DNA from: Eublepharis macularius
Lineage: Eukaryota; Chordata; Lepidosauria; Squamata; Eublepharidae
Assembly: GCF_028583425.1 (NCBI RefSeq)
Contig: NC_072799.1
Span: forward strand, 85,484,217 to 85,548,216
Direction: 5' to 3'
DNA: 64,000 nt
The notes below the pieces were generated by a model. That model searched no databases, was not told the DNA's origin, and saw only the letters and a list, made by a program, of their open reading frames with translations. Position numbers and translations under genes: made by a program. Numbering within the stretch: the stretch's first letter is position 1; every line of letters begins with the position of its first letter. Shown one piece after another: positions 1 to 64,000 of the stretch.

Positions 1-1227
1 GTTTGAGACTTTTTGAAAGTGGCCGTATCTTTTCAGGACCACAAATGTTTACTTACTATATCAAGCTTTGCTGAAATGCTTATGGAACTTTTAAAATTTT
101 GGCAGGGAAGTAGAAACTCTTTCCTACCATTTTGTGTTCCTTTTTCCATTTAAAGATTCTTTCCTTTAGTCCTACATTATTTTTTCCTGCCTTTTTACAA
201 GATGTCTTAGTGTGTGATTTTGGGGGGGGGGGGAGGGATGTCTGTGAAAATAGGTTTCACAGTCTCCGCGCTTATCTGCTTCAGCTGCCCAAGGGTTATT
301 GGAAAGAGGGGGCTACAGGATAATCTTGGTGAAATCAAAGACGCTCTTATCAAGCTGCCTGGAAAATATGTTTTCTCTGTCAGATCAAAGTGGTGAGGCT
401 AGTTAAATGCAACCAATGCAACAGGTTTAAACTAGTTAAAACCTGATATATTAAAACTAATGCTGTAAAACCCATAAATGTTTATGTAAAACAAAACTGG
501 AAATTCAAACTAGGAGAATTCAGAAGGAGAGTGAAGGCATATAGATGTAGTCTTAAACTTCCATTGTTTTCCCTTGGGTGGTTGGACATTTATTATCAAG
601 GTTTTCTTTAAAATCTGTAAATTAAATGAACTTACGTTCAGTGCATCTCTGTGGGTTGTTTTCTCTTGGAATTGTACCTAGTAAGAGGCTAGAGTTGCCA
701 GCTGCAGGTTAGGAAATTCCTGGAGATTTTAGGAAGTGGAGCCCAGAGAAGGCAGGGACTGGGGAGAGGAGGGGCCTCCTTAGGGCATAATGCCATAGAG
801 TCTACCATCCAAAGCAGCCATTTTCCCTAGGGGAACTAATTTATGCAGCATAGAGATCAGTTGTAATTCTGGGAGATCTCCAACCACCACCTGGATTTAT
901 GGCGACCCTAGAAGAGACTGAGAGCAGTCTTCCTACCCATCTTATCTCAAGGTGAAGTAAAAGACCAAGAGTGCAGGATCTCCCTAGATTAAACCTCTGT
1001 TCAAGGGATCAAAAGGATTGGGGGTTCCGTCTGCAAGGAGAGTACAAATGTATAACTGGATGAGTAATCATTGATAGAACTTTTGTACTGTCTGTATTTT
1101 CACCAGACCCTGTTCAACATTTCGCTGTGAGTGGGGGTTTAATTAACCAGTTGTAGAACTGTGTGACTGCTATAAAAAGTATCAGTTAGATAACTTCCTC
1201 TGTTCCTAGCTAATGTCTACTACTGAT
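1..1227. other. Intronic sequence, no gene; one dispersed repeat at about 687-911
   Basis: No exon could be supported. A G-run lies at about 223-233. The segment at 687-911 (from AGAGTTGCCAG to GGCGACCCTA) resembles a dispersed repeat that recurs in inverse orientation at about 51290-51452. Confidence 0.5.
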
Positions 1228-1959
1228 TAGAGATGGGCACGAACAGAAAAAACAAACGAACATGATGTTCGTTGCCATCCACGTCCAGGGACTCATGAAC
1301 AACCACGAACATGGCCCTGTTCACGAACATGTTTGTGGTTGGCTGTTCGTGGGGGCCAGCAGGCTCTCCTCCAGCCATCATCCAAGTCAGGATCCCTACT
1401 GCACCACTTCCAGAAGCCTGACCTGAGCAGGCAGCAGGAAAGGTACCAATAATAAATAATAGCTTGGCCCCAGAGACTGGCCGCAGCCCTGGAACTTGAA
1501 GGGGTAGATCCCTATCCCACCACACACAAAGAAAATTCAAGCTCCAATGCACTCTCTCGATCAAAATGCCAACAGCACCTGTCTCTCCCTCACTGTCTGC
1601 AAAACCAGAGCTGGGAGCCCCCCTCCCCCCTCCCCCCTGCTCTTTGCTTCCTTGTAACAAATTTGGAGTGCCACACTTGAAAGGAAGACCTGCCTATCAA
1701 GTTAAATTGGGCTTAGATTGGGGTTTCCAGGGCAACAGCAGGAGTTCAGACAGGGTTCAGACAATCCCTGCCTAAGTTGCCAAGGGAATTGTTTGCAGGA
1801 GCTAGACTGTCTGGCTTGACAAACAACAACAAACAGCAACAGCTTGCAACAACCACCTGTTTGTTTAGAATGGGGCCTCACAAACAGGTTGTTTGCGAAC
1901 AGCAGATTGGGCTGTTCGTGGGTTTTTTTTGTTCATATTGCTTTTTGTGCCCATCTCTA
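1228..1959. mobile_element. Non-autonomous hAT-like DNA transposon
   Basis: Terminal inverted repeats TAGAGATGGGCAC and GTGCCCATCTCTA bound about 730 bp. The subterminal parts are rich in GAAC/GTTC motifs. Flanking octamers CTACTGAT (1220-1227) and CTACAAAT (1960-1967) agree at 6 of 8 positions, a decayed target duplication. A relative in opposite internal orientation lies at 41348-42181. It has no transposase frame. Confidence 0.75.
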
Positions 1960-4610
1960 CTACAAATACACACAATATGTGATGGCATTACATTGTGTGA
2001 TTCTCCACCTCCCCCCTGGAAGCAGCAGCCAGTGAAGCAGAGGAAGTCCTTGATGCGCATAACACTTCTGTTGCAAGCAACCCCAGACATTTTGTAGAAA
2101 ATTCCAAGTGTAAAGCAGCAACAAAATATTAATAATAAATGTCTATAATTAAAATTAACTAACCAACCAATAAAACATGAAAAATCTTTTAAAAAATGCA
2201 GTCTTGACTTATCCTGCCAGAAACTACCTTTAGGAATAACGTGTTTTTATGTGCCTGCAAAAAATCAGTGCAAACCTGATGTTTTCTCTGCACCGTGCTT
2301 CCATCAGTTAGCTAGCTGATACATTTTGTAAATCTGTTTAATAGTTTCCAAAGGCACCCTTGTGCATTGTGCATTGGAGGAATCCATACAGAACTTGCCT
2401 AAAGCATGGATGACCAAGGCCAGATCTTTGAGAGTTAGGGTTGCTAGGGGGACCCAGGGCTTACCTTTCGTTGCGCCTTCCCTTCTGGGAAGTGACATCA
2501 TCATGCAGGCCGGGGAGTACACATGTGCTTCGCAGCAGGCTGATTGGGCCCCAATCAGCCTGTTTGGGATCCAAATCGGCCTGCTACAAAGCTCAGGCGT
2601 GCTCTCGTGAGAAGCCTGTTTCCTCCCTGCCAGCCAGGTAAGTGGTGGCTGGGAGGTTGGGGTGGGAGCAGAGGATCTCCCACGGGGGACCTGGGCTCCC
2701 TCCTGAGAGGAGCAGCTGCATCTAACTCAGCAGGCAAAACTGGTCCGAAGAGCATTTGGCTGCTGTTGCCACTTGTGAACAAAGCAGCAAAGCAGGGTCC
2801 AGAAGCAGCCCAGACTGCACACCTTGGCCTTGTTCAGAACAGCTGTGGCCAACTTTGGGTTGCTCCAGCATCATCTGCTCTGTCGTACTTACATTAAAGT
2901 TTGCATCACCCACTTTGTAGTAGGTGATGTTGGCTGAGAGAGGAGGAAAGGAGTGCTGCTCAGGATTGTAGTGTAAATTAATTAGGGGTAGCAGGTTTTG
3001 AGTTCCATGTAGCCTTTATGGGGAAAAGTTGAAATGGCTGCCTTGAAATTGTAAAAGCTAGCAGTTAATCGGATGTGTCTCCAGCAAGGAGCGGGAAGTA
3101 GATAGTGGAGATAGTCTTCATGTTATTAAAGTGAGAGATAAATGCTGCAGTAGATAAAGTGCCATATTAAAAATCTACAGTCTTTTTTAAGGACATAAGC
3201 CAAACGGCAGATCCCGGGTTCAGTCATATGACTCACTTCCCCCAAGTTGGATCTTGTGACTCCCTTCGGCCAAATTGCCTTTCATCAGGAAAAAGTCTTC
3301 CTCCATCAGTAGAAGTTTTAACAGAAGGGAGTTGTAGAGTTCAGTTCCTTGTTATACATTTAATTTGGGGCAGCAGCCACTTGATTTTGCTTCTCATCAA
3401 TGTCAGACAAAGCTGTGTGCGTGCTGCCAAATCAGACTCTTGTCCTTTTTGGATTTTCAACATCCTGCATCAATAGATCCAAGGAAGGGGTCTTAGCGGC
3501 CTTGAGCTGTTCATTAGAGTTGCCCTAGGAGATGTTACACATGCACAAATTTACAGAATGAGTATTCAACCTACCTGTTAAAAGTATATTTCCTGGGGGG
3601 CTTATTTTAATTAAACATCTGCATTTTTTTTAAAACCCAGCAATCCATTTTGTTTAATTTTTGTGCATGGTGTAACAATAATTGTGCGAGAGAAACTGTA
3701 CAAATTTGAGGGAGGAGAAAGGGATTCTTTCCCCCCCCCCTTTTGGAGAGAGATTAGCAGAGCTGTCCTGGGGCTATGATGAAAATAATTATATTACATA
3801 CTGAAAGGAACAATAAAGGCACCTGATGGGTTGAAAATTAGTTTCCCTCTTTGAGGTTTTCATCTTGGTAGACTTGGGGGTGTGGGTGGGGAAATGAAAG
3901 CAAGCAGCAGTAGGCGGAACTTTAGGCCCAGCATCAGGCTGAAAATGTTTTTCTTTCCAGTGTTTTAAACAAATAAGTAAAGATTTTCCCTCAGGATTTT
4001 GCATGCAAATTAATATTGGTGATAACAGTGCACCCTTCGTTGAGCTTAGAAGGGTATAATTCTCATTAGAATTGCACTGTGTGGTTTCTATCATTGGGAC
4101 TTCAGTTAATCTGATTATTATTCAGGATCAGGCGTATTCTGGGTCTGGAAAAGTTGACAACCACGGTTCAAGAATTCTGATGGACCTCTTGGGTTTAGTT
4201 CTCACAAATAAATCAGGTAGCAAACTTGTGTCTGGGCAGCACCTCTTCAGGCAGCAGATGGGGGCTCACATGATGAAATGTTTCTCCATGCAAAAAAAAA
4301 AATCCTTGTCTTTGAGAAACTAAATATCTCTGGGAAGGGTTCTAGCCTTTTCCCTTGGCACGCACATTCTCTGTGCCTACTGACTGCCACATAAAGTATT
4401 ACAGCCTAGACCTGAGCTTGCTACTTCATTTGTTGTATTTTTGACCTGTGAAGAAATGTAGATGTTTGGACAGCCAAGGAGCAAGCAAGGTCACTGTGGT
4501 GTTAGCAGCGCCATAGGGGGCCTCTCAGCTCCAGGCCATTGTGACTGACTCCAAGTGTAGGCCTGCCCATTGGGCATCTTCAGTCAGCACTGGAGAAGCC
4601 AATTGTCTTG
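1960..4610. other. Intronic sequence without recognised genes
   Basis: Short open frames occur but none resembles a protein I know or has convincing splice signals in a DLC1 frame. The segment around 2410-2760 is GC-richer and probably repeat-derived. Confidence 0.5.
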
Positions 4611-5080
4611 GAGTCTCTCTACACAAGACATCTTACACAGGGACGCTCAAGTGTAGGGAGATGCAATCCTAGCCAGGAAGCATAGTTTAAAAAGACAGAG
4701 CTGGCAGAGATTGCTTCTCAGAGGGTTTGTTAATTTTATCTTTGCCTCTCTGGAGGGGAGGTGAAATTGATAGAGCCTTTGGGGAGGCAAAGATGAAATT
4801 AACAAACCCTCTGAGGAGCAATCTCTGCTAGCTCTGTCTTTTTAAACTACACTTCCCGGCTAACATTACATCTCCCTACACTTGAGCGTCCTCATGTAAG
4901 ATGTCTTGTGTAGAGAGACTCTTACACAGGAACACTCAAGTGAAAGATCTTACCCTTGTTCTTCCATTGTAGATACACATCCTCTGCTAGGGAGACAGAG
5001 TGCACTTAAATACAAGATCACACAGAAAGTTAGTCACGTGAGCTTCCCCCTGTAAGATGTCCTACGTAGAGAGACTCTCA
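4611..5080. mobile_element. Foldback MITE plus extra arm
   Basis: Arms at about 4611-4760 and 4775-4921 are inverted copies. The outer ends read GAGTCTCTCTACACAAGACA and its complement; the inner parts contain the palindromic TTTAAACTAC segment. A further partial arm ends AGAGAGACTCTCA near 5080. Related foldbacks occur at about 17338-17708 and 21208-21641, all in DLC1 introns. Superfamily not determined. Confidence 0.7.
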
Positions 5081-6059
5081 GTTTGCTGCTAATCTGGGCC
5101 TATCAACGCTGCGATCCTGAGGTGCCTGTGACTTCCTCTCCAAGGAAAGCAGTGGCAGCTTGTAGGTTTCTTGTAGAGAATGAGGCTTTCCTTCTGAATT
5201 CCTGGCACCTTCATATACTATGATTTCCCAGGCTTTTTAGGTAATGCGCTGTTAAACCGGTTTGGAATACCCATATTAGTCAGTTCTGTGCCTCTCAATG
5301 CCTCAGCTGCTGTTATCTTCTCTTATTTGTGTAGTCTCTAACCTCTGTGAGATGCTGTATGGTAGCACATTCAATGCGATTTGGTTCTCGAAAAATCTAA
5401 GTAAAGTATGACACATTGTTATGGCATGGAAAGTTGTTTAATCATTCCACGTAAATCAAAATCTCATGTATCTGAATGTTCTCAAGCCTACTGTACTGTT
5501 TGCAGTAATTGCTAAACAGAGATATCAATTTCTGTGTCTTCAGTGCTGGCGTGTGAAATTGTGCTGTATTAAGGGATGGGGCATGGGAATTCACACTTTC
5601 AAACCTAGCATCGGTACCAGCACCATTCGAGGCAGGCAGTTCGTTCTAGATTATTTACCCTTTTCTTCATGCATGACTGCGGTGGGTTTTTTTAAAAAAG
5701 AAGCTTCAGTCCCTGGAAGGCACCTGTAGTTTTCCACTAGGAGAACAAGAAGCTTGTATGACTGCACTAGAGTTAACCTAGTTTAATGGGATCCTGAACA
5801 AGCTCTCCTTTATCATCTAGGCTCACAAGGAACTGGTTTAGGAAAGCTTGTTCTTACCTCCTACATCGACATCCCACCTGCCTCACAAACTGAGGTATGC
5901 AGCAGATGCAGCAGAGCGTTTGTTAAACATAACGAGAGCTGTTGAGACTACACATTTGTGGGTAACAAAGCGTGTGTGCTCAAAAATGTGCTCAAAATAA
6001 GCTAGTATTGCAGACTGGCATGTTTACTGTTAATTTTGTGTGTGTGTTTTCCTCTGTAG

Positions 6060-6123
6060 GCGTTTAAATACTTTAAACAAGTGTGCAGCGATGAAGCTAG
6101 AAATCAGTCCACACAGGAAACGG
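6060..6123 (+). CDS. DLC1: DLC1 exon: linker following the SAM domain
   Basis: This 64-base exon has a pyrimidine-rich acceptor ending in TGTAG and a strong donor (CGG|GTAAGT). The first base completes an arginine codon from the upstream exon. It then reads RLNTLNKCAAMKLEISPHRKR, split here as RLNTLNKCAA and MKLEISPHRKR. In DLC1 proteins this segment joins the N-terminal SAM domain to the serine-rich region. The exon ends in phase 0 and joins directly to the SEDSDEDEPC start of the next exon. No SAM-encoding exon was found to its left inside the window. Confidence 0.93.
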
Positions 6124-9100
6124 GTAAGTATATTTTGAGCATGGGAGAGAGTTGCCTCGGTCAGTATTCTTGCATCTTGATGCCGTGTGTATTTGCTCAG
6201 AAGTAAGTCCAACTGAGATCAAGGCCTGCTGAAATAAGATATAAATAAGTATACCTAAGTACCCCCTGAAGAGAGCATTTCACAACATGAAGGCCACCAG
6301 AGGCCATGTTCCTAGTACTAGAGAAACTAGTTTCCACAATGGAATGGGCCACCTTGAATGATCAGGTGGGCTGTGAGCTGTAGAGTCTCTTGGAAATGTT
6401 ACTAGCAGACAGACACTTGGAGACACACATCTTGAAAAATCTCCATTTCAATGAGTCTTCTTGCATAACTCCTCTTCGTCTCTTGTGCATGAGCAACACT
6501 CTGAGAATGTGTCCGCTGATCATTAAGCCACTGTGCTATGTACAGTACAGTCATTGGGTAATAAGTTCCATTGAATAACCTGGAGCTTAGTTCTGAAGTC
6601 CTGCATAGATGGAGGTTGCACCTTAGGCTGCTCTGACCATTGGAACATTTGAGTCTAAATGCTACACAGTAGCCTTGGGGCCACCGCCAGCACCAGGGTT
6701 TCTGGCGCCTGCAGTCACCCCCATGTGCGTGTGCGCGCAGTGCACGTGCGCCCCCAAACTGTGCAGTGACATCAGCACGTGATGACATCAGCACGCAGCA
6801 AAGCCAGGCCCACTGGCCAGCGGGTGGCTGGGGCGGCGCGTGGAGGCTGCCCGCACGCCGCCCCGGCCACCTGCCGTGCCTGGCCCATGGCTGCTGCACC
6901 CAGCCGGGGGCATGTGGTGGCGGCGGTGCAGGGCTGGCCGGCTGCAGCAGCTGCGGGCCGGGCACGCCAGCTCCATGGCAGGCCAACCAAATGATGCTTA
7001 ACAGTATATTATGTCCTTTGATTGCTGTCAGGCGTCAGCATGGGCGCGGTTGCGCAGGGCGCCGGCAGGCCTGAACTCCAGCTCCCAGGCACAGACAGGG
7101 ACAACACAGGCTCCAGCTCTGTGGAAGAAGGGGAGGTATACATCACCCTTGCTCCCTCCCTACCACTCGCCAGCCTGCTCAACCTGTCAAGCTCCCTTCC
7201 GCCTCTGCCTCTTGCTTCCAACTCTCGTCCTCTTCTCCTCTCTCCCTCTCTCTTCACTCTCATACACTCCTAAATTCTCCACTCCCTCACCACTCTCCAC
7301 CTCTCTACCACCACTCCTTCACAACCCACCCCATCCTCTGTGTGGACTCCCCTTATATCCCTTCACCCATTCCTGGCACCACCTGTCAGCCAAGCCCCCC
7401 AGCACTCTAGCCACGGCCCAGGCTGTCCTAGGCAGCCACACCTGGCGTTCTGCTGGCTGCTCTGCCAGCCACACCTGCGCCTCCTTTGCTGGCTGCCAGG
7501 CTCCCGTGGCTGATTGCCTCAGGCAGTTCCACCTGAGGCTGCCTTGCTCCCAGCCTCACCTGGCCCTTGCTATTCCCTTCCACCCTGCTTGCAGGTTGGG
7601 GCATGGCCCTGTGCTGCTTCTGCTGCCTTTCTTCCCCTGCCGATAAGGTTGCTGGCTGGCTGGCTGATGGCTGGCTGTCCCTATCTCCTGTGCCCTCTCT
7701 CTTTGGTCTGGTCCCCTCCTGGCTGTCCCCACTCCCCCTGCCTGGGCTCTTAGCCTGCTACTGGAGGGTGGAGCTAGCTGGCTTCCACCTGCCCGTTCTG
7801 ACCCTCTGTGGCTTGCATGCTTCTTTCCCCCCCTTTGTTGCCGGCCTGTGCGGGTCCTGGGTGACTGTCGGGGTGGCTGAGTAGCTGTCTCCCAGGTGCC
7901 CCCCCCCCCCGTCCCCTCCTCCTGCTAAGTCCAGGGGCTGAGCCTCAGACCCCGGACAGATTGCTATTAATAAAAAATATTACATGACTGTGTTCTTGGA
8001 TCCATGTTAAGTGAAAAGCAAGGCTATCTAGGGTCAGATTTGAATGTCGTATGTTGAACATCTCTCATGGACGTTGCTTATCAATAGTCAGGGAAGGGCT
8101 ACAGGTAACACTCACGGTTATTTATGGCTCCCCCAGCTGACTTTGCTTCTCAATGTCAGTCAAATTAAACATTTGCCTGAGGCGGAGTCTGACAGAGACT
8201 CTTCTCCGGCATTCTTACACTGTCAGCGTTGGGTTATGGGAAGAAGGCAAGACTGCATACAGCCTGGAGTCATCCAACTGCACCAATCTAATAGGCTCTT
8301 TCATGCTTTCATTAGTCACACTTGGAAGACCTTTAAGAGGGCTAAGGAGTTAAGCTGCTACAATTCAGAATGCCTCTTAATTACGGTCAGGAAAATAAAC
8401 AGGGAAGCCCTGTCAACAGAGGCCAGCATGCCCAGCCCTTGTGGACTCCCGTTGAACATTTCATGCATGCCGTAGTTCAAAACAGCATCTGATAGGACCA
8501 ATTAAATATCTGTACATGTCAGGTCTAATGACAGTGACCAGTAGGGGCCAGATTGCCTTGATTGCTCTCATTCCTTCATTTGATAAAGCAATTTTTCTTT
8601 GTTTAAAAAAATAAAAAACAGAATGGCACCTTTAGAGTAACCCCATTTGTTTCAGTACAGACTTATTACAGAAGGTCCTGATTTATGCTCCCTGGGTTTG
8701 TTACAACTGAAACTGAAAACTGTTCATGGCATTGCCATTAAATGGAGGAGCTCAGATCAGCTCCACTCACCCCCAATTTCAGTCCACGTTATCAAACTCA
8801 GGGTATCCGTTCTTAAACTACAGCGCTACCCAGGATCAAACACAAATAACTGGCCCATTAGTACGTAGCATTCTTGCAACTCTCTGAAAATTGCTCTTGT
8901 TTTATTGTTCTGTTTATGTTACGTTTGATTGTCTGTTTAGCCTTATGCTTTGCATTGTTAAAAACTTTCTTGGTATAAAAGCTGTATATTCTCAGCAAGG
9001 GGTGGGGTCGTTATTTGTTTGTTATTGTGAACTTATAAAAAGTTAAAACTTTGAAAATAAAGTATTTTTAAAGAAAAATGGAAGAGGACCAAACTGTTCT

Positions 9101-12100
9101 AGTACTACCTGACATTCTGACTCTTACAAAAGAACTTCATTGATGCTGCTCCTAGCAACCATTTGGGCTGCTTCTGTGCTCAGGATAGTAGCCCGGCAAT
9201 TCAGCAATGTACGTGTAAATGTGGGGCAGTGAGTGCAGGGAGACACTAGGCCGAGCCTTACGCAAACCGGAGCTTCCCGTTTATTCTTTGTTACTTTTTT
9301 AGCACACCTTCACTGAGGAGACCGAGCCTTCTCCGCTTGTGCACGCACACTTTTTACCCTCCCAATTTTACCTCTGTTTGGGATGCTGCCCCTCTTGGCG
9401 AACCCAGGGAACATTCAGCTGCCAAGATGTGTCAAGATCAGTAGAAAATTGAGATAATAGATTCAAAAAATTGTAACGAGGGTCTATCTTCATGGTGGGT
9501 GTCCTATTTCATTGCAGAGTGAAGATTCCGATGAGGACGAGCCTTGTGCCATCAGCGGTAAATGGACGTTCCAGAGGGACAGCAAGAGGTGGTCCAGGCT
9601 AGAGGAGTTCGACGTGTTCCCTCCTAAGCTGGATCCAGACACCCCATCCCCAGATGAGGCTCGCCTTAGCAGTGCAGCCAGCCACGAAAGCGTGCTGACA
9701 GACCTCGGGGAGCACCACGAAATCGCTTCTGTCCACAGCATCAGCAGCAACAGCAGCCATCCCACCACCTCCCAGAGCGATGCTGCTACCACCAGAACCA
9801 ATTCAGTTATTAGCCTTGGCTCAGCAGGCCACCTCGTGGCCAATGAAGACTCCTACAGTAGTTTGCCTTCTTCCAGAGAGCTGTCCAGTTTCAACTTCAG
9901 CATGAAAGCAACCGAGAAGAACACCAAGTCGAAAACGAGAAGCTTGTTAAAGAGGATGGAGAGCCTAAAAATCAAAAGCTCCCATCATGGTAAAAACAAA
10001 GCCCCTTCCAAACTCGGCCTCATCATCAGTGGACCCATCTTGCAAGAAGGCATGGACGAAGAGAAGCTGAAGCAGCTGAATTGCGTGGAGATCTCCACTC
10101 TCAACGGCAACCACATCAGTGTCCCTATGGTACGGAAAAGGAGCATCTCCAATTCCACCCAGACTAGCAGCAGCAGCAGCCAATCGGAGACGAGCAGCGC
10201 AGTCAGCACTCCGAGCCCCATCACAAGGACACGTAGTCTCAGTGCGTATAACAAAAGGGTGGGAATGTACCTAGAAGGCTTTGACCCATTCAACCAATCG
10301 ACCTTCAATGATGTCATAGAGCAGAATTTTAAAAACAGGAAGAGCTTTGCAGATGATACTGTGTTTTTCATTCCTGAGGACCACAAGCCAGGAACTTTCC
10401 CCAAAGCCCTCTCCAATGGCAACTTTTGTCCATCAGAGAGCAGCACCTCTGTCAACTGGAGAACAGGAAGCTTTCATGGGCATGGCCATCTTGCCGTCAG
10501 GAGAGAGAACAGTTCCGACAGCTCCAAAGATCTGAGTGCTGGGAAAAGGCGCAATTCCTCCAGCTCGGTGTGCAGTCGCCTCAGCATTTACGATAACGTG
10601 CCAGGTTCCATCCTGTATTCCAGCGCGGGCGACTTGGCTGACCTTGAGAATGAAGACCTTTTCCCTGAGCTGGATGATCTTCTTTATCATGTCAAAGGCA
10701 TGCAGAAAATAGTGAACCAGTGGTCAGAGAAGTTTTCCGACGAAGGGGACTCCGATTCAGCTCTTGATTCGGTTTCCCCATGCCCTTTATCTCCCAAACA
10801 GATACTCCTTGACATGGACAATAACAGAACAATACCCAGTGATTTTGACAGCACGGGAAATTCACTGAACGATACAGAAGACTCCACAGGAATTCAGGAA
10901 AGAAGAGATTCTGGGGTGGGGGCATCATTGACACGCTCAAACAGGTCAGTGATGATAACATATGCAGTGCTTTTAAAACTGTGGCAATTGTTTACAGTGT
11001 GCATTTGAGAATGGGATGTGATGAACTCTGATAATTTGTTTGTTTTTAGATGTACATTCTGCTATTCAATTCAGAAATTTCAAGATAGCTTTTAGTTAAA
11101 TCGTAAACGATTTCCACAAAATGGCACTCACAAAAATCGCTACCGAGATAAATCCAGAGGAGTTAGCCGTCTTAGTCTGTAGTAGCAAAATAATAAAGAG
11201 TCCACTAGCACCTCTAAGACTAACCAACTTACTGTAGCATTAGCTTTCGAGAACCACAGCTCTCTTTGTCAGATGCATTGTCAGATGCATCCGATGAAGA
11301 GAGCTGTGGCTCTCAAAAGCTTATGCTACAATAAAGTTGGCTAGTCTTAAAAGTGCTACTGGACACTTTACTATTTTACCGAGATAAAGTTTACATTAAA
11401 AATATGGTAGAAAAGGCAGAGCCAAGTTATAAAGCCAGCAGCATAAAACACAATTCATTGTCCAGTTCTGAAAGGCCTGAGAGAATAAGAAAAGTTTTAA
11501 AAAATCTGTTCCCCAATCTTGTCAAAATAAAATGAATGAAACATCTTGTTTTGACAAGATGTGTGTTTTTCCTTGCAGCTCTTAATATGCTGTGGTGGGG
11601 AATGTGTGTGTTGAAAGGTAAATCCAGAATCCTGAATGCATTTGGATGTGAATGGACAAAATCTAGAAATGTTCAGTATGTCTGAGAGCAGTGTGTTTCT
11701 GTTGTAGCCTAAAGCACATCATAGTGTGCACAGTTGGGCAGGTCAAGAGGTGCTGAGACAAATCCGAAAACATACAACAGACTCGTTTTTCAGTTCTTTC
11801 TTTATCCATATATTGGATCACTTCATAACTTACCGAGGCACGTCCGGGCCCATCCAAGCTATGAGATTCATAGATATACATACTTGAAACAGATTCTTTC
11901 AAGATCCATATTAAGATACAAGGAGGACTGTACAAAACAAGACACAAAGAGCATAGAATTTAAATTACTCATTAAAACTTTTGGGCATCCAAGATATTTA
12001 TTCTTTAACATTTCCTGCAATAGTTATTTTATTTTATCTATCTGTCTGTCTGTCAGAATGATTGCAGAATGGGAGTGATATGCATGCTCTGCCTAGCCTC

Positions 12101-15100
12101 TGAGAGGAAACAAGCTGTAGAGTTCTGCACCAACTGAAGTCTCCAAGTTGACTTTGAGGGGAGACCTTTGTAGAGTGCATTACAGTAGTCTAGTCTTGAT
12201 GTTACTGTGCCATGAACCCAGGTGGCCCGATCGGCCTTGTCAAGGAACGGTGCCATCTTCCAGGCTAGCCTGAGTTGGGAGAAGGCCTCTTTCGTGGTTG
12301 CATTTGCTTCTCTAGCAGCAGTGCTGGGTCTAGTATAACCCCCTAGGCTCTTAATCGAGTCAGCCAGCATCAGCTGAACTCCATCAAAAGTCACAAGTTC
12401 ATGCTGTGAAACTGAGCTTTGTTTTCTTGAAGTATTTCTTCCACAAGCATTTCATTTAAATCCTGCCTCATACTAGAAAGCCCAGGCAGGCAGAAATCAG
12501 GTAGTAGATATCAAAGAGGACCCCCCTCTTCCCCATTCCTTCCTTCCCTCCCTCCCTCCCTCCTTTCTTTCTTTATTCCTTCCTTCCCTCCTTCCTTCCT
12601 TCTTTTCTCACCTGACCTTCTGGGCTTTCCCTCCATGGGATAGATTCTGGGAAGTGAAAACTGTGCGGTGGGTTGATTTGGCTGCAGGAAGAAGAGTTTT
12701 GCACTGGATGCTTAGCAGACTGAAGTAGGGGTGATGGGGTTTTTTTAATGAAAAATAGGTATGGCATCAGCAGGATGGAGTATTAGGCACTCCAGATCTT
12801 TGGGCTTTACAATCCTGGCTCATATGATGGTGTTTGCCTTCTAACACTCAACTGTAACATCATGATTTTCCTTAGAACCCTCTTCCTCCTCTGGTGAATT
12901 TTAAGGATTTTATGCCAAAGTTTCTTTCGGCTATGTGGTGGGATGGTCTTCAAAACTGCTATGTATTCTTTAGAGAAACATCAGTGCTTGTTAGGGGAGG
13001 CACAATGACTTGCACACTTCTTAATGTATGTTCTTCCTTCAGAGAGGAGACGGTGTACTGGTCTGCTGCACCCTCCCAGTTGGTACAATAAGGTCAAATA
13101 ATTTTTCCTGATTGTGTAAACTTTGATCCATAGAATCTAACTGGAGAAACTCAAAAAGCATCTTAAACTGAGTTGGCACCGATCTTTCATTTTCGCTGCC
13201 AAATGGGAGTGGACCGAACCACCTTGCTATGACAGATTGAGAATGTTAAACCTGCATTCATGGGTTGTCTTACTAGGTCCTCATAGGAGTTTTGACAATC
13301 AGACTTGGGTTCTCGGGAACTTGGTTTCCCTGTGCTCGAAATAACAGCAGAAACAGTGCAAATGAATGTTTATAAATCCCTTGGAGACACTTATGCATGC
13401 TGTCTGCATGCAATGAACTTCACCATATCTTACCTTATGCTGCTCTATAATTCAGCCTTTTTGGCTGCAATGCACTGTACAGGTAGGAAAGAAGTTCTTC
13501 AACCCCCAAAGCTCTTTACTCCTAACATCCCCAAGGTATGAAGTCCTGAAAATAGAGCAGTTAATAATTCCAATAGGCAAGTATGGTGCCTGGTCATTGA
13601 GTTTGGGCTTTGATCTTCCCCCACCAAATGCAATGTCATAAATGGTCTTTTCCCTCCCTTGAAGGCACCGAATGAGATGGCACAGCTTCCAAACTTCTCA
13701 CCGGCCCAGCTTGAGCTCAGCATCTTTACAGATCAACTGTCAGTCCGTGGCACAGATGAACCTGCTGCAAAAATATTCCCTCCTGAAGTTAACAGCCCTC
13801 TTGGAGAAATACACACCTTCCAATAAACATGGCTTCAGCTGGTGAGATCTTTGATCAGTCCAAATCTTACAAATATCACACCTTGGTTTTATTCCAGGTT
13901 GACGGCAGGCTTTGGAATTTTATAAAAAGTCAGAGTCCCCCTCCCTCACGCACACGCACACGCACACGCACACACAAAGCTGCCTTAAACTGAATGAGAT
14001 CATTGGTCCATCAGGATCAGTACTGCCTGCTCGTCAGGCTCTCCGGTGGAAGTCTTTCCCATTACAAGTGTCCTGATCCTTTTCACTGGAGATGCCGAAG
14101 ATTGAACCTGGGACCTTCCACACGCGGTGCAGATGCTGTGCCACTGAGCCATGGCCCCTCCCCCAGAATCACATGTTCCCTCTGACAGATGCCGAACCCT
14201 CAAGCTTTGACATCTCTTGGGGTCTCTTGGTGTTCCTGGTTGAGGGTCAGTCACACAGAATGCCCTCCCTGGAAGTCTTTGCAAGCTTTGCAAGCAAAAG
14301 ATAATGGACCAAGAACACCCTCTTAAGTTTTGTACCTTATGTCAGATCAATGTCCTTGAAAATGTTTTATTAGCTAATCTCTACTGCTCTTCTAGGGGAT
14401 TGTAAAGCTGTCAGTAGAGCAGTGAGGGTCGTTTCCCTCAACACACACACACACACACACACCCTACTTTGCCATCTGGTCCAGCCTCCGCCTTCCTTTC
14501 CCTGGGACTCAGAGTATTTTAACTGCAGCATCAAAGCTCTTCCTGTTCAAAGGCTGTTATTATGAGAGCAGGGCTAAATACAGAAGTTGTTTGTTCAGAA
14601 AGACAGAAATAAGTATTGAGCAGTTTATTCTTGCATACTTCAAATTCTCAGCGGACATCGTAATGCATGTGCGTGTTTTTCCTTTCTGCATTCTGCTTCT
14701 GTGTGTTTTAACAAGATGAGTATTATGCACGTGTTTAGATCAGTAGTTCCCTGTTTTAAACTATGTTGAAATACACATGGGCTGGCAGGGTTTTTGGTAC
14801 AGCAGATATAGTTGCCCATAAACATAGTTATTTTCTTTTTTCATATATATAGTGGGGTCCTGTTTATTTAGAATTAACATGGCTCTTGCCATTCCCTAGT
14901 TCTGCTGACATTTTGCGTTAATGTACTTCTCAGTTGTTCTTAGCTTAAGATAGTAACTGATTTTATTTGATGAATAGAAGCGTTCTTGAATTTTCTTCTT
15001 AGATTCACCCCCCCCCCCTTTGCTGGCCAGAACCAAACGGAAAGGCCTTTTACTGAAGTGGGTAAAGCTGGAAAAGCTGGAGAGGGAAGGTGTGGGGGGA

Positions 15101-18100
15101 GGGGGGCGATGCCTTGAAAAGGTCATTTGTCGAACTAAAACTTGTTGCTGGCAAACGCCAGTGTATTACATCAGTTTCCTGCTGTGACACCGGCTAGTGG
15201 GTGGTGGGACTGGGTGTGAGTGCTTTGGAAAGCGAGTCGTTCACACACAAAAAGCTCATTGTTCACATGTCCGTCTTTTCTAAGAGTCCCAAAGAAGTGA
15301 GATTATAAAGGGTCACTGACTGCTACATTTGCGTTTGACTCTTACTGATTTAGACATGACCACCCTCATACTGCCCAGTACCTTTTGGCCTGTTGGCCTG
15401 TTGGATTCTAGTGTACAAACCCTACATACAGCCCAGAAAATCTACAACAACTGATGTTCTCCAGCCGTGAAAGCCTTTGACAATATACCTACATACAGTT
15501 GTGAGCCTGGCAGTGTAAAATGCTTAATTGATAAGTTGAAAGGAGTCATCAATAATTAACTGATAACTCAATTGATTCTGTAGCCACGGATGAGAAATTT
15601 TTAATGGGACCATCTTTACTAGATGGGGCCATGTCCAAGAATTCATTACTTAGTTGACATGAATCAAATCAGCCTCTAATCTGCCTTGGCTGTCGTAGTC
15701 TTTATTCCAGCAATCACTGCTGAGACAGTTTTCCAGCCCTCAAACAAGTTAACTTTGTTTATTGAAGAGAAATGATTTTGCATTTTGTCAAAAATACAGT
15801 CCGTGTGGATATCAACTGGATTGAATTTGCTAATGTGCTTCATTAGTTAAAGGCAAGATAGTGAACTTAAATAAAAATCTTGTGCATCAGTCTTTAACTG
15901 GAATATTAACCTATGGAAGTAATAAACTAATAAAAGTTAAGGGCACCTTTGTTTATGTGATTCGTTCATTAGAAAGCATATTATTAGTCAACGAAAAAGG
16001 GTTTAACTGAATGACAGAACTAGTAAAAATTATTTCGATCAGTTCGTGGCTCTGCCTTCTAATATTCCCTATGGATTTTGGAGTATTCCCCCCTCTCCCG
16101 CCCCTTGTTTCCATAGCATAATAGAATGCTGTGATTCAGAGGCATTCTCAGCATTTCCATACTCTTCTCAGTCAAGTGAAGCTCTGGTGTGCTGCTTACT
16201 CCACAACCCACAGTTGGAAATAGAAGCGGGTGGCATGTTGTGTGTGTGAGTGTGTGTGTGAGAGAGAGAACCTTGAAATCATCATCTTATTTCTTCTCCT
16301 TTTCAGGGCTGTGCCAAAGTTTATGAAAAGAATAAAGGTCCCTGATTATAAAGACCGAAATGTATTTGGAGTTCCGCTAACAGTTAATGTCCAGCGAACC
16401 GGTCAGCCACTTCCACACAGTATTCAGCAAGCCATGCGGTACCTTCGCAGCCAGTGCCTGGATCAGGTTAGATTTCCTGCTGTTCAGTTGCCCTGGAGTC
16501 ATCCGCAATCATGGAGCCCTTACATTTGCTGTATTGGCATCTCAGCATGTTCAAACATGACTTAGTTTTTCAGAGACTGTATTGCTGCCAGTGGGAAGTC
16601 AGGTATTTGAATGTTCTCCCACATAAAAATAAACTATCTTCACACAGAAATCTAGGGTGCCAAGAAAAAGATCAGTCCTCAGCCATCCTCCCTGACATGC
16701 TAGTTTTGTGTTGCAGGAAGTTGTTTTATCTGGGCAAACCTGCAAGCACTTGATCTTTCACTTGGAACAGTATCTGTATGGAAGTGACACAGTGTGGAAA
16801 GGGCTGTTTTCCATACTGTTTCTTCAGAAAAACAAATGCTGAATATGAAATCCAGTTGTCAATTATTTTAAGTTTTTTGTTTTTGTTATTAAACTATTTA
16901 TTATACCTGATCTTTTCTGTTGGCTCAAGGCGACTTTCAAGTAACAATTGTGTGATGAAGAGTGCCCTCAAGTCAGAGTTGACTTATACTGACCCCTGAT
17001 GGGGTTTTCCTGGCAAGAGGCTAACAGAGGTGGTTTGCCATTGCCTGCCTTTACAACCCTGGTCTTCCTTGGAGGTCTCCCATCCAATCACTAACCAAGG
17101 TTGACCCTGCTTAGCTTCTAAGTTCTGACAAGATCAGGCTCACCTGGGCTATCCCACAAGTAATAATTAAAACATTACAGATTAAAACCAAGTACAATTT
17201 AAAAACCCAAATACCTCTCCCCACCCTGGTCCAGCTAAGATTTCTGGGTTATCTTCAAGGGAAGCCCAGCGTATTACAGTAAGCAGATTGTTGCCAGATT
17301 GGCTGAGTCTAAGAAAGGAGAACGGGCAAGATCTGACTCTTAGTTTCTCTACACGAGATGAATTACATGAGGACACTCAAGTGAAGGGAGACGTGATATT
17401 AGCTGGGAAGGGTAGTTAAAAAGATAGATTGGAAGGCTCTGTCAGTTTCACCTCTTTAGAGCTGGCAAAGATTGCTCCTCAGAGAGTTTATTTGTTCCTC
17501 TCTTCCCTGAAGGGGAGGTGAAATTGACAGAGCCTTCAGGGAGGCAAAGATGAAATAAACAAACCCTCTGATGAGTGATCTTTGTCTGCTCTAGAGAGGT
17601 GAAACTGACAGAGCCTTCTGACTGTCTTTTTAAACTACGCTTCCCAGCTAATGTTGCACTTCACTTGAGCATCCTCGTGTAATTTTTCTTGTGTAGAGAG
17701 ACTCTTAGAAACTTGCATTTCACACCATCCATGAAATGTTTATTCAAGCCCCAAATGACATTCCTTCTGTCTAATATGTGAATCTTTTTCATATAGGTTG
17801 GGCTTTTCCGAAAATCAGGAGTCAAGTCGAGAATCCAGGCTTTGCGACAGATGAATGAGAATTCAGTGGGCAAAGTCAACTATGAAGGCCAGTCAGCTTA
17901 TGATGTGGCGGACATGCTGAAGCAGTTTTTCCGTGACCTGCCAGAACCGCTCCTGACCAACAAACTTTCGGAGACATTCTTACAGATCTACCAGTGTAAG
18001 CCCTGGATTGGTCGTAGTTTCCTTTTTCTTTCATTTCGAGATATACGCTCCTCCTTATAGTATGCAATTTGTCAAGCTTGAGCCTAAAAATATCCTTTCA

Positions 18101-21100
18101 AAATGAGAAGGAATTCTTAAACCATCATAAGCAACAGAATGCATTTAATTGTCATTTTACTGCTTAACAGAGACTGGTTCTCTGTAGAGATTAAGATTTG
18201 GGTTTTTTAAAAAAATAGAGATGTGTGGTAAACAAACATTTAATTTCCATTCATATTTGTTTATATAATACCACTTCATAACACAAATCTCTCAATATTT
18301 TGGCGTTCTGGACTGAGATGCTAAGGGGATGGTATATATGGTTTTATACTGAAACTCTACAAAATGGTCCTTATCTAATAACATAAAAATAGCATTTGGT
18401 TTATATAACAATAATAACAACAACAACAACATTCTATTTATATACCGCCCTTCAGGACAACTTAATGCCCACTCAGAGCGGTTTATAAAGTGTGTCATTA
18501 TTATCCTCACAACAAAACACCCTGTGAGGTGGGTGGGGCTGAGAGAGCTCTGAGAGAGCCGTAACTGACCCAGGGTCACTCAGCTGGATTCAAATGGAGG
18601 AGCAAGGAATCAAACCTGGCTCTCCAGATTAGAGTCCTGCGCTCTTAACCACTACACCAAACTGACTCTCAGGACAATTTAACTCCCACTACACCAAAGT
18701 GGCTCTCAGGACAATTTAACACCTGCTCAGAGTGGTTTACAAAGCATGTTATTACTATCTTCACGACAATCACCCTGGGAGGTGGGTGGGGCTGAGAGAG
18801 CTCTGAGAAGCTGTGACTGACCCAAGGTCACCCAGCTGGCTTCAAGTGGAGGAGTGGGGAATCAAACCTGGCTCTCCAGATTAGAGTCCTGCTGCTCTTA
18901 ACCAGTACATCAAACTGACATCTACTGAAGTGATGTCATTCATCATATTCCCATTAGTTTGTCATCTGGTAACTATGGCAACAGCAGACTTCCAGTCTCT
19001 TGGAGTTGATGAAGATGAATCCCCTTGCAACCAAGTTGAATTGTAAAGAGCCTCACGCGTTCTTCAGTTGGTCTCAAGTTGTGTAACTCCATTTGAGCGA
19101 AGCAGCTCACCATGTTGGAGTGGATTTTTTGAAAGCACAGATAAAAAATCTCATCCCAACTTGTCTCTCTTATAGTTTATCAGTGAGGAGTGAGACAAGC
19201 AGGGGCCTGCCACCAGGCAGATCTAGGCTGGCACAGAGTGCCGCTTACCTCTTTCACCCTCCAGGAAGTTTGACTTCTTCCTTCCAGTTTGTAAGCATAA
19301 TAGTACATGATGCAGCTTTTCTTCTGATGGAAAGAATGGTTTAGTTGGTTGTTTATAATATGCTTCTACACTTTGGCCATTTTCACACTGCTTACCGGCC
19401 ATGGAACATCGTGCCAAGCTCCCAGAACGACAGTGTCTTCCTGGCGTGATTTCGCACAGGAACTGCTGTTCTCATGTGAAATTGCGTCAGGAAGACGACG
19501 CCGTTCTGGGAGCTCGGCACGATGTTCTGTGGCCGGTAAGCAGTGTGAAAATGGCCTTTGCCTGTTACCTTTGGCTCATGGAAAAGTGGAAAGGTAATTT
19601 ATCTCTTTTGAAAATAAAACAGTAAAGTTTTCAGGAAAAAAACCAGGCAACTTGGAGAAATAGTGCGTATTCCAGATCAATTTTGCACATGTCTTGCTGC
19701 CCTGATTTTGGGTTTGTAGAGTCACTCAGAAACCAATCTGCTTTTTGAGCTCCACGGCTGAGCAGAGCACCCCTGCATCCCTGCAATGTTGCCTATTGCT
19801 TTATGTGGAGGTGTGTCACTACAGGAATTACAGATTACAGAGAAATAGAACAAGTTGCTTCTGACCCTTCCAAAAACTGCACACAAGAGAAAACCTTAGA
19901 ATTAATCATCAGCTGGTCCAAACTTGCGGTGGAAAATGAACAAATATAATAGAAGTCACCTCCACAAATCTAGCACAACTCAAAGAGTATCCTCTGCTAA
20001 AGGACGTTCAACCAACCTTTAACTTGGTTGGGGAAGATTTCTCCTACCCCAGGATTCTTTACTTCTCTGGAAGTCGTACTTTTTCAATTTTTTTTGCTTC
20101 CCCCTCCCCCCCCCCCCCAATAACACACTGAGTTGCTTTAAAATATCTCTGTGGTATAGCAAAATAATCCATTTCTTTTTTACTTTTTTATTCCGCCACC
20201 GTACCTCTTTTTAGGCCATATAGAAAGCATACCAACGAAACTGTTGCATGTTTTAACTGTGGTGCTGTGTGATAGTAGGGGCTTGTACATCAGTGATTTC
20301 TCTCCCCCTTCCTTCACTACATCACTGTTCACTGAAGCAGTCCTCTCTGCTTCGTGAAGCACAGTCCGGACATTTCCTGGTGCCAGAGTTAGGAATGGTA
20401 TATAGACTATTTATTTTAATTGCCTCACCTCTTGAGGAATGCGTTTCACTTGTGTGTATGGATTTTTCTTGGAGACTAGGTTGGCTGAGCTTCATGTTTG
20501 CATTTTCGTCGCCACCCATGTTCATAAATTAGATTGGGGCTCCATCAGCTTAACCACCTTTTTTAGCCAGTCTGCAGAAATGTGTGGCTCTCAAAATTAA
20601 ATTCTAAAATTAACTATGGAATACGTGCAGCTTTGTATTAACTGCCGAGTCTCTCAGTAGGCAGGAAATACCTGAGGGCAGTTAAAATGTTGACCAAAAA
20701 AAAAATCCTTCGTTTGCCATGAATGGTATGCACGGCACTGAAGGAAATCACTTCAGAGTTTGTTCTGGGATGTGTTCATGCTATATGTGTGGAAAATCCA
20801 ATGAGTTGACGAGAGGATTGCTAATCTTATGCAGATGTGCCGAAGGACCAGCGTCTCCAGGCAATCAAGGCAGCCATTATGCTTCTCCCAGATGAGAACA
20901 GGGAGGTTCTACAGATTCTCCTTTATTTCTTGAGTGATGTCACGGCTGCTGTGAAGGAAAACCAGATGACGCCAACGAATCTGGCTGTATGCTTAGCACC
21001 TTCTCTTTTCCACTTAAACACCCTCAAGAGGGAAAATTCTTCTCCAAGGCAAGTCTCCAGGTAGCTTAGGCCTGTTTTCCAACCTTATGCCCCTGTTGGC

Positions 21101-24100
21101 AGTGGCCAAAGCGGTTCAAAACCGAAGGTGTATGACATTGAAATGCTGGCTTATGGATGCATATACATGATTTGGCCACTCAGCACTTACTTACACATTT
21201 GTCTGAGAGTCTCTCTCTACACGAGATGCCTCAGTGCGTGTCATCAAGTGTAGGAAAACGCAGTGTTAGCTGGGAAAGCATAGTTTAAAAAGACAGAGCC
21301 GGCAGAGATCACTCCTCAGAGGGTTTGTTAATTTCATCTTCACCTCTCCCAAGGCTCTGTCAGTCTCACCTCTCCAGTCAAAAACTGTGGGATCACAATC
21401 AGAGGACAACAAGGAATGTAAATGGGCTGGAGCTGCCTTCCAGAGCCGGAGATGGAGATGTTATAATGAGTTGAAGTTTCTTTCCTGGCATTTCACAGCC
21501 CCTTCACACAGCTTCAATATATAGCAAAGCTTTTGCCCTGCCAACAGCTCTGTCTTTTTAAACTACCCTTCCCAGCTAACACTGCATCTCCTGACACATA
21601 TTCTTTATGTATCCAATGTCTTGTGTAGAGAGACTCTCAGACTCATCAATGTTGAGTCAGCTGCCTCTGAGCAGCATTGTGTTGGATTTCACCTTGAGTA
21701 AGAGAAAAGGACTAACATGGTTCATTGCAGTGGCTCATTCATACATGCACTTGATATTCCAGGCAACAGCTGAATGTGCATGTGTGAAACAGCACACATA
21801 ATTCATCTGGACATTTCACAGTAGATTAAAAACAAGATGGTTAAAATGAATATCATGTTTAGAGGCATACAGGGCTTAGTATTGTTTAAGCTACAGCAAT
21901 ACGTCCTTGCCAATTTTTCTTTTTCTTTTATTAATGAATCTTTGTTTGTTATTAGGGTGATGCAGAGGAAACAGAGTCTGGGAAAACCTGATCAAAAAGA
22001 TTTAAATGAGAATTTGGCTGCAACGCAAGGCCTGGGCCACATGATTGCAGAGTGTAAGAAACTCTTTCAGGTGAGCCATTATGGGCTTCTGTAGGACAGA
22101 AGTCCCCAACTTTGTTTGATCTGTGGGCACTTTTGGAATTTTGAAAACACGTAGCAGGTAGCGGGCTGCCATGGAGGGAGGCATGGCTGACTACAAGATG
22201 GCAGCCCTCAGAGCCAAGGCCAATCATAAAATGCTGGGAGCTTCCAAACCAAGTGTTCTCCTATGGAGGCTACAATATGAAGTTTGGCAAACTGTTTTAT
22301 CCTTCTTGTCTCCCTCACGCCAAACTCCTAGATTCCTGAAGAAATGAGTAAATGTCGGAATTCTTACACGGAACAAGATCTTAGGCCATTGACCTTGGAA
22401 GAACTCGGACGAAATAGCAACTCTGAGCCTGCCGACTACCGTTCTTATATCCAGGATTGTATGGATGATTTGCTCAAAGAAATTAAAGACAAATTTAAAG
22501 GCTGGGTCAGCTGTTCCACCTCAGAGCAAGCAGAGCTTGCCTACAAGAAGGTATATTGGCGCGGCTTGTGTTTGGTTGGTTTTAATGGTTTTTAAGATAC
22601 AATTTTATTATGTATGTTTTCATTCGTTAGCTGCCTTGGTGGGCCTTCGGAATGCAAAAAGATAGGGTATAAATTTTATTTTAAAAAAATAAAACTTCAG
22701 AGTGGCTATTTGATTTTAGTACCTGCACTTAAATTCTTAACGCATTCCACACACAAACACAGCACATTTTGAAACGGGGGGAAATGTTATCCCTTGAATA
22801 AATAATTAGATGTAAATAACTTTCTCGCTAATGAGATCGCCTCCTTAAAGTGATAAAGATTGAGCTTAATTAAAATCATTTTTGCAGGACTAGAATATTA
22901 TACATGTGATTGTGATATCTTCTCATTTTAGCGTGGTTACAGCCAGCATAACGTTTTAGGGATCAGAAGGGTACAGGAAAGTAAAGTGAAAAGCAATGGG
23001 GAATTTTAGCCCATTTCCAGAGAATTTAGAAAGAAATGATCCACATGGTCAGAAGCCTCCGGGTGAGTGTAGAAGGTGATCTGTTCTGACGTACTGAAAG
23101 CCCTCTGGGGTCCTTCCGGGGTTCTCCCAACATCACCAACTGCTTGCCTTCTAACAGTGCATAGCTCTTGGGAAAAAACTGAATTCAAAGGCAGAACCAA
23201 TTCAAATCAATTATATTATAAAACTGTGAGCCTTTTGTAAAATTCCATACTCTTTTCTAAACTTGTTCATGTTTTATTTATAGCCTTGTATTAATCAAAT
23301 AAGTTCAGACTAGGTCATTAGCATGCACAGATATTTATACCTGTAATTTGGCACTGTTAGTTGTCAAGCTTTGTCAATCTTATATTGTGATTTATATACA
23401 GGGCTTTTTTCTGGAAAAAGAGGTGGTGGAACTCAGTGGGTTGCCCTCGGAGAAAATGGTCACATGGCTGGTGGCCCCGCCCCCTGATCTCCAGACAGAG
23501 GGGAGTTGAGATTGCCACTGAGCAGCGCGGAGGGCAATCTAAACTCCCCTCTGTCTGGAGATCAGGGGGCGGGGCCACCGGCCATGTGACCATTTTCAAG
23601 TGGTTCCGGAGCTCCGTTCCCCCGCGTTCCTGCTGAAAAAAAGCCCTGTTTAGGGCTTTTATATATATTGCAACTGACTTTAAATTTAAAAAAATTAAAA
23701 ATAAAAAAGTGCATAGCTTCTCAGGGCAGCAACAGTGAGGGAAAAGGAAAGGAAGAGGCAGCAATCAAAATCAACAGCTGTTACGATCACGTCTCAACAT
23801 GATGAGGCTTGTTCACTGGTTCCTGTATGAGCAAATCCAGAGATTATAAGGAACCCTCAAAGTGTTCTTCAGAGTAAAAATCTGCTCTTTTATCCTGAGA
23901 CTAAGCAACCGAAATCCGTGGGTCACTTGCATAAGTGCCTCGAGGACAGGATCCCCAGAGTGCTATTGACAAGCTGTAATATACAAATTAAGCATTAAAG
24001 TATGCCTTATTTTTTTTAGGTCTTCTGCAAGTCAGTAATGTGTTCATAGTATGCATCAACCAAGGAATGATACATTCATTTGTTTTATGCCTGTTAATTA

Positions 24101-26991
24101 TTTTTTTTAAAAAATAGAAGAGAAAATCAGGAATGGCTTATGCTACAGAAGATAAGTTTCTTTAAAGTGATGATGATTTTGTGATAGTTAATCCTGTTTC
24201 TTATCCTTAATCACCTTGTTTACATTGTGAATTCCACCTTGTGTTGACTCTGCCTCGTAACTTGCTGTTTTGGCTCATTATTGGGGACTCTATAACTGTG
24301 GCTGCAAATTATGAACCCTGGTAATCTTATCAATCTCTTGGGATGGGCAGAGGTGAAACATCAGCCAGATCTTTGTTTTCAGCCTTGAATGTACTCTTTT
24401 TTACCTTAAAGAAAACCAGGAATAATGTTAAAGGGTAGTTGCATCAAGACAGTTCAATCTGGAAATGTGGCTGTGATGTTTTCAAGGTATGTGAGGGTCC
24501 ACCTCTCCGTCTGTGGAAGTCTGCAATTGAAATCCCTGCCGTTCCCGAAGACGTCTTAAACCATATACTTAAAGAACAGCACCTTTGGGATGACGATCTT
24601 CTGGATGCCAAAGTGATCGAGACATTGGACAGCCAGACGGATATATACCAATATGTACAGAACAGCATGGTGCCACATCCCGCCAGAGACTATGTAGTCT
24701 TAAGGTAAATCCCTCGGTTTCTGATGGGAGAAATTTTAACCATTTCCCTTAGCCAGTTGTAGATGTCCCCATTCTTACTACAAGTCTGAGAAGACAACTC
24801 AAAGGCATTTAAAACTTGGTGTTTATAGAAGGAAAAAGGTTTGTTTTGCAGTAAGCCTTGATAACTGAATGCATACAGGAGAACATCAGCAGAATACGTT
24901 TATACCTTTCAGTCAACATGTAACAAACTGTTTACTCTACAAATGATCTCATGCAGTTCAGTAAACAAGTCAAACCAGAAGTACATGATCTTCAGAGAAT
25001 GATGGATTGACAGATGATAGTTTACATTTAGGAATGAGAACAGTCAAGCTGGCACCCACAAACCCCTGGCAGAACTGAGGGAGCAGGCATCCACGGCCAA
25101 GAGGATGTGTATGCAACTCTTTTGGCCTTTTAGAATAAGATAGATTAGAAACAGTAACATAGTTGTATTGTCGAAGGCTTTCACGGCCGGAGAACGATGG
25201 CTGTTGGGGGTTTTCCGGGCTGTATTGCCGTGGTCTTGGCATTGTAGTTCCTGACGTTTTGCCAGCAGCTGTGACTGGCATCTTCAGAGGTGTAGCACCA
25301 AAAGACAGAGACCTCTCAGTGTCACTTGTCTGTGGCAGCAAGTTATCTGCGGGTAGTGTGGATTCTCTCACGTAAGAGGGCCTGTTCTAGACGGTCATAA
25401 ATGCGGTTCGCCTGTGTGGTTTTGAAGATTCTTTTTTGTTGTGAGAAAAGATGGAATGGTTCTTGTGTCCCTGCAGCGTAGGAGAAAGGTTAAAGAACAG
25501 AGTTAGATGTGCTTTCTTGTTCCGAAGTGTTTCCAATCTCCGGGTCTGTTGGAATGTTTCCTCCCCGTAGAGGTGTTGGATGTATTGTCGAAGGCTTTCA
25601 CTGAGAGTGACACTGAGAGATCTCTGTCTTTCGGTGCTACACCTCTGAAGATGCCAGTCACAGCTGCTGGCAAAACGTCAGGAACTACAATGCCAAGACC
25701 ACGGCAATACAGCCCGGAAAACCCACAACAACCATAGTAACATAGTTATCATGATATTCTTAGAACTTGCTCTCTCAAGGCTGAGAGTGGAAGAAACACA
25801 TGCAGCTTTGTGTGTGTGTAGAAAAACTAGTTGACTGCAACTCTTAATAACCTTCAAACTGCAACACCTCAATGTGGCCGCATAAATGGCGATCAGAAAG
25901 TGTGTGAGAGATTTATGAGTAGAAATTGAACAATCTGGTTCAATGAAATAGTAAGCCAATAGGGTATTCCCAAAATTTCTCTAACAGTTTCTCACCGGTA
26001 GGCTTGTGAATGTGGGAGTCCACTGTTGCTGTAATTTAGCAACTGAAAGCAAATATATCAGTCAATTGATGGTGTTCAGTACTTTTTCCTAAACTTTTTT
26101 TTTTGTTTGAAATAGGACCTGTTTGAAATAGGACTGTGTTTCTTTTAAATAGGACTTGGAGAACAAACTTACCTAAGGGAGCTTGCGCTCTTCTGTGCTC
26201 CTCTGTGGAACATGACCGTGCTCCAGTTCTTGGCGTGCGAGTAAATGTTCTCCTGTCCCGGTATCTCATTGAACCATGCAGTTCAGGAAAATCCAAAGTT
26301 ACCTACATGTGTAGAATTGATTTAAGGTAAACTTTTCTACTTTGCTCTCTCTTTTTTTCCTGTTCTGCTTTTGGAATTGTGCAATCGCACTCTTGTGGAA
26401 ATTTGGGTTGCAGGGTAGCCGTAGGCTGGCACTGCTGCCCCATTCCATCCTGATTTTTCTACTGTAGGATGGAAAAATCATGAAATCTGTTTTAATTCAG
26501 GGCTGTGTAAGATTTGTCACCTGTGGTTCATGTAAGTGCAGAACTCTCAGGAGGTATTTTCCCTGGGCCAGTATCACATTTGACCACCAAATTCCATCTG
26601 TCCTGTTGGGTTTTGGATGTTCACATTTGTGCTGCCCTGATTCCTGTGTTTACAGTTGCTCTGAATGTTTTTGTCAGTCCATCCTCTGCTCGCAGATACG
26701 CTGTACCATTGGTTCTGCCGTCCATGACAAAGCAAAAATGTGACTCTTTGATTTGGATCTCCACCCATTTCCCCAACTGAACACCTGTCCTGAAAATCTC
26801 TGTTTCTTTTATATTTTTTCCACCAACCAGATAAGTTGCTTCACACATCTGTTTTCTTTTGTTAAAACAGGGGGCATAAGCCTGACTGGTATGCAAAAGC
26901 TTTCGGACATTTATGTGCAGCAGAAGTTGTTAAGATCAGAGATTCTTTCACTAAGCAGAACGTTGAGAATAAGGAAGCGAAATCCAGGTGA
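6060..26991 (+). CDS. DLC1: DLC1 gene, joined coding region (11 exons, 5' incomplete)
   Basis: Joining 6060-6123, 9518-10944, 13665-13841, 16307-16466, 17797-17995, 20835-21048, 21956-22070, 22332-22550, 24487-24704, 26153-26326 and 26871-26991 gives an unbroken frame of about 1028 codons. It matches the vertebrate DLC1 layout: linker after SAM, long serine-rich region, RhoGAP, START. DLC1 is known as a focal-adhesion GAP that switches off RhoA-type GTPases and acts as a tumour suppressor in mammals. The common human isoform is 1091 residues, so roughly 65 residues (the SAM domain) should lie upstream. Identity to DLC1 rather than STARD13 or STARD8 rests on recalled family sequence, especially the linker, the LD-like motif and the C-terminal tail. 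Every junction preserves phase. All introns are GT-AG except the one after 21048, which appears to be GC-AG. Confidence 0.95.
6660..7960. other. GC-rich then pyrimidine-rich intronic block
   Basis: Bases 6680-7090 are GC- and CpG-rich. Bases 7140-7930 are strongly C/T-rich on the plus strand. Long open frames on both strands reflect composition, are low complexity and have no recognised domain. Two TGACATCA octamers (6767-6774, 6783-6790) flank a CACGTG at 6776-6781. It could be a cryptic CpG island or a GC-rich repeat; I cannot tell which. Confidence 0.4.
7961..9517. other. Intronic sequence before the large exon
   Basis: No gene or clear repeat recognised apart from AT-rich tracts near 8580-8620 and 9020-9080. 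The acceptor for the 9518 exon is TTTCATTGCAG. Confidence 0.5.
9518..10944 (+). CDS. DLC1: DLC1 large central exon: serine-rich region with tensin- and LD-motif sites
   Basis: This 1427-base exon encodes about 475 residues plus two bases of a split arginine codon. It starts after TTGCAG with SEDSDEDEPCAISGKWTFQR and ends ASLTRSNR at AACAG|GTCAGT. The region is disordered and rich in Ser/Thr. It contains RLSIYDNVPGS at 10577-10609, the motif bound by tensin SH2 domains in mammalian DLC1, and LDDLLYHVKGMQ at 10670-10705, the LD-like motif that binds talin and FAK. Basic RSLLKRMESLKIK and serine runs such as SSSSSQSETSS are likely phosphorylation regions. These partners are known for the mammalian protein; conservation here is seen, function is inferred. 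No stop or frameshift interrupts the exon. Confidence 0.97.
11185..11376. repeat. Inverted Penelope-type repeat with decayed hammerhead core
   Basis: Head-to-head inverted arms around the phrases GACTAACCAACTT and AAGTTGGCTAGTC. The arm at about 11290-11330 contains GATGAAGAGAGCTGTGG then CTCTCAAAAGC, matching a hammerhead layout (CUGAUGA, stem II GAGA/UCUC, GAAA) with a C for the second core base and an A for the first G of GAAA. Same family as 37143-37345. Confidence 0.55.
12055..12400 (-). pseudogene. L2/CR1-type LINE reverse transcriptase fragment
   Basis: The minus strand encodes the C-terminal part of a LINE reverse transcriptase. Landmarks are VTSRLDYCNALYKGLPSKS, then LQLVQNSTACFL and HITPILQSF. 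The fragment is truncated at both ends and lies in a DLC1 intron. Confidence 0.75.
12530..12606. repeat. TTCC/TTTC simple repeat
   Basis: Near-pure C/T microsatellite made of TTCC and CTCC units. Confidence 0.85.
13665..13841 (+). CDS. DLC1: DLC1 exon: helical segment before RhoGAP
   Basis: This 177-base exon runs from CCTTGAAG|GCACCG to AGCTG|GTGAGA. It encodes HRMRWHSFQTSHRPSL, then SSASLQINCQSVAQMNLLQK, then YSLLKLTALLEKYTPSNKHG and FSW. In DLC1 this stretch lies just N-terminal to the GAP domain and is the most conserved part of the linker. Both ends are split codons (arginine on the left, tryptophan on the right) that complete correctly across the introns. Confidence 0.95.
13940..14165 (-). 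repeat. CA-rich microsatellite and tRNA-derived SINE
   Basis: CACG/CACA units at about 13947-13976 are followed by a minus-strand SINE. Its head (complement of 14100-14160) has box A TGGCTCAGTGG and box B AGGTTCAATC, as in a tRNA-derived pol III promoter. It is not a functional tRNA, since no cloverleaf 3' half follows. Confidence 0.7.
14165..16306. other. Intronic sequence, no gene recognised
   Basis: Contains an (AC)n run at about 14440-14462, a C-run at 15009-15017 and AT-rich DNA from 15500 to 16030. No coding exon of DLC1 is missing here: flanking exons join in phase. Confidence 0.55.
16307..16466 (+). CDS. DLC1: DLC1 exon: start of RhoGAP domain
   Basis: This 160-base exon begins after TTTTCAG. 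It encodes AVPKFMKRIKVPDYKDRNVF, then GVPLTVNVQRTGQPLPHSIQ, then QAMRYLRSQCLDQ. The phrase FGVPL followed by a Q-rich helix is the usual opening of a RhoGAP fold. The donor is CAG|GTTAGA, phase 0. Confidence 0.95.
16949..17160 (-). repeat. 5S rRNA-derived SINE
   Basis: The segment at about 17070-17160 (GGTCTCCCATCC, then ACCCTGCTTAGCTTCT, then ATCAGGCTCACCTGGG) is the complement of the internal-promoter half of vertebrate 5S rRNA, diverged. A non-5S body continues to the left. The same SINE occurs at about 29001-29200, 35889-36085, 55559-55758 and 62447-62643. Confidence 0.75.
17338..17708. mobile_element. Foldback MITE, member of the 4611 family
   Basis: Ends are TTTCTCTACACGAGA and CTTGTGTAGAGAGACTC. 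Inverted arms share the AGAGCCTTC and CTCTGTCAG segments seen at 4611-4921. It sits just upstream of the arginine-finger exon. Confidence 0.65.
17797..17995 (+). CDS. DLC1: DLC1 exon: RhoGAP catalytic arginine-finger exon
   Basis: This 199-base exon begins VGLFRKSGVKSRIQALRQMN. The arginine of GLFRKSG, codon 17809-17811, is the RhoGAP arginine finger, the residue that completes the GTPase active site. The exon continues NYEGQSAYDVADMLKQFFRD and LPEPLLTNKLSETFLQIYQ, where LPEPL is a second RhoGAP hallmark. It ends with a single T before GTAAGC, completed as tyrosine by the next exon. All catalytic landmarks look intact, so the protein should be GAP-competent. Confidence 0.97.
18409..18930 (-). 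repeat. Two tRNA-derived SINEs in tandem, minus strand
   Basis: Each unit reads, on the minus strand, tRNA-like head (GGTTAAGAG, box B GGTTTGATTCC), body (CACAGCTTCTCAGAG) and tail ending in TATAAATAGAATG-type sequence with CAA/ATA microsatellite. The second unit lacks the tail. The same SINE is at 34125-34345 and 42426-42678 (plus) and 37586-37815 (minus). Confidence 0.75.
19375..19556. mobile_element. Short foldback MITE
   Basis: Near-perfect inverted arms of about 60 bp from GGCCATTTTCACACTGCTTA to its complement at 19537-19556, with CGTTCTGGGAGCT near the centre. Flanking TTT on both sides would be a 3-bp target duplication. No open frame. Confidence 0.75.
19557..20834. other. Intronic sequence, no gene recognised
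   Basis: Low-complexity C-run at about 20100-20118. No exon or complete repeat could be supported. Confidence 0.5.
20835..21048 (+). CDS. DLC1: DLC1 exon: C-terminal half of RhoGAP, GC donor
   Basis: This 214-base exon follows TTATGCAG. It encodes YVPKDQRLQAIKAAIMLLPD, then ENREVLQILLYFLSDVTAAV, then KENQMTPTNLAVCLAPSLFH and LNTLKRENSSPR. NLAVCLAPSL is the conserved final RhoGAP helix motif. The conserved reading SSPR-VMQRK needs the exon to end at 21048, where the donor is AAG|GCAAGT, a classic GC donor. A GT donor (CAG|GTAGCT) lies 12 bases downstream at 21061. Using it would insert four residues (QVSR) in frame. Confidence 0.93.
21208..21641. mobile_element. Foldback MITE, member of the 4611 family
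   Basis: Outer ends GAGAGTCTCTCTCTACACGA and GTCTTGTGTAGAGAGACTCT. Between the arms is an unrelated or diverged insert (about 21375-21530). It lies in the intron that begins with the GC donor. Confidence 0.6.
21956..22070 (+). CDS. DLC1: DLC1 exon: RhoGAP-START connector
   Basis: This 115-base exon follows a T-rich tract ending ATTAG. It encodes VMQRKQSLGKPDQKDLNENL and AATQGLGHMIAECKKLFQ. It includes the last RhoGAP helix, and the donor is a strong CAG|GTGAGC. The first base completes the arginine codon left by the GC-donor exon. Confidence 0.95.
22332..22550 (+). CDS. DLC1: DLC1 exon: START domain, first part
   Basis: This 219-base exon (73 codons, phase 0 at both ends) begins IPEEMSKCRNSYTEQDLRPL and continues TLEELGRNSNSEPADYRSYI, then QDCMDDLLKEIKDKFKGWVS and CSTSEQAELAYKK. 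It forms the start of the lipid-binding START domain. The donor is AAG|GTATAT. Confidence 0.95.
23399..23648. mobile_element. hAT-like MITE (CAGGGC ends)
   Basis: Ends CAGGGCTTTTTTC and AAAAAAAGCCCTG. The interior is a long palindrome centred near 23520, with arms containing GATCTCCAGACAGAGGGGAG and its complement. Relatives are at 31066-31387 (copied at 57624-57945) and 51939-52246. Confidence 0.8.
24487..24704 (+). CDS. DLC1: DLC1 exon: START domain, middle
   Basis: This 218-base exon encodes VCEGPPLRLWKSAIEIPAVP, then EDVLNHILKEQHLWDDDLLD, then AKVIETLDSQTDIYQYVQNS and MVPHPARDYVVLR. The acceptor (TTTTCAAG) has a modest pyrimidine tract, and the exon opens with GTATGT, which itself resembles a donor. 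Length and sequence agree with DLC1 START; residue 2 is Cys where human DLC1 has Ser, as I recall it. The donor is AAG|GTAAAT. Confidence 0.95.
25165..25735. mobile_element. Penelope-derived inverted-repeat insertion with two hammerhead-like cores
   Basis: Flanked by perfect 12-bp target duplications AGTAACATAGTT (25153-25164 and 25736-25747). The left arm (25165-25316) and right arm (about 25575-25735) are inverted copies. Each has a hammerhead-like layout: CUGAAGA (right arm 25645-25651), stem II GCCAG/CUGGC, then AAAACGUC where GAAACGUC is expected. The change at the G of GAAA should abolish cleavage. It carries no protein gene. Penelope-like elements are known to encode hammerhead motifs in their terminal repeats. 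Confidence 0.75.
26153..26326 (+). CDS. DLC1: DLC1 penultimate coding exon, START domain (duplication copy 1)
   Basis: This 174-base exon follows TTTTAAATAG. It encodes TWRTNLPKGACALLCSSVEH, then DRAPVLGVRVNVLLSRYLIE and PCSSGKSKVTYMCRIDLR. It is the beta-strand-rich core of START. The exon lies 86 bases inside the left edge of the 11.4-kb duplicated block and is repeated unchanged at 52712-52885. Confidence 0.95.
26871..26991 (+). CDS. DLC1: DLC1 last coding exon with stop (duplication copy 1)
   Basis: After TTAAAACAG the exon reads GHKPDWYAKAFGHLCAAEVV and KIRDSFTKQNVENKEAKSR, then TGA at 26989-26991. This is the C-terminal START helix and tail of DLC1. The length of the tail matches the family, so the stop is the genuine one. 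It is repeated exactly at 53430-53550. Confidence 0.95.
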
Positions 26992-29900
26992 CTACTGAAG
27001 CAGACCAACTCTGCATTCAACCCGCCACAGTCGGTGTGCATCAGTGCGCCCAGGAGCTCCTGATTGTTTGCTGCAGAACGGATCCTGGTGTGGTCTGAAG
27101 TTCTCATGTGAACCAAGAGTATCTGGAATTGGTCTGATATTCTCACTCAAAATGCTGGGGCAATACCATGAATTTTAAAGCTGCTTCTTCCTGTTGTTGT
27201 TAGGCCTATCGTATAGGCCTTGACTGGAATATATTGGACATTACACAAAAAGAATTTTTAAAGTATATTATTCTATGTATGAATTGCTTCTGAGAAGCAA
27301 CATTCGAAGAAATGTATTCTGGAATACAGTGGGAAATGATTTTCCCTTTGCATATGTATCTGTGTGCTGTTTGTTGAGGGACTGTTGCAGCCACTGGATG
27401 TGTTGGTACTCTTCACTGTCGTCCTCTCTAAAGTAAGTGAAGGAAGGTTTGCACAGAGACAAAGGTGTTGAACGGCTGTCTGAATTTTGGACAGCCTTGG
27501 ATACAGGTTTAGTAGAAGCACAGTGTCTGGTACACTCAAAGGCAATTAGGAAGAGTCTTCATGTTGTGAGGAAAGAGTTCAGCCTGGGATTTTTGCCTGC
27601 CCAGCAGACCTTCAGAAGCTTGTCTTGTGTGTCACGCATAAATAAATGGGGCAGGACTAAGGAAGGCAAAACATGATGCCCAATGAAGAATTTATGGGAG
27701 AGGTTAAAAACGTCCAATGCGCTTCAGTATGTCTCTTTCAAGGGCAGTGGCTCTGTATCTTCTCCTGTTTGAAAGAAGTGTTCTCCACATCTTGACATGG
27801 AGGCAAATAAGCCTTTTCCCCTGGAGTGTATGCTTAACAGCCTCATGTACCTCTATGAAATGAATTTGCCACAGTCACATTTTAAACATCAAGGTGACCA
27901 TTTAAAAAACAATACATGCATTGGCGCTTAGAGTTCTAGCTCTCAATATGCTCTATATTGGGAAAAGATGCTAGTAGAAACATATTCACTGTGTTTAATT
28001 CAACTCTCTTTTTCCATGTATGTATATACCCATCATTTTATCCATACGCTCCTGCTAAGAAACAGGCCAGATTCGTAACTGACCTTGTTTGTTTGGATCT
28101 CATAGGAAAGAAGAGAAAGCTTAAAGGCACAATAGTAGAGCTGACGTTGCTTTCAGCAGCTTAAAGAAAAATAGCACTGGAAAAAATAGTATAACTGGAG
28201 CATAAAACATTCTAAAGTCATCCAGTGTAATAGATACTGTGTTAGGAGTTTGAAGGTGTTCATATCATCTGCTCTCACACAACCGTATTAACCTCATTTA
28301 GCCAAATGCTTGGGGCGGGGGGGATTTCCCAAATCCTGAGCTTTGTTGAAGGTTGGATAAGCGAAATGATTGTTGCTGTTAGATTACTTGAGGCAAATTG
28401 AAGGACTGCAGGTCAGGAGCATGGCAGATGGGGCAGTACGTTGCACAGACCAGTGGCTTTCAGAGGAAAACCCAGACCTGTTAACTCCATCACCACGAGC
28501 ATTCGGATGGCCATAGCCAGTGACATCTGGGTAGGGGCTTGCAGAATCAATGTGTTTCTGAAAGTAGTACACTCACTGTTTCAGGTGTTGCCAGAAAAAC
28601 CTCTCACTCTTTTGCGGGGAGGAGTATCACGTTGTCAAATATGACATACGCAAGAGAGAATCAAGAAAGCTTCTTTGTAAAAAAAAAAAAAAAAAGTTTG
28701 GGTGCAAGAAGGTAAAAACAGAGTGGCAAGAGAGGGCAGAGGGGGTCCTTTTGTGATGGACTTCCCCAGTGTTTCAGACCCCACAGGATTATGCTTCAGG
28801 TGCACCTCCATCTCTAGGTATGAGATAGCCATAACAGATGCTGTTCAATTCTACTGCTGTTCTGTCATTCAGTGTTGAAGTATATCCAGTTGGATTCAGG
28901 CTATATTTTCCTATTTATTTTATTTATCTTATTTTGTGATGTTTATAGTCTGCCTTTCTCACTGAAGACTCAAGGTGGGATACAGGATGGTGGTGGTAGA
29001 GAGAGCCCTCAAGTCAGAGTTGATATATGGCGACTCCTGGTGGGATTTTCGTGGCAAGAGACTAACAGGTGGTTTGCCATTGAATGTCTCTGCAGCCCAG
29101 GTCTTCGTTGGAGGTCTCCCATCCCATTACTAACCAAGGCCAGCCCTACTTAGCTTCTGAGATCTGACAAGATTAGGCTCACCTGGACTATCCAGGGCAG
29201 GGATACAGGATAAAATCAACCCCCAAAAATCAACAGTGTAGACAAACAGCGTAAGACAACCCAAAGAAAACTGCAATAGGACTACAGTTACAGAACTAGG
29301 GAACACTGCAAACAACTTACAATAATCATTGTCATGGATTACATCTTACTTTATTATAATAATGGTGCCCTTCTGGGCAGAATGGAACTCCACCTCCCCT
29401 CTCTACATCCCACCAGCCTCTACAAAATGCTGTTTCTGGGAGATGAGGGCTCCAGGAGAAAGTTACGAGGGAGGGCTGCAGAAGGAAGGAGGAATCAGTG
29501 GAAATGGCCAGTTTGGTCTGGATCTAACTCATAATCTCCAAGAGCAGGTCTTTGACTCTTGCTGTGAATCTTGCCCTGCCAACCCCCAGAAACTTGCAAT
29601 TGTGTCCTGTGTAAGGTTTGTGCTTTGGTATAGAGATGCACTATTAGTATAGAGATGCACTGAACAAGTATGAGTAAGGTATGAATGAAAAATATAAAAT
29701 GGAAGATAGATGGTTGGGTGGTGGTGGTTTAAAACAAAGGCTTTAAAGAGAGACCCATCCTTAGAGTTGTCCTGTCCCAGGCTTTCTGACTTTTCAGTGT
29801 CTTTTAAAACTCCTTTCTGTGTCCCTACAACCAGGGACAACTGCTAAGCTGTGCATTGGACCAAAGATGGTGTGAAGTTGGCCTGTTCGTTCCATCTTCC

Positions 29901-31065
29901 TTACTTGCATTGAAGAAAAGGACCACACAGCTTAGAGGTTGCCTTACAACTTGGGCCCTTTCCTGGTTTCTCCATCTCAAAGCAGTGACATGGCTGGAAG
30001 CAGCCCTCGGTTACCATTATCAGTATTATTGCTTTTAAAGTTTTTGTGATGAAGAATTGTGATGGTGCCAACAGGCTTGTATTGTGCTTGTAGGCATGGC
30101 CAGTGCCTGCATCGTTACCCCGTGTAATTTTGTCTTGTTTTTGTTTTGCCCTTCCCCTCATTGTTCTTTGCACATTTTGTAATAACCACACACACAGGAA
30201 AAAAGTCAACACAGGAAATAGTAGGGAGAAAAGATGTGATACGGCAAGCCTTGCATTTGATCCTTTTCAAGCAACAAACAGACGGGAACAATGTTCTTCC
30301 CAGAAGTTGTGAAGAACATTGCAGGGTGTCAGTGCAAGCTCTAATGAAACTTTGACTCCTCTTTTGCAAACCTAAAGGTATACATGATACAACCAAGGAT
30401 CAGGTGTGGACTAATACCAACTCTTTTGGATTATGTTACGAGACTCCTCCTGGAGGGGAAAGTAGCTGTGTTAGATTATACAGTTGTGTCCCCACCCTCA
30501 GTGGTTGTGAGGCCAAACTACGCGTTCAGTTTTTAACAAGTTCGTTCCACATTCTCTGCAGCTCCACAGCAGCTGCGGGGAATGGCTTTTTGTAAAAAAT
30601 AAAGGAGAGTCCAAACAGGCTTGGAATGAGACTGTGGGTGCATTCCACCTTCAAGACATTTTCCTGCACAGAAACAGCACTGAGGAGGAATACATACCCA
30701 TTTTTGCTGTTTTGATAACAAGCAGAAGTCCTTCCTCTCCCTGCAGCTGTGTTCTGAGCCTGTTTGGGCTCTTTTATTTTTTAAAACCATTCGCCGTAGC
30801 TGCTTTGTAGATGCAAGGAACCCAGACCCAACTCATTAAAAACCCGGACGTGTAGTTTGGCCAGCTGAGTGTGTTTAGGATCACAACATTAGTATTCCTC
30901 ATGAATAGGGCAACCTTGTGCATTCTTTGTATACTGTCCTAAACATTTAAATGTGTGAAAATATATGTTGTACATACCGTTCTGTTGTAAACGTGTACAC
31001 TTGCTTACAGTTAATTGTCCAGTATAGATAAAGCATGAACATAATTATTTAAATATACTTGTATT

Positions 31066-31387
31066 CAGGGCTTTTTTCCTGGGAAAAGAGGTGGTGGAAC
31101 TCAGGACCGCACAATGATGTCACTTTGGGTCAGCTGGAACAAGGGGGGAGTTTTTTAAAGTTTAAATCACCCTTGGCGAAAATGGTCACATGTCCGGTGG
31201 CCCAGCCCCCTGATCTTCAGACAGAGGGGAGTTTAGATTGCCCTCCGCGCTGTAGCGCAGCGGCACGGAAAGCAATCTCAACTCCCCTCTGTCTGGAGAT
31301 CAGGGGGGCGGGGCCACCGGACATGTGACCATTTTCAAGATGTGCCGGAACTCCGTTCCACCACGTTCCCGATGAAAAAAAGCCCTG
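31066..31387. mobile_element. hAT-like MITE in DLC1 3' UTR
   Basis: CAGGGC/GCCCTG ends with a perfect 8-bp target duplication CTTGTATT (31058-31065 and 31388-31395). Inverted arms of about 75 bp lie between roughly 31180 and 31335 and would form a long hairpin in the mRNA. Duplicated at 57624-57945. Confidence 0.88.
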
Positions 31388-31553
31388 CTTGTATTTATAC
31401 CTCAGATATTCTTTTGGGGGAGGGGAGGATTTTGTACCTCAAGTTGTCTCCCCTTCGTCCACCCTCATGTAAATAACTTTTCCACAATTAAGGTCTCAGT
31501 AAAAGAAGAAAAGGTTTATATCTTGCTGTTATATGTCTGTACAGTATATAATC

Positions 31554-31559
31554 AATAAA
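31554..31559 (+). promoter_or_regulatory. DLC1: Candidate distal poly(A) signal of DLC1 (copy 1)
   Basis: AATAAA in the context TATAATCAATAAATGC, at the end of non-repetitive AT-rich sequence. It is the last hexamer before repeat-rich intergenic DNA. Repeated at 58112-58117. Confidence 0.6.
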
Positions 31560-31570
31560 TGCACTATTAA

Positions 31571-33474
31571 ATATTTGAATTTGTGAAGCAGTTGAATTCC
31601 ACTGACTTTATGTGGCCAATTTTTTGGAAGAGTTATAAACAGATGGATTCTAAACCAATTATGTAGCTCTAATCCACCCTACAGGCCAATGACCAACTCT
31701 CTTATATGCTGATGTTGCAACTTAAACGATGTAAACTGGTTTCACGTTGCCGTAGAACACTAGGATTGGAGTCCAGTGGCACCTTAGACACCGACAGAAT
31801 TTTTCGGCTATGAGCTTTTGAGAGTCAAAGCTCTCTTCATCAGACTTTCTTCAGATGTAAGCTAAGAGTAGGATTTTTCAGTAATGGCACCTTACCTGAG
31901 GCCCACCTGGCACCTTCGTTGCTCTCTTTTATGTACCAGCCCCAAAATGTTTCTATTCATCTAAGCTTCTAATTAAGGGATTGATTGATCTTTTAATGCT
32001 ATTTTCATCTGGAAACTTACTTTAAGCTATCAGTGGTCTGTATGGCCTTTTTATATTTTAGGCTGATTTAAATGCTGGATTTTAATTAATATCTTTTAAT
32101 CCACCTTGGGATCCTACTTGGGTGGAAAGGCAGCATACAAATACTTTAAATGTTTTGTTTTTACAAGCAAGGGACATCTCATTTCCCCTCCCCCACTGTT
32201 TCCCCTTCCTGAAAGCCTCTACTCCTCCTTCCCTTCTGCTTCCTCCTGTCTTTCCCACCTACCGGCCAACGTACTTTATCTGCTCTCCTGTCTTCACTTT
32301 TCCCTCCTTCTCTTCCCCTGACATCCCCTACCTGAGAAAACTGGTGCCGTAAGGGCCAATCCACCCATGCATGGTGGAGAACCAGCAAGGACTTGTAGGG
32401 GCTACTTGACTTTCCCGTTTCCCCTTCTCTTTCCATTTCCCTACTTCCTTCTCCCCCACCAGCCAACCTACCTTTTATCTGCCATCTTTCCTCAGCTAAA
32501 TTTATTATTAACTTATTTCATTTATACCCCAACTTTCTCCCAAATGGGCACCCAAAACTCCCATTTTATCCTCACAGCAACCCTGTGAGGCAGGTTAGAC
32601 TGGCAGAACACAACTGGCCCAAGGTCACCTGGTGAGCTTCCATGGTGTTTTCCACTGGGTTTCCCAGATCCTAATCTGAAACTCTTAACCACTATGCCAC
32701 GCTGGCTTTCATGGGGTAGTAGTTGTTGCACAGAAGCCAGCTGCCGAGCCTGAGTTGACACCATGTAGTAGCAAGTCGCCTGATGGTTGCTGCCAGACCT
32801 GGCCACAGTCCTTCTTCCATGGGTGGATTGGCCACTGTGGCACCAGCACACCTCCTCATGGACTGATGGCCTTTCCCCAAGCTTGACTGTCCAGTCCCAT
32901 TACAGAAGGCCTGCACCCAGCCTACCTGAGCTCCACACAGCACCGGCGAGGTGCCTCCTAGCTTGGCCAAGCCTCGAGAAGTACAGATGAGGCCGGCAGT
33001 ACCTAGACAAGTAGGAGGTGCCTGGCGTTGGGGGGCCGGAGCAGGCACCGTGCCCCTAACATCTCAGAATTCACTGCAAAACTGGGGTGTTTCTCTTATG
33101 CTTGTAGAAAGATCTGTCGTGTCTGTTCACGGCTTCAGTCTCTGAATTTAGCCGCATTGAGAGTTAGATATATTAATTGTTTAGCAGAGTTTTTAATTGG
33201 TTTAAACTCCTCTTCAGACTCTGAGAAGCTGCTTTCTCTCCTGTCTGATACTGCTGCATTTGTTTCTTTCAGAGTCTCTCTTTTCGCCTTAGCAGCCAAG
33301 AAAATTCGGGCTACAGCTGTTTCCAGTGATAGCAATGCTTTTATATGACTGGTATTTTCTGCCTAGATCATTTTAATCTCTCAATATTTGTACATATGTT
33401 TATATGTTAGACTGTTTTATGTGTTTTATGCATATGGATTGTAAAGGCCTTTGGCCACAAACAATAAACCTAAT
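31571..33474. other. Downstream intergenic DNA with SINE and LINE remnants
   Basis: Includes a decayed hammerhead-type repeat at about 31760-31870 (minus-strand CTGATGAAGAGAGC then CTCAAAAGC) and a minus-strand tRNA-type SINE at about 32505-32712. A likely LINE 3' end at about 33060-33473 finishes with ACAATAAACC. No host gene recognised. Confidence 0.5.
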
Positions 33475-33630
33475 GTATTGTCGAAGGCTTTCACGGCCGG
33501 AGAACGATGGTTGTTGTGGGTTTTCCGGGCTGTATTGCCGTGGTCTTGGCATTGTAGTTCCTGACGTTTCGCCAGCAGCCGTGGCTGGCATCTTCAGAGG
33601 TGTAGCACCAAAAGACAGAGATCTCTCAGA
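33474..33630 (-). ncRNA. Hammerhead-ribozyme-like sequence with intact core
   Basis: On the minus strand, about 33610 to 33550, the sequence has CUGAAGA (33597-33591), stem II GCCAGC...GCUGGC with loop CACG, then GAAAC with the first G at 33570, and GUC (33565-33563) as cleavage triplet followed by AGG that can pair with CCU before the core. All invariant core bases are present. It belongs to the same repeat as 25165-25735 and is copied at 60032-60188. Activity is inferred, not shown. Confidence 0.6.
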
Positions 33631-34124
33631 GAGATCTCCTTGGAGAGGCAGCATAAGAACTTTCTAAATAAATAATAGAAAACTTTTTTTGGCCCAGGTG
33701 CTAAAACCATTGCAGCAAAGAGGTTGGTATGGCAGCAAACAAAAGGAGGTAGGAGAAATGAGGTCAGACACAAATGGAGCAAGCCTAGCCCCGCATCTCA
33801 GGGGTTGTCCTTAGACTCAGCTAGAGGTTGCAGACATCTGGGGGCAATGCTGGGTGTAACATATGCCTGCTGCTTTCTCATATGCCAGTGACCCCAATTG
33901 TTCTACCAAGGCCTCCATTGTTAGGGTGGAGATCTGGCCCTGTTTCTGCACAAAATTGTCAGGTGTACTGCTGTCAGCATGTGTACTGGGGGCTGTCTAT
34001 AATTTAATCAGAAACAAAGGGTTGAATCTAGACTAAATTTTCCAGTGGCAGAATGGAACTTTTGAACTGATCGCCATTAAATAGGGTAAATAGATAAAAG
34101 TTCCCAAAGACAAAGCATTAGTGG

Positions 34125-34345
34125 TTAAGAGCAGCAGGACTCTAATCTGGAGAGCCGGGTTTGATTCCCCACTCCTCTGCTTGAAGTCAGCTGGGTGACC
34201 TTGAGTCAGTCACAGCTCTCTCAGAGCTCTCTCAGCCGCACCCACCTCACAGGGTGATTGTTGTAAGGATAATAATAACATCCACTCAGAGCGGTTTACA
34301 AAGTATGTTAAGTTGTTCTGAAAGGGGGTATATAAATTGAATGTT
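34125..34345 (+). repeat. tRNA-derived SINE
   Basis: Begins TTAGTGGTTAAGAGCAG, has box B GGTTTGATTCC, and ends GTATATAAATTGAATG with TTG/TTA microsatellite. Copied at 60683-60903. Confidence 0.8.
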
Positions 34346-35096
34346 GTTGTTTATTATTATCATTTAATCATGCCTATTAAGCACTATCCATTCGCCATTT
34401 TAAAACTAAAAGAGCATGTAAATATTGTTCTGAGGTCATTAACTGATGAACAGTCCTCAAGTGTTCCAGCTTAACTGTTTTCTGGATCAGGATGTAAAAG
34501 TCAGCGTATCAAATGGGGTCGATGCAACAGTGACTTGCCAAAACAGAGAGAAGACTGAAGCCTGTCTATTATAGGGACTATTTAAAAAAAAAAACAACCA
34601 CCAATTTGCACAGGGAGGAGGAAATGGTGTTGCCTGTTCAGGAAATGTGCAAGTTCCTTCCAAACAAAAGGACACAAGGCCAGAATTGGCAATAAATCGG
34701 TGAAAGTTTAATGCTTGCCTTGCAGAGGAAGGAAGCCAAAAATAGAACAGTGGCCTTCATGTGCGGCTTAAACCAAGTAAGAGCTTATGGGAAATCAGCT
34801 GCAAAATTTCAAAAGTAAGTAGTCCATGAAAATAACACTTGTGTCTCTGGGGGGGGGAGGGGAACGAGATTCCTCTTTCTTCTTGGGGGCCGCATTTATG
34901 AATTGCCACATCAGTAATTAAGTCATCGATGCTGTGCGGTAAAGCTTGGGCCCTCCTTGCAGCTTTTCTCCAGCTGTGCTTCCAACCAAGTGTCAAAGCT
35001 CCCTGCCTTTTCAGTAGGGCAGCTCTTTACCAAAGATAAAACTGAGGAAAGAGGATCAAGGGAAGAGATTGCCACAGGTCCTGGATGGACAACATT

Positions 35097-35870
35097 TAAT
35101 TTATTTTATTTATTTATGTCATTTACAGTCCGCCTTTCTCACTGAGACTCAAGGCGGATTATACAGTATGAGATTAGTACAGTCAATATTAAGAACATTT
35201 CCATAAACAATGTCGTAGGGTAAATAGATACAAGTTCACAAAGACATAGCATTAGCAGGAATCCAGTACAACATAGTGGGGAAGTCTATGGTTCCTAACC
35301 CATAAGCAGATCATCTGAGATCCCCTCCCTACAATACACCCTATCTGATTAAAAACTTTTTTGAATAATTCAATTTTGCATCATTTGTGGAAAGCCAGGA
35401 GAGTGGGGGCTCTCCTGGCCTCCTCAGGCAGGCCATTCCACAGGGTAGGGGCCACCACAGAGAAAGCCCATGTATGGGCTGCTGTCTATTTTGTCGATGT
35501 GCAGGTGGCTCCTGCAGAAGCTCCTGTTCGGAAGAGCGAAGCTGCCATGGAGGAGCATAGGGAGGGAGGTGGTCCCGTAGATATGCCAGACCAAGACTAT
35601 GAAGAGCTTTGTAAGTGAACCGATACCTTGAACTGAGCACGGCAACTGATGGGTAGCCAGTGGAACGACTGCAGGATGGGAGTGATGTTCATGCTCCTGC
35701 TGCTCCTGATAACAGTCAAGCCACAGCATTTTGCACCCGTTGGAGTCTCCTGCTTAGGTTACACGGGTGACCTATGTATAGGTGCATTACAATAGTCAAG
35801 TCTTGATGTTACCATAGCATGGATCCAGGCGGCCAGGTCAGCCATGCCGAGGTAAGAAGCCATTTTCCAG
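35097..35870 (-). pseudogene. L2-type LINE 3' fragment
   Basis: The minus strand encodes RFTYKALHSLGLAYLRDHLP and PPYAPPWQLRSSEQELLQEP, the C-terminal end of an L2-clade reverse transcriptase protein. The 3' tail (35097-35170) carries the GTCCGCCTTTCTCACTGAG phrase. Similar tails are at 28909-28985 and 38838-38900. Confidence 0.7.
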
Positions 35871-35888
35871 GTGGTGGTTTATTACTGT

Positions 35889-36085
35889 GGTGGTGGAGAG
35901 TGCCCTCAAGTCATAGCTGATTTATGGTGACACACACCCCCGGTGGGGTTTTCATGGCAAGAGCCTAACAGCGGTGGTTTGCCATCACCTGCCTCTGCAA
36001 CCCTGGTCTTCTTTGGAGGTCTTCCATCCAACTACTAACCAAGGTTGACCCTGCTTAGCTTCTGAGATCTGTCGAGATCAGGCTC
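35889..36085 (-). repeat. 5S rRNA-derived SINE
   Basis: Same family as 16949-17160, again with 5S-like CCCTGCTTAGCTTCTGAGAT. Copied at 62447-62643. Confidence 0.75.
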
Positions 36086-36158
36086 ATCTGTTACTACTCC
36101 CCTTATATTAAGATTATGGCCTGTATATGTTCTTTGTTGACTGTCTATCTATCTATGT

Positions 36159-36212
36159 TTTGTCTTTTCACCTATTTTTATGTATTTATGTAAAAATAGG
36201 TGAAAAGACAAA
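36159..36212. repeat. Perfect 22-bp inverted repeat (hairpin)
   Basis: Arms 36159-36180 and 36191-36212 are perfectly complementary around a 10-base AT loop. Copied at 62717-62770. Confidence 0.9.
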
Positions 36213-37142
36213 GCAGGAAACTCGTTTTTGCTACCGCAGCCATGGCTACCCTTCTGGAATTCTCATAGCTGCAGAGAAATAGGTCATCATTTTGCTTACT
36301 ACAAAAATTTGATCATTTCAAAGGATAAAAAGTATATTTGAGTGTGTAATGATGGAATGATAAAAGAACACCAGTTTTCCTTACGGCCTGATTGGCAGGA
36401 TGGGAAGGGTCACCGTATCCCAGTTATTCAATATTATGATTTGAATACTAGGTCAGTGCATTGGATAAGCTGATGGGAAGAAGTAACCACTGTTTTCTGT
36501 ATGCGGCACCCACCCACCCCCCAAAAAGTTACAGGCTACAAAAAGGCACTGTCTTCCACCTGTCTTCCTTCCAGGCAAGGCCTCCCCACCCCTCATTAGT
36601 TGATAACTTCGAGCTGATTTCAACATCTTGAATAAATTTAAAAGTATGTTGAAGACTCAGGAGTTTCTTTAAACCACTATCAAGCCATGTATTCTGAATA
36701 TCATTCGTTTGGGATAGAGGCTTCCTGCCAATTAATGTTTTATAAATGTCTGTGAAATCATCCCCTTTTTTCTGGCACATTCATTCCTCTCACTAGCTAA
36801 TGTTTTCAGAGTGCCTGGCAACTGAGTCCTAAACATTTGCCATGACAAATCTGCTCGCGCAGGCAGAGTAAAGTTTCTCTGTTGCTGGCACATAATCTGA
36901 CAGTTTATGACAATATGGCCTTGCAAGGTTAGGTGCGCCGCTAAGCAGCTTTTTCCTGGCACAGCAACTCTGGCTCTTGATCAGTTCCAAGGCTACATTT
37001 TCATGTAGGTGCAGTCCGATTTTGTGGGTCGTCATGTGGGTATGCTGTGCCCGTTCCCACATTACAAAACCGCATGAGTCTATATATAGAAAGGTGGGGT
37101 CAAGTACGCACAAGCCTTTGGAAATGCTCACATAACACTTTA

Positions 37143-37345
37143 GTAGAAAAGAGTCCAGTAGCACCTTTAAGACTAACCAACTTATTTGTAGCATAAGCTT
37201 TTGAGAATCACAGCTCTCTTCATTAGATGCACCTGACTAAGAGAGCCGTGGTTCTCGAAAGCTTATGCTACAAATAAGTTGGTTAGTCTTAAAGGTCCTA
37301 CTGGACTCTTTTCTATTTTGCTACTACAGAATAACACGGCTAACT
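37143..37345. repeat. Inverted Penelope-type repeat with decayed hammerhead cores
   Basis: Head-to-head arms (GAGTCCAGTAGCACCTTTAA and its complement). The plus-strand core reads CTGACTAAGAGAGCC then TTCTCGAAAGC, and the minus-strand core CTAATGAAGAGAGC then TCTCAAAAGC. Each lacks an invariant core base. Copied at 63701-63903. Confidence 0.6.
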
Positions 37346-37442
37346 CCTCTGGATCTAAAACTGTTTAGTAGAATGTTAGGGTGTGCAATTTTGTTTTTAC
37401 TTACTTCATTTTGGCCACTACTATTCCTGCACACTACTGCAG

Positions 37443-40075
37443 GCAAGAAGAGAAAAACTTTGAGTTGGCTGATTCCAGTATTCTCCTAGCACAGCTGCCA
37501 TCAGGGCCCCACTGTGTCGTTGAGGAATTTCCAAACTAGTCCTTACCAGGACTAGTGCTTTCTGGAAGCCACAATCTATTTTGTCTCCAACATAACAATA
37601 ACAACAACAACATTTGATTTATATACCCCTCCAGGACAACTGAAGAGTGGTTTACAAAGTGTGTTGTTAATATCCTCACAACAATCACCCTGTGAGGTGA
37701 GTAGGGCTGTGAGAGCTCTAAAAGAGCTGTGACTGACCCAATGTCTCCCAGCTGGCTTCATGCGGAGGAGTGGGGAATCAAACCCAGTTCTCCAGATTAG
37801 AGTCCTGCTGCCAAACTGTCATAGTTCCTGAAAATTGTTATTCATACAGATAATTTGTCCTTGAGACTGTTAATTTGGCCTAGAAAATCTACCTTGAGAG
37901 GACTACAATTGAGACCAGATTCCACACACACACACACCCCATCTGATTTTTAAACAGTTAAGAGACAAGTTTCAAGGCAATGGGAGCCTGCCTTTCAGGC
38001 CATGTAGTATTTAGAAGGCCTGGTACAATAGCCTTGGTAAAGCTGACCAAGTCTGACTTGGATCCGTGTCCAGATCACAAGACCTTCTGCGATTGACTTT
38101 GCTGCCTCAGATTCGATCGTGGAGGAAAGGATATTGATATCAAGTTGCTGATGTAATAAAGAGTCTTGCAGTGAAATCTTAAGCGGAGTTACTCCAGTCT
38201 AAGTCTATTGAAAATTCACTGTTGGTCTTGAAGGTGCTGAAAGTTTGTAACCGCTTTGTGTGTACCTTTAGAACACACTTTCAGTGTTTGCCCTTTGCCA
38301 GGTTACTCCTGTCAAATATTCCCAACAATGCCAGGCATTTTACTTAAGAACTTCTCCAAAGTGTGGAATGAAAGGCAGCATAAAGGATTCTTCACCAGCC
38401 AACATCACGCCAAGCCAATGTTGTCTTTTGACATCTTGTTTAACGAGCACCAGTCTTCAGTTTGTGAAGAAGACCCATGCTTTCTGAGCAAACACACAAC
38501 TGAATGGAGGATACAAGCTCCTGGGTTTTTAAAAAATAGAGGAATAGGGAAGCTGTGTTTGTTTTTCCTAGCAAACTTCTCCTTGTCTTTGCCTTTTGTT
38601 ATAATTCACAGAGGATCCTGGAACAGATCCCTAACAAAGAGGAGAATCTTGCTTTTTTAAAAAAAAATCCCAAACCTTACCCTACAGCGGTCGTTTATTT
38701 TCTATGCTAGAGAAAAATTACCTTCCAGGTAGTTACCCTGAGGCTGGCAGAGGGGGGGACCTTACTCGTATTCCAAAGACTGCTAAGGCTTGGGGGGGGG
38801 ACAGCATTTTACCCATGTCACCAGCCTCGTGCTAACTTATCTTATTTATGTCATCTATAGTCCGCCTTTCTCATTGAGGCTCAAGGTGGATTACACAGTG
38901 CAAGATTAGTACAGTCAGTATCAAGGACATTTCAATAAACAATGCCATAGGGTAAATAAATGCAAGTTTACAAAGACATAGCATTAGCAAGAATCCAATA
39001 CAGAGTTGGAGAAATGCTGTAACAGAGCATAAGCAATTCTAGGACTAACATTAGACAACATACAACTACCCAGTAGCATCATACTTGAAACACAGGTAGC
39101 ACATAGGAACACATACTTAAAGCAATTGGTAAAACGCAAGGCAACATAGTGGTAAAGTTTATGGTCCCCAACACATTAGTGAAGCATCTGAGACCCCCTT
39201 CCCTACAATACAGTCCTCCTAGATGAATACTTCTATTTTGCATCGTTTACAGAAAGCCAGGACAGTGGGGGCTCTCCTGACCTCCTCAGGCAGGCCGTTC
39301 CACAGAGAATGTTAGTGTATGGACTGTTGTTGATTTCGCCCATGTGCAGGGTGGCACTTGCATGAGACCCTGTTCAGATGAGCGAAGCTGCTGTGGAGGA
39401 AGGAAGGTGGCCCCATAGGTATGCTGGACCAAGGCTGTGAAGTTAGCCCAATAAAGTCCACCAGCTAAGGTTTGTAGAACCAGGATCAAAATGTACTCTC
39501 TCTGAAAATCCCATGGTGCATACAGCCATATGCTGCCAGCTGTGAGCCAAGATGCCTTCTAGTGAGCACTCACCACCAGCACCAGGATAAGCTGTCTTTT
39601 GTCCCATGCCACAAACAGGATGATCCTCGACCAGTCAGTCTCCCTCAGGGGCAAAAGGCTGCTCTGAACCACTTGGAAAAGTTATTAAACCCCGTTTATC
39701 TCTGCCAAAGCATGGAAGGGGATGGGGGGGAGGGCTGGATAGGTACAAAGTCTGTGTATTTGCTGAAACACACATGTTGTTGCTTGTGCTGCATTTCAGC
39801 TGAGCTAGTCAGTGGCTATCTTACCATCTCCTAGAAAGATGCCACAGAGGTGGTGGGTTGCTAGCTGATTGCTAATACCATCTGGAGGAAATTCAAAGAC
39901 ATGCTGATAAGCAGCTACAGATGTTTAGACTCTGCTTGCTTCCTTCTTGTGTTTTTTTGCACCTAGGGAGAGCTCTAGCGCAGCAAGCAACTTGCTAATA
40001 AAAACCTCCAAAAATTCCTAGGTGTGGGTGCCCCCTAGTGGAAAACATTAGAAGGCAAACCATCCATGACAATCT
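37443..40075. other. Intergenic DNA with SINE and L2 remnants
   Basis: Minus-strand tRNA-SINE at about 37586-37815; L2-type tail and body at about 38838-39480 (minus). No host exon recognised. Confidence 0.5.
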
Positions 40076-40745
40076 CTCAGAGCGGAACTACAAGTGACAA
40101 AAGGCACAGGTTGTGTCAGAACTGTGGCTAGATAATGTCCTTACTCCAGACTACCCTCTGCAATCAGACAACAGTCCATTGTTTCCAAAAGGCTTTTACT
40201 GGATAAAAAGTTCATTATAGTCCACTAGCCTGAATGCAATATTCAGGATGGTACATATGCATTGTTACCAATGACTAGCAAAGCATGAGGTACAAAGTAA
40301 CAGATCACAGTAGGCCCAACCTCCCCCCATAGTTCTCAAAACAACCCCTTTGAAGTCAGGATAGCGAAAGTTCCCAAGGCCGTTCTTGGTGGAACGTCGG
40401 TAGCCAAAACAATCCTCTTCTGTGAGATAGCTGCCTGGGAACCTTGGCACCTGTGGAGAAAGCACTTAAACACTGAAAGGATTAAAAATGGAGTCGGTTA
40501 AGCGAAGCAGTACAATACAGTATTCTGAACCTGACAGGTTGGACACTTGTCAGCTTCCCTCAAGTTTTGATGGGAAATGTAGGCATCCTAGTCTTGCAGC
40601 TTGGCTCTCTGACCGTTGTCCAATGGACTTTTCAACTGTCACTTGTCCAACATTCCGCCAAGCTGGACTACATTTCCCATCAAAACTTGAGGGAAGCTGG
40701 CAAGTGTCCCACCTGTGCCTTTTGTCACTTGTAGTTCCGCTCTCA
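40076..40745. mobile_element. Foldback MITE interrupted by a solo LTR
   Basis: Left arm 40076-40113 plus 40542-40580 pairs with right arm about 40668-40745. Shared phrases are GAGCGGAACTACAAGTGAC, AAAAGGCACAGG and CCCTCAAGTTTTGATGGGAA. Removing the LTR and one GGTTG restores a continuous arm. Confidence 0.75.
40114..40536 (-). mobile_element. Solo LTR of the TGTCAG/CTGACA family
   Basis: Starts TGTCAGA and ends CCTGACA, flanked by perfect 5-bp duplications GGTTG (40109-40113, 40537-40541). Diverged from, and inverted relative to, the LTRs at 43497-43913 and 47642-47997. It sits inside the left arm of a foldback MITE (about 40076-40745). Confidence 0.85.
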
Positions 40746-40849
40746 GTTTTATGACTGTTTGAAAAGAGAGTTGAGTCTCTGGGCTGCATTACTGAGGCTG
40801 TGGAGATGTGTGCCCGGCTCTCCCAATTTTTTAGAAAAATCTTAAACCA

Positions 40850-41015
40850 CTGGAGTGAATAGTGGCAGAAGGAATTTTATCCTCTTCTGGGCATGGAGCA
40901 GGGGTCATGGGGTGTGTGGTGGGGAGATAGTTGTGACTGTACTGCATTGTGCAGCGGGTTGGACTAGATGACCCTGAACGTCTCTTCCAACCCTGTGATT
41001 CTATGAATTTAAATC
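40850..41015 (+). repeat. CR1 LINE 3' end
   Basis: Contains TTGGACTAGATGACCCTGAA and TTCCAACCCTGTGATTCTAT, the typical CR1 3' UTR and tail. Confidence 0.8.
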
Positions 41016-41347
41016 AGGACTCTGACTGGAAAAACTAATTCCCACTGCTTTGCTCATATGCTGAGGCCTCCACTGCACTCCACTCAGCAGCTAATTCAAG
41101 GTAAAAATGGAAACATCTGAAGGTATGATCATATCTCCCATGTTTTATATATCTTAGCAACTTTTTAATGACTTTTTAATGACCACAATAAGCCATTATT
41201 TCCAGTATTCATATACCAAATGTCTGAACCTGTGGTTCCTCTCGTACTGAGCAGTATTCACATAGGAGGGAATAGGTTAACCATGGGCTGGTTTCACAAG
41301 CATGGTCATTGAGTGATACTGTGCATGTGCAAGTGAACCCTCACAAC

Positions 41348-42181
41348 TAGAGACAGGCACGAACAGCAATACGAACAAAAAAAAGTCACAAACAGCTCGA
41401 TCTGCTGTTCGCGAACAACCTGTTCATGAAGCCCCTTTCTAAACAAACAGGTGGTCGTTGCAAGCCTCATTTGTTGCTGTTCAGCAAGCCAGACGGTCTG
41501 GCACCTGCAATTAATTCCCTTGGCAACTTAGGCAGGGACTGCCTGAACTCTGTCTGAACCCTTGCTGTTGCCCTGGAAACCGCAATCTAAGCCCAATTTA
41601 GCTTGATAGGCAGGTCTTCCTTTCAAGTGTGGAGCTCCAAATTTGTTACAAGGGAGCAAAGACCAGGGGGGAGGGGGGCTCCCAGCTCTGGCTTTGGAGA
41701 GGGAGAGACAGCTGCTGTTGGCATTTTGATAGAGTACACTGGAGCTTGAATTTTCTTTGTGTGTGGTAGGATAGGGATCTACCCCTTCAAGTTCCAGGGC
41801 TGCTGCCAGGCTCTGGGCCAAGCTATGATTTATTACTGGTACCTTTCCTGCTGCCTGCTCAGGTAGGGCTTCTGGGAGTGGTGCAGTAGGGATCTATCCA
41901 CCCTCAGGTTCCAGGGCTGCTGCCAGGCTCTAGGGCCAAGCTATTATTTATTATTGGTACATTTCCTGCTGCCTGCTCAGGTCAGGTTTCTGGGAGTGGT
42001 GCAGTAGGGATCTTGACCTGGATGATGGCTGGAGGAGAGCCTGCTGGCCCCCACGAACAGCCAACTATGAACACGTTCGTAAACAGGGCCATGTTCGTGG
42101 TTGTTCATGTGTCCCTGTTTGTGGATGGCAAGAAACAACGAACATCATGTTCATTTTTTTTTCTGTTTGTGCCCATCTCTA
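41348..42181. mobile_element. Non-autonomous hAT-like transposon with perfect target duplication
   Basis: Ends TAGAGACAGGCAC and GTGCCCATCTCTA, flanked by CTCACAAC at 41340-41347 and 42182-42189 (8 bp, hAT-type). Interior related to 1228-1959 in reverse orientation. No transposase frame. A further similar right end (CATGCCCATCTCTAG) lies near 43300-43314. Confidence 0.88.
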
Positions 42182-42425
42182 CTCACAACTCAAGAACCAA
42201 AGCCAGAAGGGTCATGGCACCATCCAAGCACAATGCTTTCTTTCACACATCACTATGCAGAGGAACAAAAATGAGCAGAAATCCATTTATTAACACTTAA
42301 CCATTGAACCATTGATAACTGCCACGAACTTGTCTGGTTCATGAATCAGTTCATTTGGTTCATTGGTTCATCACTTCCAGGGCTGCAGAAAGTCCACCCC
42401 CTGCCATTGCCTAGGTAACAGATTG

Positions 42426-42678
42426 AGAGCCAGTTTGGTGTAGAGGTTAAGAGCGTGGGACTCTAATCTGGAGAGCTGGGTTTGATTCCCCACTCCTCCA
42501 CTTGAAGCCAACTGGGTAACCTTGGGCTAGTCATGGCTCTCTGGAGCTCTCTCAGCCCCAACCCACCTCAGAGGGTGTCTGTTGTTGTGGGGATAATAAC
42601 AACATACTTTGTAAACCGCTCTGAGGGGGCATTAAGTTGTCCTGAAGGGCAGTATATAAATCAAATGTTATTATTATT
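42426..42678 (+). repeat. tRNA-derived SINE
   Basis: Full-length-looking copy: GCCAGTTTGGTGTAGAGGTT (box A region), GGTTTGATTCC (box B), body, and tail CAGTATATAAATC with ATT repeats. Confidence 0.85.
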
Positions 42679-43496
42679 ATAACATGCTGATGTGATGAGG
42701 AAGATGAGGGAAGGGTGTATTTTTTCCCCTTCACACTATCACAGCAGGTTGTGGTTCAGTGCCTATGCATTAGGTTATTGTGGAGGGACCAGCAATGTTA
42801 GGCACATGCCTTGTTTTGAAGGAGGAAAAAAGGGTCTTAAGTTGAGGTCTTTAACATCACCTACTCCCTGGTCCTTTTAACTGAAGATGCCAGAAGTTGA
42901 ATCTGGGACTTTCTGCATACAAAGCAGCTTCTATTCCACTGATCCATGCTCTGTATCAACTCTGTCTCTCTGTGTGTACATCTATCTCTCTATCAACTGT
43001 ATTCACAGCAGTTTAAAGCACCACTTTTCTCAGCCCCAATGAGGAACAAACTTCCACATATTTTTAGAGTTCACGAAACATGAAACATGAACCGCCATAA
43101 ACTTGCCCATCCCCCCCCCCCCGTTGCCTAGGTAACAGATGGATTGGCGCCAGCCTATCTGGAGTGATGAACCAAAAAACAAACCATACGAACTGCTCTA
43201 AAAATCATAGCAGTTCGTTGCAGTTCATCAGAAATGAGCTCCAACGAACCGCTGGTTCGTGAACCAAAAGCCGGCCCAGTTCATGACAAACTTTGGTTCA
43301 TGCCCATCTCTAGTTGTCACCTTTTGTTCACAAAAATACTAGCATTTCTACCAGAGTGCCTACAGGTATATGCCGATTATCTTTCCTCTCCAGAATTAAT
43401 TTTTGTAAACAAAAAAATATAAAGGCAACACGCCACTGGGACATGCAGCAGAACCAGTGAGACAGTACTTTTATTTTATTTACTTCATTTGCACTC

Positions 43497-43913
43497 TGTC
43501 AGGTCTGACTATGTTCCTTATGTGATCTAACCAAAGAGACTCCATTTTAATCCTGTCAGTGTTTTAAGTTCTTCTTTTGCAGGTGACAAGCAGTCCAGTA
43601 ACAGTTATCTCAAAAAAGAGGAATGTTATGACTATAACCTTTCCAGCCTTGGGAAAGTTTCACTCTCTCAGCTTCAAGCCGTTTGTTTTGAGAACTGTGG
43701 GGGGAGGATGGGACTTGCTGGGCTATGCTATTCTGTATCTTAACCTTTGCCTGTCATTCGTAACAATACTCGTGTACCAGCCAAGATATTGCATTTTGGT
43801 TAGTGGACTATAATGGTTGTTTATATTCAGTAAAATCTTTTGGAACCAATGGACTCATGTCTAATTGCAAGAGATAGGCTGGATTGCAACTTTCAGTAAG
43901 CCACAGTCTGACA
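43497..43913 (+). repeat. 5' LTR
   Basis: 417 bp, TGTCAGG...TCTGACA. No clear tRNA primer-binding site starting TGG follows it; the next bases are TTTTGTTACG. Confidence 0.88.
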
Positions 43914-43939
43914 TTTTGTTACGAATCACATCTGTTCCA

Positions 43940-45367
43940 ATGCCTAAACTGGGGCAGACAGATACCAAGGCCGTGTCCAACAGGGACCCTTTATTTGATC
44001 CTTATACCTCCCCTGGTTCAGAAGGACTGGAACCTCCACGACCCGTTCAGGGAGGAACGGAGTCCAGGCGTACTGCACTGTATACCCTCGCACCTGATAG
44101 AGCTGAAACTAGGCCCAGGGCAGCAGCAGAACCTCTGATATCCCTGCCTACGCCGAGGCAGTGGGGTTCGAGGCCGAGAGACACGAGGGAAAGGAGAGCG
44201 AGTGCGGTATTTACTAAGTCGCAAATGGACGGGAAACGAAGTGTCGGCTCGATAGCAGAGCATTCAAGTAGCCAACCGTGGTATCACTGGAATCGAGAAG
44301 CCGACCAATTAGAGTGGGACCGAAGAGGTTCGGAAAGTACCCAGGTGTGGGAAACCTCCCGTCGCGACGTGATGAGTTGGGACTACGCGGAAGTTACCCC
44401 GTGGACGGGGTAACGCGAGCCGACTGAACAAAGTTAGGTACAATTACAGAGCCGAACTTTAGCGGTGGATGCTGGAATTTCGGCGGTAACTGGATTAGCA
44501 AAAGGAATACTGGTGGGGATATCGGAAGAAGAACAAGGTAACGGGGCCCAGGGCATGGGAGAAATTCGGCCATGGCCTCGGGCGACGGCTTCCTATGCAG
44601 AATATATGGAAACTACCCAAGTTCCCAATGAACCTCCTCAGGGGTATTCTGAAACGGTGGGTGCCACGGCGGCCCCAGGACGTGTACAAATGTTAGAGGA
44701 GAGACTTTGTAGTATGGAGGAGAGCTTAGCACATGCTGTTCACCTGCTCTCCGTACTCATTGTCGGAGGATCAGAAGAAGGCCCCTCACAGGGAGAGGGC
44801 GCCCGCAGCCGAGTTGTCGGCCAAGGTCTGGCGGCCCTGCAGGCTATTGTCCTGGGACCACGTACCATCCCGAGAGAGCAACCGCTCTTACTAATAGACG
44901 ATCTGCAACAACCGGTGCAGCCACCGGAACAACCTCAGGGGCCAGCAGATGAGAGACCGGAGGAACTACCCCCTGATGCGCCGGGAGGGCCTCCGGGAGG
45001 GGAGGAAGAGGCACCGCAGGAGCAGCCACAAGAACAACCGCAGGAGCAGCCACAAGAACAGCCACAAGAACAGCCGCAGGAGCTCCCGGTCCTCCCAGGA
45101 GAACCACCACTACAGCCGCAGGAGGAGGCTCCGGTACTCCCACCGCTGCCACTGCCGCCTCAAGGGCAGCCACTTCTCCCACGACTTCCAGCGCCTAGGC
45201 TACCTCTACCGCTAAGACCGAGAGGTCCACCTCCGCAAGGCCCTCCGGTTCCGCGAGCGCAGAGACCACAACTGAGGCCGCAAGGTCTTCCAATACCGAG
45301 ACCCCAAGGGATTCTGCAGCCGAGGCCCCAGTACCCGCCGATACAACTGCCCCCGCGTCGACCTGAC
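43940..45367 (+). pseudogene. Gag-like proline/glutamine-rich frame, interrupted
   Basis: One frame runs from ATG 43940 to the Penelope junction with only two stops (TAA 44411-44413, TAG 44435-44437), about 475 codons. The first part is Arg/Ser-rich and includes PWYHWNREADQLEWDRRGSE. After the stops comes a possible coiled-coil segment (MLEERLCSMEESLAHAVHLL), then a Pro/Gln/Glu region with five or six PQEQ units near 45019-45087 and a basic PRPQ-rich end. I do not recognise the family; gag-like is inferred from position after the LTR. The terminal TAA at 45368 belongs to the inserted element, so the frame is truncated. The sequence is GC-rich compared with its surroundings. Confidence 0.55.
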
Positions 45368-45427
45368 TAAGTGTTCTATAGACTTAATCAATTCTGTGGT
45401 GTCCTTAACATAAGTTGATGTTGACTG
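45368..45427 (-). repeat. Inverted 60-bp fragment of the Penelope-like element
   Basis: The complement of 45584-45643 (RT coding) with two mismatches, separated by 156 bp. It marks the 5' end of the insertion, where such elements often carry inverted fragments. Confidence 0.9.
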
Positions 45428-47068
45428 ATTATTAATGAATCACCTCGCACTCCCGTTTTTTATGTGTTACCTAAAATTCATAAAAACAGGTTTCCTCCCC
45501 CAGGACGTCCAATCGTCTCAGGTTCGAATTCTGTTTTGGAACCATTAGCATTTTTTGTTGACCATGTTTTGCAACCTATTGTTCAGTCAACATCAATTTA
45601 TCTTAAGGACACCACAGAATTGATTAAGTCTATAGAACACTTAAAAATTCCAACAGAGGCATCCCTTGTTACGATGGATGTGGAATCGTTATACACTTCG
45701 ATCCCTCATGAGGGTGCCAGAGCAGTAGTAGAGAAGGTTCTTCTTGCTAGAACCTCTGAGGTTCCCCCCACTCAATTTCTGTTGCAATTAGTAGACATTA
45801 TTTTGGAGAAAAATTATTTTTGGTTTAGGGATCAATTTTTCTTTCAGTGTAAGGGAGTTGCCATGGGGTGTCCAGCAGCCCCGAGCATCGCCGTATTATA
45901 TATGGCAGATTTGGAAGCATCACACCTCCTGAATCCAGAAGTGAATCCTTTTTATGAGGAGATCATTTATTACAAAAGGTACATAGACGATGTGGCCATG
46001 ATCCTGAGGAATAATACTTGTACAGATGGGCTAGGAGAATGGATGAACTCAGTAGACCACAACATTAAATTTACGTGGCAATCTAATCAACATAGTATTA
46101 ATTTCTTGGATGTAATAATTTACAAGAATACTGTCCACACATTAGGTGTGAAACCATTTAGGAAACCCACTGACAGATGGGCATATCTCCATTATTCATC
46201 ACATCACAATATTAATTTAATTAGAAACATCCCTTTCGGTCAATTCTTACGGATTAAACGCAACTCAACCGATAAAAAGGATTACGAGAGGGAGGCTATC
46301 AGACTACAGCAGGCCTTTATGGAGAGAGGCTACCCATATCATGTAGTCGAAAAAGCCAGAGTGAGAGCCAGTGGGATTTCTAGACGTTCCCTTTTAGCCC
46401 CGTCTGCTAAGAAAGAACAAAACAGGATAGCATGGTCCATAGACTATTCCCCTTTAGCGATGCCCATCACGAGGATTGTTAAACGTAACTGGTACATTAT
46501 CCAGAGTATAACCGGCTGTGCCGAATTTCCTTTAATTGGACTTCAGAAAACCAACAGTATTAAAGATGCAGTGGTACACTCTGATTTTGGTAGGACTAGA
46601 TCATTGGCGAGGACCCCCCGACCTACCAGCCACTTCCCATGTGGCCATTGCAATGTTTGCCATTTTTCTGTAAATGTTGATGCTATGGTTAACCCAGCGA
46701 ACGGGGAGAAGTTATATACAAAAAGCTTTTCTACATGTAGTTCTTCAGGCATCATTTATGCCATTCAATGCTCGTGTAACCTGCTGTATATTGGTAGCAC
46801 TATTAGACCGGTAAAGCTCCGGATCCAGGAGCATATGTCCAAAATCAGAAATGCCGTGATTGAGGCTCCGCTTACCCAACACTTCATAACATACCATAAA
46901 AGTGAGCGTGAATTTTGCTACACTGTATTGCAAGTGCTGGACAAGAAAGGGGGCTTGGCCGATCGTAAAGCTTTACTTCGTTTGGAAGCCAGATGGATTT
47001 TTACTCTCGGGACTGTGGCACCAAAAGGACTTAATCAAGAGATCGACTTCACCCCATTTTTGGGATAA
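45428..47068 (+). CDS. Penelope-like element reverse transcriptase / GIY-YIG endonuclease, 5'-truncated
   Basis: An uninterrupted frame of about 546 codons with no initiator of its own. It opens with the Penelope phrase VLPKIHKNRFPPPGRPIVSG, followed by the RT motifs MDVESLYTSIPHEG, CKGVAMGCPAAPSIAVLYMA and YKRYIDDVAMI, with YIDD as the catalytic aspartate pair, and then HSINFLDVIIYKN. A cysteine-rich linker (CGHCNVCHF) precedes the GIY-YIG nuclease, seen as IIYAIQCSCNLLYIGSTIRP with conserved R and EH downstream. The end ARWIFTLGTVAPKGLNQEID is typical for the family. Full Penelope-like proteins are about 800 residues or more, so some 250-300 N-terminal residues are missing. The linker cysteines suggest a Neptune-like clade, but I am not sure. 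Confidence 0.92.
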   Translation: MINESPRTPVFYVLPKIHKNRFPPPGRPIVSGSNSVLEPLAFFVDHVLQPIVQSTSIYLKDTTELIKSIEHLKIPTEASLVTMDVESLYTSIPHEGARAVVEKVLLARTSEVPPTQFLLQLVDIILEKNYFWFRDQFFFQCKGVAMGCPAAPSIAVLYMADLEASHLLNPEVNPFYEEIIYYKRYIDDVAMILRNNTCTDGLGEWMNSVDHNIKFTWQSNQHSINFLDVIIYKNTVHTLGVKPFRKPTDRWAYLHYSSHHNINLIRNIPFGQFLRIKRNSTDKKDYEREAIRLQQAFMERGYPYHVVEKARVRASGISRRSLLAPSAKKEQNRIAWSIDYSPLAMPITRIVKRNWYIIQSITGCAEFPLIGLQKTNSIKDAVVHSDFGRTRSLARTPRPTSHFPCGHCNVCHFSVNVDAMVNPANGEKLYTKSFSTCSSSGIIYAIQCSCNLLYIGSTIRPVKLRIQEHMSKIRNAVIEAPLTQHFITYHKSEREFCYTVLQVLDKKGGLADRKALLRLEARWIFTLGTVAPKGLNQEIDFTPFLG

Positions 47069-47641
47069 GGCTCATGTACTATTTGCAGCAACAGATCTAT
47101 TGGTCCCGATCGTTTTAATTGTTAATTATAATTTTCGTTCCATTCTCCTTTAAATTTGTAATGTCATGACTGTTTCCATTATCTTTGGGCGTGCTATTTA
47201 AATCACACAAGCCCTTGATGGGCTGCAGATGGGAGAAAAATATACAAGGACATTTGAGATTGAGAAGAAACCTTCTGTTCCTGTCTGCCGAATTGGGTGA
47301 AAAATGAGAATTATGTCACAATGGTAAATGCAACTGTATATATTTTTTGTATAATTTTTCATGATAATTCTGCCCTCCGTGTAAAATTGTACATTGGGTA
47401 AAGAATTGTGTTTTGTTCGTTTTCAGAAATTTATGACAATGGCCGGTGAAGAAGCTTAATTTACTGCGAAACAGGATAATTTAGCCTGGCAAACCCGTTG
47501 CCGTTTTCCCGTCGGGAGCAGCCGAGAAACCAGGCGCTCCCCCTTCCTTTTTTCTTCCTTGTATTCGGCGTGCTTAATATAAATACAATTTGAGTAGCCA
47601 GTTTACGGTCTCTTGGCTTTTTTCTCTTGCCCCTTTTTGGA
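47069..47641 (+). other. Penelope-like 3' UTR
   Basis: Non-coding, ends against the truncated 3' LTR. At about 47443-47476 the sequence GGTGAAGAAGC, TTAATTTACT, GCGAAACAGG resembles a hammerhead core, but the first core C is G and no clear cleavage triplet follows. The exact end of the Penelope part is not visible. Confidence 0.55.
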
Positions 47642-47997
47642 AGTGTTTTAAGTTCTTCTTTTGCAGGTGACAAGCAGTCCAGTAACAGTTATCTCAAAGA
47701 AGAGGAATGTTATGACTACAAACTTTCCAGCCTTGGGAAAGTTTCATTCTCTCAGCTTCAAGTCGTTTGTTTTGAGAACTGTGGGGGGAGGATGGGACTT
47801 GCTGGGCTATGCTATTCTGTACCTTAACCTTTGCCTGTCATTCATAACAATACGCGTGTACCAGCCAAGATATTGCATCTTGGTTAGTGGACTATAATGG
47901 TTGTTTATATTCAGTAAAATCTTTTGGAACCAATGGACTCATGTCTAATTGCAAGAGATAGACTGGATTGCAACTTTTAGTAAGCCATAGTCTGACA
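47642..47997 (+). repeat. 3' LTR, 5'-truncated
   Basis: 356 bp corresponding to 43558-43913 and ending TCTGACA. Confidence 0.9.
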
Positions 47998-48529
47998 CAC
48001 TCCACCTTTCTCCTCAATTGAGACCCAAAGTGGGTTAACATTCCTCTGTTTTGCTGTCAGCCAGCCATCCTCCTGGAGCACCGAGGGGCCCACAAGCACT
48101 GGAAGACGGTTGCCAGAAGCTTTAGCTAGCTCAAAATGCTGTGGCAGGATCTTTTGAGTAGGTTATCCAGGCATTTTTCTTTGGGTTAATTCAAAGTGCT
48201 GGTTCTCACCTTTAATGCCTTTCTCAACCTGGGCCCACATTTCTGAAGGACTGCCTTTCAAATCCATGTGCTAATTATGCTCCATGCCAGCATCTTCCTG
48301 TTGGAAAACAGTTTGGAGGGCATTGGTGGGCATGCCTGGGTGGGCATTTTATCTCAAAAGATCTCAATCCTTTGGGTCAGCCTCCCAGGACAGATGCTAT
48401 TTTTATCCCTGTTCAGTAAGGCTTGCAAAGTAGTTTGTTTTGGAAGGGTCTTTGCTTATTTTTATCAGAAGCTGTAGAATTACTTGCTGTTTACTGAGAA
48501 TATTGTTCTGGTCAGGATTAGAAGATTTC

Positions 48530-49200
48530 ACTGTGTGTGTTATGTGCCATCAAGTCGCCTCTGACCTATGGTGACCCTATGAATGACCTCCAAAACATCC
48601 TATCTTTAACAGACTTGCTCAGATCCTGCAAACTGGAGGACGTGGCTTCTTTTATTGAGTCAAGTCATCTCATTTTAGGTCTTCCTCTTTTCCTACTCCC
48701 TTCCACTTTTCCTAGCATTATTAACGTTTCCAGAGAATCTTGTCTTCTCATCATGTGACCAAAGTACGATAGCCTCAGTTTTGTCATTTTAGCTTCCAGG
48801 GAGAATTCAGGCTTGATTTGATCTAGTACCCACTGATTTGTCTTTTTTGGCTGTCCATGGTATCCACAAAACTCTCCTCCAGCAACACATTTTAAATGAA
48901 TCAATTTTCTCCCTGTCAGCTTTCTTCACTGTCTACCTTTCACATCCATCCATAGTAATGGGGAATACCATAGTTTGGATTATCTTGATCTTGGTTCCCA
49001 GAGAGACATCTTTATCTTTAAGGATCTTCTCTAGCTCCCTCACAGCTGCTCTTCCAAGTCTCAATCTTCTTCTGATTTCTTCATTGCACTCTCCCTTTTC
49101 ACTACTATGTATTTTTTTAACTTTAGTTGTTACATACCTTATGAAGCTCATTGGAGCTTGGAGAAAATGTGGCATATGCATTTTTAAAGTAAACAAATAA
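48530..49200 (-). pseudogene. RTE/BovB-type LINE reverse transcriptase fragment
   Basis: The minus strand encodes EIRRRLRLGRAAVRELEKIL, then KDKDVSLGTKIKIIQTMVFP, then KLRLSYFGHMMRRQDSLETL and GKVEGSRKRGRPKMR. These are the C-terminal motifs of RTE/BovB reverse transcriptases. The frame is broken between about 48905 and 48930. Confidence 0.8.
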
Positions 49201-50105
49201 AGCAGACAATTAAAAATAGCAAACCATAAAACCCAACGTTATCTCATGACTCTTCTATCTGTACATTACAAGCAGGAACTGTACATTTTACCACTGAAGT
49301 TGGTTTACTGAGTCAGCTTTAGCTCTTTGTACTTTTCTGTAGCTGTTTCACTCTGCCATTTCATGTATTGATAGTATGTACTTAGACTTATTGAGAGATT
49401 TACAGATAAAACTTAAAACAAATAGAAAAATAACACAGATATAAGAAAAACCAACCAACAATTATAGCCCATTTTAATTTCATAATATCATAATATCTAG
49501 TTATCAACAATCTCCCATAAAACTTGACCAGAACCACAATAACAACATACAAAACATTTAATAAAAAACAGCAGCATGGATAATGACATTCCAAAGATCC
49601 TCACAACAAGGAGCAGCACAAATGATAGCTTTAAAAAAAGTGTGAAAAGTGGCACCTCCCACAACTTTTATTTTGATTTCATTATTATAGTTGTTTTAAT
49701 TGTTTCATTATTGTTGATTTTACTGTAAGTCGCTTTAGGGCATATGGAGATGCAGCAAATGCCTTAAAATAAATAAATAAAACAACAAACAAATATTTGG
49801 GTGAGGTATTCTGTCAATCTACCATCATAAAAGGCAAAATGCAGACCAGAATACAATCAATGCAAGAAAAGCAGGGATTTAAACGCATAAGGCAAACTTA
49901 GTTTGCAATCTGTAACTGCACTGCTGAGTTGACTGCCAATATTCATGCTTCTAATCCACAAACATGGCGGGGTGCATTTGTCCTCCCCACCCCAATTCAA
50001 TTTCAGGGAGGGCACCAAACCTCCCATAGCAATCTCTTCCCAGTGTATTCCTAAAAGTACTTGATGTAGATATTCTGCTGGAGCTGTCAAACCTCTAGGT
50101 GAGTA
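49201..50105. other. AT-rich intergenic DNA
   Basis: Includes a probable LINE 3' tail at about 49670-49790 (GTCGCTTTAGGG, AAATAAATAAA). No gene recognised. Confidence 0.45.
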
Positions 50106-50124
50106 CTAATAACCAACAGGATAC

Positions 50125-50430
50125 ACAGTGTAAAAAGGTAAAGGTAGTTCCCTGTGCAAGCACCAAGTCATTACTGACCCATGGGGGACATCGCATCTCG
50201 ATGTTTTCTTGGCAGACTTTTTGTTACAGGGTGGTTTGCCATTGCCTTCCCCAGTCATCTTCACTTTACCCCCAAGAAACATTTTACCAACCTCAGAAGG
50301 ATGGAAGGTTGAGTCACCCTTGAGCATGTTACCTGAACCCGGCTTCCACCAGGATCGAACTCAGGTTGTGAGCAGAGCTTGGACTGCAGTACTGCAGCTT
50401 ACCACTCTGTGCCATGGGGCTTATTTTACA
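50125..50430 (-). repeat. tRNA-derived SINE, minus strand
   Basis: On the minus strand the head reads AGCCCCATGGCACAGAGTGG then GAGTTCGATCC (box B). The rest matches a widespread squamate SINE ending in AAGGTAAAGGTAG at its left edge. Confidence 0.75.
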
Positions 50431-50976
50431 CAGTGTAATACTAGCAAAATAAATAACCTACTGTGAAAGCAGTAGCAAAGTTTAAACAAAGTCCTTTATA
50501 CAATATCTCCTACACAAAGTAGACAATTATAACTATTTAAAGACACATTAACAAAATAGTATGAAGTGTTCTCTATCCAATATTTACAATAGCCACACAC
50601 AAAGAATAATAAGGTCCATAATAATCTAAAGTAGATAACTTGTAAACTCCAACTTCAATATAAATTACCTTCAGTCTTGAACTTCTGTTGTTTAGAACTT
50701 CTGTTCAGTTAACGGGTAGCCCCAGGTAACTCACTTGTTTCAACCATAAGCCTTTATCAAAACCATGATTCCATTTAGGACCACAAAGGCGCAACAATAT
50801 CCACTGAAATTCAGAAAAACCTCTAAACCATATCAGTCATTACACCATTTTCCATAGGAAATTCCCATTTGGAAGGGAATAATGTCAATGTATTGTTGCC
50901 AGAAGGAAAGATTGAAAGACTTTGTCTTTGTGTGTGGCGGTTGTAAATATTGGATATAGAACACTTTATACTAATT
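50431..50976. other. Intergenic DNA, no gene recognised
   Basis: AT-rich unique-looking sequence. The phrase AGTTTAAACAAAGTCCTTTA (50479) recurs inverted near 51245. Confidence 0.45.
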
Positions 50977-50987
50977 TGTTAATGTGC

Positions 50988-51190
50988 GATGTATTGTCGA
51001 AGGCTTTCACGGCCGGAGAACGATGGTTGTTGTGGGTTTTCCGGGCTGTATTGCCGTGGTCTTGGCATTGTAGTTCCTGACGTTTCGCCAGCTACACCTC
51101 CGAAGATGCCAGCCACAGCCGCTGGCGAAACGTCAGGAACTACAATGCCAAGACCACGGCAATACAGCCCGGAAAACCCACAACAACCAT
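50988..51190. mobile_element. Compact head-to-head hammerhead-containing insertion
   Basis: A 203-bp inverted repeat flanked by perfect 11-bp duplications TGTTAATGTGC (50977-50987, 51191-51201). The arms carry the same sequence as 25165-25735. The plus-strand arm has CCGAAGA at 51100-51106 (second core base changed), stem II GCCAGC/GCTGGC and an intact GAAAC from 51127. The minus-strand arm lacks the CUGAAGA half. Confidence 0.8.
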
Positions 51191-51289
51191 TGTTAATGTG
51201 CCTTTAACTTGTTATAAGTGTCTGCTTGTGTAGGAGATATTGTATAAAATACTTTGTTTAAACTTTGGTTCTAATTAACCTCCGGGGGG

Positions 51290-51452
51290 GGGGGCAAGAA
51301 TTACAGCTAATCGCCAAACTACAGAGATCAGCTCCCCTCCAGGAAACGGCAGCTCTGAAGGACAGACTTTATGGCGTTATATTTCTGCTGAGCTCCTTCC
51401 CTTCCCCAAACTCCACCCTCTCCAGACACTGTTGCCATATTTGGCAATCCTA
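51290..51452 (-). repeat. Dispersed repeat, inverse of the 687-911 type
   Basis: Shares the CTACAGAGATCAGCTCCC and GTTGCCATATTTGGCAATCC type phrases of a common reptilian repeat. Assignment is tentative. Confidence 0.4.
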
Positions 51453-51938
51453 ATTGTCTGGTCAACACGCAGTGACTCCAGGTCTGGTCAGTCCTAGTTG
51501 GGAAGTCTGCCTTGGAACCTGGGGACGCCCTGCAAGAAATACAGGACAGAAACGTGATTAATACGTTCCAGTGACAGAGGTTTTACTAACTGGAATCTGA
51601 AGTCTTTCTTATCCAGCAACTTGCTGTGGGTAGTGATGAAAGCTTCTCTTTGTCCAGCCCAAACTAAAGCCATTTATACAGACAGGAAATTACTAATTGA
51701 GGAAGAAGCATCGTGCGCTCGCTCGCTCTCTCCGCTATGCTGCAATTTCATCAATTCTGTTACCAGTGAGTGAAGGCTTTTCTACAAACCACAACTACAC
51801 TCTCTTCAATACAGAGCAACGGTTACCTTTAGTGTCCAGAAGAGGGCCTCCTAACACCAAATGTCTACTTGCATTGAACACTGAAGAGTTCTGCTTTGCT
51901 GTTCAAGGTCCCCTATAGTTTCACTGCATTCATCAGAC

Positions 51939-52246
51939 CAGGGCTTTTTTTCTGGGAAAAGAGATGGTGGAACTCAGTGGGTTGCCAGCACAGGGGGCAA
52001 CTCTGGGCGGGAGGTGGTGCCCCTGGTACCACACACGCACGTGCAAAGTGCGCACACGCTCCCAGGACTGCACAATGATGTCACTTTTGGTCAGCTGGAA
52101 CAAGGGGGAGTTTTTTAAAGTTTAAATTGCCCTTGGAGAAAATGGTCACATGGCCAGTGGCCCCACCCCCTGATCTCCAGACAGAGGGGAGTTTAGATTG
52201 CCCTCTGCGTCAGCTGCGCAGAGGAAAAGCTAAACTCCCATTATAA
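51939..52246. mobile_element. hAT-like MITE, right part lost
   Basis: Starts CAGGGCTTTTTTTCTGGGAA like 31066 and keeps the TTTAAAGTTTAAATTGCCC interior. It is cut off where the next LTR begins. Confidence 0.7.
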
Positions 52247-52580
52247 AAAAGCTAAACAACCATTATAGTCCACTATCCAAGATACAATGATCTTGGCTGA
52301 TACATGAGTATTGTTACGAATGACAGGCAAAAGCAATGGTACAGAATAGCAATCCCATGTAGGCCCCATCCTCCCCCACAGTTCTCAAAACAAACGGCCC
52401 GAGGGTGAGAAAGTGAAAGCTTCCCAAGGCTGGAAAAGTTGTAGACATAACATTCCTCTTCTCTCTGTGATGTTCCAATGAACTGCTTGCCACCTGCAAC
52501 AGAAGCACTTAAAATATTGACAAGATTAAAATGGAGTCTCTTTGGTTTGAAGACATATAAAACATAGTCAGAACCTGACA
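52247..52580 (-). mobile_element. Truncated LTR of the TGTCAG/CTGACA family
   Basis: Complement of the LTR from about its ACTATAATGG segment to the terminal CCTGACA at 52574-52580. Roughly 90 bp of the LTR 3' end is missing. Diverged from the other copies. Confidence 0.8.
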
Positions 52581-52625
52581 GAGCTTTTGTGAGTCACAGA
52601 TCACTTCTTCAGATAAAGTGAGCTG
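52581..52625 (-). repeat. Hammerhead-type repeat fragment at the duplication junction
   Basis: The minus strand reads CTGAAGAAGTGATCTGTGA then CTCACAAAAGCTC: core CUGAAGA, stem II GUGA/UCAC, and AAAA in place of GAAA. It ends exactly where copy 2 of the duplication starts. Confidence 0.55.
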
Positions 52626-52711
52626 TGATGGTGTTCAGTACTTTTTCCTAAACTTTTTTTTTTGTTTGAAATAGGACCTGTTTGAAATAGGACTGTGTTT
52701 CTTTTAAATAG

Positions 52712-52885
52712 GACTTGGAGAACAAACTTACCTAAGGGAGCTTGCGCTCTTCTGTGCTCCTCTGTGGAACATGACCGTGCTCCAGTTCTTGGCGTGCGAG
52801 TAAATGTTCTCCTGTCCCGGTATCTCATTGAACCATGCAGTTCAGGAAAATCCAAAGTTACCTACATGTGTAGAATTGATTTAAG
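52712..52885 (+). CDS. DLC1: Second copy of DLC1 penultimate coding exon
   Basis: Identical to 26153-26326, including acceptor TTTTAAATAG and donor AAG|GTAAAC, so it remains splice-competent. No upstream DLC1 exon is duplicated with it inside the window. It could be reached only by splicing over copy 1, or it is an orphan or an assembly duplicate. Confidence 0.85.
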
Positions 52886-53429
52886 GTAAACTTTTCTACT
52901 TTGCTCTCTCTTTTTTTCCTGTTCTGCTTTTGGAATTGTGCAATCGCACTCTTGTGGAAATTTGGGTTGCAGGGTAGCCGTAGGCTGGCACTGCTGCCCC
53001 ATTCCATCCTGATTTTTCTACTGTAGGATGGAAAAATCATGAAATCTGTTTTAATTCAGGGCTGTGTAAGATTTGTCACCTGTGGTTCATGTAAGTGCAG
53101 AACTCTCAGGAGGTATTTTCCCTGGGCCAGTATCACATTTGACCACCAAATTCCATCTGTCCTGTTGGGTTTTGGATGTTCACATTTGTGCTGCCCTGAT
53201 TCCTGTGTTTACAGTTGCTCTGAATGTTTTTGTCAGTCCATCCTCTGCTCGCAGATACGCTGTACCATTGGTTCTGCCGTCCATGACAAAGCAAAAATGT
53301 GACTCTTTGATTTGGATCTCCACCCATTTCCCCAACTGAACACCTGTCCTGAAAATCTCTGTTTCTTTTATATTTTTTCCACCAACCAGATAAGTTGCTT
53401 CACACATCTGTTTTCTTTTGTTAAAACAG

Positions 53430-53550
53430 GGGGCATAAGCCTGACTGGTATGCAAAAGCTTTCGGACATTTATGTGCAGCAGAAGTTGTTAAGATCAGAG
53501 ATTCTTTCACTAAGCAGAACGTTGAGAATAAGGAAGCGAAATCCAGGTGA
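53430..53550 (+). CDS. DLC1: Second copy of DLC1 last coding exon
   Basis: Identical to 26871-26991, ending in TGA at 53548-53550. It encodes the same START C-terminus, so use of either copy would give the same protein. A second copy of the whole 3' UTR and its poly(A) signal (58112-58117) follows. Confidence 0.85.
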
Positions 53551-56500
53551 CTACTGAAGCAGACCAACTCTGCATTCAACCCGCCACAGTCGGTGTGCAT
53601 CAGTGCGCCCAGGAGCTCCTGATTGTTTGCTGCAGAACGGATCCTGGTGTGGTCTGAAGTTCTCATGTGAACCAAGAGTATCTGGAATTGGTCTGATATT
53701 CTCACTCAAAATGCTGGGGCAATACCATGAATTTTAAAGCTGCTTCTTCCTGTTGTTGTTAGGCCTATCGTATAGGCCTTGACTGGAATATATTGGACAT
53801 TACACAAAAAGAATTTTTAAAGTATATTATTCTATGTATGAATTGCTTCTGAGAAGCAACATTCGAAGAAATGTATTCTGGAATACAGTGGGAAATGATT
53901 TTCCCTTTGCATATGTATCTGTGTGCTGTTTGTTGAGGGACTGTTGCAGCCACTGGATGTGTTGGTACTCTTCACTGTCGTCCTCTCTAAAGTAAGTGAA
54001 GGAAGGTTTGCACAGAGACAAAGGTGTTGAACGGCTGTCTGAATTTTGGACAGCCTTGGATACAGGTTTAGTAGAAGCACAGTGTCTGGTACACTCAAAG
54101 GCAATTAGGAAGAGTCTTCATGTTGTGAGGAAAGAGTTCAGCCTGGGATTTTTGCCTGCCCAGCAGACCTTCAGAAGCTTGTCTTGTGTGTCACGCATAA
54201 ATAAATGGGGCAGGACTAAGGAAGGCAAAACATGATGCCCAATGAAGAATTTATGGGAGAGGTTAAAAACGTCCAATGCGCTTCAGTATGTCTCTTTCAA
54301 GGGCAGTGGCTCTGTATCTTCTCCTGTTTGAAAGAAGTGTTCTCCACATCTTGACATGGAGGCAAATAAGCCTTTTCCCCTGGAGTGTATGCTTAACAGC
54401 CTCATGTACCTCTATGAAATGAATTTGCCACAGTCACATTTTAAACATCAAGGTGACCATTTAAAAAACAATACATGCATTGGCGCTTAGAGTTCTAGCT
54501 CTCAATATGCTCTATATTGGGAAAAGATGCTAGTAGAAACATATTCACTGTGTTTAATTCAACTCTCTTTTTCCATGTATGTATATACCCATCATTTTAT
54601 CCATACGCTCCTGCTAAGAAACAGGCCAGATTCGTAACTGACCTTGTTTGTTTGGATCTCATAGGAAAGAAGAGAAAGCTTAAAGGCACAATAGTAGAGC
54701 TGACGTTGCTTTCAGCAGCTTAAAGAAAAATAGCACTGGAAAAAATAGTATAACTGGAGCATAAAACATTCTAAAGTCATCCAGTGTAATAGATACTGTG
54801 TTAGGAGTTTGAAGGTGTTCATATCATCTGCTCTCACACAACCGTATTAACCTCATTTAGCCAAATGCTTGGGGCGGGGGGGATTTCCCAAATCCTGAGC
54901 TTTGTTGAAGGTTGGATAAGCGAAATGATTGTTGCTGTTAGATTACTTGAGGCAAATTGAAGGACTGCAGGTCAGGAGCATGGCAGATGGGGCAGTACGT
55001 TGCACAGACCAGTGGCTTTCAGAGGAAAACCCAGACCTGTTAACTCCATCACCACGAGCATTCGGATGGCCATAGCCAGTGACATCTGGGTAGGGGCTTG
55101 CAGAATCAATGTGTTTCTGAAAGTAGTACACTCACTGTTTCAGGTGTTGCCAGAAAAACCTCTCACTCTTTTGCGGGGAGGAGTATCACGTTGTCAAATA
55201 TGACATACGCAAGAGAGAATCAAGAAAGCTTCTTTGTAAAAAAAAAAAAAAAAGTTTGGGTGCAAGAAGGTAAAAACAGAGTGGCAAGAGAGGGCAGAGG
55301 GGGTCCTTTTGTGATGGACTTCCCCAGTGTTTCAGACCCCACAGGATTATGCTTCAGGTGCACCTCCATCTCTAGGTATGAGATAGCCATAACAGATGCT
55401 GTTCAATTCTACTGCTGTTCTGTCATTCAGTGTTGAAGTATATCCAGTTGGATTCAGGCTATATTTTCCTATTTATTTTATTTATCTTATTTTGTGATGT
55501 TTATAGTCTGCCTTTCTCACTGAAGACTCAAGGTGGGATACAGGATGGTGGTGGTAGAGAGAGCCCTCAAGTCAGAGTTGATATATGGCGACTCCTGGTG
55601 GGATTTTCGTGGCAAGAGACTAACAGGTGGTTTGCCATTGAATGTCTCTGCAGCCCAGGTCTTCGTTGGAGGTCTCCCATCCCATTACTAACCAAGGCCA
55701 GCCCTACTTAGCTTCTGAGATCTGACAAGATTAGGCTCACCTGGACTATCCAGGGCAGGGATACAGGATAAAATCAACCCCCAAAAATCAACAGTGTAGA
55801 CAAACAGCGTAAGACAACCCAAAGAAAACTGCAATAGGACTACAGTTACAGAACTAGGGAACACTGCAAACAACTTACAATAATCATTGTCATGGATTAC
55901 ATCTTACTTTATTATAATAATGGTGCCCTTCTGGGCAGAATGGAACTCCACCTCCCCTCTCTACATCCCACCAGCCTCTACAAAATGCTGTTTCTGGGAG
56001 ATGAGGGCTCCAGGAGAAAGTTACGAGGGAGGGCTGCAGAAGGAAGGAGGAATCAGTGGAAATGGCCAGTTTGGTCTGGATCTAACTCATAATCTCCAAG
56101 AGCAGGTCTTTGACTCTTGCTGTGAATCTTGCCCTGCCAACCCCCAGAAACTTGCAATTGTGTCCTGTGTAAGGTTTGTGCTTTGGTATAGAGATGCACT
56201 ATTAGTATAGAGATGCACTGAACAAGTATGAGTAAGGTATGAATGAAAAATATAAAATGGAAGATAGATGGTTGGGTGGTGGTGGTTTAAAACAAAGGCT
56301 TTAAAGAGAGACCCATCCTTAGAGTTGTCCTGTCCCAGGCTTTCTGACTTTTCAGTGTCTTTTAAAACTCCTTTCTGTGTCCCTACAACCAGGGACAACT
56401 GCTAAGCTGTGCATTGGACCAAAGATGGTGTGAAGTTGGCCTGTTCGTTCCATCTTCCTTACTTGCATTGAAGAAAAGGACCACACAGCTTAGAGGTTGC

Positions 56501-58128
56501 CTTACAACTTGGGCCCTTTCCTGGTTTCTCCATCTCAAAGCAGTGACATGGCTGGAAGCAGCCCTCGGTTACCATTATCAGTATTATTGCTTTTAAAGTT
56601 TTTGTGATGAAGAATTGTGATGGTGCCAACAGGCTTGTATTGTGCTTGTAGGCATGGCCAGTGCCTGCATCGTTACCCCGTGTAATTTTGTCTTGTTTTT
56701 GTTTTGCCCTTCCCCTCATTGTTCTTTGCACATTTTGTAATAACCACACACACAGGAAAAAAGTCAACACAGGAAATAGTAGGGAGAAAAGATGTGATAC
56801 GGCAAGCCTTGCATTTGATCCTTTTCAAGCAACAAACAGACGGGAACAATGTTCTTCCCAGAAGTTGTGAAGAACATTGCAGGGTGTCAGTGCAAGCTCT
56901 AATGAAACTTTGACTCCTCTTTTGCAAACCTAAAGGTATACATGATACAACCAAGGATCAGGTGTGGACTAATACCAACTCTTTTGGATTATGTTACGAG
57001 ACTCCTCCTGGAGGGGAAAGTAGCTGTGTTAGATTATACAGTTGTGTCCCCACCCTCAGTGGTTGTGAGGCCAAACTACGCGTTCAGTTTTTAACAAGTT
57101 CGTTCCACATTCTCTGCAGCTCCACAGCAGCTGCGGGGAATGGCTTTTTGTAAAAAATAAAGGAGAGTCCAAACAGGCTTGGAATGAGACTGTGGGTGCA
57201 TTCCACCTTCAAGACATTTTCCTGCACAGAAACAGCACTGAGGAGGAATACATACCCATTTTTGCTGTTTTGATAACAAGCAGAAGTCCTTCCTCTCCCT
57301 GCAGCTGTGTTCTGAGCCTGTTTGGGCTCTTTTATTTTTTAAAACCATTCGCCGTAGCTGCTTTGTAGATGCAAGGAACCCAGACCCAACTCATTAAAAA
57401 CCCGGACGTGTAGTTTGGCCAGCTGAGTGTGTTTAGGATCACAACATTAGTATTCCTCATGAATAGGGCAACCTTGTGCATTCTTTGTATACTGTCCTAA
57501 ACATTTAAATGTGTGAAAATATATGTTGTACATACCGTTCTGTTGTAAACGTGTACACTTGCTTACAGTTAATTGTCCAGTATAGATAAAGCATGAACAT
57601 AATTATTTAAATATACTTGTATTCAGGGCTTTTTTCCTGGGAAAAGAGGTGGTGGAACTCAGGACCGCACAATGATGTCACTTTGGGTCAGCTGGAACAA
57701 GGGGGGAGTTTTTTAAAGTTTAAATCACCCTTGGCGAAAATGGTCACATGTCCGGTGGCCCAGCCCCCTGATCTTCAGACAGAGGGGAGTTTAGATTGCC
57801 CTCCGCGCTGTAGCGCAGCGGCACGGAAAGCAATCTCAACTCCCCTCTGTCTGGAGATCAGGGGGGCGGGGCCACCGGACATGTGACCATTTTCAAGATG
57901 TGCCGGAACTCCGTTCCACCACGTTCCCGATGAAAAAAAGCCCTGCTTGTATTTATACCTCAGATATTCTTTTGGGGGAGGGGAGGATTTTGTACCTCAA
58001 GTTGTCTCCCCTTCGTCCACCCTCATGTAAATAACTTTTCCACAATTAAGGTCTCAGTAAAAGAAGAAAAGGTTTATATCTTGCTGTTATATGTCTGTAC
58101 AGTATATAATCAATAAATGCACTATTAA
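53551..58128 (+). other. DLC1: Second copy of DLC1 3' UTR
   Basis: Repeats 26992-31570 with a poly(A) run one base shorter at about 55238-55253. It contains the duplicate MITE at 57624-57945 and the duplicate AATAAA at 58112. Confidence 0.75.
57624..57945. mobile_element. hAT-like MITE, duplicate copy
   Basis: Repeat of 31066-31387 with the same CTTGTATT flanks, inside duplication copy 2. Confidence 0.88.
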
Positions 58129-60031
58129 ATATTTGAATTTGTGAAGCAGTTGAATTCCACTGACTTTATGTGGCCAATTTTTTGGAAGAGTTATAAACAG
58201 ATGGATTCTAAACCAATTATGTAGCTCTAATCCACCCTACAGGCCAATGACCAACTCTCTTATATGCTGATGTTGCAACTTAAACGATGTAAACTGGTTT
58301 CACGTTGCCGTAGAACACTAGGATTGGAGTCCAGTGGCACCTTAGACACCGACAGAATTTTTCGGCTATGAGCTTTTGAGAGTCAAAGCTCTCTTCATCA
58401 GACTTTCTTCAGATGTAAGCTAAGAGTAGGATTTTTCAGTAATGGCACCTTACCTGAGGCCCACCTGGCACCTTCGTTGCTCTCTTTTATGTACCAGCCC
58501 CAAAATGTTTCTATTCATCTAAGCTTCTAATTAAGGGATTGATTGATCTTTTAATGCTATTTTCATCTGGAAACTTACTTTAAGCTATCAGTGGTCTGTA
58601 TGGCCTTTTTATATTTTAGGCTGATTTAAATGCTGGATTTTAATTAATATCTTTTAATCCACCTTGGGATCCTACTTGGGTGGAAAGGCAGCATACAAAT
58701 ACTTTAAATGTTTTGTTTTTACAAGCAAGGGACATCTCATTTCCCCTCCCCCACTGTTTCCCCTTCCTGAAAGCCTCTACTCCTCCTTCCCTTCTGCTTC
58801 CTCCTGTCTTTCCCACCTACCGGCCAACGTACTTTATCTGCTCTCCTGTCTTCACTTTTCCCTCCTTCTCTTCCCCTGACATCCCCTACCTGAGAAAACT
58901 GGTGCCGTAAGGGCCAATCCACCCATGCATGGTGGAGAACCAGCAAGGACTTGTAGGGGCTACTTGACTTTCCCGTTTCCCCTTCTCTTTCCATTTCCCT
59001 ACTTCCTTCTCCCCCACCAGCCAACCTACCTTTTATCTGCCATCTTTCCTCAGCTAAATTTATTATTAACTTATTTCATTTATACCCCAACTTTCTCCCA
59101 AATGGGCACCCAAAACTCCCATTTTATCCTCACAGCAACCCTGTGAGGCAGGTTAGACTGGCAGAACACAACTGGCCCAAGGTCACCTGGTGAGCTTCCA
59201 TGGTGTTTTCCACTGGGTTTCCCAGATCCTAATCTGAAACTCTTAACCACTATGCCACGCTGGCTTTCATGGGGTAGTAGTTGTTGCACAGAAGCCAGCT
59301 GCCGAGCCTGAGTTGACACCATGTAGTAGCAAGTCGCCTGATGGTTGCTGCCAGACCTGGCCACAGTCCTTCTTCCATGGGTGGATTGGCCACTGTGGCA
59401 CCAGCACACCTCCTCATGGACTGATGGCCTTTCCCCAAGCTTGACTGTCCAGTCCCATTACAGAAGGCCTGCACCCAGCCTACCTGAGCTCCACACAGCA
59501 CCGGCGAGGTGCCTCCTAGCTTGGCCAAGCCTCGAGAAGTACAGATGAGGCCGGCAGTACCTAGACAAGTAGGAGGTGCCTGGCGTTGGGGGGCCGGAGC
59601 AGGCACCGTGCCCCTAACATCTCAGAATTCACTGCAAAACTGGGGTGTTTCTCTTATGCTTGTAGAAAGATCTGTCGTGTCTGTTCACGGCTTCAGTCTC
59701 TGAATTTAGCCGCATTGAGAGTTAGATATATTAATTGTTTAGCAGAGTTTTTAATTGGTTTAAACTCCTCTTCAGACTCTGAGAAGCTGCTTTCTCTCCT
59801 GTCTGATACTGCTGCATTTGTTTCTTTCAGAGTCTCTCTTTTCGCCTTAGCAGCCAAGAAAATTCGGGCTACAGCTGTTTCCAGTGATAGCAATGCTTTT
59901 ATATGACTGGTATTTTCTGCCTAGATCATTTTAATCTCTCAATATTTGTACATATGTTTATATGTTAGACTGTTTTATGTGTTTTATGCATATGGATTGT
60001 AAAGGCCTTTGGCCACAAACAATAAACCTAA

Positions 60032-60188
60032 TGTATTGTCGAAGGCTTTCACGGCCGGAGAACGATGGTTGTTGTGGGTTTTCCGGGCTGTATTGCCGTG
60101 GTCTTGGCATTGTAGTTCCTGACGTTTCGCCAGCAGCCGTGGCTGGCATCTTCAGAGGTGTAGCACCAAAAGACAGAGATCTCTCAGA
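60032..60188 (-). ncRNA. Hammerhead-ribozyme-like sequence, duplicate copy
   Basis: Exact repeat of 33474-33630 with the same intact core bases (CUGAAGA at 60155-60149, GAAA from 60128). Confidence 0.6.
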
Positions 60189-60682
60189 GAGATCTCCTTG
60201 GAGAGGCAGCATAAGAACTTTCTAAATAAATAATAGAAAACTTTTTTTGGCCCAGGTGCTAAAACCATTGCAGCAAAGAGGTTGGTATGGCAGCAAACAA
60301 AAGGAGGTAGGAGAAATGAGGTCAGACACAAATGGAGCAAGCCTAGCCCCGCATCTCAGGGGTTGTCCTTAGACTCAGCTAGAGGTTGCAGACATCTGGG
60401 GGCAATGCTGGGTGTAACATATGCCTGCTGCTTTCTCATATGCCAGTGACCCCAATTGTTCTACCAAGGCCTCCATTGTTAGGGTGGAGATCTGGCCCTG
60501 TTTCTGCACAAAATTGTCAGGTGTACTGCTGTCAGCATGTGTACTGGGGGCTGTCTATAATTTAATCAGAAACAAAGGGTTGAATCTAGACTAAATTTTC
60601 CAGTGGCAGAATGGAACTTTTGAACTGATCGCCATTAAATAGGGTAAATAGATAAAAGTTCCCAAAGACAAAGCATTAGTGG

Positions 60683-60903
60683 TTAAGAGCAGCAGGACTC
60701 TAATCTGGAGAGCCGGGTTTGATTCCCCACTCCTCTGCTTGAAGTCAGCTGGGTGACCTTGAGTCAGTCACAGCTCTCTCAGAGCTCTCTCAGCCGCACC
60801 CACCTCACAGGGTGATTGTTGTAAGGATAATAATAACATCCACTCAGAGCGGTTTACAAAGTATGTTAAGTTGTTCTGAAAGGGGGTATATAAATTGAAT
60901 GTT
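60683..60903 (+). repeat. tRNA-derived SINE, duplicate copy
   Basis: Repeat of 34125-34345 inside duplication copy 2. Confidence 0.8.
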
Positions 60904-61654
60904 GTTGTTTATTATTATCATTTAATCATGCCTATTAAGCACTATCCATTCGCCATTTTAAAACTAAAAGAGCATGTAAATATTGTTCTGAGGTCATTAA
61001 CTGATGAACAGTCCTCAAGTGTTCCAGCTTAACTGTTTTCTGGATCAGGATGTAAAAGTCAGCGTATCAAATGGGGTCGATGCAACAGTGACTTGCCAAA
61101 ACAGAGAGAAGACTGAAGCCTGTCTATTATAGGGACTATTTAAAAAAAAAAACAACCACCAATTTGCACAGGGAGGAGGAAATGGTGTTGCCTGTTCAGG
61201 AAATGTGCAAGTTCCTTCCAAACAAAAGGACACAAGGCCAGAATTGGCAATAAATCGGTGAAAGTTTAATGCTTGCCTTGCAGAGGAAGGAAGCCAAAAA
61301 TAGAACAGTGGCCTTCATGTGCGGCTTAAACCAAGTAAGAGCTTATGGGAAATCAGCTGCAAAATTTCAAAAGTAAGTAGTCCATGAAAATAACACTTGT
61401 GTCTCTGGGGGGGGGAGGGGAACGAGATTCCTCTTTCTTCTTGGGGGCCGCATTTATGAATTGCCACATCAGTAATTAAGTCATCGATGCTGTGCGGTAA
61501 AGCTTGGGCCCTCCTTGCAGCTTTTCTCCAGCTGTGCTTCCAACCAAGTGTCAAAGCTCCCTGCCTTTTCAGTAGGGCAGCTCTTTACCAAAGATAAAAC
61601 TGAGGAAAGAGGATCAAGGGAAGAGATTGCCACAGGTCCTGGATGGACAACATT

Positions 61655-62643
61655 TAATTTATTTTATTTATTTATGTCATTTACAGTCCGCCTTTCTCAC
61701 TGAGACTCAAGGCGGATTATACAGTATGAGATTAGTACAGTCAATATTAAGAACATTTCCATAAACAATGTCGTAGGGTAAATAGATACAAGTTCACAAA
61801 GACATAGCATTAGCAGGAATCCAGTACAACATAGTGGGGAAGTCTATGGTTCCTAACCCATAAGCAGATCATCTGAGATCCCCTCCCTACAATACACCCT
61901 ATCTGATTAAAAACTTTTTTGAATAATTCAATTTTGCATCATTTGTGGAAAGCCAGGAGAGTGGGGGCTCTCCTGGCCTCCTCAGGCAGGCCATTCCACA
62001 GGGTAGGGGCCACCACAGAGAAAGCCCATGTATGGGCTGCTGTCTATTTTGTCGATGTGCAGGTGGCTCCTGCAGAAGCTCCTGTTCGGAAGAGCGAAGC
62101 TGCCATGGAGGAGCATAGGGAGGGAGGTGGTCCCGTAGATATGCCAGACCAAGACTATGAAGAGCTTTGTAAGTGAACCGATACCTTGAACTGAGCACGG
62201 CAACTGATGGGTAGCCAGTGGAACGACTGCAGGATGGGAGTGATGTTCATGCTCCTGCTGCTCCTGATAACAGTCAAGCCACAGCATTTTGCACCCGTTG
62301 GAGTCTCCTGCTTAGGTTACACGGGTGACCTATGTATAGGTGCATTACAATAGTCAAGTCTTGATGTTACCATAGCATGGATCCAGGCGGCCAGGTCAGC
62401 CATGCCGAGGTAAGAAGCCATTTTCCAGGTGGTGGTTTATTACTGTGGTGGTGGAGAGTGCCCTCAAGTCATAGCTGATTTATGGTGACACACACCCCCG
62501 GTGGGGTTTTCATGGCAAGAGCCTAACAGCGGTGGTTTGCCATCACCTGCCTCTGCAACCCTGGTCTTCTTTGGAGGTCTTCCATCCAACTACTAACCAA
62601 GGTTGACCCTGCTTAGCTTCTGAGATCTGTCGAGATCAGGCTC
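61655..62643 (-). repeat. L2 fragment and 5S-SINE, duplicate copies
   Basis: Repeats 35097-36085 of copy 1. Confidence 0.75.
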
Positions 62644-64000
62644 ATCTGTTACTACTCCCCTTATATTAAGATTATGGCCTGTATATGTTCTTTGTTGACT
62701 GTCTATCTATCTATGTTTTGTCTTTTCACCTATTTTTATGTATTTATGTAAAAATAGGTGAAAAGACAAAGCAGGAAACTCGTTTTTGCTACCGCAGCCA
62801 TGGCTACCCTTCTGGAATTCTCATAGCTGCAGAGAAATAGGTCATCATTTTGCTTACTACAAAAATTTGATCATTTCAAAGGATAAAAAGTATATTTGAG
62901 TGTGTAATGATGGAATGATAAAAGAACACCAGTTTTCCTTACGGCCTGATTGGCAGGATGGGAAGGGTCACCGTATCCCAGTTATTCAATATTATGATTT
63001 GAATACTAGGTCAGTGCATTGGATAAGCTGATGGGAAGAAGTAACCACTGTTTTCTGTATGCGGCACCCACCCACCCCCCAAAAAGTTACAGGCTACAAA
63101 AAGGCACTGTCTTCCACCTGTCTTCCTTCCAGGCAAGGCCTCCCCACCCCTCATTAGTTGATAACTTCGAGCTGATTTCAACATCTTGAATAAATTTAAA
63201 AGTATGTTGAAGACTCAGGAGTTTCTTTAAACCACTATCAAGCCATGTATTCTGAATATCATTCGTTTGGGATAGAGGCTTCCTGCCAATTAATGTTTTA
63301 TAAATGTCTGTGAAATCATCCCCTTTTTTCTGGCACATTCATTCCTCTCACTAGCTAATGTTTTCAGAGTGCCTGGCAACTGAGTCCTAAACATTTGCCA
63401 TGACAAATCTGCTCGCGCAGGCAGAGTAAAGTTTCTCTGTTGCTGGCACATAATCTGACAGTTTATGACAATATGGCCTTGCAAGGTTAGGTGCGCCGCT
63501 AAGCAGCTTTTTCCTGGCACAGCAACTCTGGCTCTTGATCAGTTCCAAGGCTACATTTTCATGTAGGTGCAGTCCGATTTTGTGGGTCGTCATGTGGGTA
63601 TGCTGTGCCCGTTCCCACATTACAAAACCGCATGAGTCTATATATAGAAAGGTGGGGTCAAGTACGCACAAGCCTTTGGAAATGCTCACATAACACTTTA
63701 GTAGAAAAGAGTCCAGTAGCACCTTTAAGACTAACCAACTTATTTGTAGCATAAGCTTTTGAGAATCACAGCTCTCTTCATTAGATGCACCTGACTAAGA
63801 GAGCCGTGGTTCTCGAAAGCTTATGCTACAAATAAGTTGGTTAGTCTTAAAGGTCCTACTGGACTCTTTTCTATTTTGCTACTACAGAATAACACGGCTA
63901 ACTCCTCTGGATCTAAAACTGTTTAGTAGAATGTTAGGGTGTGCAATTTTGTTTTTACTTACTTCATTTTGGCCACTACTATTCCTGCACACTACTGCAG

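Follow-up and report, generated by a model that had tools for sequence, protein, structure and literature searches.

The 64,000 nucleotides of leopard gecko (Eublepharis macularius) DNA analysed here, the window, carry the coding end of DLC1 on the plus strand. Coding exons 5 to 14, numbered as in the human gene, lie in order at 9518-26991 with splice sites, an open frame of 1007 aa and a stop. The individual exons are found at 9518-10944 (exon 5), 13665-13841 (exon 6), 16307-16466 (exon 7), 17797-17995 (exon 8), 20835-21048 (exon 9), 21956-22070 (exon 10), 22332-22550 (exon 11), 24487-24704 (exon 12), 26153-26326 (exon 13) and 26871-26991 (exon 14 with the stop). The name DLC1, given in the initial annotation, is right (DLC1 is RhoGAP 7), since the species' own RhoGAP 7 protein matches with 100% identity over 1007 residues and the product contains RhoGAP and START domains. 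Part of a preceding exon was recovered on the same strand at 6052..6123 by tblastn (24 residues aligned, all identical, E 8e-10) and corresponds to residues 508-531 of the 1538-residue leopard gecko DLC1 protein; residues 1-507 gave no tblastn match in the window. The upstream DLC1 exons are mostly located outside the window.

A stretch of this DNA appears twice in the assembly. BLASTN comparison of the window with itself aligns 26067..37442 (copy 1, as far as copy 2 is visible) with 52626..64000 (copy 2) over 11,376 columns, of which 11,375 are identical, with 0 mismatches and 1 gap. The only difference is the length of an A run, A17 at 28679-28695 (plus strand) in copy 1 compared to A16 at 55238-55253 in copy 2. 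This bears out the near-perfect 11.4-kb direct duplication, with a single homopolymer A gained or lost, described from the letters alone. Both copies are in plus orientation and thus form a direct repeat. The bases immediately outside the copy starts (26066 and 52625) already differ, and because the sequences diverge at once the left boundary is sharp. On the other side, the match extends to the last base of the window, which cuts copy 2. The putative tandem unit on the plus strand, 26067..52625, therefore has a length of 26,559 bp only as the distance between the two copy starts; its right end is inferred, and the visible part of copy 2 covers 11.4 kb. The window contains no N, including at the junction 52625/52626. 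A match of such length and identity cannot have arisen by chance. The initial annotation rightly proposed two alternatives for it, namely that the stretch was duplicated in tandem very recently or that one piece of DNA was placed twice.

Copy 1 starts in DLC1 intron 12, 86 bases upstream of exon 13, and exons 13 and 14 are the only DLC1 exons within the copied stretch. Hence, copy 1 completes the coding end, while copy 2 holds a two-exon orphan on the plus strand, with a second exon 13 at 52712..52885 and a second exon 14 with stop at 53430..53550, identical to 26153-26326 and 26871-26991, respectively. Under either reading, duplication or assembly error, the coding part of DLC1 ends at 26991. 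The statement that the repeat changes how the 3' end of the gene is read is not supported, as exons 5-14 are complete at 9518-26991 and copy 2 merely adds identical exons 13 and 14 downstream. We considered and rejected an altered DLC1 protein through copy 2, since the first copy is complete. Annotation of copy 2 as a separate small protein is weakly disfavoured: a search with the exon 13-14 peptide, in which proteins more than 1.75 times the query length were excluded, returned 22 proteins, none of them named as leopard gecko (for 21 of these no organism is given). A further gene with a known domain hidden in the unit was likewise rejected as far as the Pfam scan reached: it covered the retroelement's ORFs and 10 ORFs picked from the longer ones, and the latter gave 0 matches.

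The degree of identity is informative about the origin of the copies. Heterozygosity of a single leopard gecko is given as 0.35% and 0.38% (Pinto et al., quoted in PMC13371695, from the part of that text used here), which predicts about 40-43 differences between two haplotypes over the 11,375 aligned bases, where 0 substitutions are found. The remark that two haplotypes would normally differ more is thus backed by published values, with the caveat that inbreeding makes homozygous stretches possible in captive animals; according to an excerpt of the same source (PMC13371695), pet-trade leopard geckos have been inbred in the past and are low in diversity. Most likely, judged from the sequence, both copies derive from one haplotype. 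With a reptile mean mutation rate of 1.17e-8 per generation (PMC9995274, in the section cited), 0 substitutions in 11,375 bases give a 95% upper bound on the age of about 11,300 generations, a figure that presupposes a real duplication and no gene conversion.

The junction 52625/52626 cuts a palindromic repeat at 52581..52628 on the plus strand, with a left arm at 52581-52613 and a right arm from 52616. Up to 52628 the right arm is complementary to the left arm at 12 of 13 positions, and beyond that point the match ends. From the left arm, the original continuation after 52625 is predicted to be TGACTCAC, and the unit starts with TGATGG, so that three bases (TGA) would fit both sides of the join, the original sequence being deduced from the palindrome arm. 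The chance of the TGA fit is 1 in 64, or about 0.05 when any overlap of at least 3 is counted on both sides. Only 3 of 200 shuffles fold better, as DNA, than the palindrome at the junction. Of three similar repeats elsewhere in the window, two carry both arms in full. The third, at 31812-31844, is by BLASTN the one that most resembles the left arm, and its right arm is entirely absent, hence the arm at the junction may never have continued. A further counterpoint is that, among 2000 places taken at random from the window, 27 score as well as the arm seen at the junction. BLASTN of 25867-26267 and 52226-52640 against the window revealed no repeat common to both unit edges. A hammerhead ribozyme at the junction repeat was considered and rejected, as Rfam gave no hammerhead hit in 52500-52700 or in 11180-11420 at E values of up to 5. 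The cut palindrome would point to a microhomology join at 52625/52626 if the original sequence was as its left arm predicts, although one of the three similar repeats has a single arm.

By a narrow margin we favour a leopard gecko duplication that is head-to-tail, very recent and about 26.56 kb long over one made by the assembler, and give it close to an even chance of being correct. What is observed is that the two copies are nearly identical, that their left edge is sharp, that copy 1 holds the whole coding end and that a new junction lies inside one palindrome arm. The duplicated span would begin in DLC1 intron 12, include exons 13 and 14 and extend into sequence downstream of the gene. It seems plausible that a break or a stalled replication fork occurred within the palindrome at about 52625 and that the broken end became linked to a point near 26067 in intron 12, helped by the shared TGA, in an end-joining or template-switching event that would have laid the second copy behind the first. 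No effect on the protein would be expected, as the reading frame is already complete with the first copy, and the second exon pair has no preceding exons; even splicing of exon 12 to the second pair would give the identical product. In one human set of clustered germline CNVs, 30 of 63 resolved junctions have microhomology of at least 2 bases (PMC6258378, as excerpted), however the same excerpt counts 33 interspersed and only 3 tandem duplications, making the set a rough yardstick for the join in the leopard gecko. The fact that the copies differ solely in a homopolymer length is an observation that speaks against a tandem duplication. So does the length of the unit: Pinto et al. reportedly obtained, in 2023, a HiFi read N50 of 20.4 kb for the reference assembly; the 26,559-bp unit is longer, and an assembler could hardly have spanned it. 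A fuller version, in which a tandem duplication of the DLC1 3' exons segregates in captive geckos, is at most about 11,300 generations old, was seeded by the palindrome beside a retroelement-derived repeat and gives a second 3' end, appears unlikely to us.

The main rival holds that the assembler set the same DNA down twice while the genome has a single copy of it; the cause could be an overlap between the ends of contigs or unitigs, a graph loop that was unrolled or the filling of a gap. This is a serious possibility, although we would put it below an even chance. Identity of the copies is what is expected if one haplotype was used twice, and homopolymer length is a common long-read error, which the single A17/A16 difference resembles. 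However, the copy spacing of 26.6 kb exceeds the usual HiFi read length. Tandem copies of this kind are found where contigs meet, and many are roughly as long as a read (PMC8081667, in the part cited). The absence of N from the window counts against this rival, but a contig boundary closed without N would be invisible, and wrong gap filling sometimes joins false copies with no N between them (PMC9516828, as far as excerpted). Duplicated BUSCO genes amount to 1.8% in both leopard gecko assemblies of one table in PMC12774848, the excerpt of which does not give the false share. The cut palindrome and the three bases that both sides of the junction would share can be expected from a blind end-to-end join only by chance, an argument that is weakened because the repeat at 31812 is one-armed.

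Heterotype false duplication, with both parental haplotypes in one scaffold that are identical here since the captive animal was inbred, is improbable. The low diversity and inbreeding history of pet-trade animals (PMC13371695, as above) would allow it, but none of the differences expected from the published heterozygosity is seen. Moreover, assembly normally collapses identical haplotypes. Still less probable is a dispersed direct duplication, in which a segment of at least 11.4 kb was inserted into the palindromic repeat at 52625 and ends before the equivalent of 52625 and which fits the mere 11.4 kb visible of copy 2, but needs two new joins where a tandem copy needs one.

DLC1 is a tumour suppressor. 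The leopard gecko is used for tumour studies, according to the portion of PMC13371695 cited. If real, the very recent tandem duplication would place a young structural variant in a cancer gene of a tumour-study species, and PCR could test its join. Otherwise the repeat is a concrete assembly error: for short reads derived from DLC1 exons 13 and 14 there would be two equally good mapping positions, and these reads could drop out of variant, copy-number and expression analysis. The term DLC1 occurs 0 times in the main text of either PMC9516828 or PMC13371695, and among the titles listed by a literature search none concerns this locus.

Several known systems produce similar arrangements. NAHR tandem duplications share the direct repeat of a long unit but depend on long homology, whereas BLASTN found no repeat common to both edges within the window. 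In heterotype false duplications a gene part is likewise copied beside itself; these are recognized by haplotype-specific variants, while the gecko copies are free of substitutions. Homotype false duplications (Rhie et al. 2021, PMC8081667; Ko et al. 2022, PMC9516828; in the parts cited) resemble the locus in having near-perfect direct copies that lack haplotype differences (0 substitutions in 11,375 bases) and here differ in one homopolymer; the gecko copies have no gap between them, a gap or contig boundary being usual, not obligatory. Non-recurrent tandem CNVs formed by microhomology joining (MMEJ, FoSTeS/MMBIR) differ in that the microhomology in the gecko is deduced from a repeat arm and the right end of copy 2 lies beyond the window. 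With these, the locus shares copies in direct order, a single new join in the visible sequence, three bases predicted to be common to both sides of it and edges without long homology between them.

We show here that the window sequence contains the 3' end of the DLC1 gene twice. Self-comparison of the window revealed one long direct repeat, 26067-37442 (copy 1) against 52626-64000 (copy 2), with 0 substitutions and 1 gap in 11,376 columns, which bears out the near-perfect repeat described in the initial annotation. That gap lies in a homopolymer of 17 A in copy 1 (28679-28695) and 16 A in copy 2 (55238-55253). Outside the left edge of the two copies the flanks diverge immediately, the right edge of copy 2 coincides with the window end, and the window contains 0 N. 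The unit of 26,559 bp proposed earlier (26067-52625) holds as the spacing of the two starts, but not as a proven unit, copy 2 being visible only to the equivalent of 37442.

DLC1 (Rho GTPase-activating protein 7) is encoded on the + strand by ten coding exons, which join at the usual splice sites, bar one GC donor, into an open frame of 1007 residues plus stop. The GC donor at 21049, after exon 9 (AAG/GCAAGT), belongs to a GC-AG intron. Over its full length the frame is 100% identical to the 1538-residue rho GTPase-activating protein 7 isoform X2 of Eublepharis macularius, and the next four matches are other geckos (91-92%). RhoGAP and START domains were found in the product, its C-terminal 170 residues align with a solved chain of STARD13, and exon 5 contains a match to a PDB chain of RhoGAP 7, 23 residues long. 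The protein has 531 residues ahead of exon 5; 508-531 are found at 6052-6123, whereas those before 508 match nowhere in the window; hence, the gene starts upstream of it. The unit begins in intron 12, 86 bases upstream of exon 13, and the repeated stretch takes in exon 13, exon 14 with the stop codon, and 10 kb or more of the DNA downstream. Copy 1 lies in native order behind exon 12, therefore the DLC1 coding part is complete at 26991. In copy 2, exons 13 (52712-52885) and 14 (53430-53550) are unchanged and lack preceding DLC1 exons. None of ten ORFs chosen from the unit had a Pfam match. The DLC1 protein would be unaltered by the second copy, and the new join is 52625/52626, while 26066/26067 is ordinary intron.

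Directly left of this junction lies a 33-base repeat arm (52581-52613), whose reverse complement begins at 52616, matches at 12 of 13 positions and stops three bases into copy 2; 27 of 2000 random window places score as well. Three similar arms exist elsewhere in the window. A complete second arm comes after two of them, at about 11241 and 37195, with scores that 5 and 6 of 2000 random places attain; after the third, at 31812-31844, there is none (1797 of 2000). We prefer the reading that the right arm, which would originally have continued as TGACTCAC, was severed after 52625 and joined to a site likewise starting with TGA, although this is not certain because one similar arm is one-armed. 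By chance the three shared bases would agree with a probability of 1 in 64, and any overlap of at least three, both sides counted, would arise with one of about 0.05. As single-stranded DNA the junction palindrome reaches -10.4 kcal/mol (z -2.29), equalled or bettered by 3 of 200 shuffles, and an 8-base palindrome, TCAATTGA at 26062-26069, contains the unit start. BLASTN found no repeat common to both unit edges, therefore recombination between repeats is not a likely source.

Several other repeats occur in the window. The Penelope-like retroelement at 43558-47997 has an ORF of 547 aa (45425-47065) that matches a reverse transcriptase and, slightly below the Pfam cut-off, GIY-YIG; its two best-scoring database relatives are from Anolis (45% identity) and leopard gecko (43%). 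It is bracketed by direct repeats (43558-43913 and 47642-47997, 96.6% alike), with more diverged copies at 40145-40537 (about 69-73%) and 52253-52583 (84%), the latter in opposite direction and adjoining the junction palindrome. Palindromic repeats lie at 25149-25319, 25606-25738, 33459-33629 and 51019-51194. Sub-threshold Rfam matches within 51041-51172 concern several unrelated microRNA families, mostly on the - strand and one on both strands, and look palindrome-driven rather than like a microRNA. A tRNA-like sequence on the - strand (42882-42951), which at 31.4 bits exceeds the cut-off of 29, is probably a tRNA-derived repeat or pseudogene; ARAGORN called no tRNA in the window. A further repeat of about 0.8 kb forms an inverted pair (1224-1959 and 41348-42185, 87-89% alike).

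We lean towards a very recent tandem duplication, with a confidence close to evenly poised. The missing gap, the features of microhomology joining at the join and copies closer than two haplotypes all point to a true event. Reads of the reference assembly reportedly have an N50 of 20.4 kb. Tandem duplications exceeding read length are a known hard case, according to a figure legend in PMC10462168, therefore a copy number of two may be inexact even if the join is real. Placement of one haplotype's DNA twice by the assembler (a homotype error) is only slightly less likely: such errors arise where contigs meet and frequently have roughly the length of a read (PMC8081667), and absent haplotype differences do not count against it. 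A gap, of which the window has none, most often but not always separates false copies (PMC9516828). It is improbable that both haplotypes were placed, since single-animal heterozygosities of 0.35% and 0.38%, quoted from Pinto et al. in PMC13371695, predict about 40-43 differences against 0 seen, unless the animal was homozygous by descent at this locus; the same paper describes low diversity and inbreeding in pet-trade leopard gecko lines. That copy 2 is a dispersed copy is hardest to credit.

If real, the tandem duplication dates back no more than about 11,300 generations, using the reptile mean rate in PMC9995274. The kind of event is ordinary, and the finding is useful for checking the assembly and the mapping of reads to DLC1. 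One set of human clustered germline rearrangements offers only a rough yardstick, because it counts 33 interspersed and 3 tandem duplications (PMC6258378); there, 30 of 63 resolved junctions had microhomology of at least 2 bases.
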